Shown here in pieces: positions 1 through 40,536 of a stretch of 40,536 nt of DNA. The position numbers were made by a program, and so were the translations under genes. Positions within the stretch are counted from its first letter, which is position 1, and every line of letters starts with the position of its first letter. Under the pieces are notes generated by a model that did not search any database, was not told where the DNA came from, and worked only from the letters and a program-made list of their open reading frames with translations. This DNA is from Nitriliruptorales bacterium (GTDB lineage: Bacteria; Actinomycetota; Nitriliruptoria; Euzebyales; Egibacteraceae): assembly GCA_009377835.1 (NCBI GenBank), contig WHTG01000006.1:1-40536 (forward strand). Reading direction: 5' to 3'.

Positions 1-74
1 AACGGATGAATGGGCCGCCGCAGATCGCCGTCCTTGTTCGACGTGGCCACGATTCCGATGTCTAGCTGACCCAT
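1..74 (-). CDS. Partial N-terminus, possibly alanine dehydrogenase / NAD(P) transhydrogenase-like
   Basis: Reading leftward from an ATG at 74, 24 codons are open to the window edge. They encode a protein beginning MGQLDIGIVATSNK and continuing to RRPIHP. A GGGAG ribosome-binding site lies about 7 bases upstream, which supports this start. The pattern IGIV-x-TS-x-K, then an R-R-P-x-H-P turn, resembles the first strand and loop of the alanine dehydrogenase / N5-carboxyethylornithine synthase / PntA superfamily, which I recall as typically carrying KE..ERR.P.HP there. The family call is a weak inference from 24 residues; that this is a coding start is better supported. The remainder lies outside the window. 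Confidence 0.5.
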   Translation of the reverse strand, partial: MGQLDIGIVATSNKDGDLRRPIHP

Positions 75-251
75 CTCGGTGCTCCCACTCCATCCTGCTT
101 ACAGTTGTCGTGCCACGTCTCGAGAATGCATACCGGTCAGAAGTAGCAGCGTCCAATTTGCGCGCACGTAACCGCTTCATGACGTCGCCGACAACACACG
201 CGACACCAGCATCGCGTCCGACATCTTCACGCGTCCGAGGCGGTTGCGCCG

Positions 252-648
252 ATGATGATCGAACCTCACCGCTCCGACCCGCACCTCATTGTGCTCCACA
301 CACTGCGCTGCTGCGGCTTCGCATCCATGGAACGACTCGGCGCGGTCATCGCAGCCCTGGTGACCATCGATGTCGAGGATGTGCTCCTGGATGTCGCTGC
401 CCTGGGTCTCGTTAGACACAGCACGGGCGCTCGCTGCCGTCAAGGCCTCGGCCCAACCCGTCTGTGCTCGCCTGGCCGCACGTCTTCACAGGTTCGCCCA
501 CTACGGGTCCCGCCTGGCTTCCGCCCTCGACGGTGCCCGACAGGGCGAGATGGAGCAGGTCGCCGAAAGCCTCGACTCCTGCCACAGCGTCTGGTTCCAA
601 CTGCATGAGGACTTGCTCGTCACGCTGGGCATCAGTCGCGGGGCTTGA
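252..648 (+). pseudogene. Winged-helix-regulator-like gene with internal deletion and frameshift
   Basis: Two halves of one apparent protein lie in different frames. From the ATG at 252, the first frame gives a plausible helical N-terminus (HLIVLHTLRCCGFASMERLG, later EDVLLDVAALGLVRHS) up to about 415. From about 412 the next frame gives a plausible C-terminus (RFAHYGSRLASALDGARQGE ... VWFQLHEDLLVTLGI) ending at 648. From memory, related actinobacterial proteins of roughly 190-200 residues have both segments separated by about 70-80 residues. Here the middle is missing and the frames do not match. A GAGGCGG sequence before the ATG pair at 252 and 255 looks like the original ribosome-binding site. 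The regulator assignment is by resemblance only; the broken state is visible directly. Confidence 0.55.
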
Positions 649-793
649 GGGGAGATTCGCCCCTCTGGGCAGTGGAGCACCGCCCACCAGCTCGCCGGGT
701 CCGCGGGCGGGGCGATCGAGGCGCCCCGCTTCGCGAGGTGTTGGAGCCCACACCAGGAGCGGGGTCGAGGTCACAGATGAGGTGTACGAGCAC

Positions 794-1669
794 TCAGGTC
801 GCAGACGACTGCAGGAAGGCCGTGAGCTCAGTGGCCGTCTCCTCAGGTAGTTCCTCTGCCAAATGGTGGCCACACGGCAAACCCCGTCCTTGAACGTCGT
901 GGGCCCACCGACGCCATACGTCCAGAACATCGAACCACTGTTCGAGCCGGCCGTCTTCGCGGCCCCACAAGACCAGCACTGGGCACTGGATTCGCCGCTC
1001 AGCGCGGCGATCAATCTCATCCTGCTCGCGATCGATCCCGGCTGCGGCGCGGTAGTCCTCGCATATCGCGTGCACAGTGCCAGGCGCGGCGATCGACTGC
1101 CGGTAGTCAGCGACTGCGTCGGGATGGAAAGACGCGGCGTTCCAGCGCGACCCGTAGAACGCTTCCGGGTCCGCAGTGATGATTCTTTCAGGAAGGTCGT
1201 ACGGCTGGGCCAGGAAGTACCAATGCCAGTACGCCAGCCCGAACTCCATGCCCGCATGGCGCCACATTTCGCCGGTCGGCACGATGTCGAGTACCGCTAA
1301 GCGCTGGACTACCTCGGGATGGTCCAAAGCCATGCGGTAGGCCACGCGGCCTCCTCGGTCGTGGCCCACCACTGCGAAGCGGTCAAATCCCAGCTCGCGC
1401 ATGAGCTCGATCTGGACGTGCCCCATCGCTCGTTTCGAGTACGGCTCGTGGTCGGCCGTTGTCGCTGGAGCGGAGCTGCCGCCATACCCCGTGAGATCGG
1501 CGCAGATCACGGTATGCCGCTCGGCGAGAACGGGTGCGACGGCGTGCCACATGACGTGCGTCTGCGGATGACCGTGCAACAGCAGCACGGGCGGGCCGAC
1601 GCCACCGCGCCTGACCCGCAACGAGCCGCCAGCCACTGCAATCGTACTCATTTCAAATCCGTCAAACAT
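794..1669 (-). CDS. Alpha/beta hydrolase, haloacetate (fluoroacetate) dehalogenase type
   Basis: This is a 291-residue alpha/beta hydrolase. The start at 1669 is chosen because family members typically begin MF(D/E)GF, and this one starts MFDGFE with a GGAG about 10 bases upstream. An in-frame ATG at 1738 lacks a ribosome-binding site. The HGHPQTHVMW oxyanion region is at about 32-41. The nucleophile elbow GHDRGGR places Asp104, Arg105 and Arg108 as in fluoroacetate dehalogenases, where two arginines hold the carboxylate. His149-Trp150 matches the His-Trp pair that binds the leaving halide, Tyr206 sits in the CEDYRA motif, and the catalytic His lies in PCGHHLAEE. Expected reaction: hydrolytic dehalogenation of 2-haloacids in the cytoplasm. 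Related epoxide hydrolases share the fold, so the substrate is inferred. It is a single gene with no operon partner. Confidence 0.85.
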   Translation of the reverse strand: MFDGFEMSTIAVAGGSLRVRRGGVGPPVLLLHGHPQTHVMWHAVAPVLAERHTVICADLTGYGGSSAPATTADHEPYSKRAMGHVQIELMRELGFDRFAVVGHDRGGRVAYRMALDHPEVVQRLAVLDIVPTGEMWRHAGMEFGLAYWHWYFLAQPYDLPERIITADPEAFYGSRWNAASFHPDAVADYRQSIAAPGTVHAICEDYRAAAGIDREQDEIDRRAERRIQCPVLVLWGREDGRLEQWFDVLDVWRRWAHDVQGRGLPCGHHLAEELPEETATELTAFLQSSAT

Positions 1670-1874
1670 CTGCTGGCCGCTCCATCGGTGTCCCACAGCC
1701 CTCGCACTCGGACTGTTCATCCATTCAATGTCACCCATTCAGGAGACGGTTGGGCAAGCCCGACCATTCGGGGCGCCAGATGAACGTCCATGCCACGCAA
1801 CCCGGTGAAGGTAACTCAGCGAACCCACGGGCCGGCACCAGCGGTTCGGAGCCGCCGCTGTTCGCTGCTGCGGT

Positions 1875-2019
1875 CTACTCGCCGATAAGCGTTCCGTCTG
1901 GCCCGATGATGAAGTCGGCACAGACAGACGTGGTCACCAAGACCCAGCGCAACGAGCCGTCGTCGGCGCAGGGGTTCGAGCGCCTCCTCCGCCAGGCGCC
2001 GCGCCTCTTCATTGTTCAT
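1875..2019 (-). pseudogene. Remnant of a small gene: N- and C-termini joined out of frame
   Basis: From an ATG at 2019 with GGAGG eight bases upstream, the frame encodes MNNEEARRLAEEALEPL. The neighbouring frame then encodes DDGSLRWVLVTTSVCADFII followed by GPDGTLIGE and a stop at 1875-1877. The combined sequence reads like a small actinobacterial protein of about 100 residues that begins with an EEA-x-x-LAE-x-ALE-x-L helix and ends DF-I-x-PDGT-x-GE. The middle is gone and the join shifts the frame. The function of intact relatives is unknown to me. The homology is recalled, not searched. What is certain is a good start signal, a short open frame and a plausible protein tail in the wrong frame. 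Confidence 0.45.
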
Positions 2020-2132
2020 TTCGACCGCCTCCGCGTCACACCTGGATACGTTGGCGTCCGGTGGAGAATGGGGGGATGCACGTGTGGCAGATGGGGAGGT
2101 CACGACGTGGCCCGCAGGGTCACCGCCTCCCC

Positions 2133-2711
2133 CTACTTGAGGCGACCGAGAAAGCTGAGCACGCGATCGGTCAGCAACCGTGTAGCAGGCTCGTCGTATG
2201 ACGGCAGGCTGTCGTCCGCGAACAGATGCTGTTCGCCTGGGTAGAGGAACAACTCGGCGTTCGTGGCCGTCTCGACAAGGGCGTGGGCCGCGTCAAGGTC
2301 GCCTTCCTCGACAAAGACCTCGTCGGCATCCATCCCGTGTATCTGGACGGGGACGCCTTGGGGCCATGCCCCACCGAACTCCGAGGTCGGGACGCATGCG
2401 CTGACCAACAGGGCACCGGCCGCTCCGGGTCGCGATTGGACCAGCATCTGGGCCGGGAGAACGCCGAGTGAGAACCCGGCGTAGACAAGTCCGCTCGGCA
2501 GCCCTTCGCTCGCGGCTCGGCCGCGCTCGATGATCGCGCCGAACCCAATCTCCTGAGCGAAGGCCACTCCCTGCTCGAGGTCGTCGAAGACCCGCCCCTC
2601 GAACAGGTCCGGGACGTGGACGATGTGACCAGCACGCCTGAGCCTCTCAGCAAACTCGCGCACACCGGCGGTCACACCGTGAGCGTGGTGGAACAACAAC
2701 ACCTCAGCCAT
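2133..2711 (-). CDS. Dienelactone hydrolase family protein
   Basis: A 192-residue alpha/beta hydrolase of the dienelactone hydrolase (DLH) type, beginning MAEVLLFHHAHGVT. The start at 2711 has GGGGAAG upstream and places the first beta-strand at the N-terminus as in DLH; in-frame sequence further upstream is low-complexity. The nucleophile elbow is GFSLG at about 99-103, with serine where classical DLH has cysteine. DADEVF supplies the acid and EQHLFAD the histidine. The length is slightly below the usual 220-240. It is probably a cytoplasmic carboxylic-ester or lactone hydrolase of unknown substrate. It stands alone, with about 110 bases to the remnant on one side and 180 to a membrane protein on the other. 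Confidence 0.82.
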   Translation of the reverse strand: MAEVLLFHHAHGVTAGVREFAERLRRAGHIVHVPDLFEGRVFDDLEQGVAFAQEIGFGAIIERGRAASEGLPSGLVYAGFSLGVLPAQMLVQSRPGAAGALLVSACVPTSEFGGAWPQGVPVQIHGMDADEVFVEEGDLDAAHALVETATNAELFLYPGEQHLFADDSLPSYDEPATRLLTDRVLSFLGRLK

Positions 2712-2893
2712 GACTTCCCCTCTCTGCGATCCCCAGCGACGCCTCCGCGGCGAGCTTCGCCCGAGTTCCCGGCATCCTCTGTCGGGTTCGCGCCCACCTT
2801 TAAGATCCGCCGGCGGAACCAACGCGACCATGTTGGATGGGCAGTCGGTGCAGCATCAATCCGAACTGCCGTTGCTCCCGTGCGTCTTGCTCG

Positions 2894-3610
2894 TCATGTG
2901 CCATCCGTCACAGAGTTGCCGGATCTGTATCCGTCCGCGACGGCCTCCCCAGCTTCGCGACGCCCGGATCGGATCAGGTGGACGGCGGCGGTAAGCGCCG
3001 AGGCCGAGAGTGCGAGGCTCGCGGCCGCTTCCCACCACACCACAGTGTCACTGGAACAGCCGCGCTCGACGACATTGGATTCGGATTCGATGGTCTGCAT
3101 TCCGGTCATGACGCTGGAGTCTCGGTCGATCGTGATCTCACCGGATGCGTCCTTCGTGTAGCAGATGGGATCGTCGTGCACGATCAGCAGTAGGAATGCG
3201 GCGACGATCAGGAGCGGGACGAAGATGGCTACTGCAGGTGATCGTGGTCCGTCGTGCTGGCTTGTCGACAACTTCGCGTAGGCGAGCAGATAGATAAGGC
3301 CTATCGGTCCGAACACGAAGCTGTGCAGCGAGAAGGGGAACACGGTCAAGACCAGCGACGCGACACCTGCTGCGAGCAGCAGTGCGCCTCGACCGCGCAG
3401 CGCCAGCAGGGCCAAGGTCGCGGGGAGAGCGAAGAGGGCGGCGAGCGGGATGGCGCCGAGACGATTGCCGAGCGCACCGTCGCCCAGGACACCGAACACG
3501 AGCACGAGCACGATGGCGCCAAGTTGGACCGCAGCCAATGCCACTACCGCGGTCTTGGCGACGGGACCGACGGTGGCCCCGTCGCTCTCGATGTCGGTTG
3601 GCTGGGCCAT
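2894..3610 (-). CDS. Multi-pass membrane protein of unknown function
   Basis: A 238-residue protein with about six hydrophobic segments: residues 20-43, 52-70, 73-91, 94-112, 125-145 and 195-214. Between the last two lies a hydrophilic loop with two cysteines (DPICYTKD and VERGCSSD), which could form a disulfide if extracytoplasmic. The N-terminal 18 residues are polar and the C-terminal tail is basic. I do not recognise the family. The long apolar helices and normal GC-rich codon use support coding. It lies 175 bases downstream of the GGDEF-EAL gene, on the same strand, and is probably transcribed separately. No function should be assigned. Confidence 0.7.
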   Translation of the reverse strand: MAQPTDIESDGATVGPVAKTAVVALAAVQLGAIVLVLVFGVLGDGALGNRLGAIPLAALFALPATLALLALRGRGALLLAAGVASLVLTVFPFSLHSFVFGPIGLIYLLAYAKLSTSQHDGPRSPAVAIFVPLLIVAAFLLLIVHDDPICYTKDASGEITIDRDSSVMTGMQTIESESNVVERGCSSDTVVWWEAAASLALSASALTAAVHLIRSGRREAGEAVADGYRSGNSVTDGT

Positions 3611-3725
3611 GTGGATAATCGTGCCCTCTGGGCAGCTCAGCTTCCATTGCGGTCCTCAGGCTGACACTCGACGCGCAGTCCACAAGCCTGCGGCTTCCGG
3701 GTTAGCGGTCCGCCACCGGCTGTGT

Positions 3726-3740
3726 CCGCTGATTCAGCGG
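3726..3740. repeat. 15-bp palindrome between two minus-strand genes
   Basis: CCGCTGA, a single T, then TCAGCGG form a perfect 7-bp inverted repeat. It lies in the 175-base gap between the GGDEF-EAL gene end and the membrane-protein gene start. As RNA it would fold to a 6-bp stem with a three-base loop. No U-run follows on the minus strand, so an intrinsic terminator is unlikely. A protein-binding site for the membrane-protein gene is possible. Confidence 0.3.
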
Positions 3741-3785
3741 GATGTTCGATTCTTCGCTTCTCGATCGCCGGGTGAAAATGCGCGC

Positions 3786-6467
3786 CTACACGTCCTCGTC
3801 CACGTGATGGGCGAGGCTTGTCGAGCCCCACGGCGGTCCACCGGGTGTCAACGCCGGTGCGGGTGATGACTGTCGTTCGGGACGGTTCACCACCCAGGAA
3901 GCGCGTGGCGGAAGCGCGTGGCCGTTCGATGCCGGCCTGACGGCCCGAAGCATCTCCTCCATCATGGCCGCGGACAGCGCTTCGGAGAAGTGGTGGCCTT
4001 GCACGACATCGCATCCGAGCTGGCGGAGCAACGCCAGCTGCTCCGGAGTCTCGACGCCTTCCGCCACAACGGTCAGGTCCACCGCATGCGCCAGATCCAC
4101 GATTCCGGCAACCAAAGCACGGTCCCGGGGAACCGGGCCCAGGCGCGCGATGAAAGACCGATCGAGCTTGAGGACGTCCACCGGGAGTGTGTGCAGGTAG
4201 CTGAGTGACGAGAACCCGGTCCCAAAGTCGTCAAGCGCGATCCGGATACCGAGGTTGCGTAGGCGTGCCAGCACGTCGTGTGCCTCGCCGGAGTCGCTGA
4301 CCAGGGCAGTTTCTGTGACTTCGAGGCATATCAAGTGTGGACTGATCCCCGAGGACATGATCGCGGCCGCGATCTCCTTTTCCAGGTCTGGGTGCGACAA
4401 CTGGTGGGGTGACAGGTTGATGGACATGTACATGTCGGGATCGGCGTCGTTTTCGGCGGACCATCGGGCGAGCTGCCGGCACGCGGTCTGGATGACCCAC
4501 GTGCCAATCGGCACGACCAGTCCTGTCTCCTCCGCAAGACGGATGAACTCCGAGGGAGATACGAGCCCACGATCGGGATGCTCCCATCGGACCAGCGCCT
4601 CGACTCCGACAACGCGGTCATCCAGGAGGCGTACGTTGGGCTGGTAGTGGACACGGAACTGGTTCAGCTCCAGGGCACCGCGCAGGTCGTTCTCCATCTC
4701 CAGACGTGCCAGCGCCTGTTCACGCATTCGCCTGTCGAACAGCATGCATTGGGCGCGCCCGCGGCTTTTGGCCGCATACATCGCCGCGTCGGCGTCCCGT
4801 AGCACGCCCGCTGCATCCTCCGCCCCGCTGTTCGCCAGCGCGACGCCAATACTCGCCGTGACGAATACAGTGTCACCGCGCAGCGAAAACGGCGTTTCGA
4901 GCGTGGCGGCCACGCGCTGCGCGATGGCGAGAGCCTCGGCGGGCTCACTGACATTCTGGCAGAGGACGACGAACTCGTCGCCGCCAAAGCGCGCCGCGAT
5001 ATCGCCCGGCCGTAGTCCGCCCTTGATGCGTTCGGCGACGGACATGAGCAGGAGGTCGCCGGCGTCATGACCGAGTGAGTCGTTGATGACCTTGAAGCGG
5101 TCGAGGTCCATGAAGATCGCCGCGACGTTCGCCGATGTGACGTCCGACGCGGCGCGGGCGTGCTCGAGCCGGTCGAGCAGGACCGAGCGATTCGCGAGGC
5201 CCGTCAAAGGATCGTGCAGCGCCTGCACACGCATCGCGTCGAACAACTGCGTGTTGTGGACCGCGGCGCTGACGTGGTTGGCGAAGGTGGTCAGTATCTG
5301 CATACGTCTGGCGGGTATCCGCGCCTCGCCCCGAAACCCGATACGAAGTGCGCCGGCGCATTCGCCTTGCACGAGCAGCGGTGCAACTGCACATGTGCCG
5401 AGCGAAAGCTCCCCGAGTTCGGCCCGCTGGGCCGTCGGCGCCGTGCGACGCACGATGACGAATGGTTCCCGTTCGGCGAGCACGCGCCCCCAGAACGGAT
5501 TCTGCGGACGCAGCAGGATCTCGTTGGGTTCGCTGCTGCCAGATTCGGCAGACCAACGGTAGACCATCGCCGAGGAGGCCGACTCGCTGTCGACCAGCAT
5601 CAACTCGACGAAGTCCGCGCCGAACAGTGATGGCGTTCTCTCCATGACAACACGTGCAACGCCGGCGGCCCCCAGGAGTTGTCCCGAGGCGTCCTGCAAC
5701 ACGTTCCAGAGGTCGCGTTCGTGCATTGCGTGCAGATAGCTCCAGTACACGAGGTACAGCAGCCCCAGCAACACCGGCATGACGAGCAAAGCCAGCGGAT
5801 TCGACTCGCCGAAGATGACCAGCAGGATCCCCACGCCTGTGTTGCCGGCCCACACGATGAGGCTGAGCAGCAGCCCCTTGCCGTACACGTCGCGGAAGCG
5901 GAAACCCTGCGTCGACGCGACCGCCGAGGACATCGTCACCGTGTTCCACAGGAGGAACACGAAGGCTGCGGCAGCGAGGCCACTGCAACGTGTGAGGATC
6001 TGCTGACTGTTGCCCACGATGACGGCGTAGACCATGGCAGCGAGCAGGACCCCACTGGCCGAGGCCATCGCGTTGAAGGCCACCTTGAGCAGCGGACGCC
6101 GGGCGGCCAGGTGTGCGACGGCGACAGCGCACGGCGCAAGCACGGTGAGCCATGGCAGCGGCAGTAGCACGAGTGACACGACAAGTGCCATCTCCGACAG
6201 GGTGTAGGAGTGGTGGTCCCGGCCGAATCGGATCCGCAGCAGTGGCACGTCGCCGACAGCGAGTAGCACCAGGGTCACGACCAGGCGCCAGGCCTGAGGG
6301 GCTGGTGACCTGCCGGCGCCCGGAGCGGCGACGGCTATCGCGACGAGGCCGAGCACGATGACCGTCGCGATCGGCCACGGCGCGCCACGGAACATCCGCG
6401 ACGGATGAGCCGTCGCATCCCGACCGGGCGCCACAACGACGGCCGCAGTTGCCGGTGTAGCCGTCAC
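3786..6467 (-). CDS. Membrane-anchored GAF-GGDEF-EAL cyclic-di-GMP enzyme
   Basis: An 893-residue protein. Hydrophobic segments occupy about 32-245 (seven to eight helices, a MASE-like input region). A GAF-like domain follows (about 262-405), then GGDEF (about 417-580) and EAL (about 590-850). The cyclase motif is RFGGDEF at 493-499, with an RxxD product-inhibition site (RPGD, 486-489) five residues before it. The EAL domain keeps EALVRW (Glu623), the NLSP Asn, the LEVTET Glu, DDFGTGFSS, KLDRSF, VAEGVET and QG. Both activities therefore look intact: synthesis and hydrolysis of c-di-GMP at the inner face of the membrane. The start codon overlaps the stop of the upstream subtilase gene (ATGA, 6464-6467), so the two are translationally coupled. 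The signal sensed is unknown. Confidence 0.93.
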   Translation of the reverse strand: MTATPATAAVVVAPGRDATAHPSRMFRGAPWPIATVIVLGLVAIAVAAPGAGRSPAPQAWRLVVTLVLLAVGDVPLLRIRFGRDHHSYTLSEMALVVSLVLLPLPWLTVLAPCAVAVAHLAARRPLLKVAFNAMASASGVLLAAMVYAVIVGNSQQILTRCSGLAAAAFVFLLWNTVTMSSAVASTQGFRFRDVYGKGLLLSLIVWAGNTGVGILLVIFGESNPLALLVMPVLLGLLYLVYWSYLHAMHERDLWNVLQDASGQLLGAAGVARVVMERTPSLFGADFVELMLVDSESASSAMVYRWSAESGSSEPNEILLRPQNPFWGRVLAEREPFVIVRRTAPTAQRAELGELSLGTCAVAPLLVQGECAGALRIGFRGEARIPARRMQILTTFANHVSAAVHNTQLFDAMRVQALHDPLTGLANRSVLLDRLEHARAASDVTSANVAAIFMDLDRFKVINDSLGHDAGDLLLMSVAERIKGGLRPGDIAARFGGDEFVVLCQNVSEPAEALAIAQRVAATLETPFSLRGDTVFVTASIGVALANSGAEDAAGVLRDADAAMYAAKSRGRAQCMLFDRRMREQALARLEMENDLRGALELNQFRVHYQPNVRLLDDRVVGVEALVRWEHPDRGLVSPSEFIRLAEETGLVVPIGTWVIQTACRQLARWSAENDADPDMYMSINLSPHQLSHPDLEKEIAAAIMSSGISPHLICLEVTETALVSDSGEAHDVLARLRNLGIRIALDDFGTGFSSLSYLHTLPVDVLKLDRSFIARLGPVPRDRALVAGIVDLAHAVDLTVVAEGVETPEQLALLRQLGCDVVQGHHFSEALSAAMMEEMLRAVRPASNGHALPPRASWVVNRPERQSSPAPALTPGGPPWGSTSLAHHVDEDV

Positions 6468-8440
6468 CTGGCGCCGACCGCCCCTGTTTCCGGCCGTGCC
6501 CGTGACGGACTGTGCTCCGGGATGGCCTGAGGCACGTCATTCGGCTTTCCCCGTGGTTCCGCCCGCTCTCCGGGCAGCTTGCTGCCTGGGGGCGGTCGGT
6601 TACCCCAGAAGGCCGTCAGGAACGCGTCCCCGCCATAGACGCTCGTCGGCGACTCGTCAGCTTCTTCGTACTCGGCTGAAGACCACTGCGAGCCGGTCCA
6701 CGCCACCCCTGACCACGTCGACCCGGTCCATGCGACGCCTGACCACTTCGACTCCGTCCAGGCGACGCCGGTCCAGGCGACGCCGGTCCAGGCGACGCCG
6801 GTCCACGTCCCTCCCGTCCACGCCACGCCGTTCCAGGCGGCGCTACTCCATGAGGAATGGGGCCAATGCTGACCTGTCCACGCCTCATCGGTCCAGGCGA
6901 CGCCGGTCCACGCGTCGGGGTCCCATGGCTCGCAGCGAACGTCGATCTCGCCCTGGATGATTTCGGGCGTGCCGTCGCCGTCACAGTCGCTTGCGACGAT
7001 CATGTCCCCACGGCTCGCATCGATCAGGCCGCGTCCTGTCGCCGTCGACGTCTGCCACTGGGCAGGTCCCGGCGCAGCGCTCAGGGCCGCGTCCACTCGA
7101 ACGCGCCCAGCGCCCTGGACGTCCGTGCCGGTATCGGCGATGGGACTCGCGGTGCGAGTCAGCACCCTCTTCACCTGGTCCGGCGTGAGTGACGGGTTGT
7201 GTTCGATGAGGAGCGCAGCGAGGCCCGAGACGACCGCTGTGGCCTGGGATGTCCCGCTGCCCTTGATGTAAGTCGGTGAGATCAGCGCCTTGGGGTTGTT
7301 CGCCTCGACGTCCGAGCCGTGGGAGCGCACCGCGACGAGCGAGCGTCCCGGCGCCACGATGTCCGGCTTGTGCAGGCCTGCGCCTGTCGGGCCTCTTGAA
7401 GACCACGCTGAGATCGAGTCGTCGGCCGGGTCTCGGTTGGACTTGTCGTCGTACGAGCCGACCGTCACGACCATCGGATCGTCGCCTGGCTTCGTAACCG
7501 TGTTCGACCGGGGGCCCGAATTGCCGGCTGCCGTGACGACGACGATGCCCTCCTGCCACAGTCGCTGCACTGCGTAGTTGAGCGGATCCAACGCGGTGTC
7601 CTGAGCCGATCGTGTTCCCCACGACAGGTTCAGGACCCGGAGGTTGTACTGGTCCTTGTAGGCGGCCACCCAGTGCATCGCCTGGAGCATCGTGGAGACG
7701 TCCACAGCCCCGTTGCGCCCTGCGACCTTGATGGACACGATCGTCGACTCCGGCGCAACTCCGTGGAAACCGCCGGCGGCTCGAGTGTGGGAATCGGCAC
7801 CGCTGCCGCCGATGATCCCCGCCATCACGGTGCCGTGTCCGTACGTGTCGACGACACTGCCTTCACCGGACAGGTCCGGCCCGTGCATCAGGCGGCCGGC
7901 CAGGTCGTTCGTGGGCGAGACACCGGTGTCGATGACCGCGACGCCGACGCCACCCCCGAATGTGCCCTGCTCCCAAGCGGTGGTGGCACCGGATGTGCGA
8001 GCGAAGTTTGACGCGGTGGTGCTGTCGCCGTAGCCGTGGTCTGCGAACCTCGCGCGCGAGTTCGGCGTGACGGCGCGCACAGCTGCGCTTGCCGCGACGC
8101 GCTCGAGTGCCTCGCGGGGAAGTGTCGCCTCGAACCCGTCTACCAGCGGCAGGGGGACGTCAACCCGCCCGTCGGCCTGGAGGACTGCTTGCCGGGCCGT
8201 GGCGATGTGGCCCGGGACCGCTTGGACGATCACCGAGGTGTTCGCCCCTTGCCTATGGCCGTCGCCCGCGCTTTTACGCGGAATGGCATCTGCGCTAGCG
8301 GCGCGCTGGATTGGCCAGGGATCTCCCGGTGCCAGAATTATGCCCAGCAGCGTCACCGCGATCGCAACGGCAAAGCCCTTTCTGAGCAGCTTTCCGACGG
8401 TCGCCCGACGCGCTGACTGCGGCCCTGAATTGATCTGCAC
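6464..8440 (-). CDS. Secreted subtilisin-family (S8) protease with tryptophan-pentad tail
   Basis: A GTG at 8440 with GGGAAC about 8 bases upstream gives a 658-residue protein with a basic n-region, a hydrophobic helix and ASADA, a normal signal peptide. An in-frame ATG at 8533 would add 31 non-signal-like residues and has no ribosome-binding site. An I9-like propeptide follows, then the S8 domain with Asp171 (VIDTG), His202 (YGHGT), oxyanion Asn307 (AAGNSG) and Ser398 (GSGTSQA). After the P-domain-free catalytic region comes an EF-hand-like DCDGDGTPE, then a repeat region with a Trp every fifth residue, then a Pro/Glu/Arg-rich tail. It is predicted to be an exported serine endopeptidase. The pentad tail may bind polysaccharide or assemble laterally, which is my inference. 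It shares an operon with the c-di-GMP enzyme. Confidence 0.92.
   Translation of the reverse strand: MQINSGPQSARRATVGKLLRKGFAVAIAVTLLGIILAPGDPWPIQRAASADAIPRKSAGDGHRQGANTSVIVQAVPGHIATARQAVLQADGRVDVPLPLVDGFEATLPREALERVAASAAVRAVTPNSRARFADHGYGDSTTASNFARTSGATTAWEQGTFGGGVGVAVIDTGVSPTNDLAGRLMHGPDLSGEGSVVDTYGHGTVMAGIIGGSGADSHTRAAGGFHGVAPESTIVSIKVAGRNGAVDVSTMLQAMHWVAAYKDQYNLRVLNLSWGTRSAQDTALDPLNYAVQRLWQEGIVVVTAAGNSGPRSNTVTKPGDDPMVVTVGSYDDKSNRDPADDSISAWSSRGPTGAGLHKPDIVAPGRSLVAVRSHGSDVEANNPKALISPTYIKGSGTSQATAVVSGLAALLIEHNPSLTPDQVKRVLTRTASPIADTGTDVQGAGRVRVDAALSAAPGPAQWQTSTATGRGLIDASRGDMIVASDCDGDGTPEIIQGEIDVRCEPWDPDAWTGVAWTDEAWTGQHWPHSSWSSAAWNGVAWTGGTWTGVAWTGVAWTGVAWTESKWSGVAWTGSTWSGVAWTGSQWSSAEYEEADESPTSVYGGDAFLTAFWGNRPPPGSKLPGERAEPRGKPNDVPQAIPEHSPSRARPETGAVGAR
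6683..6925 (-). repeat. Pentapeptide (W-x4) repeat region with 15-bp tandem DNA units
   Basis: Within the subtilase gene, 17 tryptophans are spaced exactly five residues apart without a break, in the pattern W-(T/S)-G-V-A and variants. At DNA level the unit is 15 bp. Three adjacent copies at 6756-6770, 6771-6785 and 6786-6800 are identical and the rest diverge. The reading frame is kept throughout, so copy number can change by slippage without a frameshift. Confidence 0.9.
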
Positions 8441-8662
8441 GTTATCCGTTCCCGCAATGGCGCTACGGGGAGTAACACCAGGCGCATCTAGCGTGAAGCA
8501 CGGAGGATCGCACCGCCGCGCCCGGCGCCCCATAGCTAAAAAGGACCATTTGCGAGCAACGTGACATACTCACACGTCGGGTCACCGCCGTTCCGCGCTG
8601 CTGGCGCCGGGGGAAACTCGCCAGGTCATCGAGCTGCCGCGCCACCGGGTCGCGGTCTCGGA

Positions 8663-9731
8663 TCAATCCGCCTTCTGCCGGCGGAGGAGGGACCGGAGCA
8701 CTCGGGGGGCCGGGGGATCGGTGGCGCCGTGCCACAGATCCCGCGTCCAGACCAGCCATCCCGTGCCGTATCCGACCGCCAGCGCCACCAGCGCGAACGA
8801 TGTCGGGCGCAGGCCCACTGCCTCGGCGGCGCCACCTGCAAGCAGTGACGAACCCCCGACCGCGAGTGTGGCGAGGCCGAAGTCGAGCGTCATGACCCGG
8901 CCCCGGACCCGGTCCGGCGTCGTGGCCTGAAGGCCGTACGTCGACAGCACCCAGTGGGCGCCACCACCTGCGTGCGCGAGCACCACAAACACACTTGCCG
9001 CAAGGAGCGACTCAGTGAATGGCAGGAACGCGTAGGCAATTCCGTAGGTGACGATGGATGCGCCGCACACGAACAGCATCCGACGCCCGTCCTCACGGCT
9101 GATACGCCGCCCGATGATGGGACCGATCACCGGCCTAGACCGCGTGCGGCCAGCAGCGTCCCGATACCGGCATCGCTCGAGCCGAACCGCAGCAGGGCGA
9201 ACGCCGGCAGGAGTCCCACGATGCCGTTCGCGACCCCGGCGCCGACGAACAGCATCGTTCCCCAGACGCCGCCCATCATCGTCTGCGCCAGCGACAGGTC
9301 CCGCCGTTCGACCATGTTGGGGTGACCGCGCTGACGACGGGTTCGAAGAACGCAGCCAGGGCCGCGATGAGCGCCATGCTGGCAGATTGCCAGCCACGGT
9401 TGTCTCGTGACGTTCGCCACGACGAACAGCAACGCCGGCGCGATCCGCAGCAGGGACGCGTCACCATCGGGGTGCGACGATCGACGCGGTCGGCGAGAAC
9501 GCCCGCCAGTGGCGACACGGCGAACACCGGCAACACGCTGGCGGCGAACACGACGGCGCCGCCCGCAGGGCTGCCCGTCACCTCCGTGACGAGACCGGCG
9601 ACAGCAACCTGGCTGAACCAGTCGCCCATCAGCGACACGACGCTGGACGTGAACAGCAGCCGGAAGTCACGGTTGCGGCGCAGCAGCGCAACGGCAGGGA
9701 CGAGGGTTCGCGCAGAGGTGGTCGCAGACAC
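8663..9731 (-). pseudogene. MFS transporter broken by about four frameshifts
   Basis: Fragments in all three minus-strand frames join into one major-facilitator protein. They run in order from MSATTSARTLVP at 9731 through SVVSLMGDWFSQVAVAGLV and GVLADRVDRRTPMVTR, LLRIAPALLFVVANVTRQPW, SMALIAALAAFFEPVVSAV, then MVERRDLSLAQTMMGG to LLAARGLG, and finally VIGPIIGRRI to the end near 8663. Frame changes fall near 9460, 9385, 9315 and 9135; the last looks like loss of one base in GLGR-VIGP. Relatives of about 400-420 residues are MFS drug- or metabolite-efflux proteins with the conserved DR-x-DRR loop after helix 2. With four indels the gene should be non-functional. A local sequencing fault is the alternative; neighbouring genes are intact. 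Confidence 0.85.
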
Positions 9732-9846
9732 GGCGCGACATCGTCGCAGCTACGTCGAGCCCGCGGTCGGCAGCGCGAGCTGGCGTTCGCGGGTGCTACG
9801 AGGGCGGACGACGCTCTCCGGATGGCCGTCGAGCACGCCTGGTTGA

Positions 9847-11235
9847 TCAGCCCTGCGTGACCAGTCGGCAGAGATAACGTTCCCGCTCCGCCAGCGGCGA
9901 TGTGACACCGGCTTTTGCCAGCCACGACGCGTCGAACTCCAGCGTCGTCGGCACGCGTGCGTTCGCGTCGAAGCGCAGCACGTCGATGCCGCGTTCGTAG
10001 TCGACGACATAGATGTACTCGTTGTCGATCCAGTACGCGGCGGAGGCCGCCCCGACGACCGGCTGGAAGTAACCCTTCTGTGTGATCTCGCCGGTGCTGG
10101 CGTCGACGTTGAGCAAACGCGTGCCATGCTCGTACCACGCCGCAGCCACGTCGTAACTCGCGGGGATCTTCTTACCGGCCGTCAGGTCCTCCGGCTGGAT
10201 GGTGAACCAGTGGCCGGAGCATCCGAGGCCGTTCACCGCCGGGTTGCCGTCCGCGTAGTCGCCGCTGACCGGCCGGAAGACGTCGGCGATCTGCAGCGCG
10301 TCGGTGGTGCCCGGAGTCATGTCCTTGATCCTGTAGGTCGAGAACGGTCCGCTGTCGTCCTGGCAGGTGCCCGAAAAGTTCGTCTCGCCGTTGCCCATCA
10401 GCAGGGCCCCCGGCTTGATCCCCTTCGCGTCGATGCCACGCTGCTTGTACAGCCGCGCGTTCGGCCTCAGGTTGTTGTGCTGATACGCCGTCCGATTCTC
10501 CGTCTGGACCGCCTTGTCACCCTTGACAATGGCAACCGGGTTGAGCGGGTCGGATACATCCAGCGCGGAGATCGGCGTCGTGTCCGTCCACAGCAGGCCG
10601 GTATCGTCGAACTGCAGGTTGTGGCCATTCGTCGGCAGGCCGTTGAGTCGCGCCCAGTTGCGATCGGTCACGACCGGGTTGGTCTTGTCGCGCAGGTCGA
10701 TGATGACTCCCTCGGAGCCGTACACCCAGTCGCACCCGTCGTCGACACAGTCGACGATGTGGCCGGACGGGCCCTCGGTGAAACCGACGATGACGGGCAG
10801 CAGCAGTCCATTGGGGAGGTCTCGCACCTCGACGACGTGCATGTACGTGCCCATGAACTCGCTCATCAGGACCGTGCGCCCGTCACGCGAGACGGTGACG
10901 TCTTCGTTCTCCCAGTGCGGGATCTCAAGATGGCCGAGCAGTTGCGGTTGTGCGGGGTCGTCGACGTCGTAGATGCTCAAGCCCCGCACTCCGGTCATGT
11001 ACAGGCGCTTCTGGCCGTCGACCGTGAGGACACGAGCACCGACACCTGGCGCGTCGTTGCGCAGCGTTCCGATGTACTCAAGGTTCGGTGAGGTGAAGTA
11101 GCCCGCACCCGGGTCGAGGTGCACGAGTGGGCTCACCGGCAAGGCCGAGGTGGTGACCTCGAGGGCGGTGGCCGGAAGGGTGACGGCCGCGGCGACCACC
11201 GCGAAGACAAGCGCGAGCGAAACGCGACGGCGCAT
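9847..11235 (-). CDS. Secreted LVIVD-repeat / beta-propeller-like protein
   Basis: The start at 11235 is preceded by AGGAG with a 7-base gap and gives MRRRVSLALVFAVVAAAVTL, a clear signal peptide. The mature part (about 435 residues) has repeated blades of the LVIVD kind: GVRGLSIYDVDDPAQPQLLG, later VIIDLRDKTNPVV, ISALDVSDPLNPVAIV and YIYVVDYERGIDVLRF. These alternate with His/Asp loops such as SGHIVDCVDDGCDWVYG, where the Cys pair may form a disulfide. LVIVD proteins are exported and of uncertain function. The blades suggest a seven- or eight-bladed propeller. It lies next to the broken MFS gene and is divergent from the GH1 gene, with its own promoter region. Confidence 0.8.
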   Translation of the reverse strand: MRRRVSLALVFAVVAAAVTLPATALEVTTSALPVSPLVHLDPGAGYFTSPNLEYIGTLRNDAPGVGARVLTVDGQKRLYMTGVRGLSIYDVDDPAQPQLLGHLEIPHWENEDVTVSRDGRTVLMSEFMGTYMHVVEVRDLPNGLLLPVIVGFTEGPSGHIVDCVDDGCDWVYGSEGVIIDLRDKTNPVVTDRNWARLNGLPTNGHNLQFDDTGLLWTDTTPISALDVSDPLNPVAIVKGDKAVQTENRTAYQHNNLRPNARLYKQRGIDAKGIKPGALLMGNGETNFSGTCQDDSGPFSTYRIKDMTPGTTDALQIADVFRPVSGDYADGNPAVNGLGCSGHWFTIQPEDLTAGKKIPASYDVAAAWYEHGTRLLNVDASTGEITQKGYFQPVVGAASAAYWIDNEYIYVVDYERGIDVLRFDANARVPTTLEFDASWLAKAGVTSPLAERERYLCRLVTQG

Positions 11236-11383
11236 ACGAAGAGCTCCTGGCGCGATGGATGACGGGTGCGCCGGACCTAACGACCCTCGTCCATTCAGGT
11301 GACGCTGCGCCGTCCGGGCCGTGAATGCCGCCACCCGGGGGATCCACAACGTGGCCGACGGCCTGGGAACCTGACAGTCTTCA

Positions 11384-11401
11384 CTCGCGAACCAACGCGA
11401 G
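11384..11401 (+). promoter_or_regulatory. Hairpin overlapping the GH1 ribosome-binding site
   Basis: CTCGCG, six bases, then CGCGAG form a perfect 6-bp stem with an AACCAA loop. The right arm includes the first two bases of the AGGAG ribosome-binding site (11400-11404) of the GH1 gene. If formed in the mRNA it would partly mask that site. The structure is visible in the sequence; a regulatory role is inference. Confidence 0.35.
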
Positions 11402-11412
11402 GAGTCGCCCGG

Positions 11413-12654
11413 ATGCCGGAGGAGTCACAGCAGTTGCGCCCGGAGGGGCTGGAGGACGTCGCGGCGTTGGAGTCGGGAGCCATCGTGCACGGGCTGCGGT
11501 TTCCGCGCGGATTCGAATGGGGCGCGGCGACGTCCGCATACCAGGTCGAGGGCGGACTGGACGCCACGGACTGGTCGGAGTGGGAACGTCAGCCCCGCGG
11601 TGGCTGCGTCGAAGCGGCCGGTGACGCCGTCGACCACTACCACCGCTTCGGCGAGGACATCGCACTGCTTGCCGACCTCGGTCTCACCGCCTATCGGTTC
11701 TCGATCGAGTGGTCGCGCGTCCAGCCACGTGACGGCGAAATGGACGAGGGCGCACTCGATCATTACGAGGCGATGGTCGAAGCCTGTCATGCGGCCGGCC
11801 TGTCGGCGTGCGTGGCGTTGCACCACTTCACCAATCCGCTGTGGGTGAGCCGTGACGGCGGTTGGGAGAATCCGCGCACCGTCGACCTGTTCACGTCCTT
11901 CTGCACCGCCGTGGCCAGGCGGCTCGGTCCGAAGCTGGACCGCGCGATCACCATCAACGAACCCAACATGCCGCCGCTCCTGGGGTACCTGCTTGGGAGG
12001 TTCCCGCCTGGGAAGCGTGATCCGCAGGCCCGCGAGCGGGTGACGCGGCACTTCCTGCGTGCGCACGAACAGGTGCGCGACGTCCTGAGCGACCATACGG
12101 ACGCTCCGGTCGGCATGGCACTGGCGATGGTGGACTGGCAGCTGGTCGACGGGGGCGAGGAGCATCTGCAGCAACTGCGGGGGCCGCGCGAGGACGTGTT
12201 CCTGCAGGTAGCCCGCGACGATGACTACATCGGCGTCAACACCTATACCCGTCACCGTGTCGGTCGGCACGGCTTCATGGACGTCGAGGAGGGCGTGGAG
12301 CTGACGCACATGGGTTACGAGTTCTGGCCGGATGCCCTGGAGGCGACGGTCAGGCGGGCGGCGGGCGAGACCCGCAGACCTGTGGTCGTGACGGAATGCG
12401 GCATCGGCACCAAGGATGACGCCCGCCGGATCGTGTTCATCGCAGCGACCGTGCGGGGCATCCACAACTGCCTCGCGGCAGGTGTCGACGTACGCGGGTA
12501 CCACTACTGGAGCGCGCTGGACAACTTCGAGTGGAACCACGGGTACGCCCCGCAGTTTGGGATCGTGGCAGTCGACCGCACGACGCAGCAGCGCAGGGTG
12601 AAACCCAGCGGCCGATTCCTCGGCCGAATCGCGCGTGACGCAGGATTGCCCTAG
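11413..12654 (+). CDS. Glycoside hydrolase family 1 (beta-glucosidase-like)
   Basis: A 413-residue (beta/alpha)8-barrel hydrolase. The start at 11413 has AGGAG 8 bases before it; upstream in-frame sequence looks non-coding. GH1 hallmarks are FEWGAATSAYQVEG near 34-47, HYHRFGEDIALLADLGL at 75-91, FSIEWSRVQP, the acid/base in TINEPN (Glu183) and the nucleophile in VTECG (Glu328). Cys replaces the usual Asn after the nucleophile Glu, making TECG instead of TENG. WSALDNFEWNHGY near the end forms the aglycone and sugar site. It lacks a signal peptide, so it acts in the cytoplasm. It is shorter than the usual 440-480. It faces the minus-strand glycosyltransferase operon tail-to-tail, sharing the bases CTAG with the scar gene. 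It may trim an intermediate of that pathway. Confidence 0.92.
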   Translation: MPEESQQLRPEGLEDVAALESGAIVHGLRFPRGFEWGAATSAYQVEGGLDATDWSEWERQPRGGCVEAAGDAVDHYHRFGEDIALLADLGLTAYRFSIEWSRVQPRDGEMDEGALDHYEAMVEACHAAGLSACVALHHFTNPLWVSRDGGWENPRTVDLFTSFCTAVARRLGPKLDRAITINEPNMPPLLGYLLGRFPPGKRDPQARERVTRHFLRAHEQVRDVLSDHTDAPVGMALAMVDWQLVDGGEEHLQQLRGPREDVFLQVARDDDYIGVNTYTRHRVGRHGFMDVEEGVELTHMGYEFWPDALEATVRRAAGETRRPVVVTECGIGTKDDARRIVFIAATVRGIHNCLAAGVDVRGYHYWSALDNFEWNHGYAPQFGIVAVDRTTQQRRVKPSGRFLGRIARDAGLP

Positions 12655-12806
12655 GTGATCGCGTGCCTGGACGGGCACCACTCGATCGTGAGGTCCAGGC
12701 CGTCTTCCGAAGACACCACGGGATCCCACCCAGTAAATGCCGTGCTGACCAACCTGACGTGCCCCGCTCCGATGATGCCGATCTTCAGCCCGTCACCTTC
12801 TTCCAT
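12651..12806 (-). pseudogene. Deletion scar: dehydrogenase N-terminus fused to epimerase C-terminus
   Basis: A 51-codon open frame starts inside the end of the methyltransferase gene (overlap 12785-12806). It begins MEEGDGLKIGIIGAGHV, the first strand and glycine loop of a UDP-glucose-dehydrogenase-type Rossmann fold (compare KIxVIGxGYVGLV). After STAF it continues TGWDPVVSSEDGLDLTIEW to a stop, which matches how NAD-dependent sugar epimerases and decarboxylases end (LGWxPxVxxEEGLxxTIEW). So two ends, possibly from two neighbouring genes (a ugd-type and an epimerase or decarboxylase), appear joined in frame with everything between lost. The Rossmann glycine motif is degraded (GHVR for GHVG). 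The product is too short for catalysis. The family matches are recalled, not searched. Confidence 0.6.
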
Positions 12807-13591
12807 TGTCGTGCCCTGCGCACGGCCAGATCCAGTTCCGAGCGGTCGACCTGCACGTCCGGCGCCGGTTCGCAGAGGTAGATCTCGTGTCCGGGCCGTG
12901 CCGTCACGCGCAGACCCGTCGAGCGGACCATCGCTTCCACCGCAGCGTGGTTCGGTGCCCACCAGTTCGTGTGATCGTCGGCGAGCCGCCCTTCGATGAA
13001 GGCCATCTTGGGCCAGCCTCCCGAGAGCATCCGGTGACGTTCGGCCAACGGCAAGTCATCAGGGACGGTGTCGACGTCGTCACCCGGCATCGTCAGGGTC
13101 TGCAGGACCAGCAGCTTGTCGGTCAGGTCCGCGACGAGGTCGAGTGCCAGCAGCGGGTACCGGAGGTGGTACAGCACTCCCATGAACACCACGAGGTCGA
13201 AGGCCTCGGCGGTGTCGGCCAGGTCGTAGATGGTCCGGCGCTCGAACTCGACGCTGCCGGACATCCCGAACATCTCCGCAGCCCACCGCGCCTGCGTGAG
13301 ATAGTGCTCGTCCTGGTCGATCGCAAGGACGTGTGCGCCCCGCGCCGCAACCTCGAAGGTGTAGAAGCCGGCGTTGCACCCGATGTCGAGCACCCGCCAC
13401 CCCTGAAGATCCTGGGGAATGTGTGGCTCGAGTTGCCGCCACTTGTAGGAGGGATAGTCCGCCAGGGGGTGATCGGGAGCAGTCTGGTGTCCCGTTGGCA
13501 GGTGCAGGTTGTGGAACCACGGTGCCAACATTCGGATCTGCCGACCGATCTCGTCGTCGGGGCTGTCGCCACCCAGTGATTGCAGGGTCAT
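12785..13591 (-). CDS. SAM-dependent methyltransferase, TIGR04290-like
   Basis: A 268-residue class I methyltransferase. Motif I is VLDIGCNAGFYTFEVA (about 67-82), followed by the acidic LAIDQDE, and VVFMGVLYHLRYPL is the motif IV-V region. The N-terminal WFHNLHLPTG and later SYKWRQLEPHIP are typical of the CmoB-like and TIGR04290 groups, which I recall next to sugar genes. It is probably an O- or C-methyltransferase acting on the sugar chain or its lipid. The ATG overlaps the preceding CgeB-like gene by 4 bases (ATGA, 13588-13591). It is the last intact gene of the minus-strand operon. Confidence 0.88.
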   Translation of the reverse strand: MTLQSLGGDSPDDEIGRQIRMLAPWFHNLHLPTGHQTAPDHPLADYPSYKWRQLEPHIPQDLQGWRVLDIGCNAGFYTFEVAARGAHVLAIDQDEHYLTQARWAAEMFGMSGSVEFERRTIYDLADTAEAFDLVVFMGVLYHLRYPLLALDLVADLTDKLLVLQTLTMPGDDVDTVPDDLPLAERHRMLSGGWPKMAFIEGRLADDHTNWWAPNHAAVEAMVRSTGLRVTARPGHEIYLCEPAPDVQVDRSELDLAVRRARQWKKVTG

Positions 13592-14670
13592 GTCGGGCTC
13601 CGTCCGAGTGCCGGTTCCACCGACTGCAGGAGCGCGACCAGTTCTGCTGCCCGCGCATGGGCAGTGTGGTCCCTGAGCACCCGCTCGCGTGCCCGGCGCC
13701 CGATGTCGTGCCGCTGGGGGTCGGCAATGTCTCGCAGGTAGCCGCGTACCTGGTCGCGGTCGTCCGCGATCAGGATCTCCGAGTCGAGGCGGAAGAACTC
13801 ACCGAGCCCCGTCCACCGATCCGAGATGACGGGAACCGCACACGCTGCGGCTTCGAACAACCGCACGCTGGGCGAGCATCCCGCCTGGATCATCTGAGTC
13901 CTTGTGACGTTCAGCGTGAAGCGCTGCGCGTTGTAGAAGCCACCGTGCCGCGGGGGCGGAAGGTGCTCGATGCGCTCGACGTTCAGCGGCCAGTCAATGG
14001 TCTGCGGGTACTGCGGTCCGGCGACTGCGAACCGGCGGGAGGATTCGGCCATGGCGGGTTGCAGCAGCAACTCGTCCAAGCTGGGCTGACGATCCGCGCT
14101 GTACGTGCCGAGGTATCCCAGGTCCCACCGTGGCTCGCGGCCGTCGGGGTAGTAGCCGTCGGGATCAACCATGCAGTAGAACGCCCTCGCACGTGGTGAC
14201 CCGAACTCCCGCTCGAGCCGTTCCAGCGTCGGCCCCCCGGTGAAGGACAGGTACAGCTCGTAGCGGCGGACCAATTCACGGGAGAGGTACTCCTGATCGC
14301 CTGCCTCCAGCTTCTCCAGCGTCACCGGCGTGTCGATGTCGTAGAAGGCCGTCACACCCCGTGCCGTTCGACACACCCAGTTGCCCACGGCGACTCCCTG
14401 GGGAACGTAGGACCCGACGATCACGGCGTCGGCCTCGCGCACGCGGTCCGCGTGGGTACGTGTCAGTTCGTCGAACGACCCGTACAGGAATGTTTCCCCC
14501 CACGGCGGCGCCGGCAGGTCGCGCTGACCGGCGTACCACGGCATGTCCCGTTCCAGGAACGTCACGACGTGCCCTGCTGCTTCGAGCGCGCGCATCAAGC
14601 CTCGGTAGTTCGTGGCGTGCCCGTTGCCCCACGACGACGTGACGGACAGGCCGACGAAGACGATGTCCAT
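13588..14670 (-). CDS. CgeB-like glycosyltransferase 1
   Basis: A 360-residue GT-B protein. The N-terminal Rossmann domain opens MDIVFVGLSVTSSWGNGHAT with a NYRGLMRALEAAGH helix. The C-terminal donor domain has SPSVRLFEAAACAVPVISDR (about 275-300), the CgeB/Glyco_trans_1_2 signature, and WTGLGEFFRLDSEILIADD. ATG directly follows the stop of the previous gene (14670/14671), so translation is coupled. It is the third of three paralogues in tandem, with similar architecture and length. It probably transfers a sugar from a nucleotide donor in the cytoplasm; donor and acceptor are unknown. The spore-glycan protein CgeB is the namesake, but no sporulation role is implied. Confidence 0.87.
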   Translation of the reverse strand: MDIVFVGLSVTSSWGNGHATNYRGLMRALEAAGHVVTFLERDMPWYAGQRDLPAPPWGETFLYGSFDELTRTHADRVREADAVIVGSYVPQGVAVGNWVCRTARGVTAFYDIDTPVTLEKLEAGDQEYLSRELVRRYELYLSFTGGPTLERLEREFGSPRARAFYCMVDPDGYYPDGREPRWDLGYLGTYSADRQPSLDELLLQPAMAESSRRFAVAGPQYPQTIDWPLNVERIEHLPPPRHGGFYNAQRFTLNVTRTQMIQAGCSPSVRLFEAAACAVPVISDRWTGLGEFFRLDSEILIADDRDQVRGYLRDIADPQRHDIGRRARERVLRDHTAHARAAELVALLQSVEPALGRSPT

Positions 14671-15744
14671 CTAGGCGTCCCGTCCCTGGAGAACCGCCTC
14701 GACCCGGGCCGCACGGTCGGCGTAGGTGTGGTCGCGAAGTATCCGCCGGCGCGCGGCGTGCCCGATCGCGCGCGCCTGCTCGGTTGACACGCTGTGCAGG
14801 TACGCCGTGACGTCGTCGCCTCCATGCGCGACGAGCACCTCGGCATCGGGTTCCAGGAACATCTCGATGCCCTCCCACGCATCGGTGATCAGGCAGGCGC
14901 CTGCTCCTGCTGCTTCGAATACCCGGGTGGCCGGCGAATAGCCATTGGCGGCCATCGACTCCCTCGAGATGTTCAGGACCATCCGGGCCGAGCAGTTCAG
15001 GGCGTTGTGGTCTCCCGGGGCGACATGGCCGAGATACCGCAGGTTCTGCGCGCCCGCACGGTCGTCCCACCCGGCTCCTCCGAGCACGAACGTCGCAGAC
15101 GGCGCCCTGCCAACGGCACGGAAGAAGAACTCGTCGACACGGGCTTCGCGGTCGGGCAGGCGGTTGCCCAGGAACGTCAGGTCAGCGGCGAACCGCGGAT
15201 CGGCCGGCACGGGAAAGTGTGTCGACTGGTCCAGTGCGTTGTAGATCGGAAGGCAGCGACGCGCCCCCAGGGCGGCATAGCGACTCACCACAGGGTCACC
15301 GCCCCCATAGGTGAAGATCAGGTCATAACTGCCGATCAGTGACCGCAGACGATCGTGTGGGTCCTGCTCCATCCGACCCAGAGTGGCCGGCGCATCCACG
15401 TCCCAGAAGACCACGATGTTGCCTGGGCGCTTCAACTCCAGCACGGCCTGTTCGAGCACGTCGTCAAAGACCCCGACGCCGCTGGCCTTGACGACGACAT
15501 CCGCGCCCGCTGCGCGTTGCACGGTTCGCCGCACCTGCTCAGCCGTCTCAGCGGCGTAGACGACATCGCGTGCCCAGTCGGGATCGGGAATGTCGCGGTG
15601 CGCCTGGCGGTCGAAGGCGTGGGGTTCGAAGAACGTCACATCATGACCGCGCGTCGCCAGGTTCCTCACGATGCCGCGGTAGTACGTGCACGCGCCGTTC
15701 CAGTACGCCGACACCAGACTGGACCCGAAGAACGCGAACTTCAC
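14671..15744 (-). CDS. CgeB-like glycosyltransferase 2
   Basis: A 357-residue GT-B protein beginning MKFAFFGSSLVSAYWNGACT with the same YYRGIVRNLATRGHDVTFFE helix-strand as its neighbours. An acidic VVFWDVDAPATL loop lies mid-protein and the donor-site signature is SPATRVFEAAGAGACLITDA, followed by WEGIEMFLEPDAEVLVAHGG. The start overlaps the upstream gene stop (ATGA, 15741-15744). It resembles the next gene more than the previous one. Three such enzymes in a row suggest stepwise addition of three sugars or recognition of different acceptors; this is inference. Confidence 0.87.
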   Translation of the reverse strand: MKFAFFGSSLVSAYWNGACTYYRGIVRNLATRGHDVTFFEPHAFDRQAHRDIPDPDWARDVVYAAETAEQVRRTVQRAAGADVVVKASGVGVFDDVLEQAVLELKRPGNIVVFWDVDAPATLGRMEQDPHDRLRSLIGSYDLIFTYGGGDPVVSRYAALGARRCLPIYNALDQSTHFPVPADPRFAADLTFLGNRLPDREARVDEFFFRAVGRAPSATFVLGGAGWDDRAGAQNLRYLGHVAPGDHNALNCSARMVLNISRESMAANGYSPATRVFEAAGAGACLITDAWEGIEMFLEPDAEVLVAHGGDDVTAYLHSVSTEQARAIGHAARRRILRDHTYADRAARVEAVLQGRDA

Positions 15745-16823
15745 GACATCTCCTCGTAGATCGACAGCAGCTCATCGACGCGGTGGGTGCACGTGTGGCG
15801 TGCCCGGATCGTTTCCAGCCCGGACCGCACCAGGCGGTCGGCCAGCCGGGCGTCGCCGAGCACGGCCTTGATCTGTTGTTGCATCTCGGCACCCGAGGAG
15901 GCGAGCAGGTAGTCGCGCCCGGGGCGGAACAGCCGTTCGCTGTCATCCCACGGCGCGCAGATCAACGGGATCCCGCAGGCAAGTGCTTCGAACACCCTGA
16001 TCGTCGGCACGCCATTCAAGCTTCGTGCGTAGGGTCGCCGTGGGATGTGCAGCGTCAGCCGGTGGCGTGCGAACTCCTGCGGCACTCGGTGGTTGGGAAT
16101 CCACCCGCCGAATCGCAGCCCGGCGGCCTTGATGTGATCCACCGCCTCGGGCGGGTAGCGCACCCCGTGGATCGTCCCCGACAGTTCGAGCGCCCGTGCG
16201 GGTGTGAACAGATATTCCTCGAGTTCGCTCTCACGCTCGCCGTCGCCCCAGTTTCCGATCCACACGAGATCGGCGGTGGTCGTCGCCTCGATCGGGTGGA
16301 AGACGCGGGTGTCGGCTGCCTCGTGCCAGGTCCACGCGCGCCGTGACCAACCACGTGCGATGTAGATGTCGCGGATCACCTTGCCGAACGCGAGCACGCC
16401 GTCATAGCCGCTGAGATCGAACTGCTGTATCGACTCCGGTCGCGTCACCGCTCGGTGGTGGGTGTCGTGAAACAGCAGCTTGGACCCAGGCGCGCGGCGG
16501 TGCTGCCCGATGAGCGCGACGAGTTCCGGCTCGTTCCACTCGTGCACGATCACCAGGTCCGCGCCCGACAACACGTCGTGCAGCTCCAGCGACCCCGCGT
16601 CGTAGAGCGTGCTGCGAAGCTGCGGGAACCGCTGGGTGAACTCCGTGACAGCGGCGTCCCCGTGGGTTCGGGCCAGATTCGACCGGCTCCATCCGCCCTG
16701 CGGCTCGAAGACGCCGACGTCGTGGCCGCGGTCGATCAGTTCTGCGACGACCCCACGCAGGAAGTGCGCGTTCCCGTGGTTCCAGTCGGACACCAACGAG
16801 TGAACGAACATCACGATCTTCAC
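15741..16823 (-). CDS. CgeB-like glycosyltransferase 3
   Basis: A GTG at 16823, overlapping the upstream GT4 stop (GTGA), gives 360 residues starting VKIVMFVHSLVSDWNHGNAH. An in-frame ATG 42 bases upstream lies inside the upstream gene and adds an odd tail. The acceptor domain has NAHFLRGVVAELIDRGHDV and the donor domain has VPTIRVFEALACGIPLICAP with WDDSERLFRPGRDYLLA. It also has HEWNEPELV and a His-rich LLFHDTHHRAVT. It is the first of the three paralogues to be translated. The fold and family are clear and the substrates are not. Confidence 0.86.
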   Translation of the reverse strand: MKIVMFVHSLVSDWNHGNAHFLRGVVAELIDRGHDVGVFEPQGGWSRSNLARTHGDAAVTEFTQRFPQLRSTLYDAGSLELHDVLSGADLVIVHEWNEPELVALIGQHRRAPGSKLLFHDTHHRAVTRPESIQQFDLSGYDGVLAFGKVIRDIYIARGWSRRAWTWHEAADTRVFHPIEATTTADLVWIGNWGDGERESELEEYLFTPARALELSGTIHGVRYPPEAVDHIKAAGLRFGGWIPNHRVPQEFARHRLTLHIPRRPYARSLNGVPTIRVFEALACGIPLICAPWDDSERLFRPGRDYLLASSGAEMQQQIKAVLGDARLADRLVRSGLETIRARHTCTHRVDELLSIYEEMS

Positions 16824-17884
16824 GACCGAGTCTGCACCTGGCCCGCGCGATCCCCGCACAGCCACGCGTACAGCTGCTCGTACGCTGTGGCCATGATCTG
16901 CGGCGAGAACCTGGCGGCTCGTTCGGCAGCCGCAGCCTGCCGCTCGGTGAGCGCCGCACGGTCGTCGATCAGCGACTGCAACGCCGCCCGCAATCCGTTC
17001 TGGTCCGACGGGTCGATGTAGGTGGCGGCGTCCCCCCAGACCTCGCGGAGGCTGGCGATGTCACCCAGGACCAGCGCGCACCGCGCCAGCGCGGCCTCCA
17101 GCGCCGCGAGGCCGAATGGCTCGTAGCGCGCAGGCTCGACGAAGATCTGGGCCTGCGCCAGGAGCCGCCGCAACTGCGCGCCCTCCAACGGCCCGAGCAC
17201 GCCACCCCCCGGGACGTCACCGGACCCCGCGACGAGCAGCGGCCAGCGCAGGCCGTCGGCGGCCCGGACCGCCAACGCGACGTTCTTAGCCTCGTCCCAC
17301 ACCCGGCCAGCCGCCACGATGACGTCCCTCTTCGCCTCGTGGGTGTCGTAGCCGGTGCGGCCGTTGTGGACGACGGTGGTGGTCGACGTGATGCCGTACG
17401 CGTTGTGCAGATCCTCGCGCAGCGCCTCGGTCGGGACGACCACCAGATCTGCGGCTGCAAGTCCTCGCGCAACCTGCCTGCGGTACCGCTCCCACTCCGG
17501 CGGCGGATCGGCACCGTGGACTGCCCGCCACCAGGTGACGACGTCGGAGTGCGCGACGACCATCACCGGGCGTCCCCAGGGCAGCGCGGCGTGGCTGTAG
17601 TCGTTGAGGTGGACGACATCAGAATCGTGGACTTCAGCGAGGTCCAGCAGCCACTCACCTGCCGCCGCCACCTCCGACCAGGCATCGCGCATCCACTCCA
17701 GCCGGAACGGCCGCGCGTCCCACTCGATGCCCAGCAGCTCGACGTCTCGGCGTTGACCACGGGTGAGTTCCCCGCCCGTGACCGCGAGGAGGACGTCGTG
17801 GCCGCGCGCGCACAGCTGGGTACTCAGTTCCAGAGCGTACGTCCATACTCCCCCGATGCAGTCGGCGCTCATGAGAACCTTCAT
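16820..17884 (-). CDS. GT4-family glycosyltransferase
   Basis: A 354-residue retaining GT-B enzyme. The ATG at 17884 overlaps the stop of the Gfo/Idh gene (ATGA) and gives MKVLMSADCIGGVWTYALEL, the usual GGxWxY acceptor loop of GT4. Residues up the strand from this ATG are arginine-rich and non-homologous. The E-x7-E donor motif is EPFGLAALE. VIVAAGRVWDEAKNVALAVR and the VVHNGR hinge are also typical of the group. It probably uses an NDP-sugar in the cytoplasm and belongs to the same transcript as the CgeB-like trio, so it may start or branch the same chain. Confidence 0.88.
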   Translation of the reverse strand: MKVLMSADCIGGVWTYALELSTQLCARGHDVLLAVTGGELTRGQRRDVELLGIEWDARPFRLEWMRDAWSEVAAAGEWLLDLAEVHDSDVVHLNDYSHAALPWGRPVMVVAHSDVVTWWRAVHGADPPPEWERYRRQVARGLAAADLVVVPTEALREDLHNAYGITSTTTVVHNGRTGYDTHEAKRDVIVAAGRVWDEAKNVALAVRAADGLRWPLLVAGSGDVPGGGVLGPLEGAQLRRLLAQAQIFVEPARYEPFGLAALEAALARCALVLGDIASLREVWGDAATYIDPSDQNGLRAALQSLIDDRAALTERQAAAAERAARFSPQIMATAYEQLYAWLCGDRAGQVQTRS

Positions 17885-18870
17885 GACGCTCTGCCGTAGA
17901 TCAGGTCCAGGGTTCCGGCGACATCGAGGATGCGCTCTATTCGCGGGTCGTAGCCCGCCCCGACGCTCAGTGAGTCGGCCCAGGCGACCAATGCGCGCCC
18001 GCCCCAGTCGTCCCCCGGCCCCACCAGGCGCTGCCACGAGCGGCCCCGGTACAGGTTGCACTCGAAGTCGTAGAACGACCCGTTGCAGTTCCGCGCTGAC
18101 ACACCACCGTCGGTGCCGTGGAACGTGGCGTCGACCACGGCGTCGGTGCCCGCGTCGAGGAACCAGGAGCACGCGAGCCGCACGCTGGCGCCGTCAGACA
18201 TGGTGAGCTGCGCGACGGCATAGTCCTCCACGGAGCGCGCGAGATCGGTCAGCGGTTCGCCCTTGACGAACAACTGGGCCGTCACCGACTGCGTCGTCGT
18301 CTGCAGTGCCCACAGGGCGATGTCGACCAGGTGGGTCCCGAGGTCGATGACGCAGCCGCCCCCCGATTGCGCCGGATCGGTGAACCACGGCTTGTCCGGG
18401 CCGTACGCGTTGTGGAAGACCAGATCGGTGGCGTACACACGTCCGATCGCGCCGGCCCGAACCGTGTCGACCGCCGCACGAAACGCATCGATGTGGCGGT
18501 AGGACAGGTCAACGCCCAGGAGGAGGTCGTTGTCGCGGGCGGCACGGACGACCCGTGCACATTCGGCCCGTGTCCGGCCGAGCGGTTTCTGGCAGAACAC
18601 CGGCACACCGTGCCCCATCGCCGTCAGCGCCTGCCGGGCATGCAGCGCGCTTGGCGTCGCCAGCACGACCCCGTCGAGCGGTTGCTGCAGCGCCGCCTCC
18701 AACGACGGCACCACCACGGCGCATCCGACTTCCGCGGCCGCTCTGGCGGCTCCCTCCTCGTCAGGGTCCGCGACGACCGCCGCGTCCGCCGCACCCGCCT
18801 GCACGGCTGAACGCATCCGCGCACTGCCGATCCAGCCGGCGCCGACGAAGGCCAAGCGCGGGCGGGTCAT
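17881..18870 (-). CDS. Gfo/Idh/MocA-family oxidoreductase
   Basis: A 329-residue NAD(P)-dependent dehydrogenase. The N-terminal Rossmann fold has FVGAGWIGSARM and the family lysine motif is FCQKPLGRT (Gln instead of the usual Glu before Lys-Pro). The catalytic region is SGGGCVIDLGTHLVDIALW (His at about 180). These enzymes oxidise or reduce sugars or cyclitols. In a sugar cluster it probably makes a keto intermediate or an aminosugar precursor, although no aminotransferase is present here. The start overlaps the alcohol dehydrogenase stop by 4 bases (18867-18870). Confidence 0.9.
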   Translation of the reverse strand: MTRPRLAFVGAGWIGSARMRSAVQAGAADAAVVADPDEEGAARAAAEVGCAVVVPSLEAALQQPLDGVVLATPSALHARQALTAMGHGVPVFCQKPLGRTRAECARVVRAARDNDLLLGVDLSYRHIDAFRAAVDTVRAGAIGRVYATDLVFHNAYGPDKPWFTDPAQSGGGCVIDLGTHLVDIALWALQTTTQSVTAQLFVKGEPLTDLARSVEDYAVAQLTMSDGASVRLACSWFLDAGTDAVVDATFHGTDGGVSARNCNGSFYDFECNLYRGRSWQRLVGPGDDWGGRALVAWADSLSVGAGYDPRIERILDVAGTLDLIYGRAS

Positions 18871-19811
18871 GGCCGCACCACGGCTTTGAGGAAGCCGTCC
18901 GGGCGCTCCAGCGCAAGATCGAATGCGCGCCCGATGTCATGCAGTGGCACCGAATGCGTGATGAGCGCAGGCAGATCCAACATGCGACCCGTCACAGCGG
19001 CAACGGCCGATTTCATGCCGCGCACATAGATGCTGGGATCGCGCTCGTGGGCGTTGACCACGTCGATCCCGCGCCAGTTCCACGACTGCATGTCCACCGT
19101 TCGCGCGCCGTCCTGGTGATAGCCGGCAACCACGAGACGTCCACGCACTTTCACCAACGACGCCGCCAAATCGAGAGTCGACTGGCGTCCCGCCGCCTCG
19201 ATGACGACGTCGCACATGTGGCCACCGGTCAGTTCGGCCACCACGTCGTATGGGTCGTCGGTCAACCCGATGACATGCTTGGCGCCGCACCGCTGCGCGA
19301 GGTCGAGCGCGAACCTCCGGCGGGTGATCGCGATCACGGTGCTGCCACATGCCGCCGCACGCTGCACCAGCAGCGCGCCGATGAATCCGACACCCACCAC
19401 GGCCACGGTGTCACCTCTGCCGATGCCACTGCGTTCGAACACATTCATCGCACAGCCCACGGCCTCCCCCGGGAAGGCTCCGGCGTGGTCCCGGGGGAAC
19501 GGCACGAGATGGTCCACGTGCGCGACGTCGAACTCGGCGAACCCGTTGTAACTGAGGGCCACGGCACGCTGGCCCACCCTGCCGTCCGGCACTCCGGGAC
19601 CCGCGGCGGTGACCCTGCCCCAGATCTCGTGCCCCGGTGCCCCGGCCGGGCGTGGATAGTCGAACCACGGCCGTCCCCCGTAGACCGCGAGGTCGGACCC
19701 GCAGATGCCGGACCCCTCGACATGGATGAGCACCTCGTCGTGTCCGGGGTCGGGCGTCGCCACATCCTCAATGCGCACCCGTCCCGGTGCGGTGAGAACA
19801 GCGGCACGCAT
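18867..19811 (-). CDS. Zinc-type medium-chain alcohol (polyol) dehydrogenase
   Basis: A 314-residue MDR protein. The start at 19811 has GAGGGG 8 bases before it, giving MRAAVLTAPGRVRIEDV. The catalytic-zinc site has GSGICGSDLAVYGG (Cys) and GHEIWGRV (His-Glu). The four-cysteine structural-zinc loop usual in sorbitol- and threonine-type enzymes is absent. The cofactor fold is VAVVGVGFIGALLVQRAA. It probably oxidises a sugar alcohol, inositol or sugar hydroxyl with NAD(P). It is slightly short for the family (340). It lies between the GH-epimerase fusion (11-base gap) and the Gfo/Idh gene, so the two oxidoreductases may act in series. Confidence 0.9.
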   Translation of the reverse strand: MRAAVLTAPGRVRIEDVATPDPGHDEVLIHVEGSGICGSDLAVYGGRPWFDYPRPAGAPGHEIWGRVTAAGPGVPDGRVGQRAVALSYNGFAEFDVAHVDHLVPFPRDHAGAFPGEAVGCAMNVFERSGIGRGDTVAVVGVGFIGALLVQRAAACGSTVIAITRRRFALDLAQRCGAKHVIGLTDDPYDVVAELTGGHMCDVVIEAAGRQSTLDLAASLVKVRGRLVVAGYHQDGARTVDMQSWNWRGIDVVNAHERDPSIYVRGMKSAVAAVTGRMLDLPALITHSVPLHDIGRAFDLALERPDGFLKAVVRP

Positions 19812-19822
19812 CCGGCGGCCCC

Positions 19823-21916
19823 TCAGCCGGCCGAGTCGGTGCCACCTGTTACCGCGGGCACGACTGCGAGAGGCCTGTCTGCGTGTTCGATCAGCCAGCG
19901 GTGCAGCCGCGTCAGACCCGCCTCGGCCTTGACCGTCGCCTGCCAACCGGTCGCGGCTTCGAAACGCGAGGTGTTCGAGACGTAGTAGCGCTGGTCTCCA
20001 GGACGCCACGCGGCGAACGACACTTCTGGTGCCGCACCGTGGATCCGCTCGATCGCGCGGAGTACCTCGACCAAGCTCACGGTGTTGGCCGGGCCACCGC
20101 CGATGTTGAACGCCCGACCGTCCATCAAGGTGCGGGACTCGGAAAGCAGCCTGCGGACGGCATCGACGAGATCGTCGACGAACAGGATGTCGCGCACCTG
20201 CTTCCCATCTCCGTAGACGGTGATCGGCAGTCCCCGGATGGCGTGGATCAGGAAATGCGCGACCCATCCCTGGTCCTCGGTGCCGAGCTGGTGCGGTCCG
20301 TAGACACAGCTCATGCGGAACACCGCGCTGCGGAAGCCGAAACTGCGGGCGTAGTCGAGGACGTATTGGTCTGCGGCGCCCTTTGAGGACCCGTAGGGAC
20401 TGCAGAATGCCAGCGGGTGGTCCTCGCCGATCCCCGAGGCGGCGATCACCTCGTCCTCCGGCTCGTAGCGTGCGACGTGCTCCGTCAGTTTCACGTCGTC
20501 GAGATCCCCGTAGACCTTGTTGGTGGAGGTGAACAGGATCGGCGGTGCAGCCTCCAGCCGCCGCATCTCCTCGAGCAGGTTGAACGTTCCGCGCAGGTTC
20601 ACGTCGAAGTCGTGCACCGGGTCGTCCCGGCTCGACGTCACCGCGACCTGCGCCGCGAGGTGGACGACTTCGTCCGCCTCCCGCAGCGCTCGGCGGATCG
20701 CGAAGCGGTCCCGCATGTCGCCGATCATGGGAATGATCAGCGAGCCGTGGGTGTCAATGAGCCACCGAAGGTTTCGCTCCGTGCCCGGTCGCGAGAGGTT
20801 GTCCAGGACGACAACCGGTTTCTTGTCGCGGGCGATCCGGTCGGCAAGGTTCGTGCCGACGAAGCCGGCGCCGCCCGTGATCAACGTGGGACGCACCTGG
20901 TGAAGCTCGATGCGGGGCTGCCCCAGTTTCGCGAAGCGGCGGACTTCGTCGAAGCCCTGCTCGGCCCACACCCGTGCGGCCAGCTTCGGCCGTCCCTCGT
21001 TGGTGAACAGGCCGAAGTGGTAGGCACGTTCGTCGGCATGGAAGCCGTCCAGTGTCGCGCGTTCCGGTGCGAGGTCCTCGGCGCTGTACCAGTAGACCCG
21101 CGCCACGGGCGCCTCGACGACCTCAACGAGTTCGGTGAGCATCCGGAACTCGTCGTGGTGCCAGGTCGAGAACCCACACTCGGTGATCCAGATCTGCGCC
21201 GGCGATCCGTGCGCGTCGAGCACCTCCTGCGGCCGGTTGACCTGTGCGTCCCATCCGTCCCACACCGCTTCCCACGTGCCGGGAAAGCCATGGATTCCCA
21301 GGACGTCGATGTCGGCCATCGCTCCGCGGTTGAACATGAGATGGAGCCAGTTGGGATCCATGGGACTCATGCCACCGAGGACGGTCCGCACCTCGTGCCG
21401 CCTCGCCGCCGCAGCCGCGCCGGCGATCATGTCGGCGAAGATCTTCCACTCCGGGTCGACGGTCCAGTCCCACTCGATGAAGTTGTTCGGCTCGTTCCAC
21501 AGCTCGACGTGCGAGAAGAACCCGCCATAGGTGGTCAGCAGCTGGTCGACGAATGCGGCGAAGTCGTCGGGGTCACGCGGGGGTGACGAGGTCTTCGGCA
21601 GAATACCGAGGTGCGTCGGCGTGTAGAGCACGCACGGGGTGACATCGAAGCGGTCGGTCAGCTTCGGCAGGAGCCAGTCGTACCACTCGCGCCCGCCTTC
21701 GTTGACGAAGTCGTGCCACGACACGGACGTGCGCAGGCGCGTCACCCCCAGCGAGGCGAGCTCCTCGACGACCCGCTCCACCTTGTGGTAGTCGCGGATG
21801 TGGAAATACGACACCACCCCCAGGTCCGGGTTGCCTGTTCGGCGCTCCCTTTCCTCCGGCTGCATCCCGTCATCGTCCTGCGGTCCGAACCGGATCGTGT
21901 CGACGATCCGGCTCAT
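19823..21916 (-). CDS. Fusion: glycoside hydrolase (clan A-like) + NAD-dependent sugar epimerase
   Basis: A 697-residue two-domain protein. Residues about 28-325 form a TIM-barrel hydrolase resembling GH39/GH5: SVSWHDFV near 64-71, the acid/base in ELWNEPNN (Glu142) and the nucleophile in WITECGFS (Glu246). After a short linker, residues 343-685 form an extended SDR: TGGAGFVGTNLA (348-357), the Y508-G-S-S-K512 active site, FTSTNKVYGD, and FRMSCVYGPHQLGTEDQGW, the last two characteristic of CDP-paratose/tyvelose 2-epimerase relatives. The domain junction is continuous, with no frameshift or internal ribosome-binding site that I can see. No signal peptide is present. The hydrolase could release a sugar that is salvaged, or edit a product, while the SDR makes the nucleotide sugar; this is inference. 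Confidence 0.9.
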   Translation of the reverse strand: MSRIVDTIRFGPQDDDGMQPEERERRTGNPDLGVVSYFHIRDYHKVERVVEELASLGVTRLRTSVSWHDFVNEGGREWYDWLLPKLTDRFDVTPCVLYTPTHLGILPKTSSPPRDPDDFAAFVDQLLTTYGGFFSHVELWNEPNNFIEWDWTVDPEWKIFADMIAGAAAAARRHEVRTVLGGMSPMDPNWLHLMFNRGAMADIDVLGIHGFPGTWEAVWDGWDAQVNRPQEVLDAHGSPAQIWITECGFSTWHHDEFRMLTELVEVVEAPVARVYWYSAEDLAPERATLDGFHADERAYHFGLFTNEGRPKLAARVWAEQGFDEVRRFAKLGQPRIELHQVRPTLITGGAGFVGTNLADRIARDKKPVVVLDNLSRPGTERNLRWLIDTHGSLIIPMIGDMRDRFAIRRALREADEVVHLAAQVAVTSSRDDPVHDFDVNLRGTFNLLEEMRRLEAAPPILFTSTNKVYGDLDDVKLTEHVARYEPEDEVIAASGIGEDHPLAFCSPYGSSKGAADQYVLDYARSFGFRSAVFRMSCVYGPHQLGTEDQGWVAHFLIHAIRGLPITVYGDGKQVRDILFVDDLVDAVRRLLSESRTLMDGRAFNIGGGPANTVSLVEVLRAIERIHGAAPEVSFAAWRPGDQRYYVSNTSRFEAATGWQATVKAEAGLTRLHRWLIEHADRPLAVVPAVTGGTDSAG

Positions 21917-23028
21917 CGCGCGAGGCCCCGGCTGCTCAGCTCCATGGCCGCGTCGTCCACGCGGTCGACCGCCACCTGTCCTTCAAGCCACTGGGCGAGA
22001 GCGGCCACCCCTTCCTCGAGGTCGATGGCTGGCTCGAAGGCCAGCAGCTCCCGGGCGAGTGTGATGTCGGCGAAGCAGTGGCGGATGTCCCCTACGCGGT
22101 ACTTGCCGGTCACCTCAGGCTCGATGTGGGACTTCCCAGTCACTTTGGCCAACTGCTCGGCGACCTCTGTCACGGTGGCACTGCGGCCGCTGCCGATGTT
22201 CAGGACGTGGCCGACAGCGTCGTCAGCGATCAACGCCAGGTGGCACGCGCGCGCGACGTCTTGCACGGCCACGAAGTCACGCCGTTGCTCACCGTCCTCG
22301 AAGACCATGGGGGGGCGGTTGTTGAGCAACCGGGCAGCGAAGATCGCCAGAACGCCGGTGTAGGGATTCGACAGCGCCTGGTCCGGTCCGTACACGTTGA
22401 AGAAGCGCAGGGCGACGGTGGGAACGCCGTACGCGGCACCGTACAGCAGGCACATGCGTTCCTGGTCGTATTTGCCCAGTGCGTAGACGGAGGACAGGCT
22501 CGGCGGCTTCGTCTCCGGTGTCGGCAGCGGCTCGAGTGATTCACCGTCCAGACCCAGTGGGTCCCACTGCTTGCGTGCCAGCTGGTCCGGCGTTCGTTGG
22601 ATGTTGTCGTGCAACGTACCGTCGGGGGCCCGGTACAGTCCCTCGCCGTAGACGCTCATGCTCGATGCCACCAGCAGCCGGCCGACGTCGCGCTGCGCCA
22701 TCGCATCCAGCAGCACGCCGGTGCCGTGTGTGTTCACGCTGGTGTAGTCCGCAATTTCGTACATGCTCTGGCCGACACCCACCCGTGCCGCGAAGTGCAC
22801 GACGTCGTCGACACCGTCCAGCGCGCGGCTGACGGCCTGTGGGTCGCGAAGGTCCCCGATCACCAACTCGACATCATCGTCCAGGTAGTGCGGTCGCGCG
22901 CCTGCCTCGTGTACCTGCGGATTGAGATCGTCAAGCGCTCGGACGGTGAACCCGCTGTGCAGCAGCTCGCGACCCACGTGGGACCCGATGAAGCCGGCAC
23001 CTCCGGTTATCAGCACACATTCAGACAC
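21913..23028 (-). CDS. NAD-dependent sugar epimerase/dehydratase (extended SDR)
   Basis: A GTG at 23028 with GGGGG about 6 bases upstream gives 371 residues starting VSECVLITGGAGFIGSHV; the in-frame upstream extension is not SDR-like. The NAD-binding loop is TGGAGFIG, the active site S-S-V-Y182-A-L-G-K186, and the substrate region RFFNVYGPDQALSNPYTGV. The insert QWDPLGLDGESLEPLPTPE is characteristic of a subset of UDP-sugar 4-epimerases. It is the first gene of the long operon, overlapping the fusion gene by ATGA (21913-21916). It probably supplies a nucleotide sugar to the glycosyltransferases downstream. Confidence 0.9.
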   Translation of the reverse strand: MSECVLITGGAGFIGSHVGRELLHSGFTVRALDDLNPQVHEAGARPHYLDDDVELVIGDLRDPQAVSRALDGVDDVVHFAARVGVGQSMYEIADYTSVNTHGTGVLLDAMAQRDVGRLLVASSMSVYGEGLYRAPDGTLHDNIQRTPDQLARKQWDPLGLDGESLEPLPTPETKPPSLSSVYALGKYDQERMCLLYGAAYGVPTVALRFFNVYGPDQALSNPYTGVLAIFAARLLNNRPPMVFEDGEQRRDFVAVQDVARACHLALIADDAVGHVLNIGSGRSATVTEVAEQLAKVTGKSHIEPEVTGKYRVGDIRHCFADITLARELLAFEPAIDLEEGVAALAQWLEGQVAVDRVDDAAMELSSRGLAR

Positions 23029-23210
23029 GGAAACCCCCTGACATTCGTCCCGGGTTGGGTCTCCCCTCGGCCTGGACTGCCCGACGGGATCGGACTCTTG
23101 CTGTTGCCGCCGCGCGGTGTCCAGGCGAAGCAGGCATCTGTGCACGTAGTTCTCCCTATCCTAGGAGCAGAACGCAATACCCGATCCTGTCCGGGGTACG
23201 CACGGTCGCC
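23029..23210. promoter_or_regulatory. Divergent intergenic region between the two arms of the glycan locus
   Basis: About 180 bases separate the epimerase start (minus) and the sulfotransferase start (plus), so both arms must be promoted here. A TATCCT/TAGGAT pair around 23157-23163 fits an actinobacterial -10 element in either direction. No convincing -35 sequence lies 16-18 bases from it. Low-confidence promoter assignment; the position between divergent operons is clear. Confidence 0.4.
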
Positions 23211-24038
23211 GTGACAACGCCGCAACATCTCGTCATCGTGTTCCTGTCCACCGGTCGGTGCGGGACTCAGTCGCTCGCGACGCACCTGGGCGAGGTCTAC
23301 AGCGACCTGGCGGTGGTGGCGCACGAACCGATCGGACCGGACTACCGGTGCCGTGAGTTCTTCCGCGCCTACGACGGGGTTCACGCCATGTCCGGAGATC
23401 CCGTGATCGCGGCACACCTGAGCCACATCGACTGCGTCGCGAGACACAGGACGTATGTCGAGACCGGGTGGCCGCTGTTCTCCGCCATACCGCTGTTCGT
23501 CGACAGGTTCGGCGAACGTCTTCGTATCGTTCACCTCACGCGGCACCCGGTGCCAACCGCTATCTCGCACATGGTCCACAAGACCTACGCCGGCAGCCCC
23601 CGCGTCGACGGCTACACCAAGCTCGCCGCACTGGACCCCTGGTGCGACGGAATCTTCCAGCGCGAGGCGCGCGGACGGTGGGACCATATGACGCCGTTCG
23701 AGAAGACCCTGTTCTGGTGGACGGAGGTGCACCTGTATGCGGAAGAGGTGGCCGCTCGATACCCACAGGTCCCGTTTCACCGGGTGAAAGCGGAGGAACT
23801 ACTGAGCGGCAACCCCGAACCGCTCCGCGCGCTGTGCGGGTTCCTCCAGCTGCCCTTTCGCGCAGTACTCACGGAGCGGATGACCAGACCCGTCGACCAA
23901 TGGCGTCACCGCACCGAGATGGAGTTCGACTGGCGTCGAGCGCTCGAGCATCCCCAGACCCTGGCCGTCACCGAGCGTCTTGGCTATCGCATGAAAGACG
24001 TTGATGATGCTGCGCTTGCGGATCGTTACAGCCGGTAG
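23211..24038 (+). CDS. PAPS-dependent sulfotransferase-like protein
   Basis: A GTG at 23211 gives 275 residues starting VTTPQHLVIVFLSTGRCGTQ. The phosphosulfate loop is STGRCGTQSLA (13-23), in place of the classic PxSGTTW-type loop. The 3'-phosphate region is RIVHLTRHPVPTAISHM. A protein-final dimer-like helix is absent. Family enzymes move sulfate from PAPS to sugars or lipids. An in-frame ATG at 23055 would add 52 low-complexity residues and lie across the divergent promoter, so the GTG is preferred, although its ribosome-binding site is weak. It heads the plus-strand arm, followed by a glycosyltransferase and a phosphatase, which suggests a sulfated product. Confidence 0.78.
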   Translation: MTTPQHLVIVFLSTGRCGTQSLATHLGEVYSDLAVVAHEPIGPDYRCREFFRAYDGVHAMSGDPVIAAHLSHIDCVARHRTYVETGWPLFSAIPLFVDRFGERLRIVHLTRHPVPTAISHMVHKTYAGSPRVDGYTKLAALDPWCDGIFQREARGRWDHMTPFEKTLFWWTEVHLYAEEVAARYPQVPFHRVKAEELLSGNPEPLRALCGFLQLPFRAVLTERMTRPVDQWRHRTEMEFDWRRALEHPQTLAVTERLGYRMKDVDDAALADRYSR

Positions 24039-24083
24039 GTGCCGGCGGCTGGAATCGCCGCTGGCCGGGGGGGTGAGCCGGTC

Positions 24084-25256
24084 GTGAGGCTTCGTGTGTT
24101 GTTCCTCACGTGCCACCTGCCGTTCCCACCCGTCAGCGGCGGCCGTCGCCGCGAATTCGAGTTGCTGCGTCGAATCGGCCGGGAGGTCGACGTGTCGGTG
24201 TGCGCGATCTCGAAGACGTATGAGGAAGACCGCTCCAACGCGGGTGCGCTGGCGCCCTACTGCACGGACGTCCGCGTGGTACCTGCTGAACCCGCGCGGG
24301 CAAGCGACGTCATCCCGTTCCAGGTGCTGCGCCACCGCTCACGGCACGTGCGGCGGGCGCTGCGGAAGGCCCGCTATGACGTGATCCACGTCGAGGGCTT
24401 CTACCTGATGCAGCACCTGCGGCACATCGAGCCGGGACCCACCGTGCTGGTGGAACAGAACATCGAGTACCAGCTGTGGGAACAACGTGCCGCACATGCG
24501 CGCGGCACGGCCGCATGGCGACACCGGCGCGAGGCGGAGCGCACGCGGGTGGCTGAGCAGGAGGCGTGGCGCACCGCCGACGTCGTCGCTGCCCTGACCG
24601 AGGAGGACCGCGCTGTCATCCGTGCGAGCGGGATCGACCACGTGCCGTTGGTGCCCGATGGCATCGCGCGAGCGCAGGATCACCTGGCCCCCACCGTTGA
24701 GGGGTCACGTCCTGTGGTGACGTTCATCGGAAACTTCGCCTACGAGCCGAACGTCGACGCGGCTCAGCACTTCGTCAAACGCGTGCTGCCGCGTCTTGTC
24801 CACTCCGTTCCCGACGTGCACGTGATGCTGGTGGGCAACGCGCCTTCCATGGCGGTCCGTGCACTGGCCGGGCGCCACGTCACCGTCACCGGCCGGGTCC
24901 CGGACGTAGGGGAGTACCTTCAGGCGGCGACGGTCGTCGTCTGTCCGCTGCGTGTCGGGGGTGGCGTGAAGGTCAAAATGCTCGAGGCATTGGCGTATTC
25001 CAAAGCGATCGTCAGCACTTCCGTCGGCACCCAGGGGCTGGGTCCCGGGGTTCATGAGGCCGTGGTCGAGGCAGACGACCCGGTCCCGATGGCCGCAGCG
25101 ATTGCCGAGTTGTTGCGCGACCCGCAACGCCGCCGCAGCCTGGAGGCCGCGGCTGGGGCGCATGCCGCGACCTTGCCCACCTGGGAGGACGCGGCCGAAG
25201 CGCTGGTCGGCTGCTACCGCCTCGCCGCCACTGGCAGACAGCCGCTTGATGCGTGA
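24084..25256 (+). CDS. GT4-family glycosyltransferase
   Basis: A GTG at 24084 with a GGGGTGAG stretch about 8 bases upstream gives 390 residues starting VRLRVLFLTCHLPFPPVSGG, the usual glycine-rich acceptor loop. An earlier in-frame GTG at 24039 abuts the sulfotransferase stop but adds 15 unneeded residues. The donor domain has VTFIGNFAYEPNVDAAQHFV and GGGVKVKMLEALAYSKAIVS. The pattern resembles the PEP-CTERM/XrtA-type GT4 group (TIGR03087-like), which I name tentatively. It overlaps the next gene by 8 bases. It probably extends the same glycoconjugate as the minus-strand enzymes. Confidence 0.87.
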   Translation: MRLRVLFLTCHLPFPPVSGGRRREFELLRRIGREVDVSVCAISKTYEEDRSNAGALAPYCTDVRVVPAEPARASDVIPFQVLRHRSRHVRRALRKARYDVIHVEGFYLMQHLRHIEPGPTVLVEQNIEYQLWEQRAAHARGTAAWRHRREAERTRVAEQEAWRTADVVAALTEEDRAVIRASGIDHVPLVPDGIARAQDHLAPTVEGSRPVVTFIGNFAYEPNVDAAQHFVKRVLPRLVHSVPDVHVMLVGNAPSMAVRALAGRHVTVTGRVPDVGEYLQAATVVVCPLRVGGGVKVKMLEALAYSKAIVSTSVGTQGLGPGVHEAVVEADDPVPMAAAIAELLRDPQRRRSLEAAAGAHAATLPTWEDAAEALVGCYRLAATGRQPLDA

Positions 25257-26013
25257 CGACGTTCTGGCGGTGCTCAACGAGGCGTACCGCGCGGTTGTCG
25301 AAGGCCTCGGTTCGCTGGCGGATTGGGGCGCGCAGGGAAGCAGGCCCGACCAGTTCGCCTGCGACATCGTGGCGGATGAGGCGGCGTTCAAGGTGCTCGA
25401 CGCCGCCGGCGTCGGCGTGGTGAGCGAAGAACGGAACGCTCAAGGCCTGGAGCGCGACATCGTCGTGGTCGTAGATCCCGTGGACGGGACCTCGAACGCG
25501 ATCCGGGGCATTCCCTACTACGCCATCAGCCTCTGTGCCGTCGACCGGCAGGGGATGCAGTCGTCGCTGGTCGTCAACCTGGCGACCGGCACCCGCTTCG
25601 AGGCGGTCCGTGGGCAGGGCGCACTCTGCGACGGCAGATCGATCGTGGCGAGCGACTGCTCGACGATGGAAGCCGCCTGGGTCGCCGTGTGCGGGCACCC
25701 TCGCCAGGAGCACCCGTGGCGACACATGAGGGCCTTCGGGGCGACGGCGCTGGAGTTGTGCGACGTCGCCCGGGGGCTGCTCGACGCTTATGTCAACACT
25801 GACGTCGACGCGATAGCTCCATGGGACTACCTCGGAGCCCTGCTCGTGTGCCACGAGGCGGGCGCGGTGTCGACGGACGGTTTGCAGCGACCGCTGGTCA
25901 CGACCGACCCGGCCGCGCGCCGCGCGCCGGTCGTTGCGGCAACGCCGTCTTTGCTGGCGGAGGCGGTCGGGTATGCCTGGCCTGGCCAGGCGCGGGAAAT
26001 CGCCGACAGGTGA
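25249..26013 (+). CDS. Inositol-monophosphatase-family phosphatase
   Basis: A 254-residue Mg2+-dependent phosphatase. Metal ligands are Glu60 (VSEER) and DPVDGTSN (Asp76, Asp79), and the second motif is WDYLGALLVCHEAG. The start at 25249 overlaps the glycosyltransferase end by 8 bases. Substrates in this family include inositol-1-phosphate, fructose-1,6-bisphosphate and 3'-phosphoadenosine-5'-phosphate (PAP, by CysQ). The GTSN motif looks closer to inositol-type enzymes. Its neighbourhood with a sulfotransferase, which releases PAP, makes a PAP-phosphatase role worth testing. Confidence 0.88.
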   Translation: MRDDVLAVLNEAYRAVVEGLGSLADWGAQGSRPDQFACDIVADEAAFKVLDAAGVGVVSEERNAQGLERDIVVVVDPVDGTSNAIRGIPYYAISLCAVDRQGMQSSLVVNLATGTRFEAVRGQGALCDGRSIVASDCSTMEAAWVAVCGHPRQEHPWRHMRAFGATALELCDVARGLLDAYVNTDVDAIAPWDYLGALLVCHEAGAVSTDGLQRPLVTTDPAARRAPVVAATPSLLAEAVGYAWPGQAREIADR

Positions 26014-26076
26014 GGCTCCTCCGGGGCATCTGGGGGCCAGGTGATCCCATGCGGGCACCGTGGAAGAATCGCCGCC

Positions 26077-26793
26077 ATGAGGAATTCGACGCAGCACCCT
26101 CCGGACCTGGCCGCAGTGCTCGCGGAATTCGCGCAGTTGATGGTGGATGACCGGACGCCGAAGCAGATTCTCGAGCGGCTCGGCCAGTATTCGACCGAGT
26201 TGCTGCCTGTCGACGGAATCGGCGTGCTGCTGCGGACGCCAGAAGGCGGTCTGGAGGCAGTCTCCGCCAACACCGAAGCCGGTGCCGTCGTGGAGAAGGC
26301 CGAGGCTGAGCTGGCAGAAGGTCCCTGCACCGACGCCATGGTCATGGGTGAGCAGATCGCCGTCCGAGATCTGGAGCAGGCGCGCGACCGGTGGCCCCGG
26401 TTCGTACCGCGGGCTCTGGACTCCGGCATCCGGGCGATCCACGCGTTGCCGCTGACCGCCCGGGGTGAGCGTCTGGGCTCGGTCGACCTCGTCGCCACCG
26501 CGGTCCTCGACCTCACAGCCGCCCAGCTGGCTACCGCCCAGCTGCTCGCAGACGTCACCGTTGCCTACCTGGTCAGTACCCGCGCCTTCGAGGAGAAGAG
26601 CACCCTGGCGCGGCAGCTGCAGGGGGCGCTCGACAGCCGGATCATCATCGAGCAGGCCAAGGGCAAACTCTCCGAACGGCGGGGAACCACGATCACCGAG
26701 GCGTTCGAACTGCTTCGGCGCCACGCGCGGAGCAACGGCATCAAGCTGCACGACGTCGCGGGTGCGGTGGTTCGTGGCGACCTGCAGCTGTAG
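26077..26793 (+). CDS. GAF-ANTAR RNA-binding antiterminator-like regulator
   Basis: A 238-residue protein. The start at 26077 has GGAAGAA about 9 bases upstream. A GAF domain covers about 18-165, including EGPCTDAMVMGEQIAVRDLE, a common sequence in actinobacterial GAF-ANTAR proteins. The ANTAR domain is about 175-235, with LARQLQGALDSRIIIEQAKG and KLSERRGTTITEAFELLRRH. ANTAR domains bind RNAs with two hexaloop hairpins and block termination. The GAF domain would sense a small molecule or redox state. It is transcribed in the same direction as the sulfotransferase arm after a 63-base gap. I could not locate its RNA target by eye. Confidence 0.92.
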   Translation: MRNSTQHPPDLAAVLAEFAQLMVDDRTPKQILERLGQYSTELLPVDGIGVLLRTPEGGLEAVSANTEAGAVVEKAEAELAEGPCTDAMVMGEQIAVRDLEQARDRWPRFVPRALDSGIRAIHALPLTARGERLGSVDLVATAVLDLTAAQLATAQLLADVTVAYLVSTRAFEEKSTLARQLQGALDSRIIIEQAKGKLSERRGTTITEAFELLRRHARSNGIKLHDVAGAVVRGDLQL

Positions 26794-26856
26794 TGGTCAA
26801 TTCGTTGCCAGGCGCGGCTCTTGCGCGCGACGGCCGGGGGCTCCCAGGGGGACCCG

Positions 26857-27504
26857 ATGTCCGACATCCCCGTTCCTGACGAGCACGTGCACGCTGCGTT
26901 CCTCGCCGCGCCCGGATTCATGCCGGAGGACGAGGGGCTGGCGTTGTACGCCGCAGCGGTCGAGGTCGCCCCGCTGGGACCGCTGGTCGAGATCGGCAGC
27001 TACTGCGGTCGGTCGACACTGCTGCTCGCCGCCGCAGCCGCCACGTCGGGGACGCATGTCGTCACCGTCGACCATCACCGTGGGTCGGAGGAGCACCAGG
27101 CAGGATGGGAGTACCACCAGCCGGAACTGGTGGATCCAACCGCCGGCCGGATCGATACCCTCCCGACCTTTCGTCGCGTCGTGGCGACCTCGGGACTGGA
27201 GTCGCATGTGGTGGCCGTGGTCGCCGCCGCCCAGGATCTCGGGCGCTACTGGTCGACTCCCGTCGCGATGGTGTTCGTCGACGGCAGCCACACCGAGGAG
27301 TCCGCGCGGCGCGACTACCTGACATGGTCGCCCCACGTCATGGACGGCGGTTTCCTGGCGGTGCACGACGTCTTCGAAGATCCGGCCGACGGGGGGCAGG
27401 CGCCGTACCACATGTACCGGAGGGCGCTCGAGTCGGGAAACTTCGCCGAGGGCGGCGGGTGCCGTTCGCTGCGGCTACTTCGTCGCGTGGCAGAGCACGG
27501 CTGA
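26857..27504 (+). CDS. Class I SAM-dependent methyltransferase (Methyltransf_24-like)
   Basis: The start at 26857 has AGGGGG about 6 bases upstream and gives 215 residues. The SAM loop is LVEIGSYCGRSTLLLAAAAA (about 45-64). HVVTVDHHRGSEEHQ follows, then VFVDGSHTEESARRDYLTWS and GGFLAVHDVF, the CmcI-like metal/SAM region. The acceptor is unknown. Its 3' end overlaps the toroid protein gene tail-to-tail by 30 bases (27475-27504). It is the last gene of the plus-strand arm of the glycan locus. Confidence 0.85.
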   Translation: MSDIPVPDEHVHAAFLAAPGFMPEDEGLALYAAAVEVAPLGPLVEIGSYCGRSTLLLAAAAATSGTHVVTVDHHRGSEEHQAGWEYHQPELVDPTAGRIDTLPTFRRVVATSGLESHVVAVVAAAQDLGRYWSTPVAMVFVDGSHTEESARRDYLTWSPHVMDGGFLAVHDVFEDPADGGQAPYHMYRRALESGNFAEGGGCRSLRLLRRVAEHG

Positions 27505-28575
27505 ACCAGCCGCAGCAACGTCGACCTCGCCGGCACACACCACGCTGGAGGGATCGACGCCCAGCGGCAGGCCTTCGCCGCGGAAGGTCGCCGCACCCGG
27601 ACTTGCCCGGCAGAGCGCGTCGGCGGCGAGGATCACCGCGGCCCCCGTCCACGTCGATCGCTCGACCGGCCAGCGCTTGCCGTCGGAGAACACCAGACCG
27701 GTCCAGTACGAGCCGTCGGACTCGCGCAGGTGCTGCATCGACGCCAACGCCTCAACCGCTGCGGCAGCCTCGCCGACCGCGTCCAGCGCAAGGGCGTACT
27801 CGCAGGTCTCCGCACCAGTGACCCACGGTCGGTCCGATACGCAGCGGATCCCGAGGCCGTCGACCCAGAAGTCCGCCCGCCCTGCCGCGAGGCGACGCCG
27901 CGCGGCGTCCCCACGCACCGCCCCGCCGAGCACGGGGTAGTACCAGTCCATGGAGAAGCGGGACTTGTCCCGGAAACGTTCGGGGTGCCGGCGAACGGCG
28001 TGGCCGAGACGTCCGGCCGCCAATTCCCAGTCGGGCATGTCGATACCGAGTTCCGCCGCGATCGCCAGTCCCGCCCGCAGGCTCTGGTAGAGGCTAGACG
28101 AGGAGGTGAGCAGCGCGTCCTCGGTTGGGCCGCCGGTGCCACAGCCCCATGCGATCGCGCCGCCGGGCTGCTGCAGCCACACGACTAGGTCGAGCGCGCG
28201 TTGCACGGTCGGCCACATGTGTTCCAGGAAGCCGGCACGTCTGGTGACCACGTGGTGGTGCCATGTTCCGACCGCCACATACCCACAGAAGTTCGACTCG
28301 GTGTGCGGTTCGACGATCCGCCCCTTCTCGTACTTCGCCGCCCACGAGCCGTCCGCGCGCTGCCGCCGGTGCAGCCATTCGTAGGCGCGTAGCGCGGCGG
28401 CGTGTTCTCCGGCCACGTCCAGCGCCATCGCGCACTCCACGTGGTCCCACGGGTCGGTGTGCCCGCCCGCGAACCAGGGGATCGCCCCATCGGCCTCCTG
28501 CGCGTCGGCGATGGCGTGCGCCGTCGCCATGACGTCGCGGGCGCCCAGGACCCCCGGGACCTCAGGCAGCGACAC
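27475..28575 (-). CDS. Alpha/alpha-toroid protein with QW-like motifs (prenyltransferase / squalene-cyclase-like)
   Basis: A GTG at 28575 with GGAGG 6 bases upstream gives 366 residues. Four repeats of a Q-x-x-(D/G)-G-x-x-x-W kind are visible: QEADGAIPWF, QRADGSWAAK, QQPGGAIAWG and RESDGSYWTG. Such motifs cap helices in (alpha/alpha)6 toroids, including terpene cyclases, prenyltransferase beta-subunits and unsaturated-glucuronyl hydrolases. The catalytic DxDD of hopene cyclases is not seen, nor the zinc ligands of protein prenyltransferases. The true activity is therefore open; databases tend to label such proteins prenyltransferase. It overlaps the upstream methyltransferase end by 14 bases, so it belongs with that methyltransferase and the GT4 gene. 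Confidence 0.75.
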   Translation of the reverse strand: MSLPEVPGVLGARDVMATAHAIADAQEADGAIPWFAGGHTDPWDHVECAMALDVAGEHAAALRAYEWLHRRQRADGSWAAKYEKGRIVEPHTESNFCGYVAVGTWHHHVVTRRAGFLEHMWPTVQRALDLVVWLQQPGGAIAWGCGTGGPTEDALLTSSSSLYQSLRAGLAIAAELGIDMPDWELAAGRLGHAVRRHPERFRDKSRFSMDWYYPVLGGAVRGDAARRRLAAGRADFWVDGLGIRCVSDRPWVTGAETCEYALALDAVGEAAAAVEALASMQHLRESDGSYWTGLVFSDGKRWPVERSTWTGAAVILAADALCRASPGAATFRGEGLPLGVDPSSVVCAGEVDVAAAGSAVLCHATK

Positions 28576-29299
28576 CCTGCACCTCCTCGGCCTTGCGCAG
28601 ATACACGACGAGGCTCTTGCCGATCAAGGGGTCCAGAATCCGCTCCGCCGTCCGGGTCAGCCACGGACGGCGCATCAGGTCCCACACCAGCAGGCGGTGG
28701 TAGTGGCGGGCCAGCACCGCGTCGTCGCGCCCGACGCCGACCGCGCACTTCAGCCACCAGTAAGGCGAGTGCAGCGCATGTGCGTGGTGCGCGGCGGTCA
28801 GCGACAGTCCTGCGTGCTCCAACTTCCCCACGAGTTCGGAGCGGCTGTAGATGCGCACGTGACCGCCTTCGACCGCGTGGTATTCGTCCGACAGTGCCCA
28901 GCACACCCGCTCGGGCAGCCACCGCGGAACGGTGACCGCGACCGTCCCGCCCGGGCGGACGACTCGGAAGATCTCACCCATCGCGGCCTCGTCGTCCGGT
29001 ATGTGCTCCAGGATCTCCGCCGCCAGCACGATGTCGAACGTCGCGTCGCCGAACGGCAGGTGCAGCGCGTCGCCCTCCACGGTGGCCGCGGTCGCCGACT
29101 CGGGCGCCTCGCCTGCCAGCGCCATCGCGCGAAACATCGCGGCGACCTCCGCCAGGTCCTCGGCGTTGCGGTCGAGCGCGACGACGTGAGCGCCGCGGCG
29201 GTAGAACTCGAAGGCATGCCGGCCGCCGCCACAGCCGACGTCGAGGACGCGATCGCCGCGCGACACCCGCAGCGGCCCGTCGAACTTCACCGTCAGCAC
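28562..29299 (-). CDS. SAM-dependent methyltransferase (UbiE/Methyltransf_11-like)
   Basis: A GTG at 29299 with GAGG about 10 bases upstream gives 245 residues and overlaps the GT4 stop; a second GTG nine bases on is possible. Motif I is VLDVGCGGGRHAFEF (about 17-31), then VVALDRNAEDL, motif II-like FDIVLAAEILEHIPDDE and motif III VRPGGTVAVTVPRWLPE. The C-terminal half is His/Trp-rich (HHAHALHSPYWWLKC) with a basic tail. It is the middle gene of the glycosyltransferase-methyltransferase-toroid trio. It probably methylates a lipid or sugar intermediate handled by the other two. Confidence 0.87.
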   Translation of the reverse strand: MLTVKFDGPLRVSRGDRVLDVGCGGGRHAFEFYRRGAHVVALDRNAEDLAEVAAMFRAMALAGEAPESATAATVEGDALHLPFGDATFDIVLAAEILEHIPDDEAAMGEIFRVVRPGGTVAVTVPRWLPERVCWALSDEYHAVEGGHVRIYSRSELVGKLEHAGLSLTAAHHAHALHSPYWWLKCAVGVGRDDAVLARHYHRLLVWDLMRRPWLTRTAERILDPLIGKSLVVYLRKAEEVQGVAA

Positions 29300-30705
29300 G
29301 CCGTACCGTCCTCGTGCCCGTACCGTGCGGCGATCGCCGCGCGGTACACCTCGGCGGTTTGCAGCGCAGCGGATCGCCACGTGAACCGACGCAGCACGCG
29401 GGCGCGTCCGGCGGCACCCACGCGTTCGGCCAGCGCCGGGTGGTCGAGCAGTTCGCCGATGGCGCCGGCGAGGGCGCTCGGGTCGTTGGGCTCGACGAGC
29501 AGCGCCGTGTCACGGTCTGTCCCCACCACCTCGGGCAGGGCGCCGCCGGTGGTCGCCACCAGCGGTGTGGCACATGCCATCGCCTCGACAGCCGGCAGGG
29601 AGAACCCTTCGTACAGCGACGGCACGACCGCGACCTGCGCGGATTTAAGCAGCGCCACCAGTGCCTTGTCGTCGATGCCCGAGACGAAGCGCACGACGTC
29701 GGTCAGTCCCAGCCGCGACAACGCGCGATCCGTCGAGCCGCCCCGACGGCGTTTGCCCACCACGACGAGTTCGACGTCATGGTCGACCCGCAACTTTGCC
29801 ACTGCTTCGAGGAGCACCCCCAGCCCCTTCATCGGGACGTCCGCGCTCGCGGTGGTGACGATGCGTCCCCGCACCACAGCGACGCCGGGGAGCGGACGGA
29901 ACAGTTCGGGATCTATCCCGACGGGAACGATCCGCAATCGGCCCGGTGGCAGCCCGAAATCCCGCACGATGTCCGCAGCAGACGACCGCGACACGGTGAT
30001 CGTGTGGGCGAGCCGACGGGCGACCCGGCGCTGCATCGTCGCGAAGCCGTACCACCTGTGGACCGACAAGCGCTTCCGGCCCACGGCGCTGGACAACTCG
30101 GTGCGGCGGTCGACCGTGATGGGGTGGTGAATGGTTTCGACGACCGGTAGGCGGCGGGCGATGTCGAGGATGCCGTAGCCAAGTGTCTGATTGTCGTGCA
30201 CCACGTCGAAGTCAGAAGTCCGTGCCCGCAGCATCCGCGCCGCGCGCAGGCTGAAGGTCAGCGGCTCGGGGAACCCGGCCGAGCACATGATCCCGAATTC
30301 CAGCAGGTCGATGGGGTCGCGGAACTCCGACCATGAAGGGACACGGAAAGGGTCCGGCTGGCGGTACAGGTCCAGGCTCGGCAAGGGGGTGAGCACCACA
30401 CCGTTGTCCACCACCGGGTACGGCTGCCCCGCGAAGACCTCGACATCGTGCCCCAGCGCGAGAAGTTCCCGGCTGAGGTTGCGGATGTACACGCCCTGCC
30501 CCCCGCAGAACGGATCCCCTCGGTATGCCAGCAGGGCGATGCGCAGGGGGTCCTCCTCGTCGACCGGGCCGGTGTCGGGCGCCGCAGCGTAACCGCCGAC
30601 GCCGCGGCGGGTTCTCCTCAGGCGATACGCGACTCCGTCTCGGTCTCCCCGCTGGATCCACGACCCGAACTGCCGGAGGCGTCCGTCCGCCCGGGCGTCC
30701 GTCAC
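29293..30705 (-). CDS. GT4-family glycosyltransferase
   Basis: A 470-residue GT-B enzyme. The GTG at 30705 gives a 53-residue Arg-rich extension before the first strand LRIALLAYRGDPFCGGQGVY; no better start lies between. The hinge strand is LRIVPVGIDPELFRPLPG. The donor domain has VVPSLYEGFSLPAVEAMACA, the E-x7-E motif, then TPLVATTGGALPEVVG. The HDNQTLGYG and ETIHHP loops are typical of a GT4 subgroup. It starts the three-gene operon and is divergent from the agmatinase gene. Confidence 0.88.
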   Translation of the reverse strand: MTDARADGRLRQFGSWIQRGDRDGVAYRLRRTRRGVGGYAAAPDTGPVDEEDPLRIALLAYRGDPFCGGQGVYIRNLSRELLALGHDVEVFAGQPYPVVDNGVVLTPLPSLDLYRQPDPFRVPSWSEFRDPIDLLEFGIMCSAGFPEPLTFSLRAARMLRARTSDFDVVHDNQTLGYGILDIARRLPVVETIHHPITVDRRTELSSAVGRKRLSVHRWYGFATMQRRVARRLAHTITVSRSSAADIVRDFGLPPGRLRIVPVGIDPELFRPLPGVAVVRGRIVTTASADVPMKGLGVLLEAVAKLRVDHDVELVVVGKRRRGGSTDRALSRLGLTDVVRFVSGIDDKALVALLKSAQVAVVPSLYEGFSLPAVEAMACATPLVATTGGALPEVVGTDRDTALLVEPNDPSALAGAIGELLDHPALAERVGAAGRARVLRRFTWRSAALQTAEVYRAAIAARYGHEDGTAC

Positions 30706-30842
30706 CTGCGCCGGCGCAGCGCGCCACCGCCCGCGGCAGGCGGCACACTGTGATCAAGGCCGCGGTGACAGGTATTGAACGGGTCCTGACGCGGAGGGGC
30801 CGGCGCAGTACCGTCGCGCGGCCGCCGCGTGAAGGGACTGCC
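30706..30842. promoter_or_regulatory. Divergent promoter region between GT4 operon and agmatinase
   Basis: This 137-base gap must carry promoters in both directions. TTGAAC at 30775-30780 could be a plus-strand -35, but no -10 lies 16-18 bases on. I see no clear palindrome. The assignment rests on gene orientation alone. Confidence 0.3.
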
Positions 30843-31853
30843 ATGGCCGAAGTGGAACCGGACGACGACGAGGCGCGCCGCTACGAGGGACTGGCCACGT
30901 TCGCGCACCGCCCGTGGGTGACGTCGGGCGGTGAGCTGGCGGCGCGGCGCCCCGACGTGGCGATTGTCGGGGCTCCCTTCGACATCTCCACCACGTTCCG
31001 TCCCGGCGCACGGTTCGGTCCGCGCGCGCTGCGGGCGGCAGCGCACCACCCGGGCTCGTACCACCTCGACCTCGGCATCGAAATCTTCGACTGGCTTGAT
31101 GTCGTCGACGCGGGGGACGCGCACTGCCCCCATGGGTCAACGGAGCGGTCGCACGACAATATCCGCAGCACGGTCGCGACCGTCGCCGCGCACGGCATCG
31201 TGCCGGTCGTCATCGGCGGCGACCACTCGATCACATGGCCCGCGGCGACAGCTGTGGCGGAATCTGCGGGGTGGGGGAGGGTCGGCGTCGTCCACTTCGA
31301 CGCCCATGCCGACACGGCTGACGACATCGACGGCAACCTGGCGTCGCACGGCACGCCGATGCGGCGCCTGATCGAGTCCGGCGCGGTCCGTGGACGCAAC
31401 TTTGTGCAGATCGGACTGCGGGGATACTGGCCGCCGCCGGACGTGTTCGCGTGGATGCGCGAGCGACAGATGACCTGGCACCTCATGCACGACGTGTGGG
31501 AGCGCGGAATCGCCGCGGTCATGCGCGACGCGGTCGACCGGGCCGTGGACGGGTGTGATGCCGTGTACCTGTCGGTGGACATCGACGTGCTGGATCCAGG
31601 TGTCGCGCCGGGGACGGGCACGCCGGAGCCTGGCGGCATGGGCACCGCCGAGCTGCTGCGGGCGGTGCGGCAGGTCGGTCTGGAGGCACCGCTGGTCGGC
31701 ATGGACGTGGTCGAGGTCTCACCGCCGTACGACCACGCCGAGACGACGGTCAACAGCGCGCATCGTGTGATCCTCGAGTGCCTCGCCGCGCTGGCGCATC
31801 GCAAACGGGTGGCCGCCGGCGGCGAGCCGGATCTGCCCGGCCGCGCCCCGTAG
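30843..31853 (+). CDS. speB: Agmatinase / ureohydrolase family
   Basis: A 336-residue ureohydrolase. The ATG at 30843 follows GAAGGGACTGCC, an acceptable ribosome-binding site. Manganese ligands are in GGDHSITWP, HFDAHADTADD and SVDIDVLDPGVAPGTGTPEP, all intact. Expected reaction: agmatine to putrescine and urea; guanidinobutyrate or guanidinopropionate are alternatives that the fold alone does not separate. No arginine decarboxylase gene lies in the window. It is a single-gene unit divergent from the GT4 trio. Confidence 0.93.
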   Translation: MAEVEPDDDEARRYEGLATFAHRPWVTSGGELAARRPDVAIVGAPFDISTTFRPGARFGPRALRAAAHHPGSYHLDLGIEIFDWLDVVDAGDAHCPHGSTERSHDNIRSTVATVAAHGIVPVVIGGDHSITWPAATAVAESAGWGRVGVVHFDAHADTADDIDGNLASHGTPMRRLIESGAVRGRNFVQIGLRGYWPPPDVFAWMRERQMTWHLMHDVWERGIAAVMRDAVDRAVDGCDAVYLSVDIDVLDPGVAPGTGTPEPGGMGTAELLRAVRQVGLEAPLVGMDVVEVSPPYDHAETTVNSAHRVILECLAALAHRKRVAAGGEPDLPGRAP

Positions 31854-31866
31854 CCCTCCAAAGCAA

Positions 31867-31910
31867 ACGCATCGCCCCGGGGGTGCCGCCCTGGTTCCGG
31901 ATCGATGCGT
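31867..31910. repeat. Inverted repeat downstream of agmatinase
   Basis: ACGCATCG (31867-31874) and CGATGCGT (31903-31910) are exact reverse complements, with a 28-base GC-rich spacer that contains CCCCGGGG. No U-run follows. It could be a transcript-end hairpin for agmatinase or an operator before the TetR gene. Both roles are inferred. Confidence 0.35.
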
Positions 31911-32021
31911 AGCGAGTTGCGGTCCTGCGTGACGCCCTGGGCGGCGCTGCTGCCGTTCCGGCGTAGGCCCGTTGCTCCACCGTTCGGTCGCGCGGGATCG
32001 CCGGCTGGCTACGATGCACGG

Positions 32022-32684
32022 GTGCCGGACAACCCGCGCGTTGAGGATGCCTCGCCCGAAATGGGGGGCCCCGACGGCGCTGTCCGCGCGTCGCAGACCG
32101 CGCAGCGGCTGCGCCAGGCCGCGCGCCAAGCGTTCGCCGAGTTGGGGTGGCAGGCGACGCGGGTGCAGGACGTCGTGCAGCGCGCCGGCGTGAGCCACGG
32201 GACCTTCTACACGTACTACCCGAACAAAGCCGCGGTCCTCGATGACCTCGTGCGGTCCAGCCAGGCGGACCTGTCGGCCCACGTCACCGAGCCATGGGAG
32301 GCCGACGATGTCCGCAGCGCCCTGGAGGGCATCGTCGGGGGCCTGATCGACCTGTATCAGCGGGACGCGACGATCCTGCGCACGTGGCTTGAGGCGGCCC
32401 GCGAGGAGCGGCAGTTCAGCAACCTGTACGTGGAGCTGCGTGGCCGCTACGTGGACCGGGTGTCGGACAACCTGGGCGCGGTGGTCGAGATGTCGGGTCG
32501 GGATCCCGTGGTTCCCCCGAGGACGATCGCCGCGGCGCTGGTCGCCATGGTCGAGCACCTGTGTTACGCGTGGCTTGTGCTGGGTGAGCCGCACGAACGC
32601 AGTGACGTCCTCAACTCGATCGTGCTGGTGTGGGGGAGCACATTGAACACCCTCGCAGGGTTCGAGTTGGTGCGCCCCCTGTGA
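32022..32684 (+). CDS. TetR-family transcriptional regulator
   Basis: A GTG at 32022 gives 220 residues. A TetR_N helix-turn-helix covers about 28-75: RQAARQAFAELGWQATRVQD, then VVQRAGVSHGTFYTYYPNKA. The C-terminal ligand domain is diverse. There is no ribosome-binding site before the GTG. TACGAT at 32010-32015, 6 bases upstream, could be the -10 of a leaderless transcript, which is common in actinobacteria. The gene lies immediately before the fatty-acid synthesis genes, convergent with fabI. Since FasR in mycobacteria is a TetR protein that controls fatty-acid synthase, it is a reasonable candidate regulator of this locus and of the palindrome at 37894-37917. This is inference. Confidence 0.88.
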   Translation: MPDNPRVEDASPEMGGPDGAVRASQTAQRLRQAARQAFAELGWQATRVQDVVQRAGVSHGTFYTYYPNKAAVLDDLVRSSQADLSAHVTEPWEADDVRSALEGIVGGLIDLYQRDATILRTWLEAAREERQFSNLYVELRGRYVDRVSDNLGAVVEMSGRDPVVPPRTIAAALVAMVEHLCYAWLVLGEPHERSDVLNSIVLVWGSTLNTLAGFELVRPL

Positions 32685-32763
32685 CCAACCGCGGTGCCCA
32701 GCTGAGAGGTCGGTAGCCCGGGCGGCGCTGGTGGATCGGTGTGTGCCAGCCGGCCCTGGGGAT

Positions 32764-33552
32764 CTACCCCTCTGTCGCGGCCCCGGTCCCGACGGCGTGG
32801 GCGCCGCCGTCGACATGGACGATCTCGCCGGTGACGGCCGGCGTCCAGTCCGACAGCAGCGCGCAGACGACGCGCCCGACGGGCTCGGCGTCGTGGACAT
32901 TCCAACCCAGTGGCGCGCGTGGTGCCCATTCGTCCTCGAAGCGGCTGAACCCGTCGATTGCCTTCGCCGCCATCGTCCGCAACGGGCCGGCGGCCACCAG
33001 GTTCACGCGAATGTTCTGCGGGCCGAGATCCCGCGCGACGTACCGGCAGCACGACTCCAGACCCGCCTTCGCCACGCCCATCCAGTCGTAGCCGGGCCAC
33101 GCGACGGAGGCGTCGAAATCCAGCCCGACGATGGAGCCCCCGCCGGCCTGCTTGAGCAGGGGCGCCATAGCGGCGGCCAGCGCCGCGAACGAGTACGTCG
33201 ACACCTGCAGCGTGGTCGCGACGTCCTCCCAGGACGTCTGCATGAATCGACCGCCCAGGGCGCCGGCGGGTGCGAAGCCGATGGCGTGGACGACGCCGTC
33301 CAGCGCACCCCAGCGGCTGTCGATGTCGGCGGCGGCGGCGGCGAGGTCGTCGGGCTTGGTTACGTCCAGCTCGATGACGTCCGCCTCGGTGGGCAGGCGC
33401 TTGGCGATGCCCTGTGTGATCCTCAGGCCCCGGCCGAAGCCTGAGAGCACGACCTCGGCGCCGGCTTCCTGTGCCAGACGGGCGACCGAGAACGCGATCG
33501 ACGCCTCGGTCAGGACGCCGGTGACAAGCAGCCGCTTGTTCTCGAGCAACAT
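32764..33552 (-). CDS. fabI: Enoyl-ACP reductase (InhA/FabI type)
   Basis: A 262-residue SDR that reduces trans-2-enoyl-ACP with NADH, the last step of each elongation cycle. The start at 33552 has GGAGG 9 bases upstream. Active-site Tyr155 and Lys162 have the seven-residue spacing specific to enoyl reductases, inside DFDASVAWPGYDWMGVAKAG, which closely follows InhA. The N-terminus GVLTEASIAFSVA replaces the usual SDR glycine motif, as in InhA. It is separated from the carboxyltransferase operon by 106 bases on the same strand, so it may be co-transcribed or have its own promoter. Confidence 0.95.
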   Translation of the reverse strand: MLLENKRLLVTGVLTEASIAFSVARLAQEAGAEVVLSGFGRGLRITQGIAKRLPTEADVIELDVTKPDDLAAAAADIDSRWGALDGVVHAIGFAPAGALGGRFMQTSWEDVATTLQVSTYSFAALAAAMAPLLKQAGGGSIVGLDFDASVAWPGYDWMGVAKAGLESCCRYVARDLGPQNIRVNLVAAGPLRTMAAKAIDGFSRFEDEWAPRAPLGWNVHDAEPVGRVVCALLSDWTPAVTGEIVHVDGGAHAVGTGAATEG

Positions 33553-33620
33553 CAGGCCATCCTCCGTCTCTGCACGCCACCCACGTCACATATTCGAATC
33601 CGTCTCCTCAGGGGACCGGA

Positions 33621-33636
33621 CCCGAAGATCTTTGGG
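33621..33636. repeat. 16-bp near-palindrome upstream of fabI
   Basis: CCCGAAGA and TCTTTGGG are adjacent and match as reverse complements in 7 of 8 positions. The site lies about 70 bases upstream of fabI. It is unlike the 37894-37917 palindrome. It could be an operator or an end-of-operon structure for the carboxyltransferase gene. Low confidence. Confidence 0.25.
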
Positions 33637-33658
33637 TTTGTGCGCTGGGGTGGGGGAG

Positions 33659-35098
33659 TCACTGTGGCAAGTTGTCGTGGCGGAACTCGGGGTGCAGTCC
33701 GCCGCGCAGTGACGCCAGCGTGGCGGCGACCATGTCGCGGGTTTCGCCGGGTGTGACGACCTCGTCGATGGACAACCGCTCCGCAGGAATCTGTGGTGCC
33801 ATGGCTTCAGCGCGGTAGCCCTCGATCAGCGCCGGCCGCTGCTCGGGATCCGCCTGAAGCTCGCGGCGGTAGATGACGTCGACGGCGCCCTCCGCGCCCA
33901 TCACGGCCAGCTCGGCGCCCGGCCAGCTGTACACGGCGTCCGCGCCCAGCGAGCGCGAGTTCATGACGATGTACGCACCGCCGAAGGCCTTGCGCAGGAC
34001 CACGGTCACGCGCGGAACCGTCGCCTCGGCGAACGCATAGAGCAGCTTCGCGCCCTTGCGAATGGCGCCCCCCGCCTCCTGGCCCGTACCCGGCAGGAAA
34101 CCGGGAACGTCGACGAGGGTGACGAGCGGCAGCCCGAAGGCGTCGCACATACGCACGAACCGAGCGGCCTTCTCGCTGGCGGCGATGTCCAGACACCCCG
34201 CCAGGTGGTACGGCTGGTTCGCGACGACACCCACGGCATGGCCGTCGACGCGCGCGAAACCGACCACGATGTTGGGCGCGAACCGTTCGTGGAGCTCCAG
34301 GAAGCTGTCGCCGTCGACGACGCCGCGGATGACCCCGCGGACGTCGTAGGGCAGGCGGTGGTCCGACGGGATGTCGGGCATCGGGTCCGGAGGTTGCGGC
34401 GCGAACACCGGCGGGGTGTCCCAGCAGGAGCCGGGCAGGTAGTCAAGAACGCGCTGCACCAGCTCGAGCGCATGTTCGGTGTCCTCGGCGACCAGGTGCG
34501 CAACACCCGAGGACTCGGCGTGCATGTCCGCGCCGCCGAGCTGCTCCAGGGTGACGTCCTCGAACGTCACTGCCTTCACGACCCGCGGCCCGGTGAGGAA
34601 CATGTACGAGTCCAGCCGGCGCATCACGACGATGTCGGTCAGGGCGGGCGAGTACACCGCGCCGCCGGCGCAGGGACCGAGCACGACGCTGACCTGCGGG
34701 ACCCGTCCCGACAGCGCCACGTTGCGTCGGAAGATCTCGCCGTAGCCGTCGAGGGCAGCGACTCCCTCCTGGATGCGGGCGCCTCCCGAGTCGAGCAGCC
34801 CCACGACCGGCAGGCGGCCGCGGGCGGCCTTGTCGAGCAGGCGCGAGATCTTCGCGGCGTGCATCTCGCCCAGGGAACCGCCCAGCGACTTGGGATCCTG
34901 CGAGAAGATCCCGACCGGGCGGCCGTTGATCCTCGCGGTCCCGGTGACCACGCCGTCGCCGGCAGGACGTTTGCGTTGCATCTCGAACGCGTGCACGCGG
35001 TGGCGGGCCTGGCTGCCGAACTCCGTGAACGTTCCGGTGTCCACCAGCGCATCGACCCGCGCGAGGCGCTGGTCGCGGACGTCGACGACATCAGTCAC
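33659..35098 (-). CDS. Acyl-CoA carboxylase carboxyltransferase (beta/alpha fused)
   Basis: A 479-residue carboxyltransferase of the actinobacterial AccD/PccB kind, with both crotonase-like halves. The N-terminal oxyanion loop is LLDSGGARIQEGVAAL and the C-terminal one is FGGAYIVMNSRSLGADAVYS. The GTG(K)-type GFLPGTGQEAGGAIRKGAKL loop is also present. It transfers CO2 from carboxybiotin to acetyl-CoA to make malonyl-CoA for fatty-acid synthesis; propionyl-CoA is an alternative. It is slightly short (usually 510-530). No biotin carboxylase or functional biotin-carrier gene is in the window. It overlaps fabF by 4 bases (35095-35098) and is the last gene of the minus operon. Confidence 0.92.
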   Translation of the reverse strand: MTDVVDVRDQRLARVDALVDTGTFTEFGSQARHRVHAFEMQRKRPAGDGVVTGTARINGRPVGIFSQDPKSLGGSLGEMHAAKISRLLDKAARGRLPVVGLLDSGGARIQEGVAALDGYGEIFRRNVALSGRVPQVSVVLGPCAGGAVYSPALTDIVVMRRLDSYMFLTGPRVVKAVTFEDVTLEQLGGADMHAESSGVAHLVAEDTEHALELVQRVLDYLPGSCWDTPPVFAPQPPDPMPDIPSDHRLPYDVRGVIRGVVDGDSFLELHERFAPNIVVGFARVDGHAVGVVANQPYHLAGCLDIAASEKAARFVRMCDAFGLPLVTLVDVPGFLPGTGQEAGGAIRKGAKLLYAFAEATVPRVTVVLRKAFGGAYIVMNSRSLGADAVYSWPGAELAVMGAEGAVDVIYRRELQADPEQRPALIEGYRAEAMAPQIPAERLSIDEVVTPGETRDMVAATLASLRGGLHPEFRHDNLPQ

Positions 35099-36324
35099 GC
35101 GGCGGTCACCACCAGGACGGCGTTCTGGCCGCCGAAGCCGAAGGAGTCGGACATCGCGGCTTCGATGCGCTGCTCGCGCGGCGCCTTGGCGACGATGTCC
35201 ACCGTGATCTCCGGGTCCTGGCTGTCGAGGTTCGCCGTCGGCGGCACCAGTCCGTGTTGCACGGCGAGCACCGTGAACGCGGCCTCGATCGCACCGGCTG
35301 CACCCAACGAGTGGCCGGTGACACCCTTGGTGGAGGTCACGCTGGCCTGCTCGCCGACGACGGACTGGATGGTGCGTGCCTCGGCGACGTCGTTGAGCGG
35401 TGTCGAGGTGCCGTGGGCATTGACGTGCGTGATGTCCGACGGCGCCAGCCCCGAGTCCTCGAGCGCGGCGCGCATCGCGCGTGCTGCACCCTGGCCGGTG
35501 GGGTCGGGAGCGGTGATGTGGTGCCCGTCGGCCGAGGCGCCGTAGCCGGCCAGCATCGCGCGGGGGCGCTGCCCACGCGCGGCCGCATCGGCCGTCCGCT
35601 CCAGCACGAGCACGCCGGCGGCCTCCCCCGCGACGAAACCGTCACGGCCGATGTCGAACGGACGCGACGCCACGGCGGGATCGTCCACGCGGCGCGACAA
35701 TGCGCCCATCTGCGCAAAGCCGGCGATCGACAGCGGCGTGAGACCGGCTTCGGTGCCGCCGGCCAGCACGACGTCGCACGCGCCGCTGCGCAGGAGGTCC
35801 CGAGCGACGCCGATGGCCGTCGCTCCGGAGGCGCACGCGGTAGCCGTCACCAGGTTCGGGCCGAGCGCGCCGAACTCCATCGCGAGCTGCCCGGCGGCCA
35901 TGTTCGGCACGAGCATCGGGATGAGCATCGGGCTGACCTTGTCGGCGCCGCTGCTCAGGAACCGCTTGTGCTGCTGCTCCCAGGTGTGCGCGCCGCCCAT
36001 GCCGCAGCCCAGGACGACACCGACGCGGGGGCCGTTCCAGTTCTGCGGGTCCAGGCCGGCGTCGACGACGGCTTCACGAGCCGCGACCACCGCGAGCTGC
36101 ACGAAGCGGTCCAGTCGCCGCGAGGCCTTCCGCCCCAGCAGCGCGTCGGCGTCGAAGTCGTCGACTCTGCACGACATGTTGACGGAGACGCCGTCCAGGG
36201 CGGGGTCCGTTCGCGCGGTCCCCTCGCCTGCGAGGACACCGCGCCAGCTGGCGTCGGTGCCGATCCCGGCGGATGTGACCAGGCCGAGCCCCGTGACGGC
36301 GACGGGGTCGTGTGAGGAACTCAC
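35095..36324 (-). CDS. fabF: Beta-ketoacyl-ACP synthase II
   Basis: A 409-residue thiolase-fold enzyme that condenses malonyl-ACP with a growing acyl chain. The active-site Cys164 is in TATACASGATAIG, the first His in NAHGTSTPLND and the second in KGVTGHSLGAAGAIE, all in place. GFGGQNAVLV at the C-terminus is typical. The start at 36324 overlaps the acpP stop (ATGA, 36321-36324). Complete and of normal length. Confidence 0.96.
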   Translation of the reverse strand: MSSSHDPVAVTGLGLVTSAGIGTDASWRGVLAGEGTARTDPALDGVSVNMSCRVDDFDADALLGRKASRRLDRFVQLAVVAAREAVVDAGLDPQNWNGPRVGVVLGCGMGGAHTWEQQHKRFLSSGADKVSPMLIPMLVPNMAAGQLAMEFGALGPNLVTATACASGATAIGVARDLLRSGACDVVLAGGTEAGLTPLSIAGFAQMGALSRRVDDPAVASRPFDIGRDGFVAGEAAGVLVLERTADAAARGQRPRAMLAGYGASADGHHITAPDPTGQGAARAMRAALEDSGLAPSDITHVNAHGTSTPLNDVAEARTIQSVVGEQASVTSTKGVTGHSLGAAGAIEAAFTVLAVQHGLVPPTANLDSQDPEITVDIVAKAPREQRIEAAMSDSFGFGGQNAVLVVTAA

Positions 36325-36566
36325 GCCTGCGTGACCCCCAGCCCCTTGGACTCCAGCAGTGCGACGGCGTCGCCGACGCTGCGCAGTCCTTCCGCCTCGT
36401 CGTCGCTGATGCGGACGCCGAAGCTTTCCTCGGCGCCGAGCGCGAACTCGACGAGGTCAAGCGAGTCCAGGTCGAGCTGCTCGAAGGTCGTCTCGGGCGA
36501 GACGTCCTCGGCGGGAACACCCAGACGGTCGTTGAGAATGGTCACGACGCGGTCGTACACAGTCAT
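36321..36566 (-). CDS. acpP: Acyl carrier protein
   Basis: An 81-residue acidic carrier protein. The phosphopantetheine Ser lies in LDLDSLDLVEFAL (about residue 35), with the usual acidic second helix EESFGVRISDDEAE. AAAGGAA lies 7-8 bases before the ATG at 36566. It carries acyl chains between FabD, FabH, FabF, FabG and FabI encoded around it. It is followed by fabF with overlapping codons and preceded by fabH with a 16-base gap. Confidence 0.96.
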   Translation of the reverse strand: MTVYDRVVTILNDRLGVPAEDVSPETTFEQLDLDSLDLVEFALGAEESFGVRISDDEAEGLRSVGDAVALLESKGLGVTQA

Positions 36567-36582
36567 GGTCGGTTCCTTTCGA

Positions 36583-37575
36583 TCACGGCCGGCCCAGGTC
36601 GGGCCAGCGCACCAATACGGAGCCCCAGCTGAGCCCGGCTCCGAATGCGGTCAGAAGAATTCGTGCCCCGGGGCGCACTCCTTGCCGGTGCAGGTCCGCC
36701 AGGGCGAGGGGGATGGATGCGGCGGTCGTGTTGCCGTAGCGGTCGACGTTGCAGACCCGGCGCTGCTCGGCGAGGCCGAGGCGGTCACCCACAGCGGCCA
36801 GGATGCGCGCGTTCGCCTGGTGCGCGACAAGATGGTCGACGTCGTCGATGTCCAGTCCCGCCGCGGCCAGCAGCCGCGCGCACGATACGACCATTCCGGC
36901 CACGGCTTGGCGGTAGACCTCCTTGCCGTCCATGCGCAGGAAGTGGTCCCGCTCGGCGACGGTGTCCTCGTCGGCCGGGCGCCGCGATCCGCCCGCAGGG
37001 ATGTGCAGCAGGTCGCCCAGTTCACCGTTGCCGCCGAGGTCGAACGGGCCGATGGCTCCGTCGTCACCCTCGTTGCCGCGTCCGATGACGACAGCGCCCG
37101 CGCCGTCGCCGAACAGCACGGCGGTGTTCCGATCGGCCGGGTCGACGACGCGCGTCATCACGTCCGCGCCGACCAGCAGCGCGCGCTCGGCGACTCCCGA
37201 GGACACCAGCCCGCCGGCCACCGCGAGGCCGTAGACGAATCCCGAGCACGCCGCGTTGACGTCGAACGCCATCCCCGACGCCAGCCCCAGCCGCGTGGCG
37301 ACGGTCGGTGCAGTCGCCGGACACGGCCGGTCCGGTGTCATGGTCGCCAGGACCACGGCGTCGACCTCGGGGTTGTCGGCGCTCTTCAGTGCGGCGGCGC
37401 CAGCTTCCACGGCGAGGTCCGATGTGGCCACGCCTGGTTCGGCTACATGGCGCTGCACGATGCCGGTCCTGCTGCGGATCCATGCGTCGCTGGTATCCAG
37501 CGTCCGCGCCAGGTCGTCGTTGGTGACGACCTGTGCCGGGACGCTGGTCCCTAGGCCCTGGATGACGGCAGTCAT
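36583..37575 (-). CDS. fabH: Beta-ketoacyl-ACP synthase III
   Basis: The start at 37575 gives 330 residues; the open frame continues upstream but with no homology. The catalytic triad is Cys110 in NAACSGFVYGL, His252 in AHQANARI and Asn282 in YGNTTAASIPLAL. Other marks are DAWIRSRTGI and LFGDGAGAVVIG. It starts fatty-acid synthesis by condensing an acyl-CoA primer with malonyl-ACP. The ATG overlaps the biotinyl-like gene stop by 4 bases (37572-37575). Confidence 0.95.
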   Translation of the reverse strand: MTAVIQGLGTSVPAQVVTNDDLARTLDTSDAWIRSRTGIVQRHVAEPGVATSDLAVEAGAAALKSADNPEVDAVVLATMTPDRPCPATAPTVATRLGLASGMAFDVNAACSGFVYGLAVAGGLVSSGVAERALLVGADVMTRVVDPADRNTAVLFGDGAGAVVIGRGNEGDDGAIGPFDLGGNGELGDLLHIPAGGSRRPADEDTVAERDHFLRMDGKEVYRQAVAGMVVSCARLLAAAGLDIDDVDHLVAHQANARILAAVGDRLGLAEQRRVCNVDRYGNTTAASIPLALADLHRQGVRPGARILLTAFGAGLSWGSVLVRWPDLGRP

Positions 37576-37880
37576 ACGGCCGACCGGGTCACCTGCGCCC
37601 ATGCCAGTGCCTGCCCGCGCGTGACGAGCTGCCCCGGCCGTGTCAGCAGGCCCTGCACGGCCGCGCCGACGGGGCAGGTCACGTCGTGACTGCCGTTGCG
37701 GCCGAGGGTCACCTGCGCCACGACGTGGCCTGCGGTCACCTCGCCCTGGGTGACGACGGGGTGGAAACGCCCGTTGCAGGGGGCGACGATCAGCACCAGG
37801 GCTTCGGCCGCGGTGCCTGCCAGAGCGGGGGCGGCGGGGGGTGTCCCTGGTCCGCGGGACAGGGTGACGGTTGTCGACAT
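37572..37880 (-). CDS. Lysine-free biotinyl/lipoyl-domain-like protein
   Basis: The ATG at 37880 gives 102 residues. After a Pro/Ala-rich N-terminus, residues about 30-98 look like a barrel-sandwich hybrid: LIVAPCNGRFHPVVTQGEVT, HVVAQVTLGRNGSHDVTCPV and GAAVQGLLTRPGQLVTRGQA. The last part matches the second half of a biotin carrier domain (APVSG ... V..GQ.V..GQPL). The EAMKM hairpin is absent and the protein contains no lysine, so it cannot be biotinylated or lipoylated. It is the first gene of the fabH-acpP-fabF-carboxyltransferase operon. There is no ribosome-binding site; the transcript may be leaderless. The role is unknown, perhaps a structural partner of the carboxylase. Confidence 0.7.
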   Translation of the reverse strand: MSTTVTLSRGPGTPPAAPALAGTAAEALVLIVAPCNGRFHPVVTQGEVTAGHVVAQVTLGRNGSHDVTCPVGAAVQGLLTRPGQLVTRGQALAWAQVTRSAV

Positions 37881-37893
37881 GAGTGCAAGGATC

Positions 37894-37917
37894 GTTGACA
37901 CTGACGTCAATGTCAAC
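37894..37917. promoter_or_regulatory. 24-bp palindrome between divergent fatty-acid operons
   Basis: GTTGACACTGAC is followed directly by GTCAATGTCAAC; 11 of 12 positions pair as an inverted repeat around GAC-GTC. Each arm contains TTGACA, a consensus -35 hexamer, one reading toward fabD and one toward the fabH operon. On the minus strand, GATCCT lies 17 bases further, as a -10 about 7 bases from the ATG at 37880. A dimer bound here would cover both -35 elements and shut both operons. A TetR-type repressor fits; the ligand and protein are inferred. Confidence 0.75.
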
Positions 37918-37951
37918 CACGACTGCACGGCCGACCGGACAGGAGCCCCTT

Positions 37952-38896
37952 ATGACCAACCTCGCCTTTCCCGAAACCACGGGCTTTGCTGCCGCTTCTG
38001 CGGGTGGCGTTGCGGTGGTGTTCCCCGGCCAGGGCAGCCAGCGCCCGCAGATGGCCCAGTCGTGGCAGGACGCCCCCGCATTTACCCGCTGGGCCGAAGC
38101 GGACGAGGTGCTCGGTCGCGACGTCACGCACCTGGGCCTGTCAGCCGGCGCCGACGAACTGCGTGAACCCGCGAACTGCCAGGTGGCGCTGTTCGTCCAC
38201 CACGCAGTGATCCACGAGTCGTGGCGGCGCGCGGGCGGCAGCGCCGCCGTCACGGCCGGGCACTCCCTGGGCGAGTACAACGCCCTGGTGGCAGCCGGCG
38301 TGCTGGACTTCGCGGACGCGCTGCGACTGGTGGACGTCCGCGCCACGGCGACGCAGGCGGCGGCCATCCAACGCCCTGGAGGGATGCTCGCCTGCCTCGG
38401 CGGCGACGAGGACGCGGTTCGCGCGGCCTGCCGCGAGGCCGGCGCCCATATCGCCAACGACAACGCGCCAGGTCAACTGGTGGTGTCCGGCACCGACGAC
38501 GCCCTTCGTCGGGTTGCGGAGCAGGCCGCCGCAGCGCGGGCGAAAGCGGTACGCCTGGACGTCGGAGCGGCGTACCACAGCCCCCATATGGAGCCCGCCG
38601 TCGAGACGCTGGGTGCCGCCCTTGACGCGACGGTGTTTCGCGACACGCACGTGCCGGTGGTGGCCAACGCCGACGCGCAGCTACACACTGCCGCGGGTGA
38701 CTGGCCGGCGCTGCTGCGCACGCAGTTGACATCGCCCGTGCGCTGGCGCGCCACGGTCGCGACGATGGCTGCAGCGGGTGTCGAGGAGGTGGTGGAGCTG
38801 GGCGCGGCACCCGTGCTGACCGGGCTGGTCAAGCGGGCGGCGCCGAAACTGCGCAGGCGCAACGTCAACACGCCCGATCACCTGGCGGCATCGTGA
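37952..38896 (+). CDS. fabD: Malonyl-CoA:ACP transacylase
   Basis: The start at 37952 has AGGAG 6 bases upstream and gives 314 residues. Hallmarks are FPGQGSQ (24-30), the nucleophile in AGHSLGEYNAL (Ser105) and His209 in AAYHSPHM. It loads malonyl groups onto acyl carrier protein. The extra N-terminal 18 residues before VAVVFPGQG are unusual but follow a good ribosome-binding site. It is divergent from the fabH operon across the palindrome and overlaps fabG by 4 bases. Confidence 0.95.
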   Translation: MTNLAFPETTGFAAASAGGVAVVFPGQGSQRPQMAQSWQDAPAFTRWAEADEVLGRDVTHLGLSAGADELREPANCQVALFVHHAVIHESWRRAGGSAAVTAGHSLGEYNALVAAGVLDFADALRLVDVRATATQAAAIQRPGGMLACLGGDEDAVRAACREAGAHIANDNAPGQLVVSGTDDALRRVAEQAAAARAKAVRLDVGAAYHSPHMEPAVETLGAALDATVFRDTHVPVVANADAQLHTAAGDWPALLRTQLTSPVRWRATVATMAAAGVEEVVELGAAPVLTGLVKRAAPKLRRRNVNTPDHLAAS

Positions 38897-39615
38897 GCGG
38901 GCGGACCTGGGCGCTCGTGACCGGCGCGTCACGGGGCATCGGCGCTGCGACCGCGGTGGCGCTCGCGGCGCAAGGCAGGAACCTCCTGGTGCACTACTCG
39001 TCGGACAACGCCGGCGCGGAGAAGACGGCGGCCTGGTGCGCCGAACGCGGCGTCGAAGCGCGGGTGGTGCGCGCAGACCTGCGCGACGGGGTGGCCGGCC
39101 TGGTCGACGAGATGTCCTCGGTGGACGACCTCGATGTCCTGGTGAACAACGCCGGGGTCACGGCCGACGGGCTGGCGATATCGATGACCGACGAGGCGTT
39201 CGAGACCACCTGGCGCGTGAACGTCGAGGCCGCATTCGCGCTGAGCCGTGCGGCGCTGCGGCCGATGCTGCGACGGCGCCGCGGCCGGATCGTGAATGTC
39301 TCGAGCGTCGTCGGTCTGCACGGCAACGCCGGACAGGTCAACTACGCGGCGTCCAAGGCCGCGTTGGTCGGTATGACGAAGTCGCTCGCGCGCGAGGTCG
39401 CCAAACGCGGGATCACGGTCAACGCGGTCGCCCCGGGCTTCATCGAGACAGCCATGACCCAGCAGCTGGACGTGGCGGAGCTGGTCGCGGCCATTCCCGC
39501 CCGGCGGCTGGGGCAGCCTGACGACGTGGCCGCCGCGATCGCCTTCCTGTGCGCCGATGAGGCGGCCTATGTCAACGGGACGGTGCTCCAGGTCGACGGC
39601 GGGCTCTTCGCGTGA
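38893..39615 (+). CDS. fabG: 3-oxoacyl-ACP reductase
   Basis: A GTG at 38893 overlaps the fabD stop (GTGA). The 240-residue SDR has TGASRGIG (10-17), NNAG at 85-88 and the catalytic Ser138, Tyr151 and Lys155 (VNVSSVVG, NYAASK). It reduces 3-oxoacyl-ACP with NADPH. VAPGFIETAMT and a C-terminal VNGTVLQVDGG are typical. It is the second gene of the fabDG unit and ends two bases from the convergent CDGSH gene. Confidence 0.94.
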   Translation: MSGRTWALVTGASRGIGAATAVALAAQGRNLLVHYSSDNAGAEKTAAWCAERGVEARVVRADLRDGVAGLVDEMSSVDDLDVLVNNAGVTADGLAISMTDEAFETTWRVNVEAAFALSRAALRPMLRRRRGRIVNVSSVVGLHGNAGQVNYAASKAALVGMTKSLAREVAKRGITVNAVAPGFIETAMTQQLDVAELVAAIPARRLGQPDDVAAAIAFLCADEAAYVNGTVLQVDGGLFA

Positions 39616-39617
39616 GT

Positions 39618-40088
39618 TCAGAAGTCCTGCGGCTCGCACACCTCGGCAGGACTTCCAGGGTCGCCGCCCGCAGCCACCGGCACGACCGCTTGCGGATCAC
39701 TCGACCGGAAGCCGGCTGCGCGATGGGAATTGTCGCAGAACGGCGCGTTGGCAGAAGACCCACAGCGGCACAGCGCGACACGCGTCTCGTCCGCGACCAG
39801 GGTTCCGTCCGGCGTGGTGACGCGTATCTTGCCCCTGACGAACAGCGGGCCGTTTGGGACGGGCACGACGGTGGTGATGTCGTCTGTGTCCTCTTGCGCA
39901 CCTCCGTCGAGCCGCGTGTAACGCAACGCGCCGGTGGGGCATTGCACCACCGTCGCCACGACCCGGTCCGTTTCGGCGCCGTCGACCGTGACCCACGGCC
40001 GTCTCCCGACGTCGAACACGTCGGCTTTCCCCAATTGGCGATGTGACTGCCTGGGCGTCCCGCAAGCCTCATGCCACCCTGCTGTCAC
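39618..40088 (-). CDS. CDGSH iron-sulfur protein with degenerate N-terminal ferredoxin-like half
   Basis: A GTG at 40088 gives 156 residues, but the start is uncertain. The C-terminal part has a complete CDGSH site: Cys107, Cys109, Cys118 and His122 in CRCGSSANAPFCDNSH, binding a 2Fe-2S cluster. Before it, VFDVGRRPWV ... VVQCPTGALRY resembles the second half of a Fer4_19-type domain that is often fused to CDGSH. The first half should carry C-x5-C; here it reads CGTPRQS, with the second Cys absent, and the surroundings do not match. An ATG at 40072 in another frame encodes MRLAGRPGSHIANWGK. The N-terminus may have been lost or frameshifted. Probably a cytosolic electron-transfer or redox protein. 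Confidence 0.75.
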   Translation of the reverse strand: MTAGWHEACGTPRQSHRQLGKADVFDVGRRPWVTVDGAETDRVVATVVQCPTGALRYTRLDGGAQEDTDDITTVVPVPNGPLFVRGKIRVTTPDGTLVADETRVALCRCGSSANAPFCDNSHRAAGFRSSDPQAVVPVAAGGDPGSPAEVCEPQDF

Positions 40089-40109
40089 GTCAATAGCGGA
40101 GCGCCTCGC

Positions 40110-40469
40110 GTGAAAAGGGTCCAGGTCGTGGATGACAACGCAGCCTTGCGAGCGGTTGCCTGTGCCCACATCGACGTGGCGGACCATATGCAGCTGGTCG
40201 CCGAGGTGGGCGACGCGGTGCAGGCCGTTACCGCAGCGAGGCTCCACCGCCCGGACGCGATCCTGCTCGATCTCGAGATGCCCCACATGGACGGTTTCGA
40301 GGCGCTGCCGTTGCTGGCTCAGATCGTCCCCGATGCCACGATCGTGGTCTACACATCGCTGGACACGCCGGAGGCGCGCATGCGTGCCGAGGGTCTGGGC
40401 GCGTGCGCGTACGTCGTCAAGGGCCAAACCCGGGTCGTCGAACTCATGGAAGTTCTGCGCGGCGGCTGA
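40110..40469 (+). CDS. Stand-alone response-regulator receiver protein
   Basis: A GTG at 40110 gives 119 residues comprising only a receiver domain: acidic pair Asp8-Asp9, phospho-acceptor Asp54 (ILLDLEMP), Thr82 and Lys104. No output domain follows and the stop is clean. The start is only 21 bases from the CDGSH start on the other strand, so promoters overlap these genes. Single receivers usually relay phosphate or bind a partner; no histidine kinase is in the window. The T-run at 40480-40484 after the stop may help termination, but I see no stable stem before it. Confidence 0.9.
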   Translation: MKRVQVVDDNAALRAVACAHIDVADHMQLVAEVGDAVQAVTAARLHRPDAILLDLEMPHMDGFEALPLLAQIVPDATIVVYTSLDTPEARMRAEGLGACAYVVKGQTRVVELMEVLRGG

Positions 40470-40536
40470 TTCGGGGCGTTTTTCCTGTCTGAGGTCTGGT
40501 AGTTCCGCGTACAGTTATGTCTTCTGGCGACAGGGG

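Follow-up and report, generated by a model that had tools for sequence, protein, structure and literature searches.

A nine-gene glycosyltransferase cassette with conserved order in distant phyla and its possible product, a soluble methylated glycoside

The window, i.e., the whole stretch of DNA analyzed here, comprises 40,536 nucleotides (positions 1-40,536, forward strand) of contig WHTG01000006.1 from a Nitriliruptorales bacterium (assembly GCA_009377835.1). Gene content of the interval 12651-27504, flagged by a first-pass annotation, was confirmed by profile searches (Table 1) and included five glycosyltransferases (three CgeB-like enzymes of PF13524 and two of the GT4 family), two SDRs (the GalE-like SDR2 and SDR1, the latter in a glycosidase fusion), two oxidoreductases (Gfo/Idh and zinc-type ADH), two methyltransferases (a TIGR04290 member and a Methyltransf_24 protein) and an IMPase-family phosphatase. 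The Methyltransf_24 protein and an ANTAR regulator were detected on the plus-strand side. The sulfotransferase (ST) was a weak call, with a score under the profile cut-off, no PDB sequence match and a single-sequence model of pLDDT 38; its motif STGRCGT, a candidate 5'-phosphosulfate loop of PAPS-dependent enzymes, was present and invariant in three relatives. The reported pair of glycosidase modules was recovered only when the GH1 gene just beyond the interval was included.

Table 1. Coordinates of the features in and beside the flagged interval.
Feature	Position	Strand	Evidence
GH1-family glycosidase	11299..12654	+	Glyco_hydro_1 E 2.9e-74; convergent with operon
TIGR04290 SAM methyltransferase, last gene of operon	12785..13591	-	329 bits, cut-off 300
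CgeB-like glycosyltransferase 1 (CgeB1)	13588..14670	-	PF13524 E 9.9e-35
CgeB-like glycosyltransferase 2 (CgeB2)	14671..15744	-	PF13524 E 1.8e-38
CgeB-like glycosyltransferase 3 (CgeB3)	15741..16823	-	PF13524 E 3.3e-35
GT4-family glycosyltransferase GT4a	16820..17884	-	PF13439 E 2.2e-20
Gfo/Idh/MocA oxidoreductase	17881..18870	-	PF22725 E 5.3e-25
Zinc-type alcohol dehydrogenase family protein (ADH)	18867..19811	-	ADH_zinc_N E 1.9e-17
SDR1 module of GHx-SDR1 fusion, CDP-tyvelose 2-epimerase-like	19823..20911	-	9rl0, 1orr
GHx module of GHx-SDR1 fusion, PslG/GH39-like glycosidase	20912..21916	-	structure model, Foldseek, VIA-align
SDR2, GalE-like NDP-sugar epimerase/dehydratase, first gene of operon	21913..23028	-	PF01370 E 8.9e-51; start GTG 23028
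Divergent intergenic region	23029..23210	.	start codons either side
Sulfotransferase-like protein ST, accessory	23211..24038	+	Sulfotransfer_3 24 bits, cut-off 27
GT4-family glycosyltransferase GT4b, accessory	24039..25256	+	PF13692 E 2.5e-26
IMPase-family phosphatase	25249..26013	+	PF00459 E 3.2e-29; overlaps GT4b by 8

Nearly all gene junctions had been described as overlaps of 1-4 bases. On the minus strand this was accurate for six of eight, each a 4-base overlap, while the others were a junction of 0 and an 11-base gap (with GT4a starting at ATG 17884); on the plus strand, GT4b follows directly on ST if its start is GTG 24039, and its overlap with the IMPase gene is 8 bases. Such overlaps suggest co-transcription; the fixed stoichiometry once read from them does not follow.

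Using the window TIGR04290 methyltransferase as query, a cross-phylum scan returned at least 568 matching stretches, and the named cassette loci fell in 13 phyla. The order SDR2, GHx-SDR1, ADH, Gfo, GT4a, CgeB3, CgeB2, CgeB1, TIGR04290 methyltransferase is complete in the window operon. Of the 90 loci fetched, 41 showed it with full collinearity, and 75 had the CgeB trio in collinear order. Because this order recurs in distant phyla, the neighborhood is above chance. Gene order, chosen beforehand as the refuting check, thus held up. Close relatives sampled from the family were nevertheless without the cassette: TIGR04290 was found in one of 21 genomes, that of the window (many of the 20 others are incomplete). 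A sample of 396 genomes from the phylum had it in three, the window genome included. In a tree built by a quick method from four concatenated proteins (76 rows, loci with missing or partial genes dropped), the Actinomycetota formed one clade (98), and seven changes were needed for Pseudomonadota and four for Planctomycetota. These changes are compatible with some horizontal transfer, which they do not prove. A copy is also carried by the Sinorhizobium meliloti megaplasmid pSymB, at about 233-249 kb in the coordinates of strain 2011.

Searches of open-licence papers found no characterization of TIGR04290, of TIGR04295 or of CgeB together with an epimerase and a methyltransferase; for CgeB with glycosyltransferase, the titles found were of Bacillus subtilis spore work only. 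The available parts of the Ramlibacter genome paper (PMC3164672) made no mention of the locus tags in question, those of PMC2912261 and PMC5591287 held nothing relevant, and open-licence papers yielded no hit for S. meliloti tags SMb20240-SMb20246, although these tag numbers are a guess by position and could be in error. The cassette has apparently never been characterized, and the earlier view of one undescribed pathway is upheld, with a gene order conserved well beyond Actinomycetota.

The accessory genes were more narrowly distributed. At E 1e-8, the IMPase, ANTAR and Methyltransf_24 genes were matched in 0 of 90 other loci; therefore these plus-strand genes past GT4b, once counted as pathway members, are kept only as possible local partners. 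The IMPase scored 143 of 264 bits against the bifunctional FBPase/inositol-phosphatase model. Of 28 cassette genomes, only four Actinomycetota had ST homologues, and a sulfated product was rejected as the general identity on this count. Homologues of GT4b were detected in genomes G114, G178 and G406, where homologues of the GH1 gene (53-56% identity) also lie in or beside the cassette. The GH1 gene has TINEP and VTECG motifs and, as similarity starts near residue 67, its true start is probably later within the ORF. This conserved gene is assigned to the cassette despite its position just outside the flagged interval.

Within the nine-gene core, the methyltransferase was a full TIGR04290 member (329.3-329.5 bits against a curated cut-off of 300). 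SDR1 matched 9rl0 (E 8.8e-76, residues 10-340 of 362) and 1orr (E 4.3e-70), both over its full length, and is a putative epimerase resembling CDP-tyvelose 2-epimerase; SDR2 matched the solved structure 6wjb (E 6e-41). For a structure model of GHx (pLDDT 86), PslG was the best match both by Foldseek (E 1.7e-18) and by VIA-align (Z 27.7, rmsd 2.9, 296 aligned). The model has a predicted (beta/alpha)8 fold with two putative catalytic glutamates, E142 and E246, conserved in 51 of 53, consistent with a GH39/PslG-like glycosidase; GH39 is preferred to the other families of clan A because the Z score of PslG exceeds all others by 3 units. The CgeB profile was remotely like the phosphatidylinositol mannosyltransferase PimB (3okc, E 1.6e-4), a likeness that goes no further than the GT-B fold. 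The nearest solved chains to Gfo were dehydrogenase 6jw6, 1,5-anhydrofructose reductase and DgpA. An identity of Gfo and ADH as inositol dehydrogenases was considered and rejected: inositol enzymes were the top two NCBIfam matches, with inositol 2-dehydrogenase best for Gfo, but their scores (98 of 355 and 87 of 450 bits) fall well short of the cut-offs and mark superfamily-level matches, and the solved-structure neighbors are mixed.

Five related loci encode a B12 radical SAM enzyme of TIGR04295 (B12_rSAM_oligo; 694 and 708 bits for two of them), and a clear ADH and Gfo pair was missing from all five in the stretch covered, with locus L037 cut on that side. One idea from these five loci, a small number, is that the radical SAM enzyme stands in for Gfo/ADH. 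TIGR04290 (meth_Rta_06860) and TIGR04295 are hypothetical equivalogs of NCBIfam, i.e., family models only, for which a pathway, product or cassette description was not found in the open-licence literature; the 'oligo' in the short name of the latter hints that an oligosaccharide cassette had been suspected at curation.

No flippase, polymerase or ABC exporter was found among the window cassette genes, as first reported. Only one of 555 ORFs within the core of 86 loci appeared to be multi-spanning, and the missing exporter is therefore a trait of the cassette. By a simple scan, single hydrophobic stretches were found in the window cassette in GT4a and ADH only and were taken for Rossmann strands. 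Thus, all cassette enzymes appear from their sequences to be soluble, while an exporter could still be encoded elsewhere in the genome.

Over part of the cassette's range, a link to inositol was observed. Inositol-phosphate synthase was encoded within 21 of the 90 fetched loci, and the cassette Ino1 was of actinobacterial type (resembling TIGR03450, mycothiol_INO1; 527 of 638 bits). In Burkholderiales, the synthase was present in 7/7 cassette genomes examined, always inside the fetched locus, compared to 1/199 other genomes of the order. A histidine phosphatase was near the cassette in 14 loci, eight of which also had the synthase. In the window genome, the synthase is encoded on another contig. 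It was absent in 20 of 50 cassette genomes, including isolates such as Pontibacter roseus, Xanthomonas sp. F10, Salinimicrobium xinjiangense, Marivirga and Luteimonas; in Bacteroidota it was found in 2 of 8 cassette genomes and within the cassette in no locus. The IMPase gene next to the window cassette does not recur in the 90 other loci, which counts against the reading preferred below.

Stress-related motifs were observed in Alphaproteobacteria. An EcfG-type motif gave 13 matches in 29 regions upstream of cassette operons, distributed over 7 of 11 alphaproteobacterial loci, compared to 0.75 expected from the rest of the same loci and a dinucleotide-shuffle mean of 0.73 (maximum 4 in 500), after the spacing had been loosened from a first, stricter motif that gave 8 matches over the 11 loci (about 5 expected), 3-4 of them before cassette operons. 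The motif was absent in the remaining four (Azospirillum, two near-identical Sphingomonas and Roseomonas) and had no match in the comparison regions, of which 18 were beta, 8 gamma and 13 Bacteroidota/Geomonas. These seven loci thus have candidate general-stress promoters. Genes for ECF sigma/anti-sigma factors, DUF1003 and YsnF/AvaK proteins were near the Paracoccus and Azospirillum copies. In the available parts of the published regulons, an EcfG-dependent ADH of Sphingomonas (#2499, PMC6599016) was not linkable to the cassette; RpoE2 targets of S. meliloti are described in PMC3616915.

Our preferred reading, to which we assign a probability of roughly 45%, is that the nine genes form an ancient, mobile cassette dedicated to a soluble, methylated and often inositol-based stress glycoside, which would be retained in the cytoplasm. 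Unusual nucleotide sugars would come from SDR2 and the 2-epimerase-like SDR1, with help in other lineages from a UDP-glucuronate decarboxylase or nucleotidyltransferase encoded in the cluster. GT4a and the three CgeB-type enzymes would each add one sugar onto a small acceptor, in a linkage and an order of steps that we infer. In many lineages the acceptor may be inositol or inositol phosphate, provided by an inositol-3-phosphate synthase and a phosphatase that are encoded in the cluster; for the window genome, the unlinked synthase could provide it. Gfo and ADH would oxidize and then re-reduce one hydroxyl, a change of configuration, and the TIGR04290 enzyme would O-methylate the product, with GT4b and a sulfate added in the actinobacterial form. 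The cytoplasmic GH39-like and GH1-like glycosidases may trim, edit or turn over the product, which would protect against stress, presumably also in Actinomycetota, as a compatible-solute-like or desiccation-protective oligosaccharide. A bolder proposal, on balance unlikely, is an unrecognized class of stress metabolites: an inositol-anchored, O-methylated oligosaccharide (sulfated in some Actinomycetota) that a single cassette would produce across 13 or more phyla, a bacterial counterpart of the plant galactinol and methylinositol protectants, controlled by the general stress system where this exists.

The foremost alternative, which we consider somewhat less likely still, is that the cassette makes part of a cell-surface polysaccharide or exopolysaccharide, either its repeat or a side chain, with lipid carrier, flippase and polymerase encoded elsewhere. 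Its SDRs, glycosyltransferases and methyltransferase are typical of such loci, and GHx is nearest to PslG of the Psl exopolysaccharide locus. Polysaccharide loci usually encode an initial phosphosugar transferase, a flippase, a polymerase or an ABC exporter, however, and the window cassette has none of these; the near absence of multi-spanning ORFs and the apparent solubility of the enzymes also weigh against this account. In favor of this account, according to the available part of PMC9658432, the exopolysaccharide of Ramlibacter, a cassette genus, contains methyl and ribose; inositol served as internal standard in this analysis and would therefore be undetectable there.

Other explanations fit less well. 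Sulfated methylated glycolipids occur in Actinomycetota, and the sulfotransferase, the methyltransferase and the remote PimB likeness of CgeB are in keeping with the first-pass proposal of such a lipid made at the membrane; but the cassette has no acyltransferase or lipid-handling gene, the PimB match is one of fold, and sulfation as a general feature failed on the ST counts, leaving this product improbable. That a secreted natural product (an aminocyclitol-like antibiotic or signal) is made is less probable again: glycoside-acting enzymes among the nearest solved chains to Gfo and the B12 radical SAM enzyme in five loci would suit it, but not one gene order across 13 phyla, a core in which aminotransferase, resistance and efflux genes were not seen, or EcfG motifs that point to stress physiology. 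CgeB functions in protein glycosylation on the B. subtilis spore crust, and three CgeB-family enzymes could glycosylate a protein in the cytoplasm; this we hold to be the least probable, as the core has no conserved acceptor protein and the inositol synthase linkage would be given no role. The first-pass interpretation was, in sum, partly supported.

If the stress-glycoside reading is true, several hundred sampled species would share a sugar compound of their own that has yet to be isolated. With its gene order conserved, inositol as candidate acceptor and the general stress response as candidate inducer, the product would be directly findable by metabolomics in common laboratory strains, for example of S. 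meliloti. It would bear on the survival of soil and desert bacteria under drying and on the uses of unusual nucleotide sugars, the 2-epimerase-glycosidase fusion and CgeB glycosyltransferases.

Several known systems share parts of this design. SDR1 is similar to CDP-tyvelose 2-epimerase along its whole length but, unlike it, is often fused to a glycosidase. Wzx/Wzy or ABC polysaccharide loci, including Psl, have enzyme types in common with the cassette, which by contrast lacks a membrane step (flippase, polymerase or exporter); PslG is located at the membrane or in the periplasm, whereas a simple scan found no hydrophobic stretch in the PslG-like GHx. Mycothiol biosynthesis (Ino1, MshA and a phosphatase) may follow a common logic, in which inositol phosphate is made, glycosylated by a GT4 enzyme and dephosphorylated. 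GT4a is, however, far from the MshA equivalog (24.3 of 462.5 bits; GT4b, 28.5 of 462.5), and the mycothiol pathway has no counterpart of the three CgeB enzymes, epimerases, methyltransferase and glycosidases. Compatible-solute and desiccation sugars include trehalose and glucosylglycerate as well as plant galactinol and methylinositols, and to our knowledge this gene set matches no known compatible solute. Like these sugars, the proposed product would be soluble, made without an exporter and, in Alphaproteobacteria, under general-stress control; compatible solutes need one or two such enzymes, whereas the cassette encodes four conserved glycosyltransferases and several NDP-sugar enzymes.

Gene identities in the window, which derives from a 3.34-Mb genome assembly in 318 contigs, were confirmed by use of Pfam and NCBIfam. 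By this approach, a nine-gene cassette was delineated on the minus strand, in which six of the eight junctions were 4-base overlaps, one had 0 bases and one was an 11-base gap. The first-pass annotation had set the extent of a glycan locus at 12651-27504; the nine-gene operon lies inside this interval, while the GH1 gene falls outside. The locus adjoins a second, small sugar cluster, made up of a GT4, a SAM methyltransferase and a protein of toroid fold whose similarity to oligosaccharide amylase is weak (45 of 821 bits).

Coordinates of features in the window and in fetched cassette loci (L numbers)
Feature	Coordinates	Strand	Position
SDR2 (GalE-like)	23028-21913	minus	first in transcription order
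GHx-SDR1 fusion	21916-19823	minus	second
ADH	19811-18867	minus	third
Gfo	18870-17881	minus	fourth
GT4a	17884-16820	minus	fifth
CgeB3	16823-15741	minus	sixth
CgeB2	15744-14671	minus	seventh
CgeB1	14670-13588	minus	eighth
TIGR04290 methyltransferase	13591-12785	minus	ninth, last
Sulfotransferase-like protein, GT4b, IMPase		plus	divergent from minus operon
GH1	11299-12654		converges on end of minus operon
Second sugar cluster	27475-30705	minus
Toroid-fold protein	27475-28575
Conserved ~585-residue protein	L013:17766-19517; L096:3375-5123; L097:15283-17043; L048:8493-10286
Histidine phosphatase	L013:15378-15986
Phosphopentomutase, nucleotidyltransferase	L014:17682-18887, L014:15174-15980
Partial second cassette (L099)	G405:C8:43683-62000

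The cassette is real and is kept far beyond the window. Two other Actinomycetota genomes (G114 and G178) carry the same genes at 45-68% identity, and 3 of 396 genomes sampled from the phylum, including that of the window, have the cassette. An alignment of seven methyltransferases was scanned against 84,980 species genomes and detected at least 568 related stretches; the best 80, each with up to 10 kb of flank per side, were combined with loci of other sources into a set of 90, in which L010 and L011 are one cassette split into two entries. CgeB3-CgeB2-CgeB1 were collinear in 75 of the 90 loci, followed directly by the methyltransferase in 64, and all nine genes were collinear in 41 (in 23 of these SDR2 and SDR1 are separated by the GHx module, in 18 they are not); loci failing collinearity include short contigs as well as real rearrangements. 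Rhizobia and Sphingomonas, for instance, show a displaced or inverted methyltransferase gene or Gfo-ADH pair. In Ramlibacter alkalitolerans, a second TIGR04290 gene adjoined by CgeB and nucleotidyltransferase genes is a partial second cassette locus. A phylum name was available for 78 loci, which were spread over 13 phyla. Within groups the cassette is rare, at 1 of 21 genomes in the family and 1 of 200 in the order of Ramlibacter, the latter being the search centre itself. A tree of 76 concatenated rows placed Actinomycetota in a single clade (support 98) and needed seven changes for Pseudomonadota and four for Planctomycetota, which makes spread by both inheritance and transfer plausible. 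Judged by its Actinomycetota neighbours in this tree, the window genome is probably that of an actinomycete. Plasmid or megaplasmid copies, matched by the methyltransferase, were found in 130 plasmid records.

No transmembrane pattern was detected by simple scan in the cassette proteins of the window; the same scan flagged single stretches in GT4a and ADH. Across 86 loci, 1 of 555 selected ORFs within the core-gene span had at least four hydrophobic stretches, and the 14 membrane ORFs within 3 kb outside the core included no widely common family. The reading as a conserved pathway free of an exporter is strengthened. GH1, GT4b and sulfotransferase were found with the cassette only among Actinomycetota relatives (G114, G178 and G406 for all three). 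Sulfotransferase was present in 4 of 28 cassette genomes searched, the window genome counted, and the emphasis initially placed on sulfation is weakened, as is that on a glycolipid. At E 1e-8, none of the 90 loci contained a match to IMPase, ANTAR, Methyltransf_24 or the toroid-fold protein.

SDR1 matched CDP-tyvelose 2-epimerase along its full length. GHx was closest to PslG by profile (E 2.4e-9), and its structure model (mean pLDDT 86) matched PslG by Foldseek (E 1.7e-18) and VIA-align (Z 27.7, rmsd 2.9, 296 residues), with PslG about 3 Z units ahead of a wide range of GH39 and GH1 enzymes. GHx is probably an active cytoplasmic glycosidase, since both catalytic glutamates are retained in 51 of 53 aligned sequences. 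No solved structure was closely related to the CgeB proteins (best E 7e-5). For the methyltransferase, the nearest matches were CmoB and enzymes that methylate sugars, among them EvdMO1 and WbdD. TIGR04295, a B12 radical SAM enzyme, was detected in five cassettes (L013, L014, L037, L084 and L094), none with a clear ADH and Gfo pair within the fetched stretch; it possibly replaces this redox pair. A protein of ~585 residues adjoins the cassette in nine loci, three with inositol-3-phosphate synthase in the same stretch; it had no match in Pfam or NCBIfam and may carry a motif resembling that of phosphoribosyltransferases. The phosphopentomutase and nucleotidyltransferase of the Bradyrhizobium cassette L014 hint at an activated pentose. 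Ribose is reported in Ramlibacter exopolysaccharide (PMC9658432).

Cassettes of Azospirillum, Bradyrhizobium and Roseomonas include an annotated inositol-3-phosphate synthase and a histidine phosphatase. The clustered synthase, verified by PF01658, resembles mycothiol_INO1 (527 of 638 bits) and was found inside 21 of the 90 loci, in four named phyla (Pseudomonadota, Planctomycetota, Verrucomicrobiota and Thermodesulfobacteriota). Genome-wide, for 50 of the 80 scan genomes, the synthase was present in 30 and absent from 20; six of eight Bacteroidota cassette genomes were without it, and these absences count against the inositol link. In Burkholderiales it was detected in all seven cassette genomes, always within the fetched locus, compared to 1 of 199 other genomes, the seven being related and thus not independent cases. 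In the window genome the synthase is encoded on a different contig; the enzyme is expected in many Actinomycetota. Most simply, the acceptor in synthase-bearing lineages would be inositol or its phosphate. The clustered histidine phosphatase of L013 is similar to MSMEG_4193-family proteins (157 of 204 bits). In mycobacteria this gene is located near mshC, so the clustered enzyme might hint at the mycothiol phosphatase.

Promoters of EcfG, the alphaproteobacterial general stress sigma factor, have the form GGAAC-spacer-GTT. This form agrees with PMC6599016. With a strict pattern, 8 matches were found in 11 alphaproteobacterial loci compared to ~5 expected, three of them 76-102 bases and one 347 bases ahead of the start of cassette-operon similarity. 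A second scan, with looser spacing and a uniform 350-base region ahead of each cassette operon start, gave 13 matches in 29 regions (7 of 11 loci), compared to 0.75 expected from the rest of the loci and a mean of 0.73 (maximum 4) in 500 dinucleotide shuffles. Some of the regions overlap because the operons diverge. Related loci are also included (L091/L092, L014/L094 and L015/L096). The looser scan found no match in the regions taken from beta- (18) and gammaproteobacteria (8) or from Bacteroidota/Geomonas (13), groups in which EcfG is not expected. In S. meliloti, EcfG-type motifs were found at both divergent operons and at the nearby inositol synthase gene. A sigma-54-dependent response regulator was observed in the fetched flank of six cassettes (L018, L025, L039, L055, L060 and L064) and is a possible cassette regulator outside alphaproteobacteria.

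All chemistry of the following pathway is inferred from the gene set. SDR1 and SDR2 would make unusual NDP-sugars, with a contribution from UDP-glucuronate decarboxylase (in 14 of 87 loci), and GT4a, CgeB1-3 and GT4b would move three to five sugars onto a small acceptor. Gfo and ADH may alter one hydroxyl via oxidation then reduction, the methyltransferase would O-methylate the product, sulfate may be added in some Actinomycetota, and cytoplasmic glycosidases would trim or recycle the product. A soluble stress protectant would fit both the absence of export genes and the EcfG-type motifs.

As far as the open-licence literature was searched, the cassette is uncharacterised: no description of TIGR04290, TIGR04295 or CgeB with an epimerase and methyltransferase was found there (subscription journals could hold one). 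The NCBIfam short name B12_rSAM_oligo suggests that its curators thought of an oligosaccharide. CgeB with a glycosyltransferase appears in that literature in work on B. subtilis spores; the inositol link and the general-stress link of the cassette are new.

Follow-up and report, generated by a model that had tools for sequence, protein, structure and literature searches.

The closest described counterparts of the gene studied here lie in two enzyme families. CDP-tyvelose 2-epimerases (TyvE; T. atlanticus TyvE, PDB 9RL0, and TyvE, PDB 1ORR) have in common with its SDR half ∼40% identity and the whole SDR fold, including the nucleotide-binding glycines, the STNKVYG and SPYG-S-K motifs and an aligned catalytic tyrosine. 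PslG, the GH39 endo-beta-glucanase of the P. aeruginosa Psl system, resembles the glycoside hydrolase (GH) half in its clan GH-A barrel with one Glu after beta-4 and one on beta-7, and is itself an intracellular hydrolase whose gene belongs to an operon for polysaccharide biosynthesis (PMC11912335, PMC9075953). Hydrolases inside biosynthesis clusters thus have precedents, a further one being the mycobacterial methylmannose polysaccharide alpha-endomannosidase MmpH, a functional analogy, which belongs to a small glycosyltransferase and methyltransferase cluster and recycles the cluster's own glycan (PMC9883506). Unlike TyvE, the SDR here is fused to a hydrolase and sits in a cluster with GT4- and CgeB-type glycosyltransferases, not in an O-antigen locus. 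PslG is very distant in sequence, has no SDR fusion and serves an exported polysaccharide, in contrast to the present cluster, in which export genes do not recur. MmpH acts on alpha-mannan, and its abstract describes no epimerase fusion (PMC9883506).

The window, a 40,536-nt stretch from a Nitriliruptorales bacterium, encodes the fusion as one uninterrupted 697-aa ORF running from ATG to stop on the minus strand (Table 1); on the plus strand, reading of the same interval is interrupted by stops. The fusion gene and the upstream SDR1 gene share 4 bases, the start codon of the former overlapping the stop of the latter (ATGA, 21913-21916). An AlphaFold2 model built from a 57-sequence alignment (pLDDT 89.6, pTM 0.87) places the beta-strands of the barrel at residues 32-35, 60-66, 91-97, 136-139, 177-183, 205-210, 241-247 and 273-277, alternating with helices to residue ∼320, and starts the Rossmann-type SDR at residue 344. 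The linker between the two holds a longer insert in a Xanthomonas relative. Inspection of the N-terminal sequence revealed no evident signal peptide.

Table 1. Positions of the fusion gene, its domains and residues, the surrounding cluster and related genes (window coordinates unless a locus is named)
Feature	Position	Strand	Basis or remark
GH-SDR fusion gene	19823..21916	-	ORF, AlphaFold2
GH domain, residues ∼31-320, (beta/alpha)8 barrel, clan GH-A type	20957..21826	-	profile, AlphaFold2
E142, predicted general acid/base, in WNEPNN after beta-4	21491..21493	-	57/57 aligned fusions
E246, predicted nucleophile, in WITECGFS on beta-7	21179..21181	-	57/57 aligned fusions
Inter-domain linker, residues ∼330-342	20891..20929	-	short, lower-confidence AlphaFold2 stretch
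Extended SDR domain, residues 343-679, CDP-tyvelose 2-epimerase family	19880..20890	-	phmmer, Foldseek
Y508-x3-K512 of SDR	20381..20395	-	alignment
SDR1, upstream conserved cluster gene	21913..23028	-	start inferred
Zinc-binding dehydrogenase, cluster gene	18867..19811	-	start inferred
Gfo/Idh/MocA oxidoreductase, cluster gene	17881..18870	-	
GT4-type glycosyltransferase, cluster gene	16820..17884	-	start inferred
CgeB-type (PF13524) glycosyltransferase 1	15741..16865	-	
CgeB-type glycosyltransferase 2	14671..15744	-	
CgeB-type glycosyltransferase 3	13588..14670	-	
TIGR04290 family methyltransferase	12785..13591	-	329 bits vs cutoff 300
GH1-type beta-glucosidase	11299..12654	+	near cluster
Inositol-monophosphatase-family gene	25054-26013		near cluster
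Fused SDR without Tyr, L034	9725-11860		also in L035
Second SDR2, L034	14287-15423		also in L035
GH alone, L079	9947-11146		
Permuted GH, L116	11007-11957		
Permuted GH, L115	10983-11942		
Permuted GH, L114	11004-11930		
Permuted GH, L119	9001-9948		
Permuted GH, L120	9001-9945		
Permuted GH, L121	12001-12948		
Permuted GH, L118	23568-24527		
Permuted GH, L041	2284-3165		

The SDR half is a member of the CDP-tyvelose 2-epimerase family by sequence and fold, and a predicted epimerase. In phmmer searches it matched 9RL0 at 4.4e-75 and 1ORR at 2e-69, with the next family at 8e-34, and 1ORR ranked first in Foldseek (TM 0.93, 40% identity, E-value 8e-37 vs 2e-26). The dinucleotide-binding glycines lie in TGGAGFVG (residues 347-354) and the catalytic Tyr and Lys in YGSSK (residues 508-512), Y508 aligning with Tyr164 of T. 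atlanticus TyvE (PMC13098431). This tyrosine is kept in 53 of the 57 aligned fusions. The preliminary description, which had named these motifs and an extended SDR of the paratose/tyvelose 2-epimerase kind, is borne out, as is its hydrolase barrel, and the two catalytic glutamates, E142 and E246, are where it had placed them.

The hydrolase half is harder to classify. It has the features of clan GH-A, namely a (beta/alpha)8 barrel with N141-E142 after beta-4 and E246 at beta-7. Across the aligned fusions, N141, both glutamates and the surrounding WNEPNN and W-x-TE motifs are unchanged in 57/57, a figure partly selected for near E142, where the scan patterns were placed, and free of that at E246 and in the SDR. 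The nearest solved relative is PslG (E-value 1.2e-7 with a 32-sequence profile), a match that, like those of the SDR half, lies well beyond chance; the best 50 Foldseek matches of the fusion model are all SDRs. No Pfam or NCBIfam family scored above its cutoff, Pfam GH39 reaching only a sub-cutoff E-value of 0.19 in one of eight GH members. The hydrolase half is therefore invisible to Pfam, and its specificity is not readable from its family. The best reading of profile and model is a predicted retaining beta-glycosidase of clan GH-A type, PslG/GH39-like.

The distribution of the fusion was examined in genome contigs and plasmids. Among genome contigs, 169 relatives were confirmed, in Actinomycetota, Bacteroidota, Gemmatimonadota, Myxococcota, Thermodesulfobacteriota, Acidobacteriota and Pseudomonadota, and 80 of these loci were examined. 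GH and SDR share a single ORF in 77 of the 80, and the fusion holds the same cluster position in Actinomycetota, Bacteroidota, Gemmatimonadota, Myxococcota, Thermodesulfobacteriota and Pseudomonadota. Homologues are thus not consistently split, and the claim of one continuous polypeptide stands. A search of 72,556 plasmids returned 149 records with a GH match. The join might be suspected to be an artefact of assembly or of a frameshift that ran two adjacent genes together, as 318 contigs make up the assembly that includes the window contig; with the fusion present in numerous independent genomes as well as on complete plasmids, this explanation is ruled out for practical purposes. The join is real, old and cross-phylum, and lies within one sugar-building cluster. 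Locally its occurrence is patchy: the window genome has one copy, and the fusion and the first CgeB-type glycosyltransferase of the cluster are both absent from the 20 genomes of its family that were searched.

Three of the 80 loci are exceptions. In L059 the contig end falls inside the gene. L049 (Gaiellaceae) has a GH without SDR and keeps both glutamates, and L079 (Acidobacteria) has a GH alone, with the nucleophile Glu replaced by Lys in a partly broken cluster. The L079 hydrolase looks decayed. It could also be taken to favor a barrel that serves the epimerase as a non-catalytic carbohydrate-binding scaffold, and retention of a fold alone does occur in other families. Such a role is highly improbable given the invariant Glu pair and motifs of the fusions, the same pair in 12/12 circularly permuted homologues (see below), and the retention of the hydrolase in L049 where the SDR is missing.

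The cluster has a recurrent order: SDR1, GH-SDR, a slot held either by zinc dehydrogenase with Gfo/Idh or by a radical SAM protein (TIGR04295), GT4, three CgeB-type glycosyltransferases, an optional UDP-glucuronate decarboxylase and the TIGR04290 methyltransferase. The cluster, with about ten genes and a defined set of enzymes shared across phyla, has been annotated piecemeal, as "NAD-dependent epimerase", "glycosyltransferase" or "beta-xylosidase", and a search of part of the literature under its NCBIfam names and S. meliloti locus tags found no paper. On plasmids, counts of the hydrolase (fused or permuted) and of the CgeB-type glycosyltransferase, which take in many near-identical strains, agree almost fully genus by genus, at 66/66 in Sinorhizobium, 48/48 in Rhizobium, 10/10 in Roseomonas, 5/5 in Azospirillum, 3/3 in Ensifer and 2/2 in Bradyrhizobium, making the hydrolase a near-constant cluster member. 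The genes that recur within 10 kb of the cluster include no recognized exporter, flippase or polymerase, although export genes may lie elsewhere in the genome; together with the lack of an evident signal peptide, this fits an intracellular product. No CDP-sugar genes were seen in the conserved cluster. A GH1-type beta-glucosidase gene, found near the window cluster, also lies beside four other actinobacterial copies (L034, L035, L036 and L038).

The fusion is probably a cytosolic bifunctional enzyme, a reading held with moderate confidence, in which the SDR 2-epimerises a donor and the GH processes the product of its own oligosaccharide or glycoside biosynthesis cluster. The data establish what the domains are, that the catalytic residues are conserved, that the gene belongs to the cluster and that split forms occur in nature; we infer its substrates, the direction of the GH reaction (hydrolysis or transglycosylation) and its physiological role as follows. 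The SDR would invert C-2 of a nucleotide sugar in a TyvE-like gluco/manno interconversion, and the resulting donor would feed the GT4 and CgeB-type glycosyltransferases. The GH, as a retaining beta-glycosidase, would act on the intracellular glycoside of the cluster by trimming or recycling it or by editing misassembled chains, and the fusion would hold both activities in one protein at equal dose. Retaining enzymes of clan GH-A can also transglycosylate, and a place alongside four glycosyltransferases in a cluster for biosynthesis would suit a transglycosidase that builds a linkage from an intracellular oligosaccharide donor. This alternative is unlikely but deserves consideration: the sequence features tested do not distinguish building from breaking, four glycosyltransferases are already there, and PslG, the closest relative with a solved structure, acts as an endo-beta-glucanase (PMC11912335).

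Natural variants of the gene provide further evidence. In four loci (L009, L010, L034 and L035), some of them from Actinomycetota, the catalytic tyrosine of the fused SDR is lost (Y508 to G or A); L034 and L035 have a second, stand-alone SDR (SDR2) within the cluster, and the L034 copy has an intact SPYGCSK. In Bradyrhizobium, Sinorhizobium, Ensifer, Roseomonas, Paracoccus and Rhizobium sp. AB2/73, a stand-alone SDR2 is accompanied by a separate GH gene, called "beta-xylosidase" or "glycosyl hydrolase" where annotated and in several cases directly 3' of the methyltransferase. This separate GH is, as judged from alignments, a circular permutant of the fused barrel. For instance, query residues 137-319 match residues 6-193 of the Dyadobacter copy (E-value 4e-35) and query residues 30-130 match residues 196-294 (5e-19). 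The other genera with a separate GH show the same segment swap; the Bradyrhizobium protein scored 459 against a head-to-tail duplicated window domain, versus 281 for the best collinear alignment. Permuted proteins are ∼294-320 aa long and start just before beta-4. The Dyadobacter stop-to-stop frame is only ∼295 aa, which excludes a hidden N-terminal piece. AlphaFold2 modeling of a permuted GH from only four near-identical Dyadobacter rows gave a pLDDT of 51.7, too low for a reliable fold.

GH70 glucansucrases, which are very large extracellular enzymes of clan GH-H, are circularly permuted relative to GH13. The stand-alone GH likewise shows a catalytic (beta/alpha)8 barrel permuted in nature, but it is small, of clan GH-A type and presumably cytosolic. 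A limited literature search found no clan GH-A type barrel whose naturally occurring circular permutant replaces the unpermuted domain, and such a stand-in is unusual. Among the loci examined, 6/6 in which SDR2 stands alone and the fused GH is missing carry the permuted GH, a count partly conditioned on the GH, through which loci were located; it indicates that the pathway keeps its hydrolase.

These fused, split, degenerate-SDR and permuted versions form a natural experiment on the purpose of a domain fusion. Since SDR and hydrolase are found apart in nature, their covalent join is not strictly needed for catalysis, and obligate channelling is unlikely. A channelling or salvage loop, with the sugar released by the GH re-activated and then epimerised by the attached SDR, would agree with the short linker and the occurrence of the fusion in many phyla. 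It is nevertheless improbable, because the SDR requires a nucleotide sugar whereas the GH frees a plain one, a sugar kinase and a nucleotidyltransferase are not among the conserved cluster genes, and split forms and fusions with a degenerate SDR exist. Part of the coupling proposed in the preliminary description therefore survives: a cross-phylum fusion in a sugar-building cluster supports two activities serving one pathway. A tight physical link is not supported, given the SDR alone with a permuted GH, the GH alone in L049 and the tyrosine-less SDRs with a second SDR.

Phylogenies of the two domains suggest how the variants arose. In the SDR2-domain tree, whose root is unsure owing to a long outgroup branch, stand-alone copies are scattered inside fused ones, and a stand-alone Sinorhizobium/Ensifer/Rhizobium group nests in fused Rhizobiaceae (support 96/92). 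This indicates that the GH half was lost repeatedly, as far as the tree can tell. In the GH-domain tree, for which permuted sequences were first rotated back, the permuted forms of Bacteroidota and Alphaproteobacteria form one clade (100/100). The permutation thus probably arose once, with several lineages that lost the fused domain retaining or acquiring the permuted gene. A speculative extension of the bifunctional reading, quite unlikely as it stands, is stereochemical proofreading: 2-epimerases leave a mixture of gluco and manno donors, and the hydrolase would remove wrong-epimer glycosides, a need that the permuted stand-alone hydrolase would repeatedly re-solve.

Other neighbours of the clusters were also recorded. 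Inositol-3-phosphate synthase and histidine phosphatase genes accompany permuted-GH clusters (L114, L115, L116, L118, L119, L120, L121 and L122), and the window cluster has an inositol-monophosphatase-family gene nearby. Inositol is suggested as the aglycone, at a level of conservation too low for a claim. In L118 (Rhizobium sp. CB3090), a fused cluster and, ∼14 kb away, a permuted GH with inositol-3-phosphate synthase occupy one plasmid region. Of 59 alphaproteobacterial loci, among which related strains are non-independent, 18 have an EcfG-type site (GGAAC-N15-18-YGTT) in the 350 nt preceding SDR1, mostly 70-90 nt before its start, versus 0 of 29 other loci (chance expectation, 0.022 per 350 nt). 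The presence of the cluster in genetically tractable rhizobia, often behind this general-stress-type promoter, makes its product findable. DUF1003 and stress-type SDR genes recur near the alphaproteobacterial clusters.
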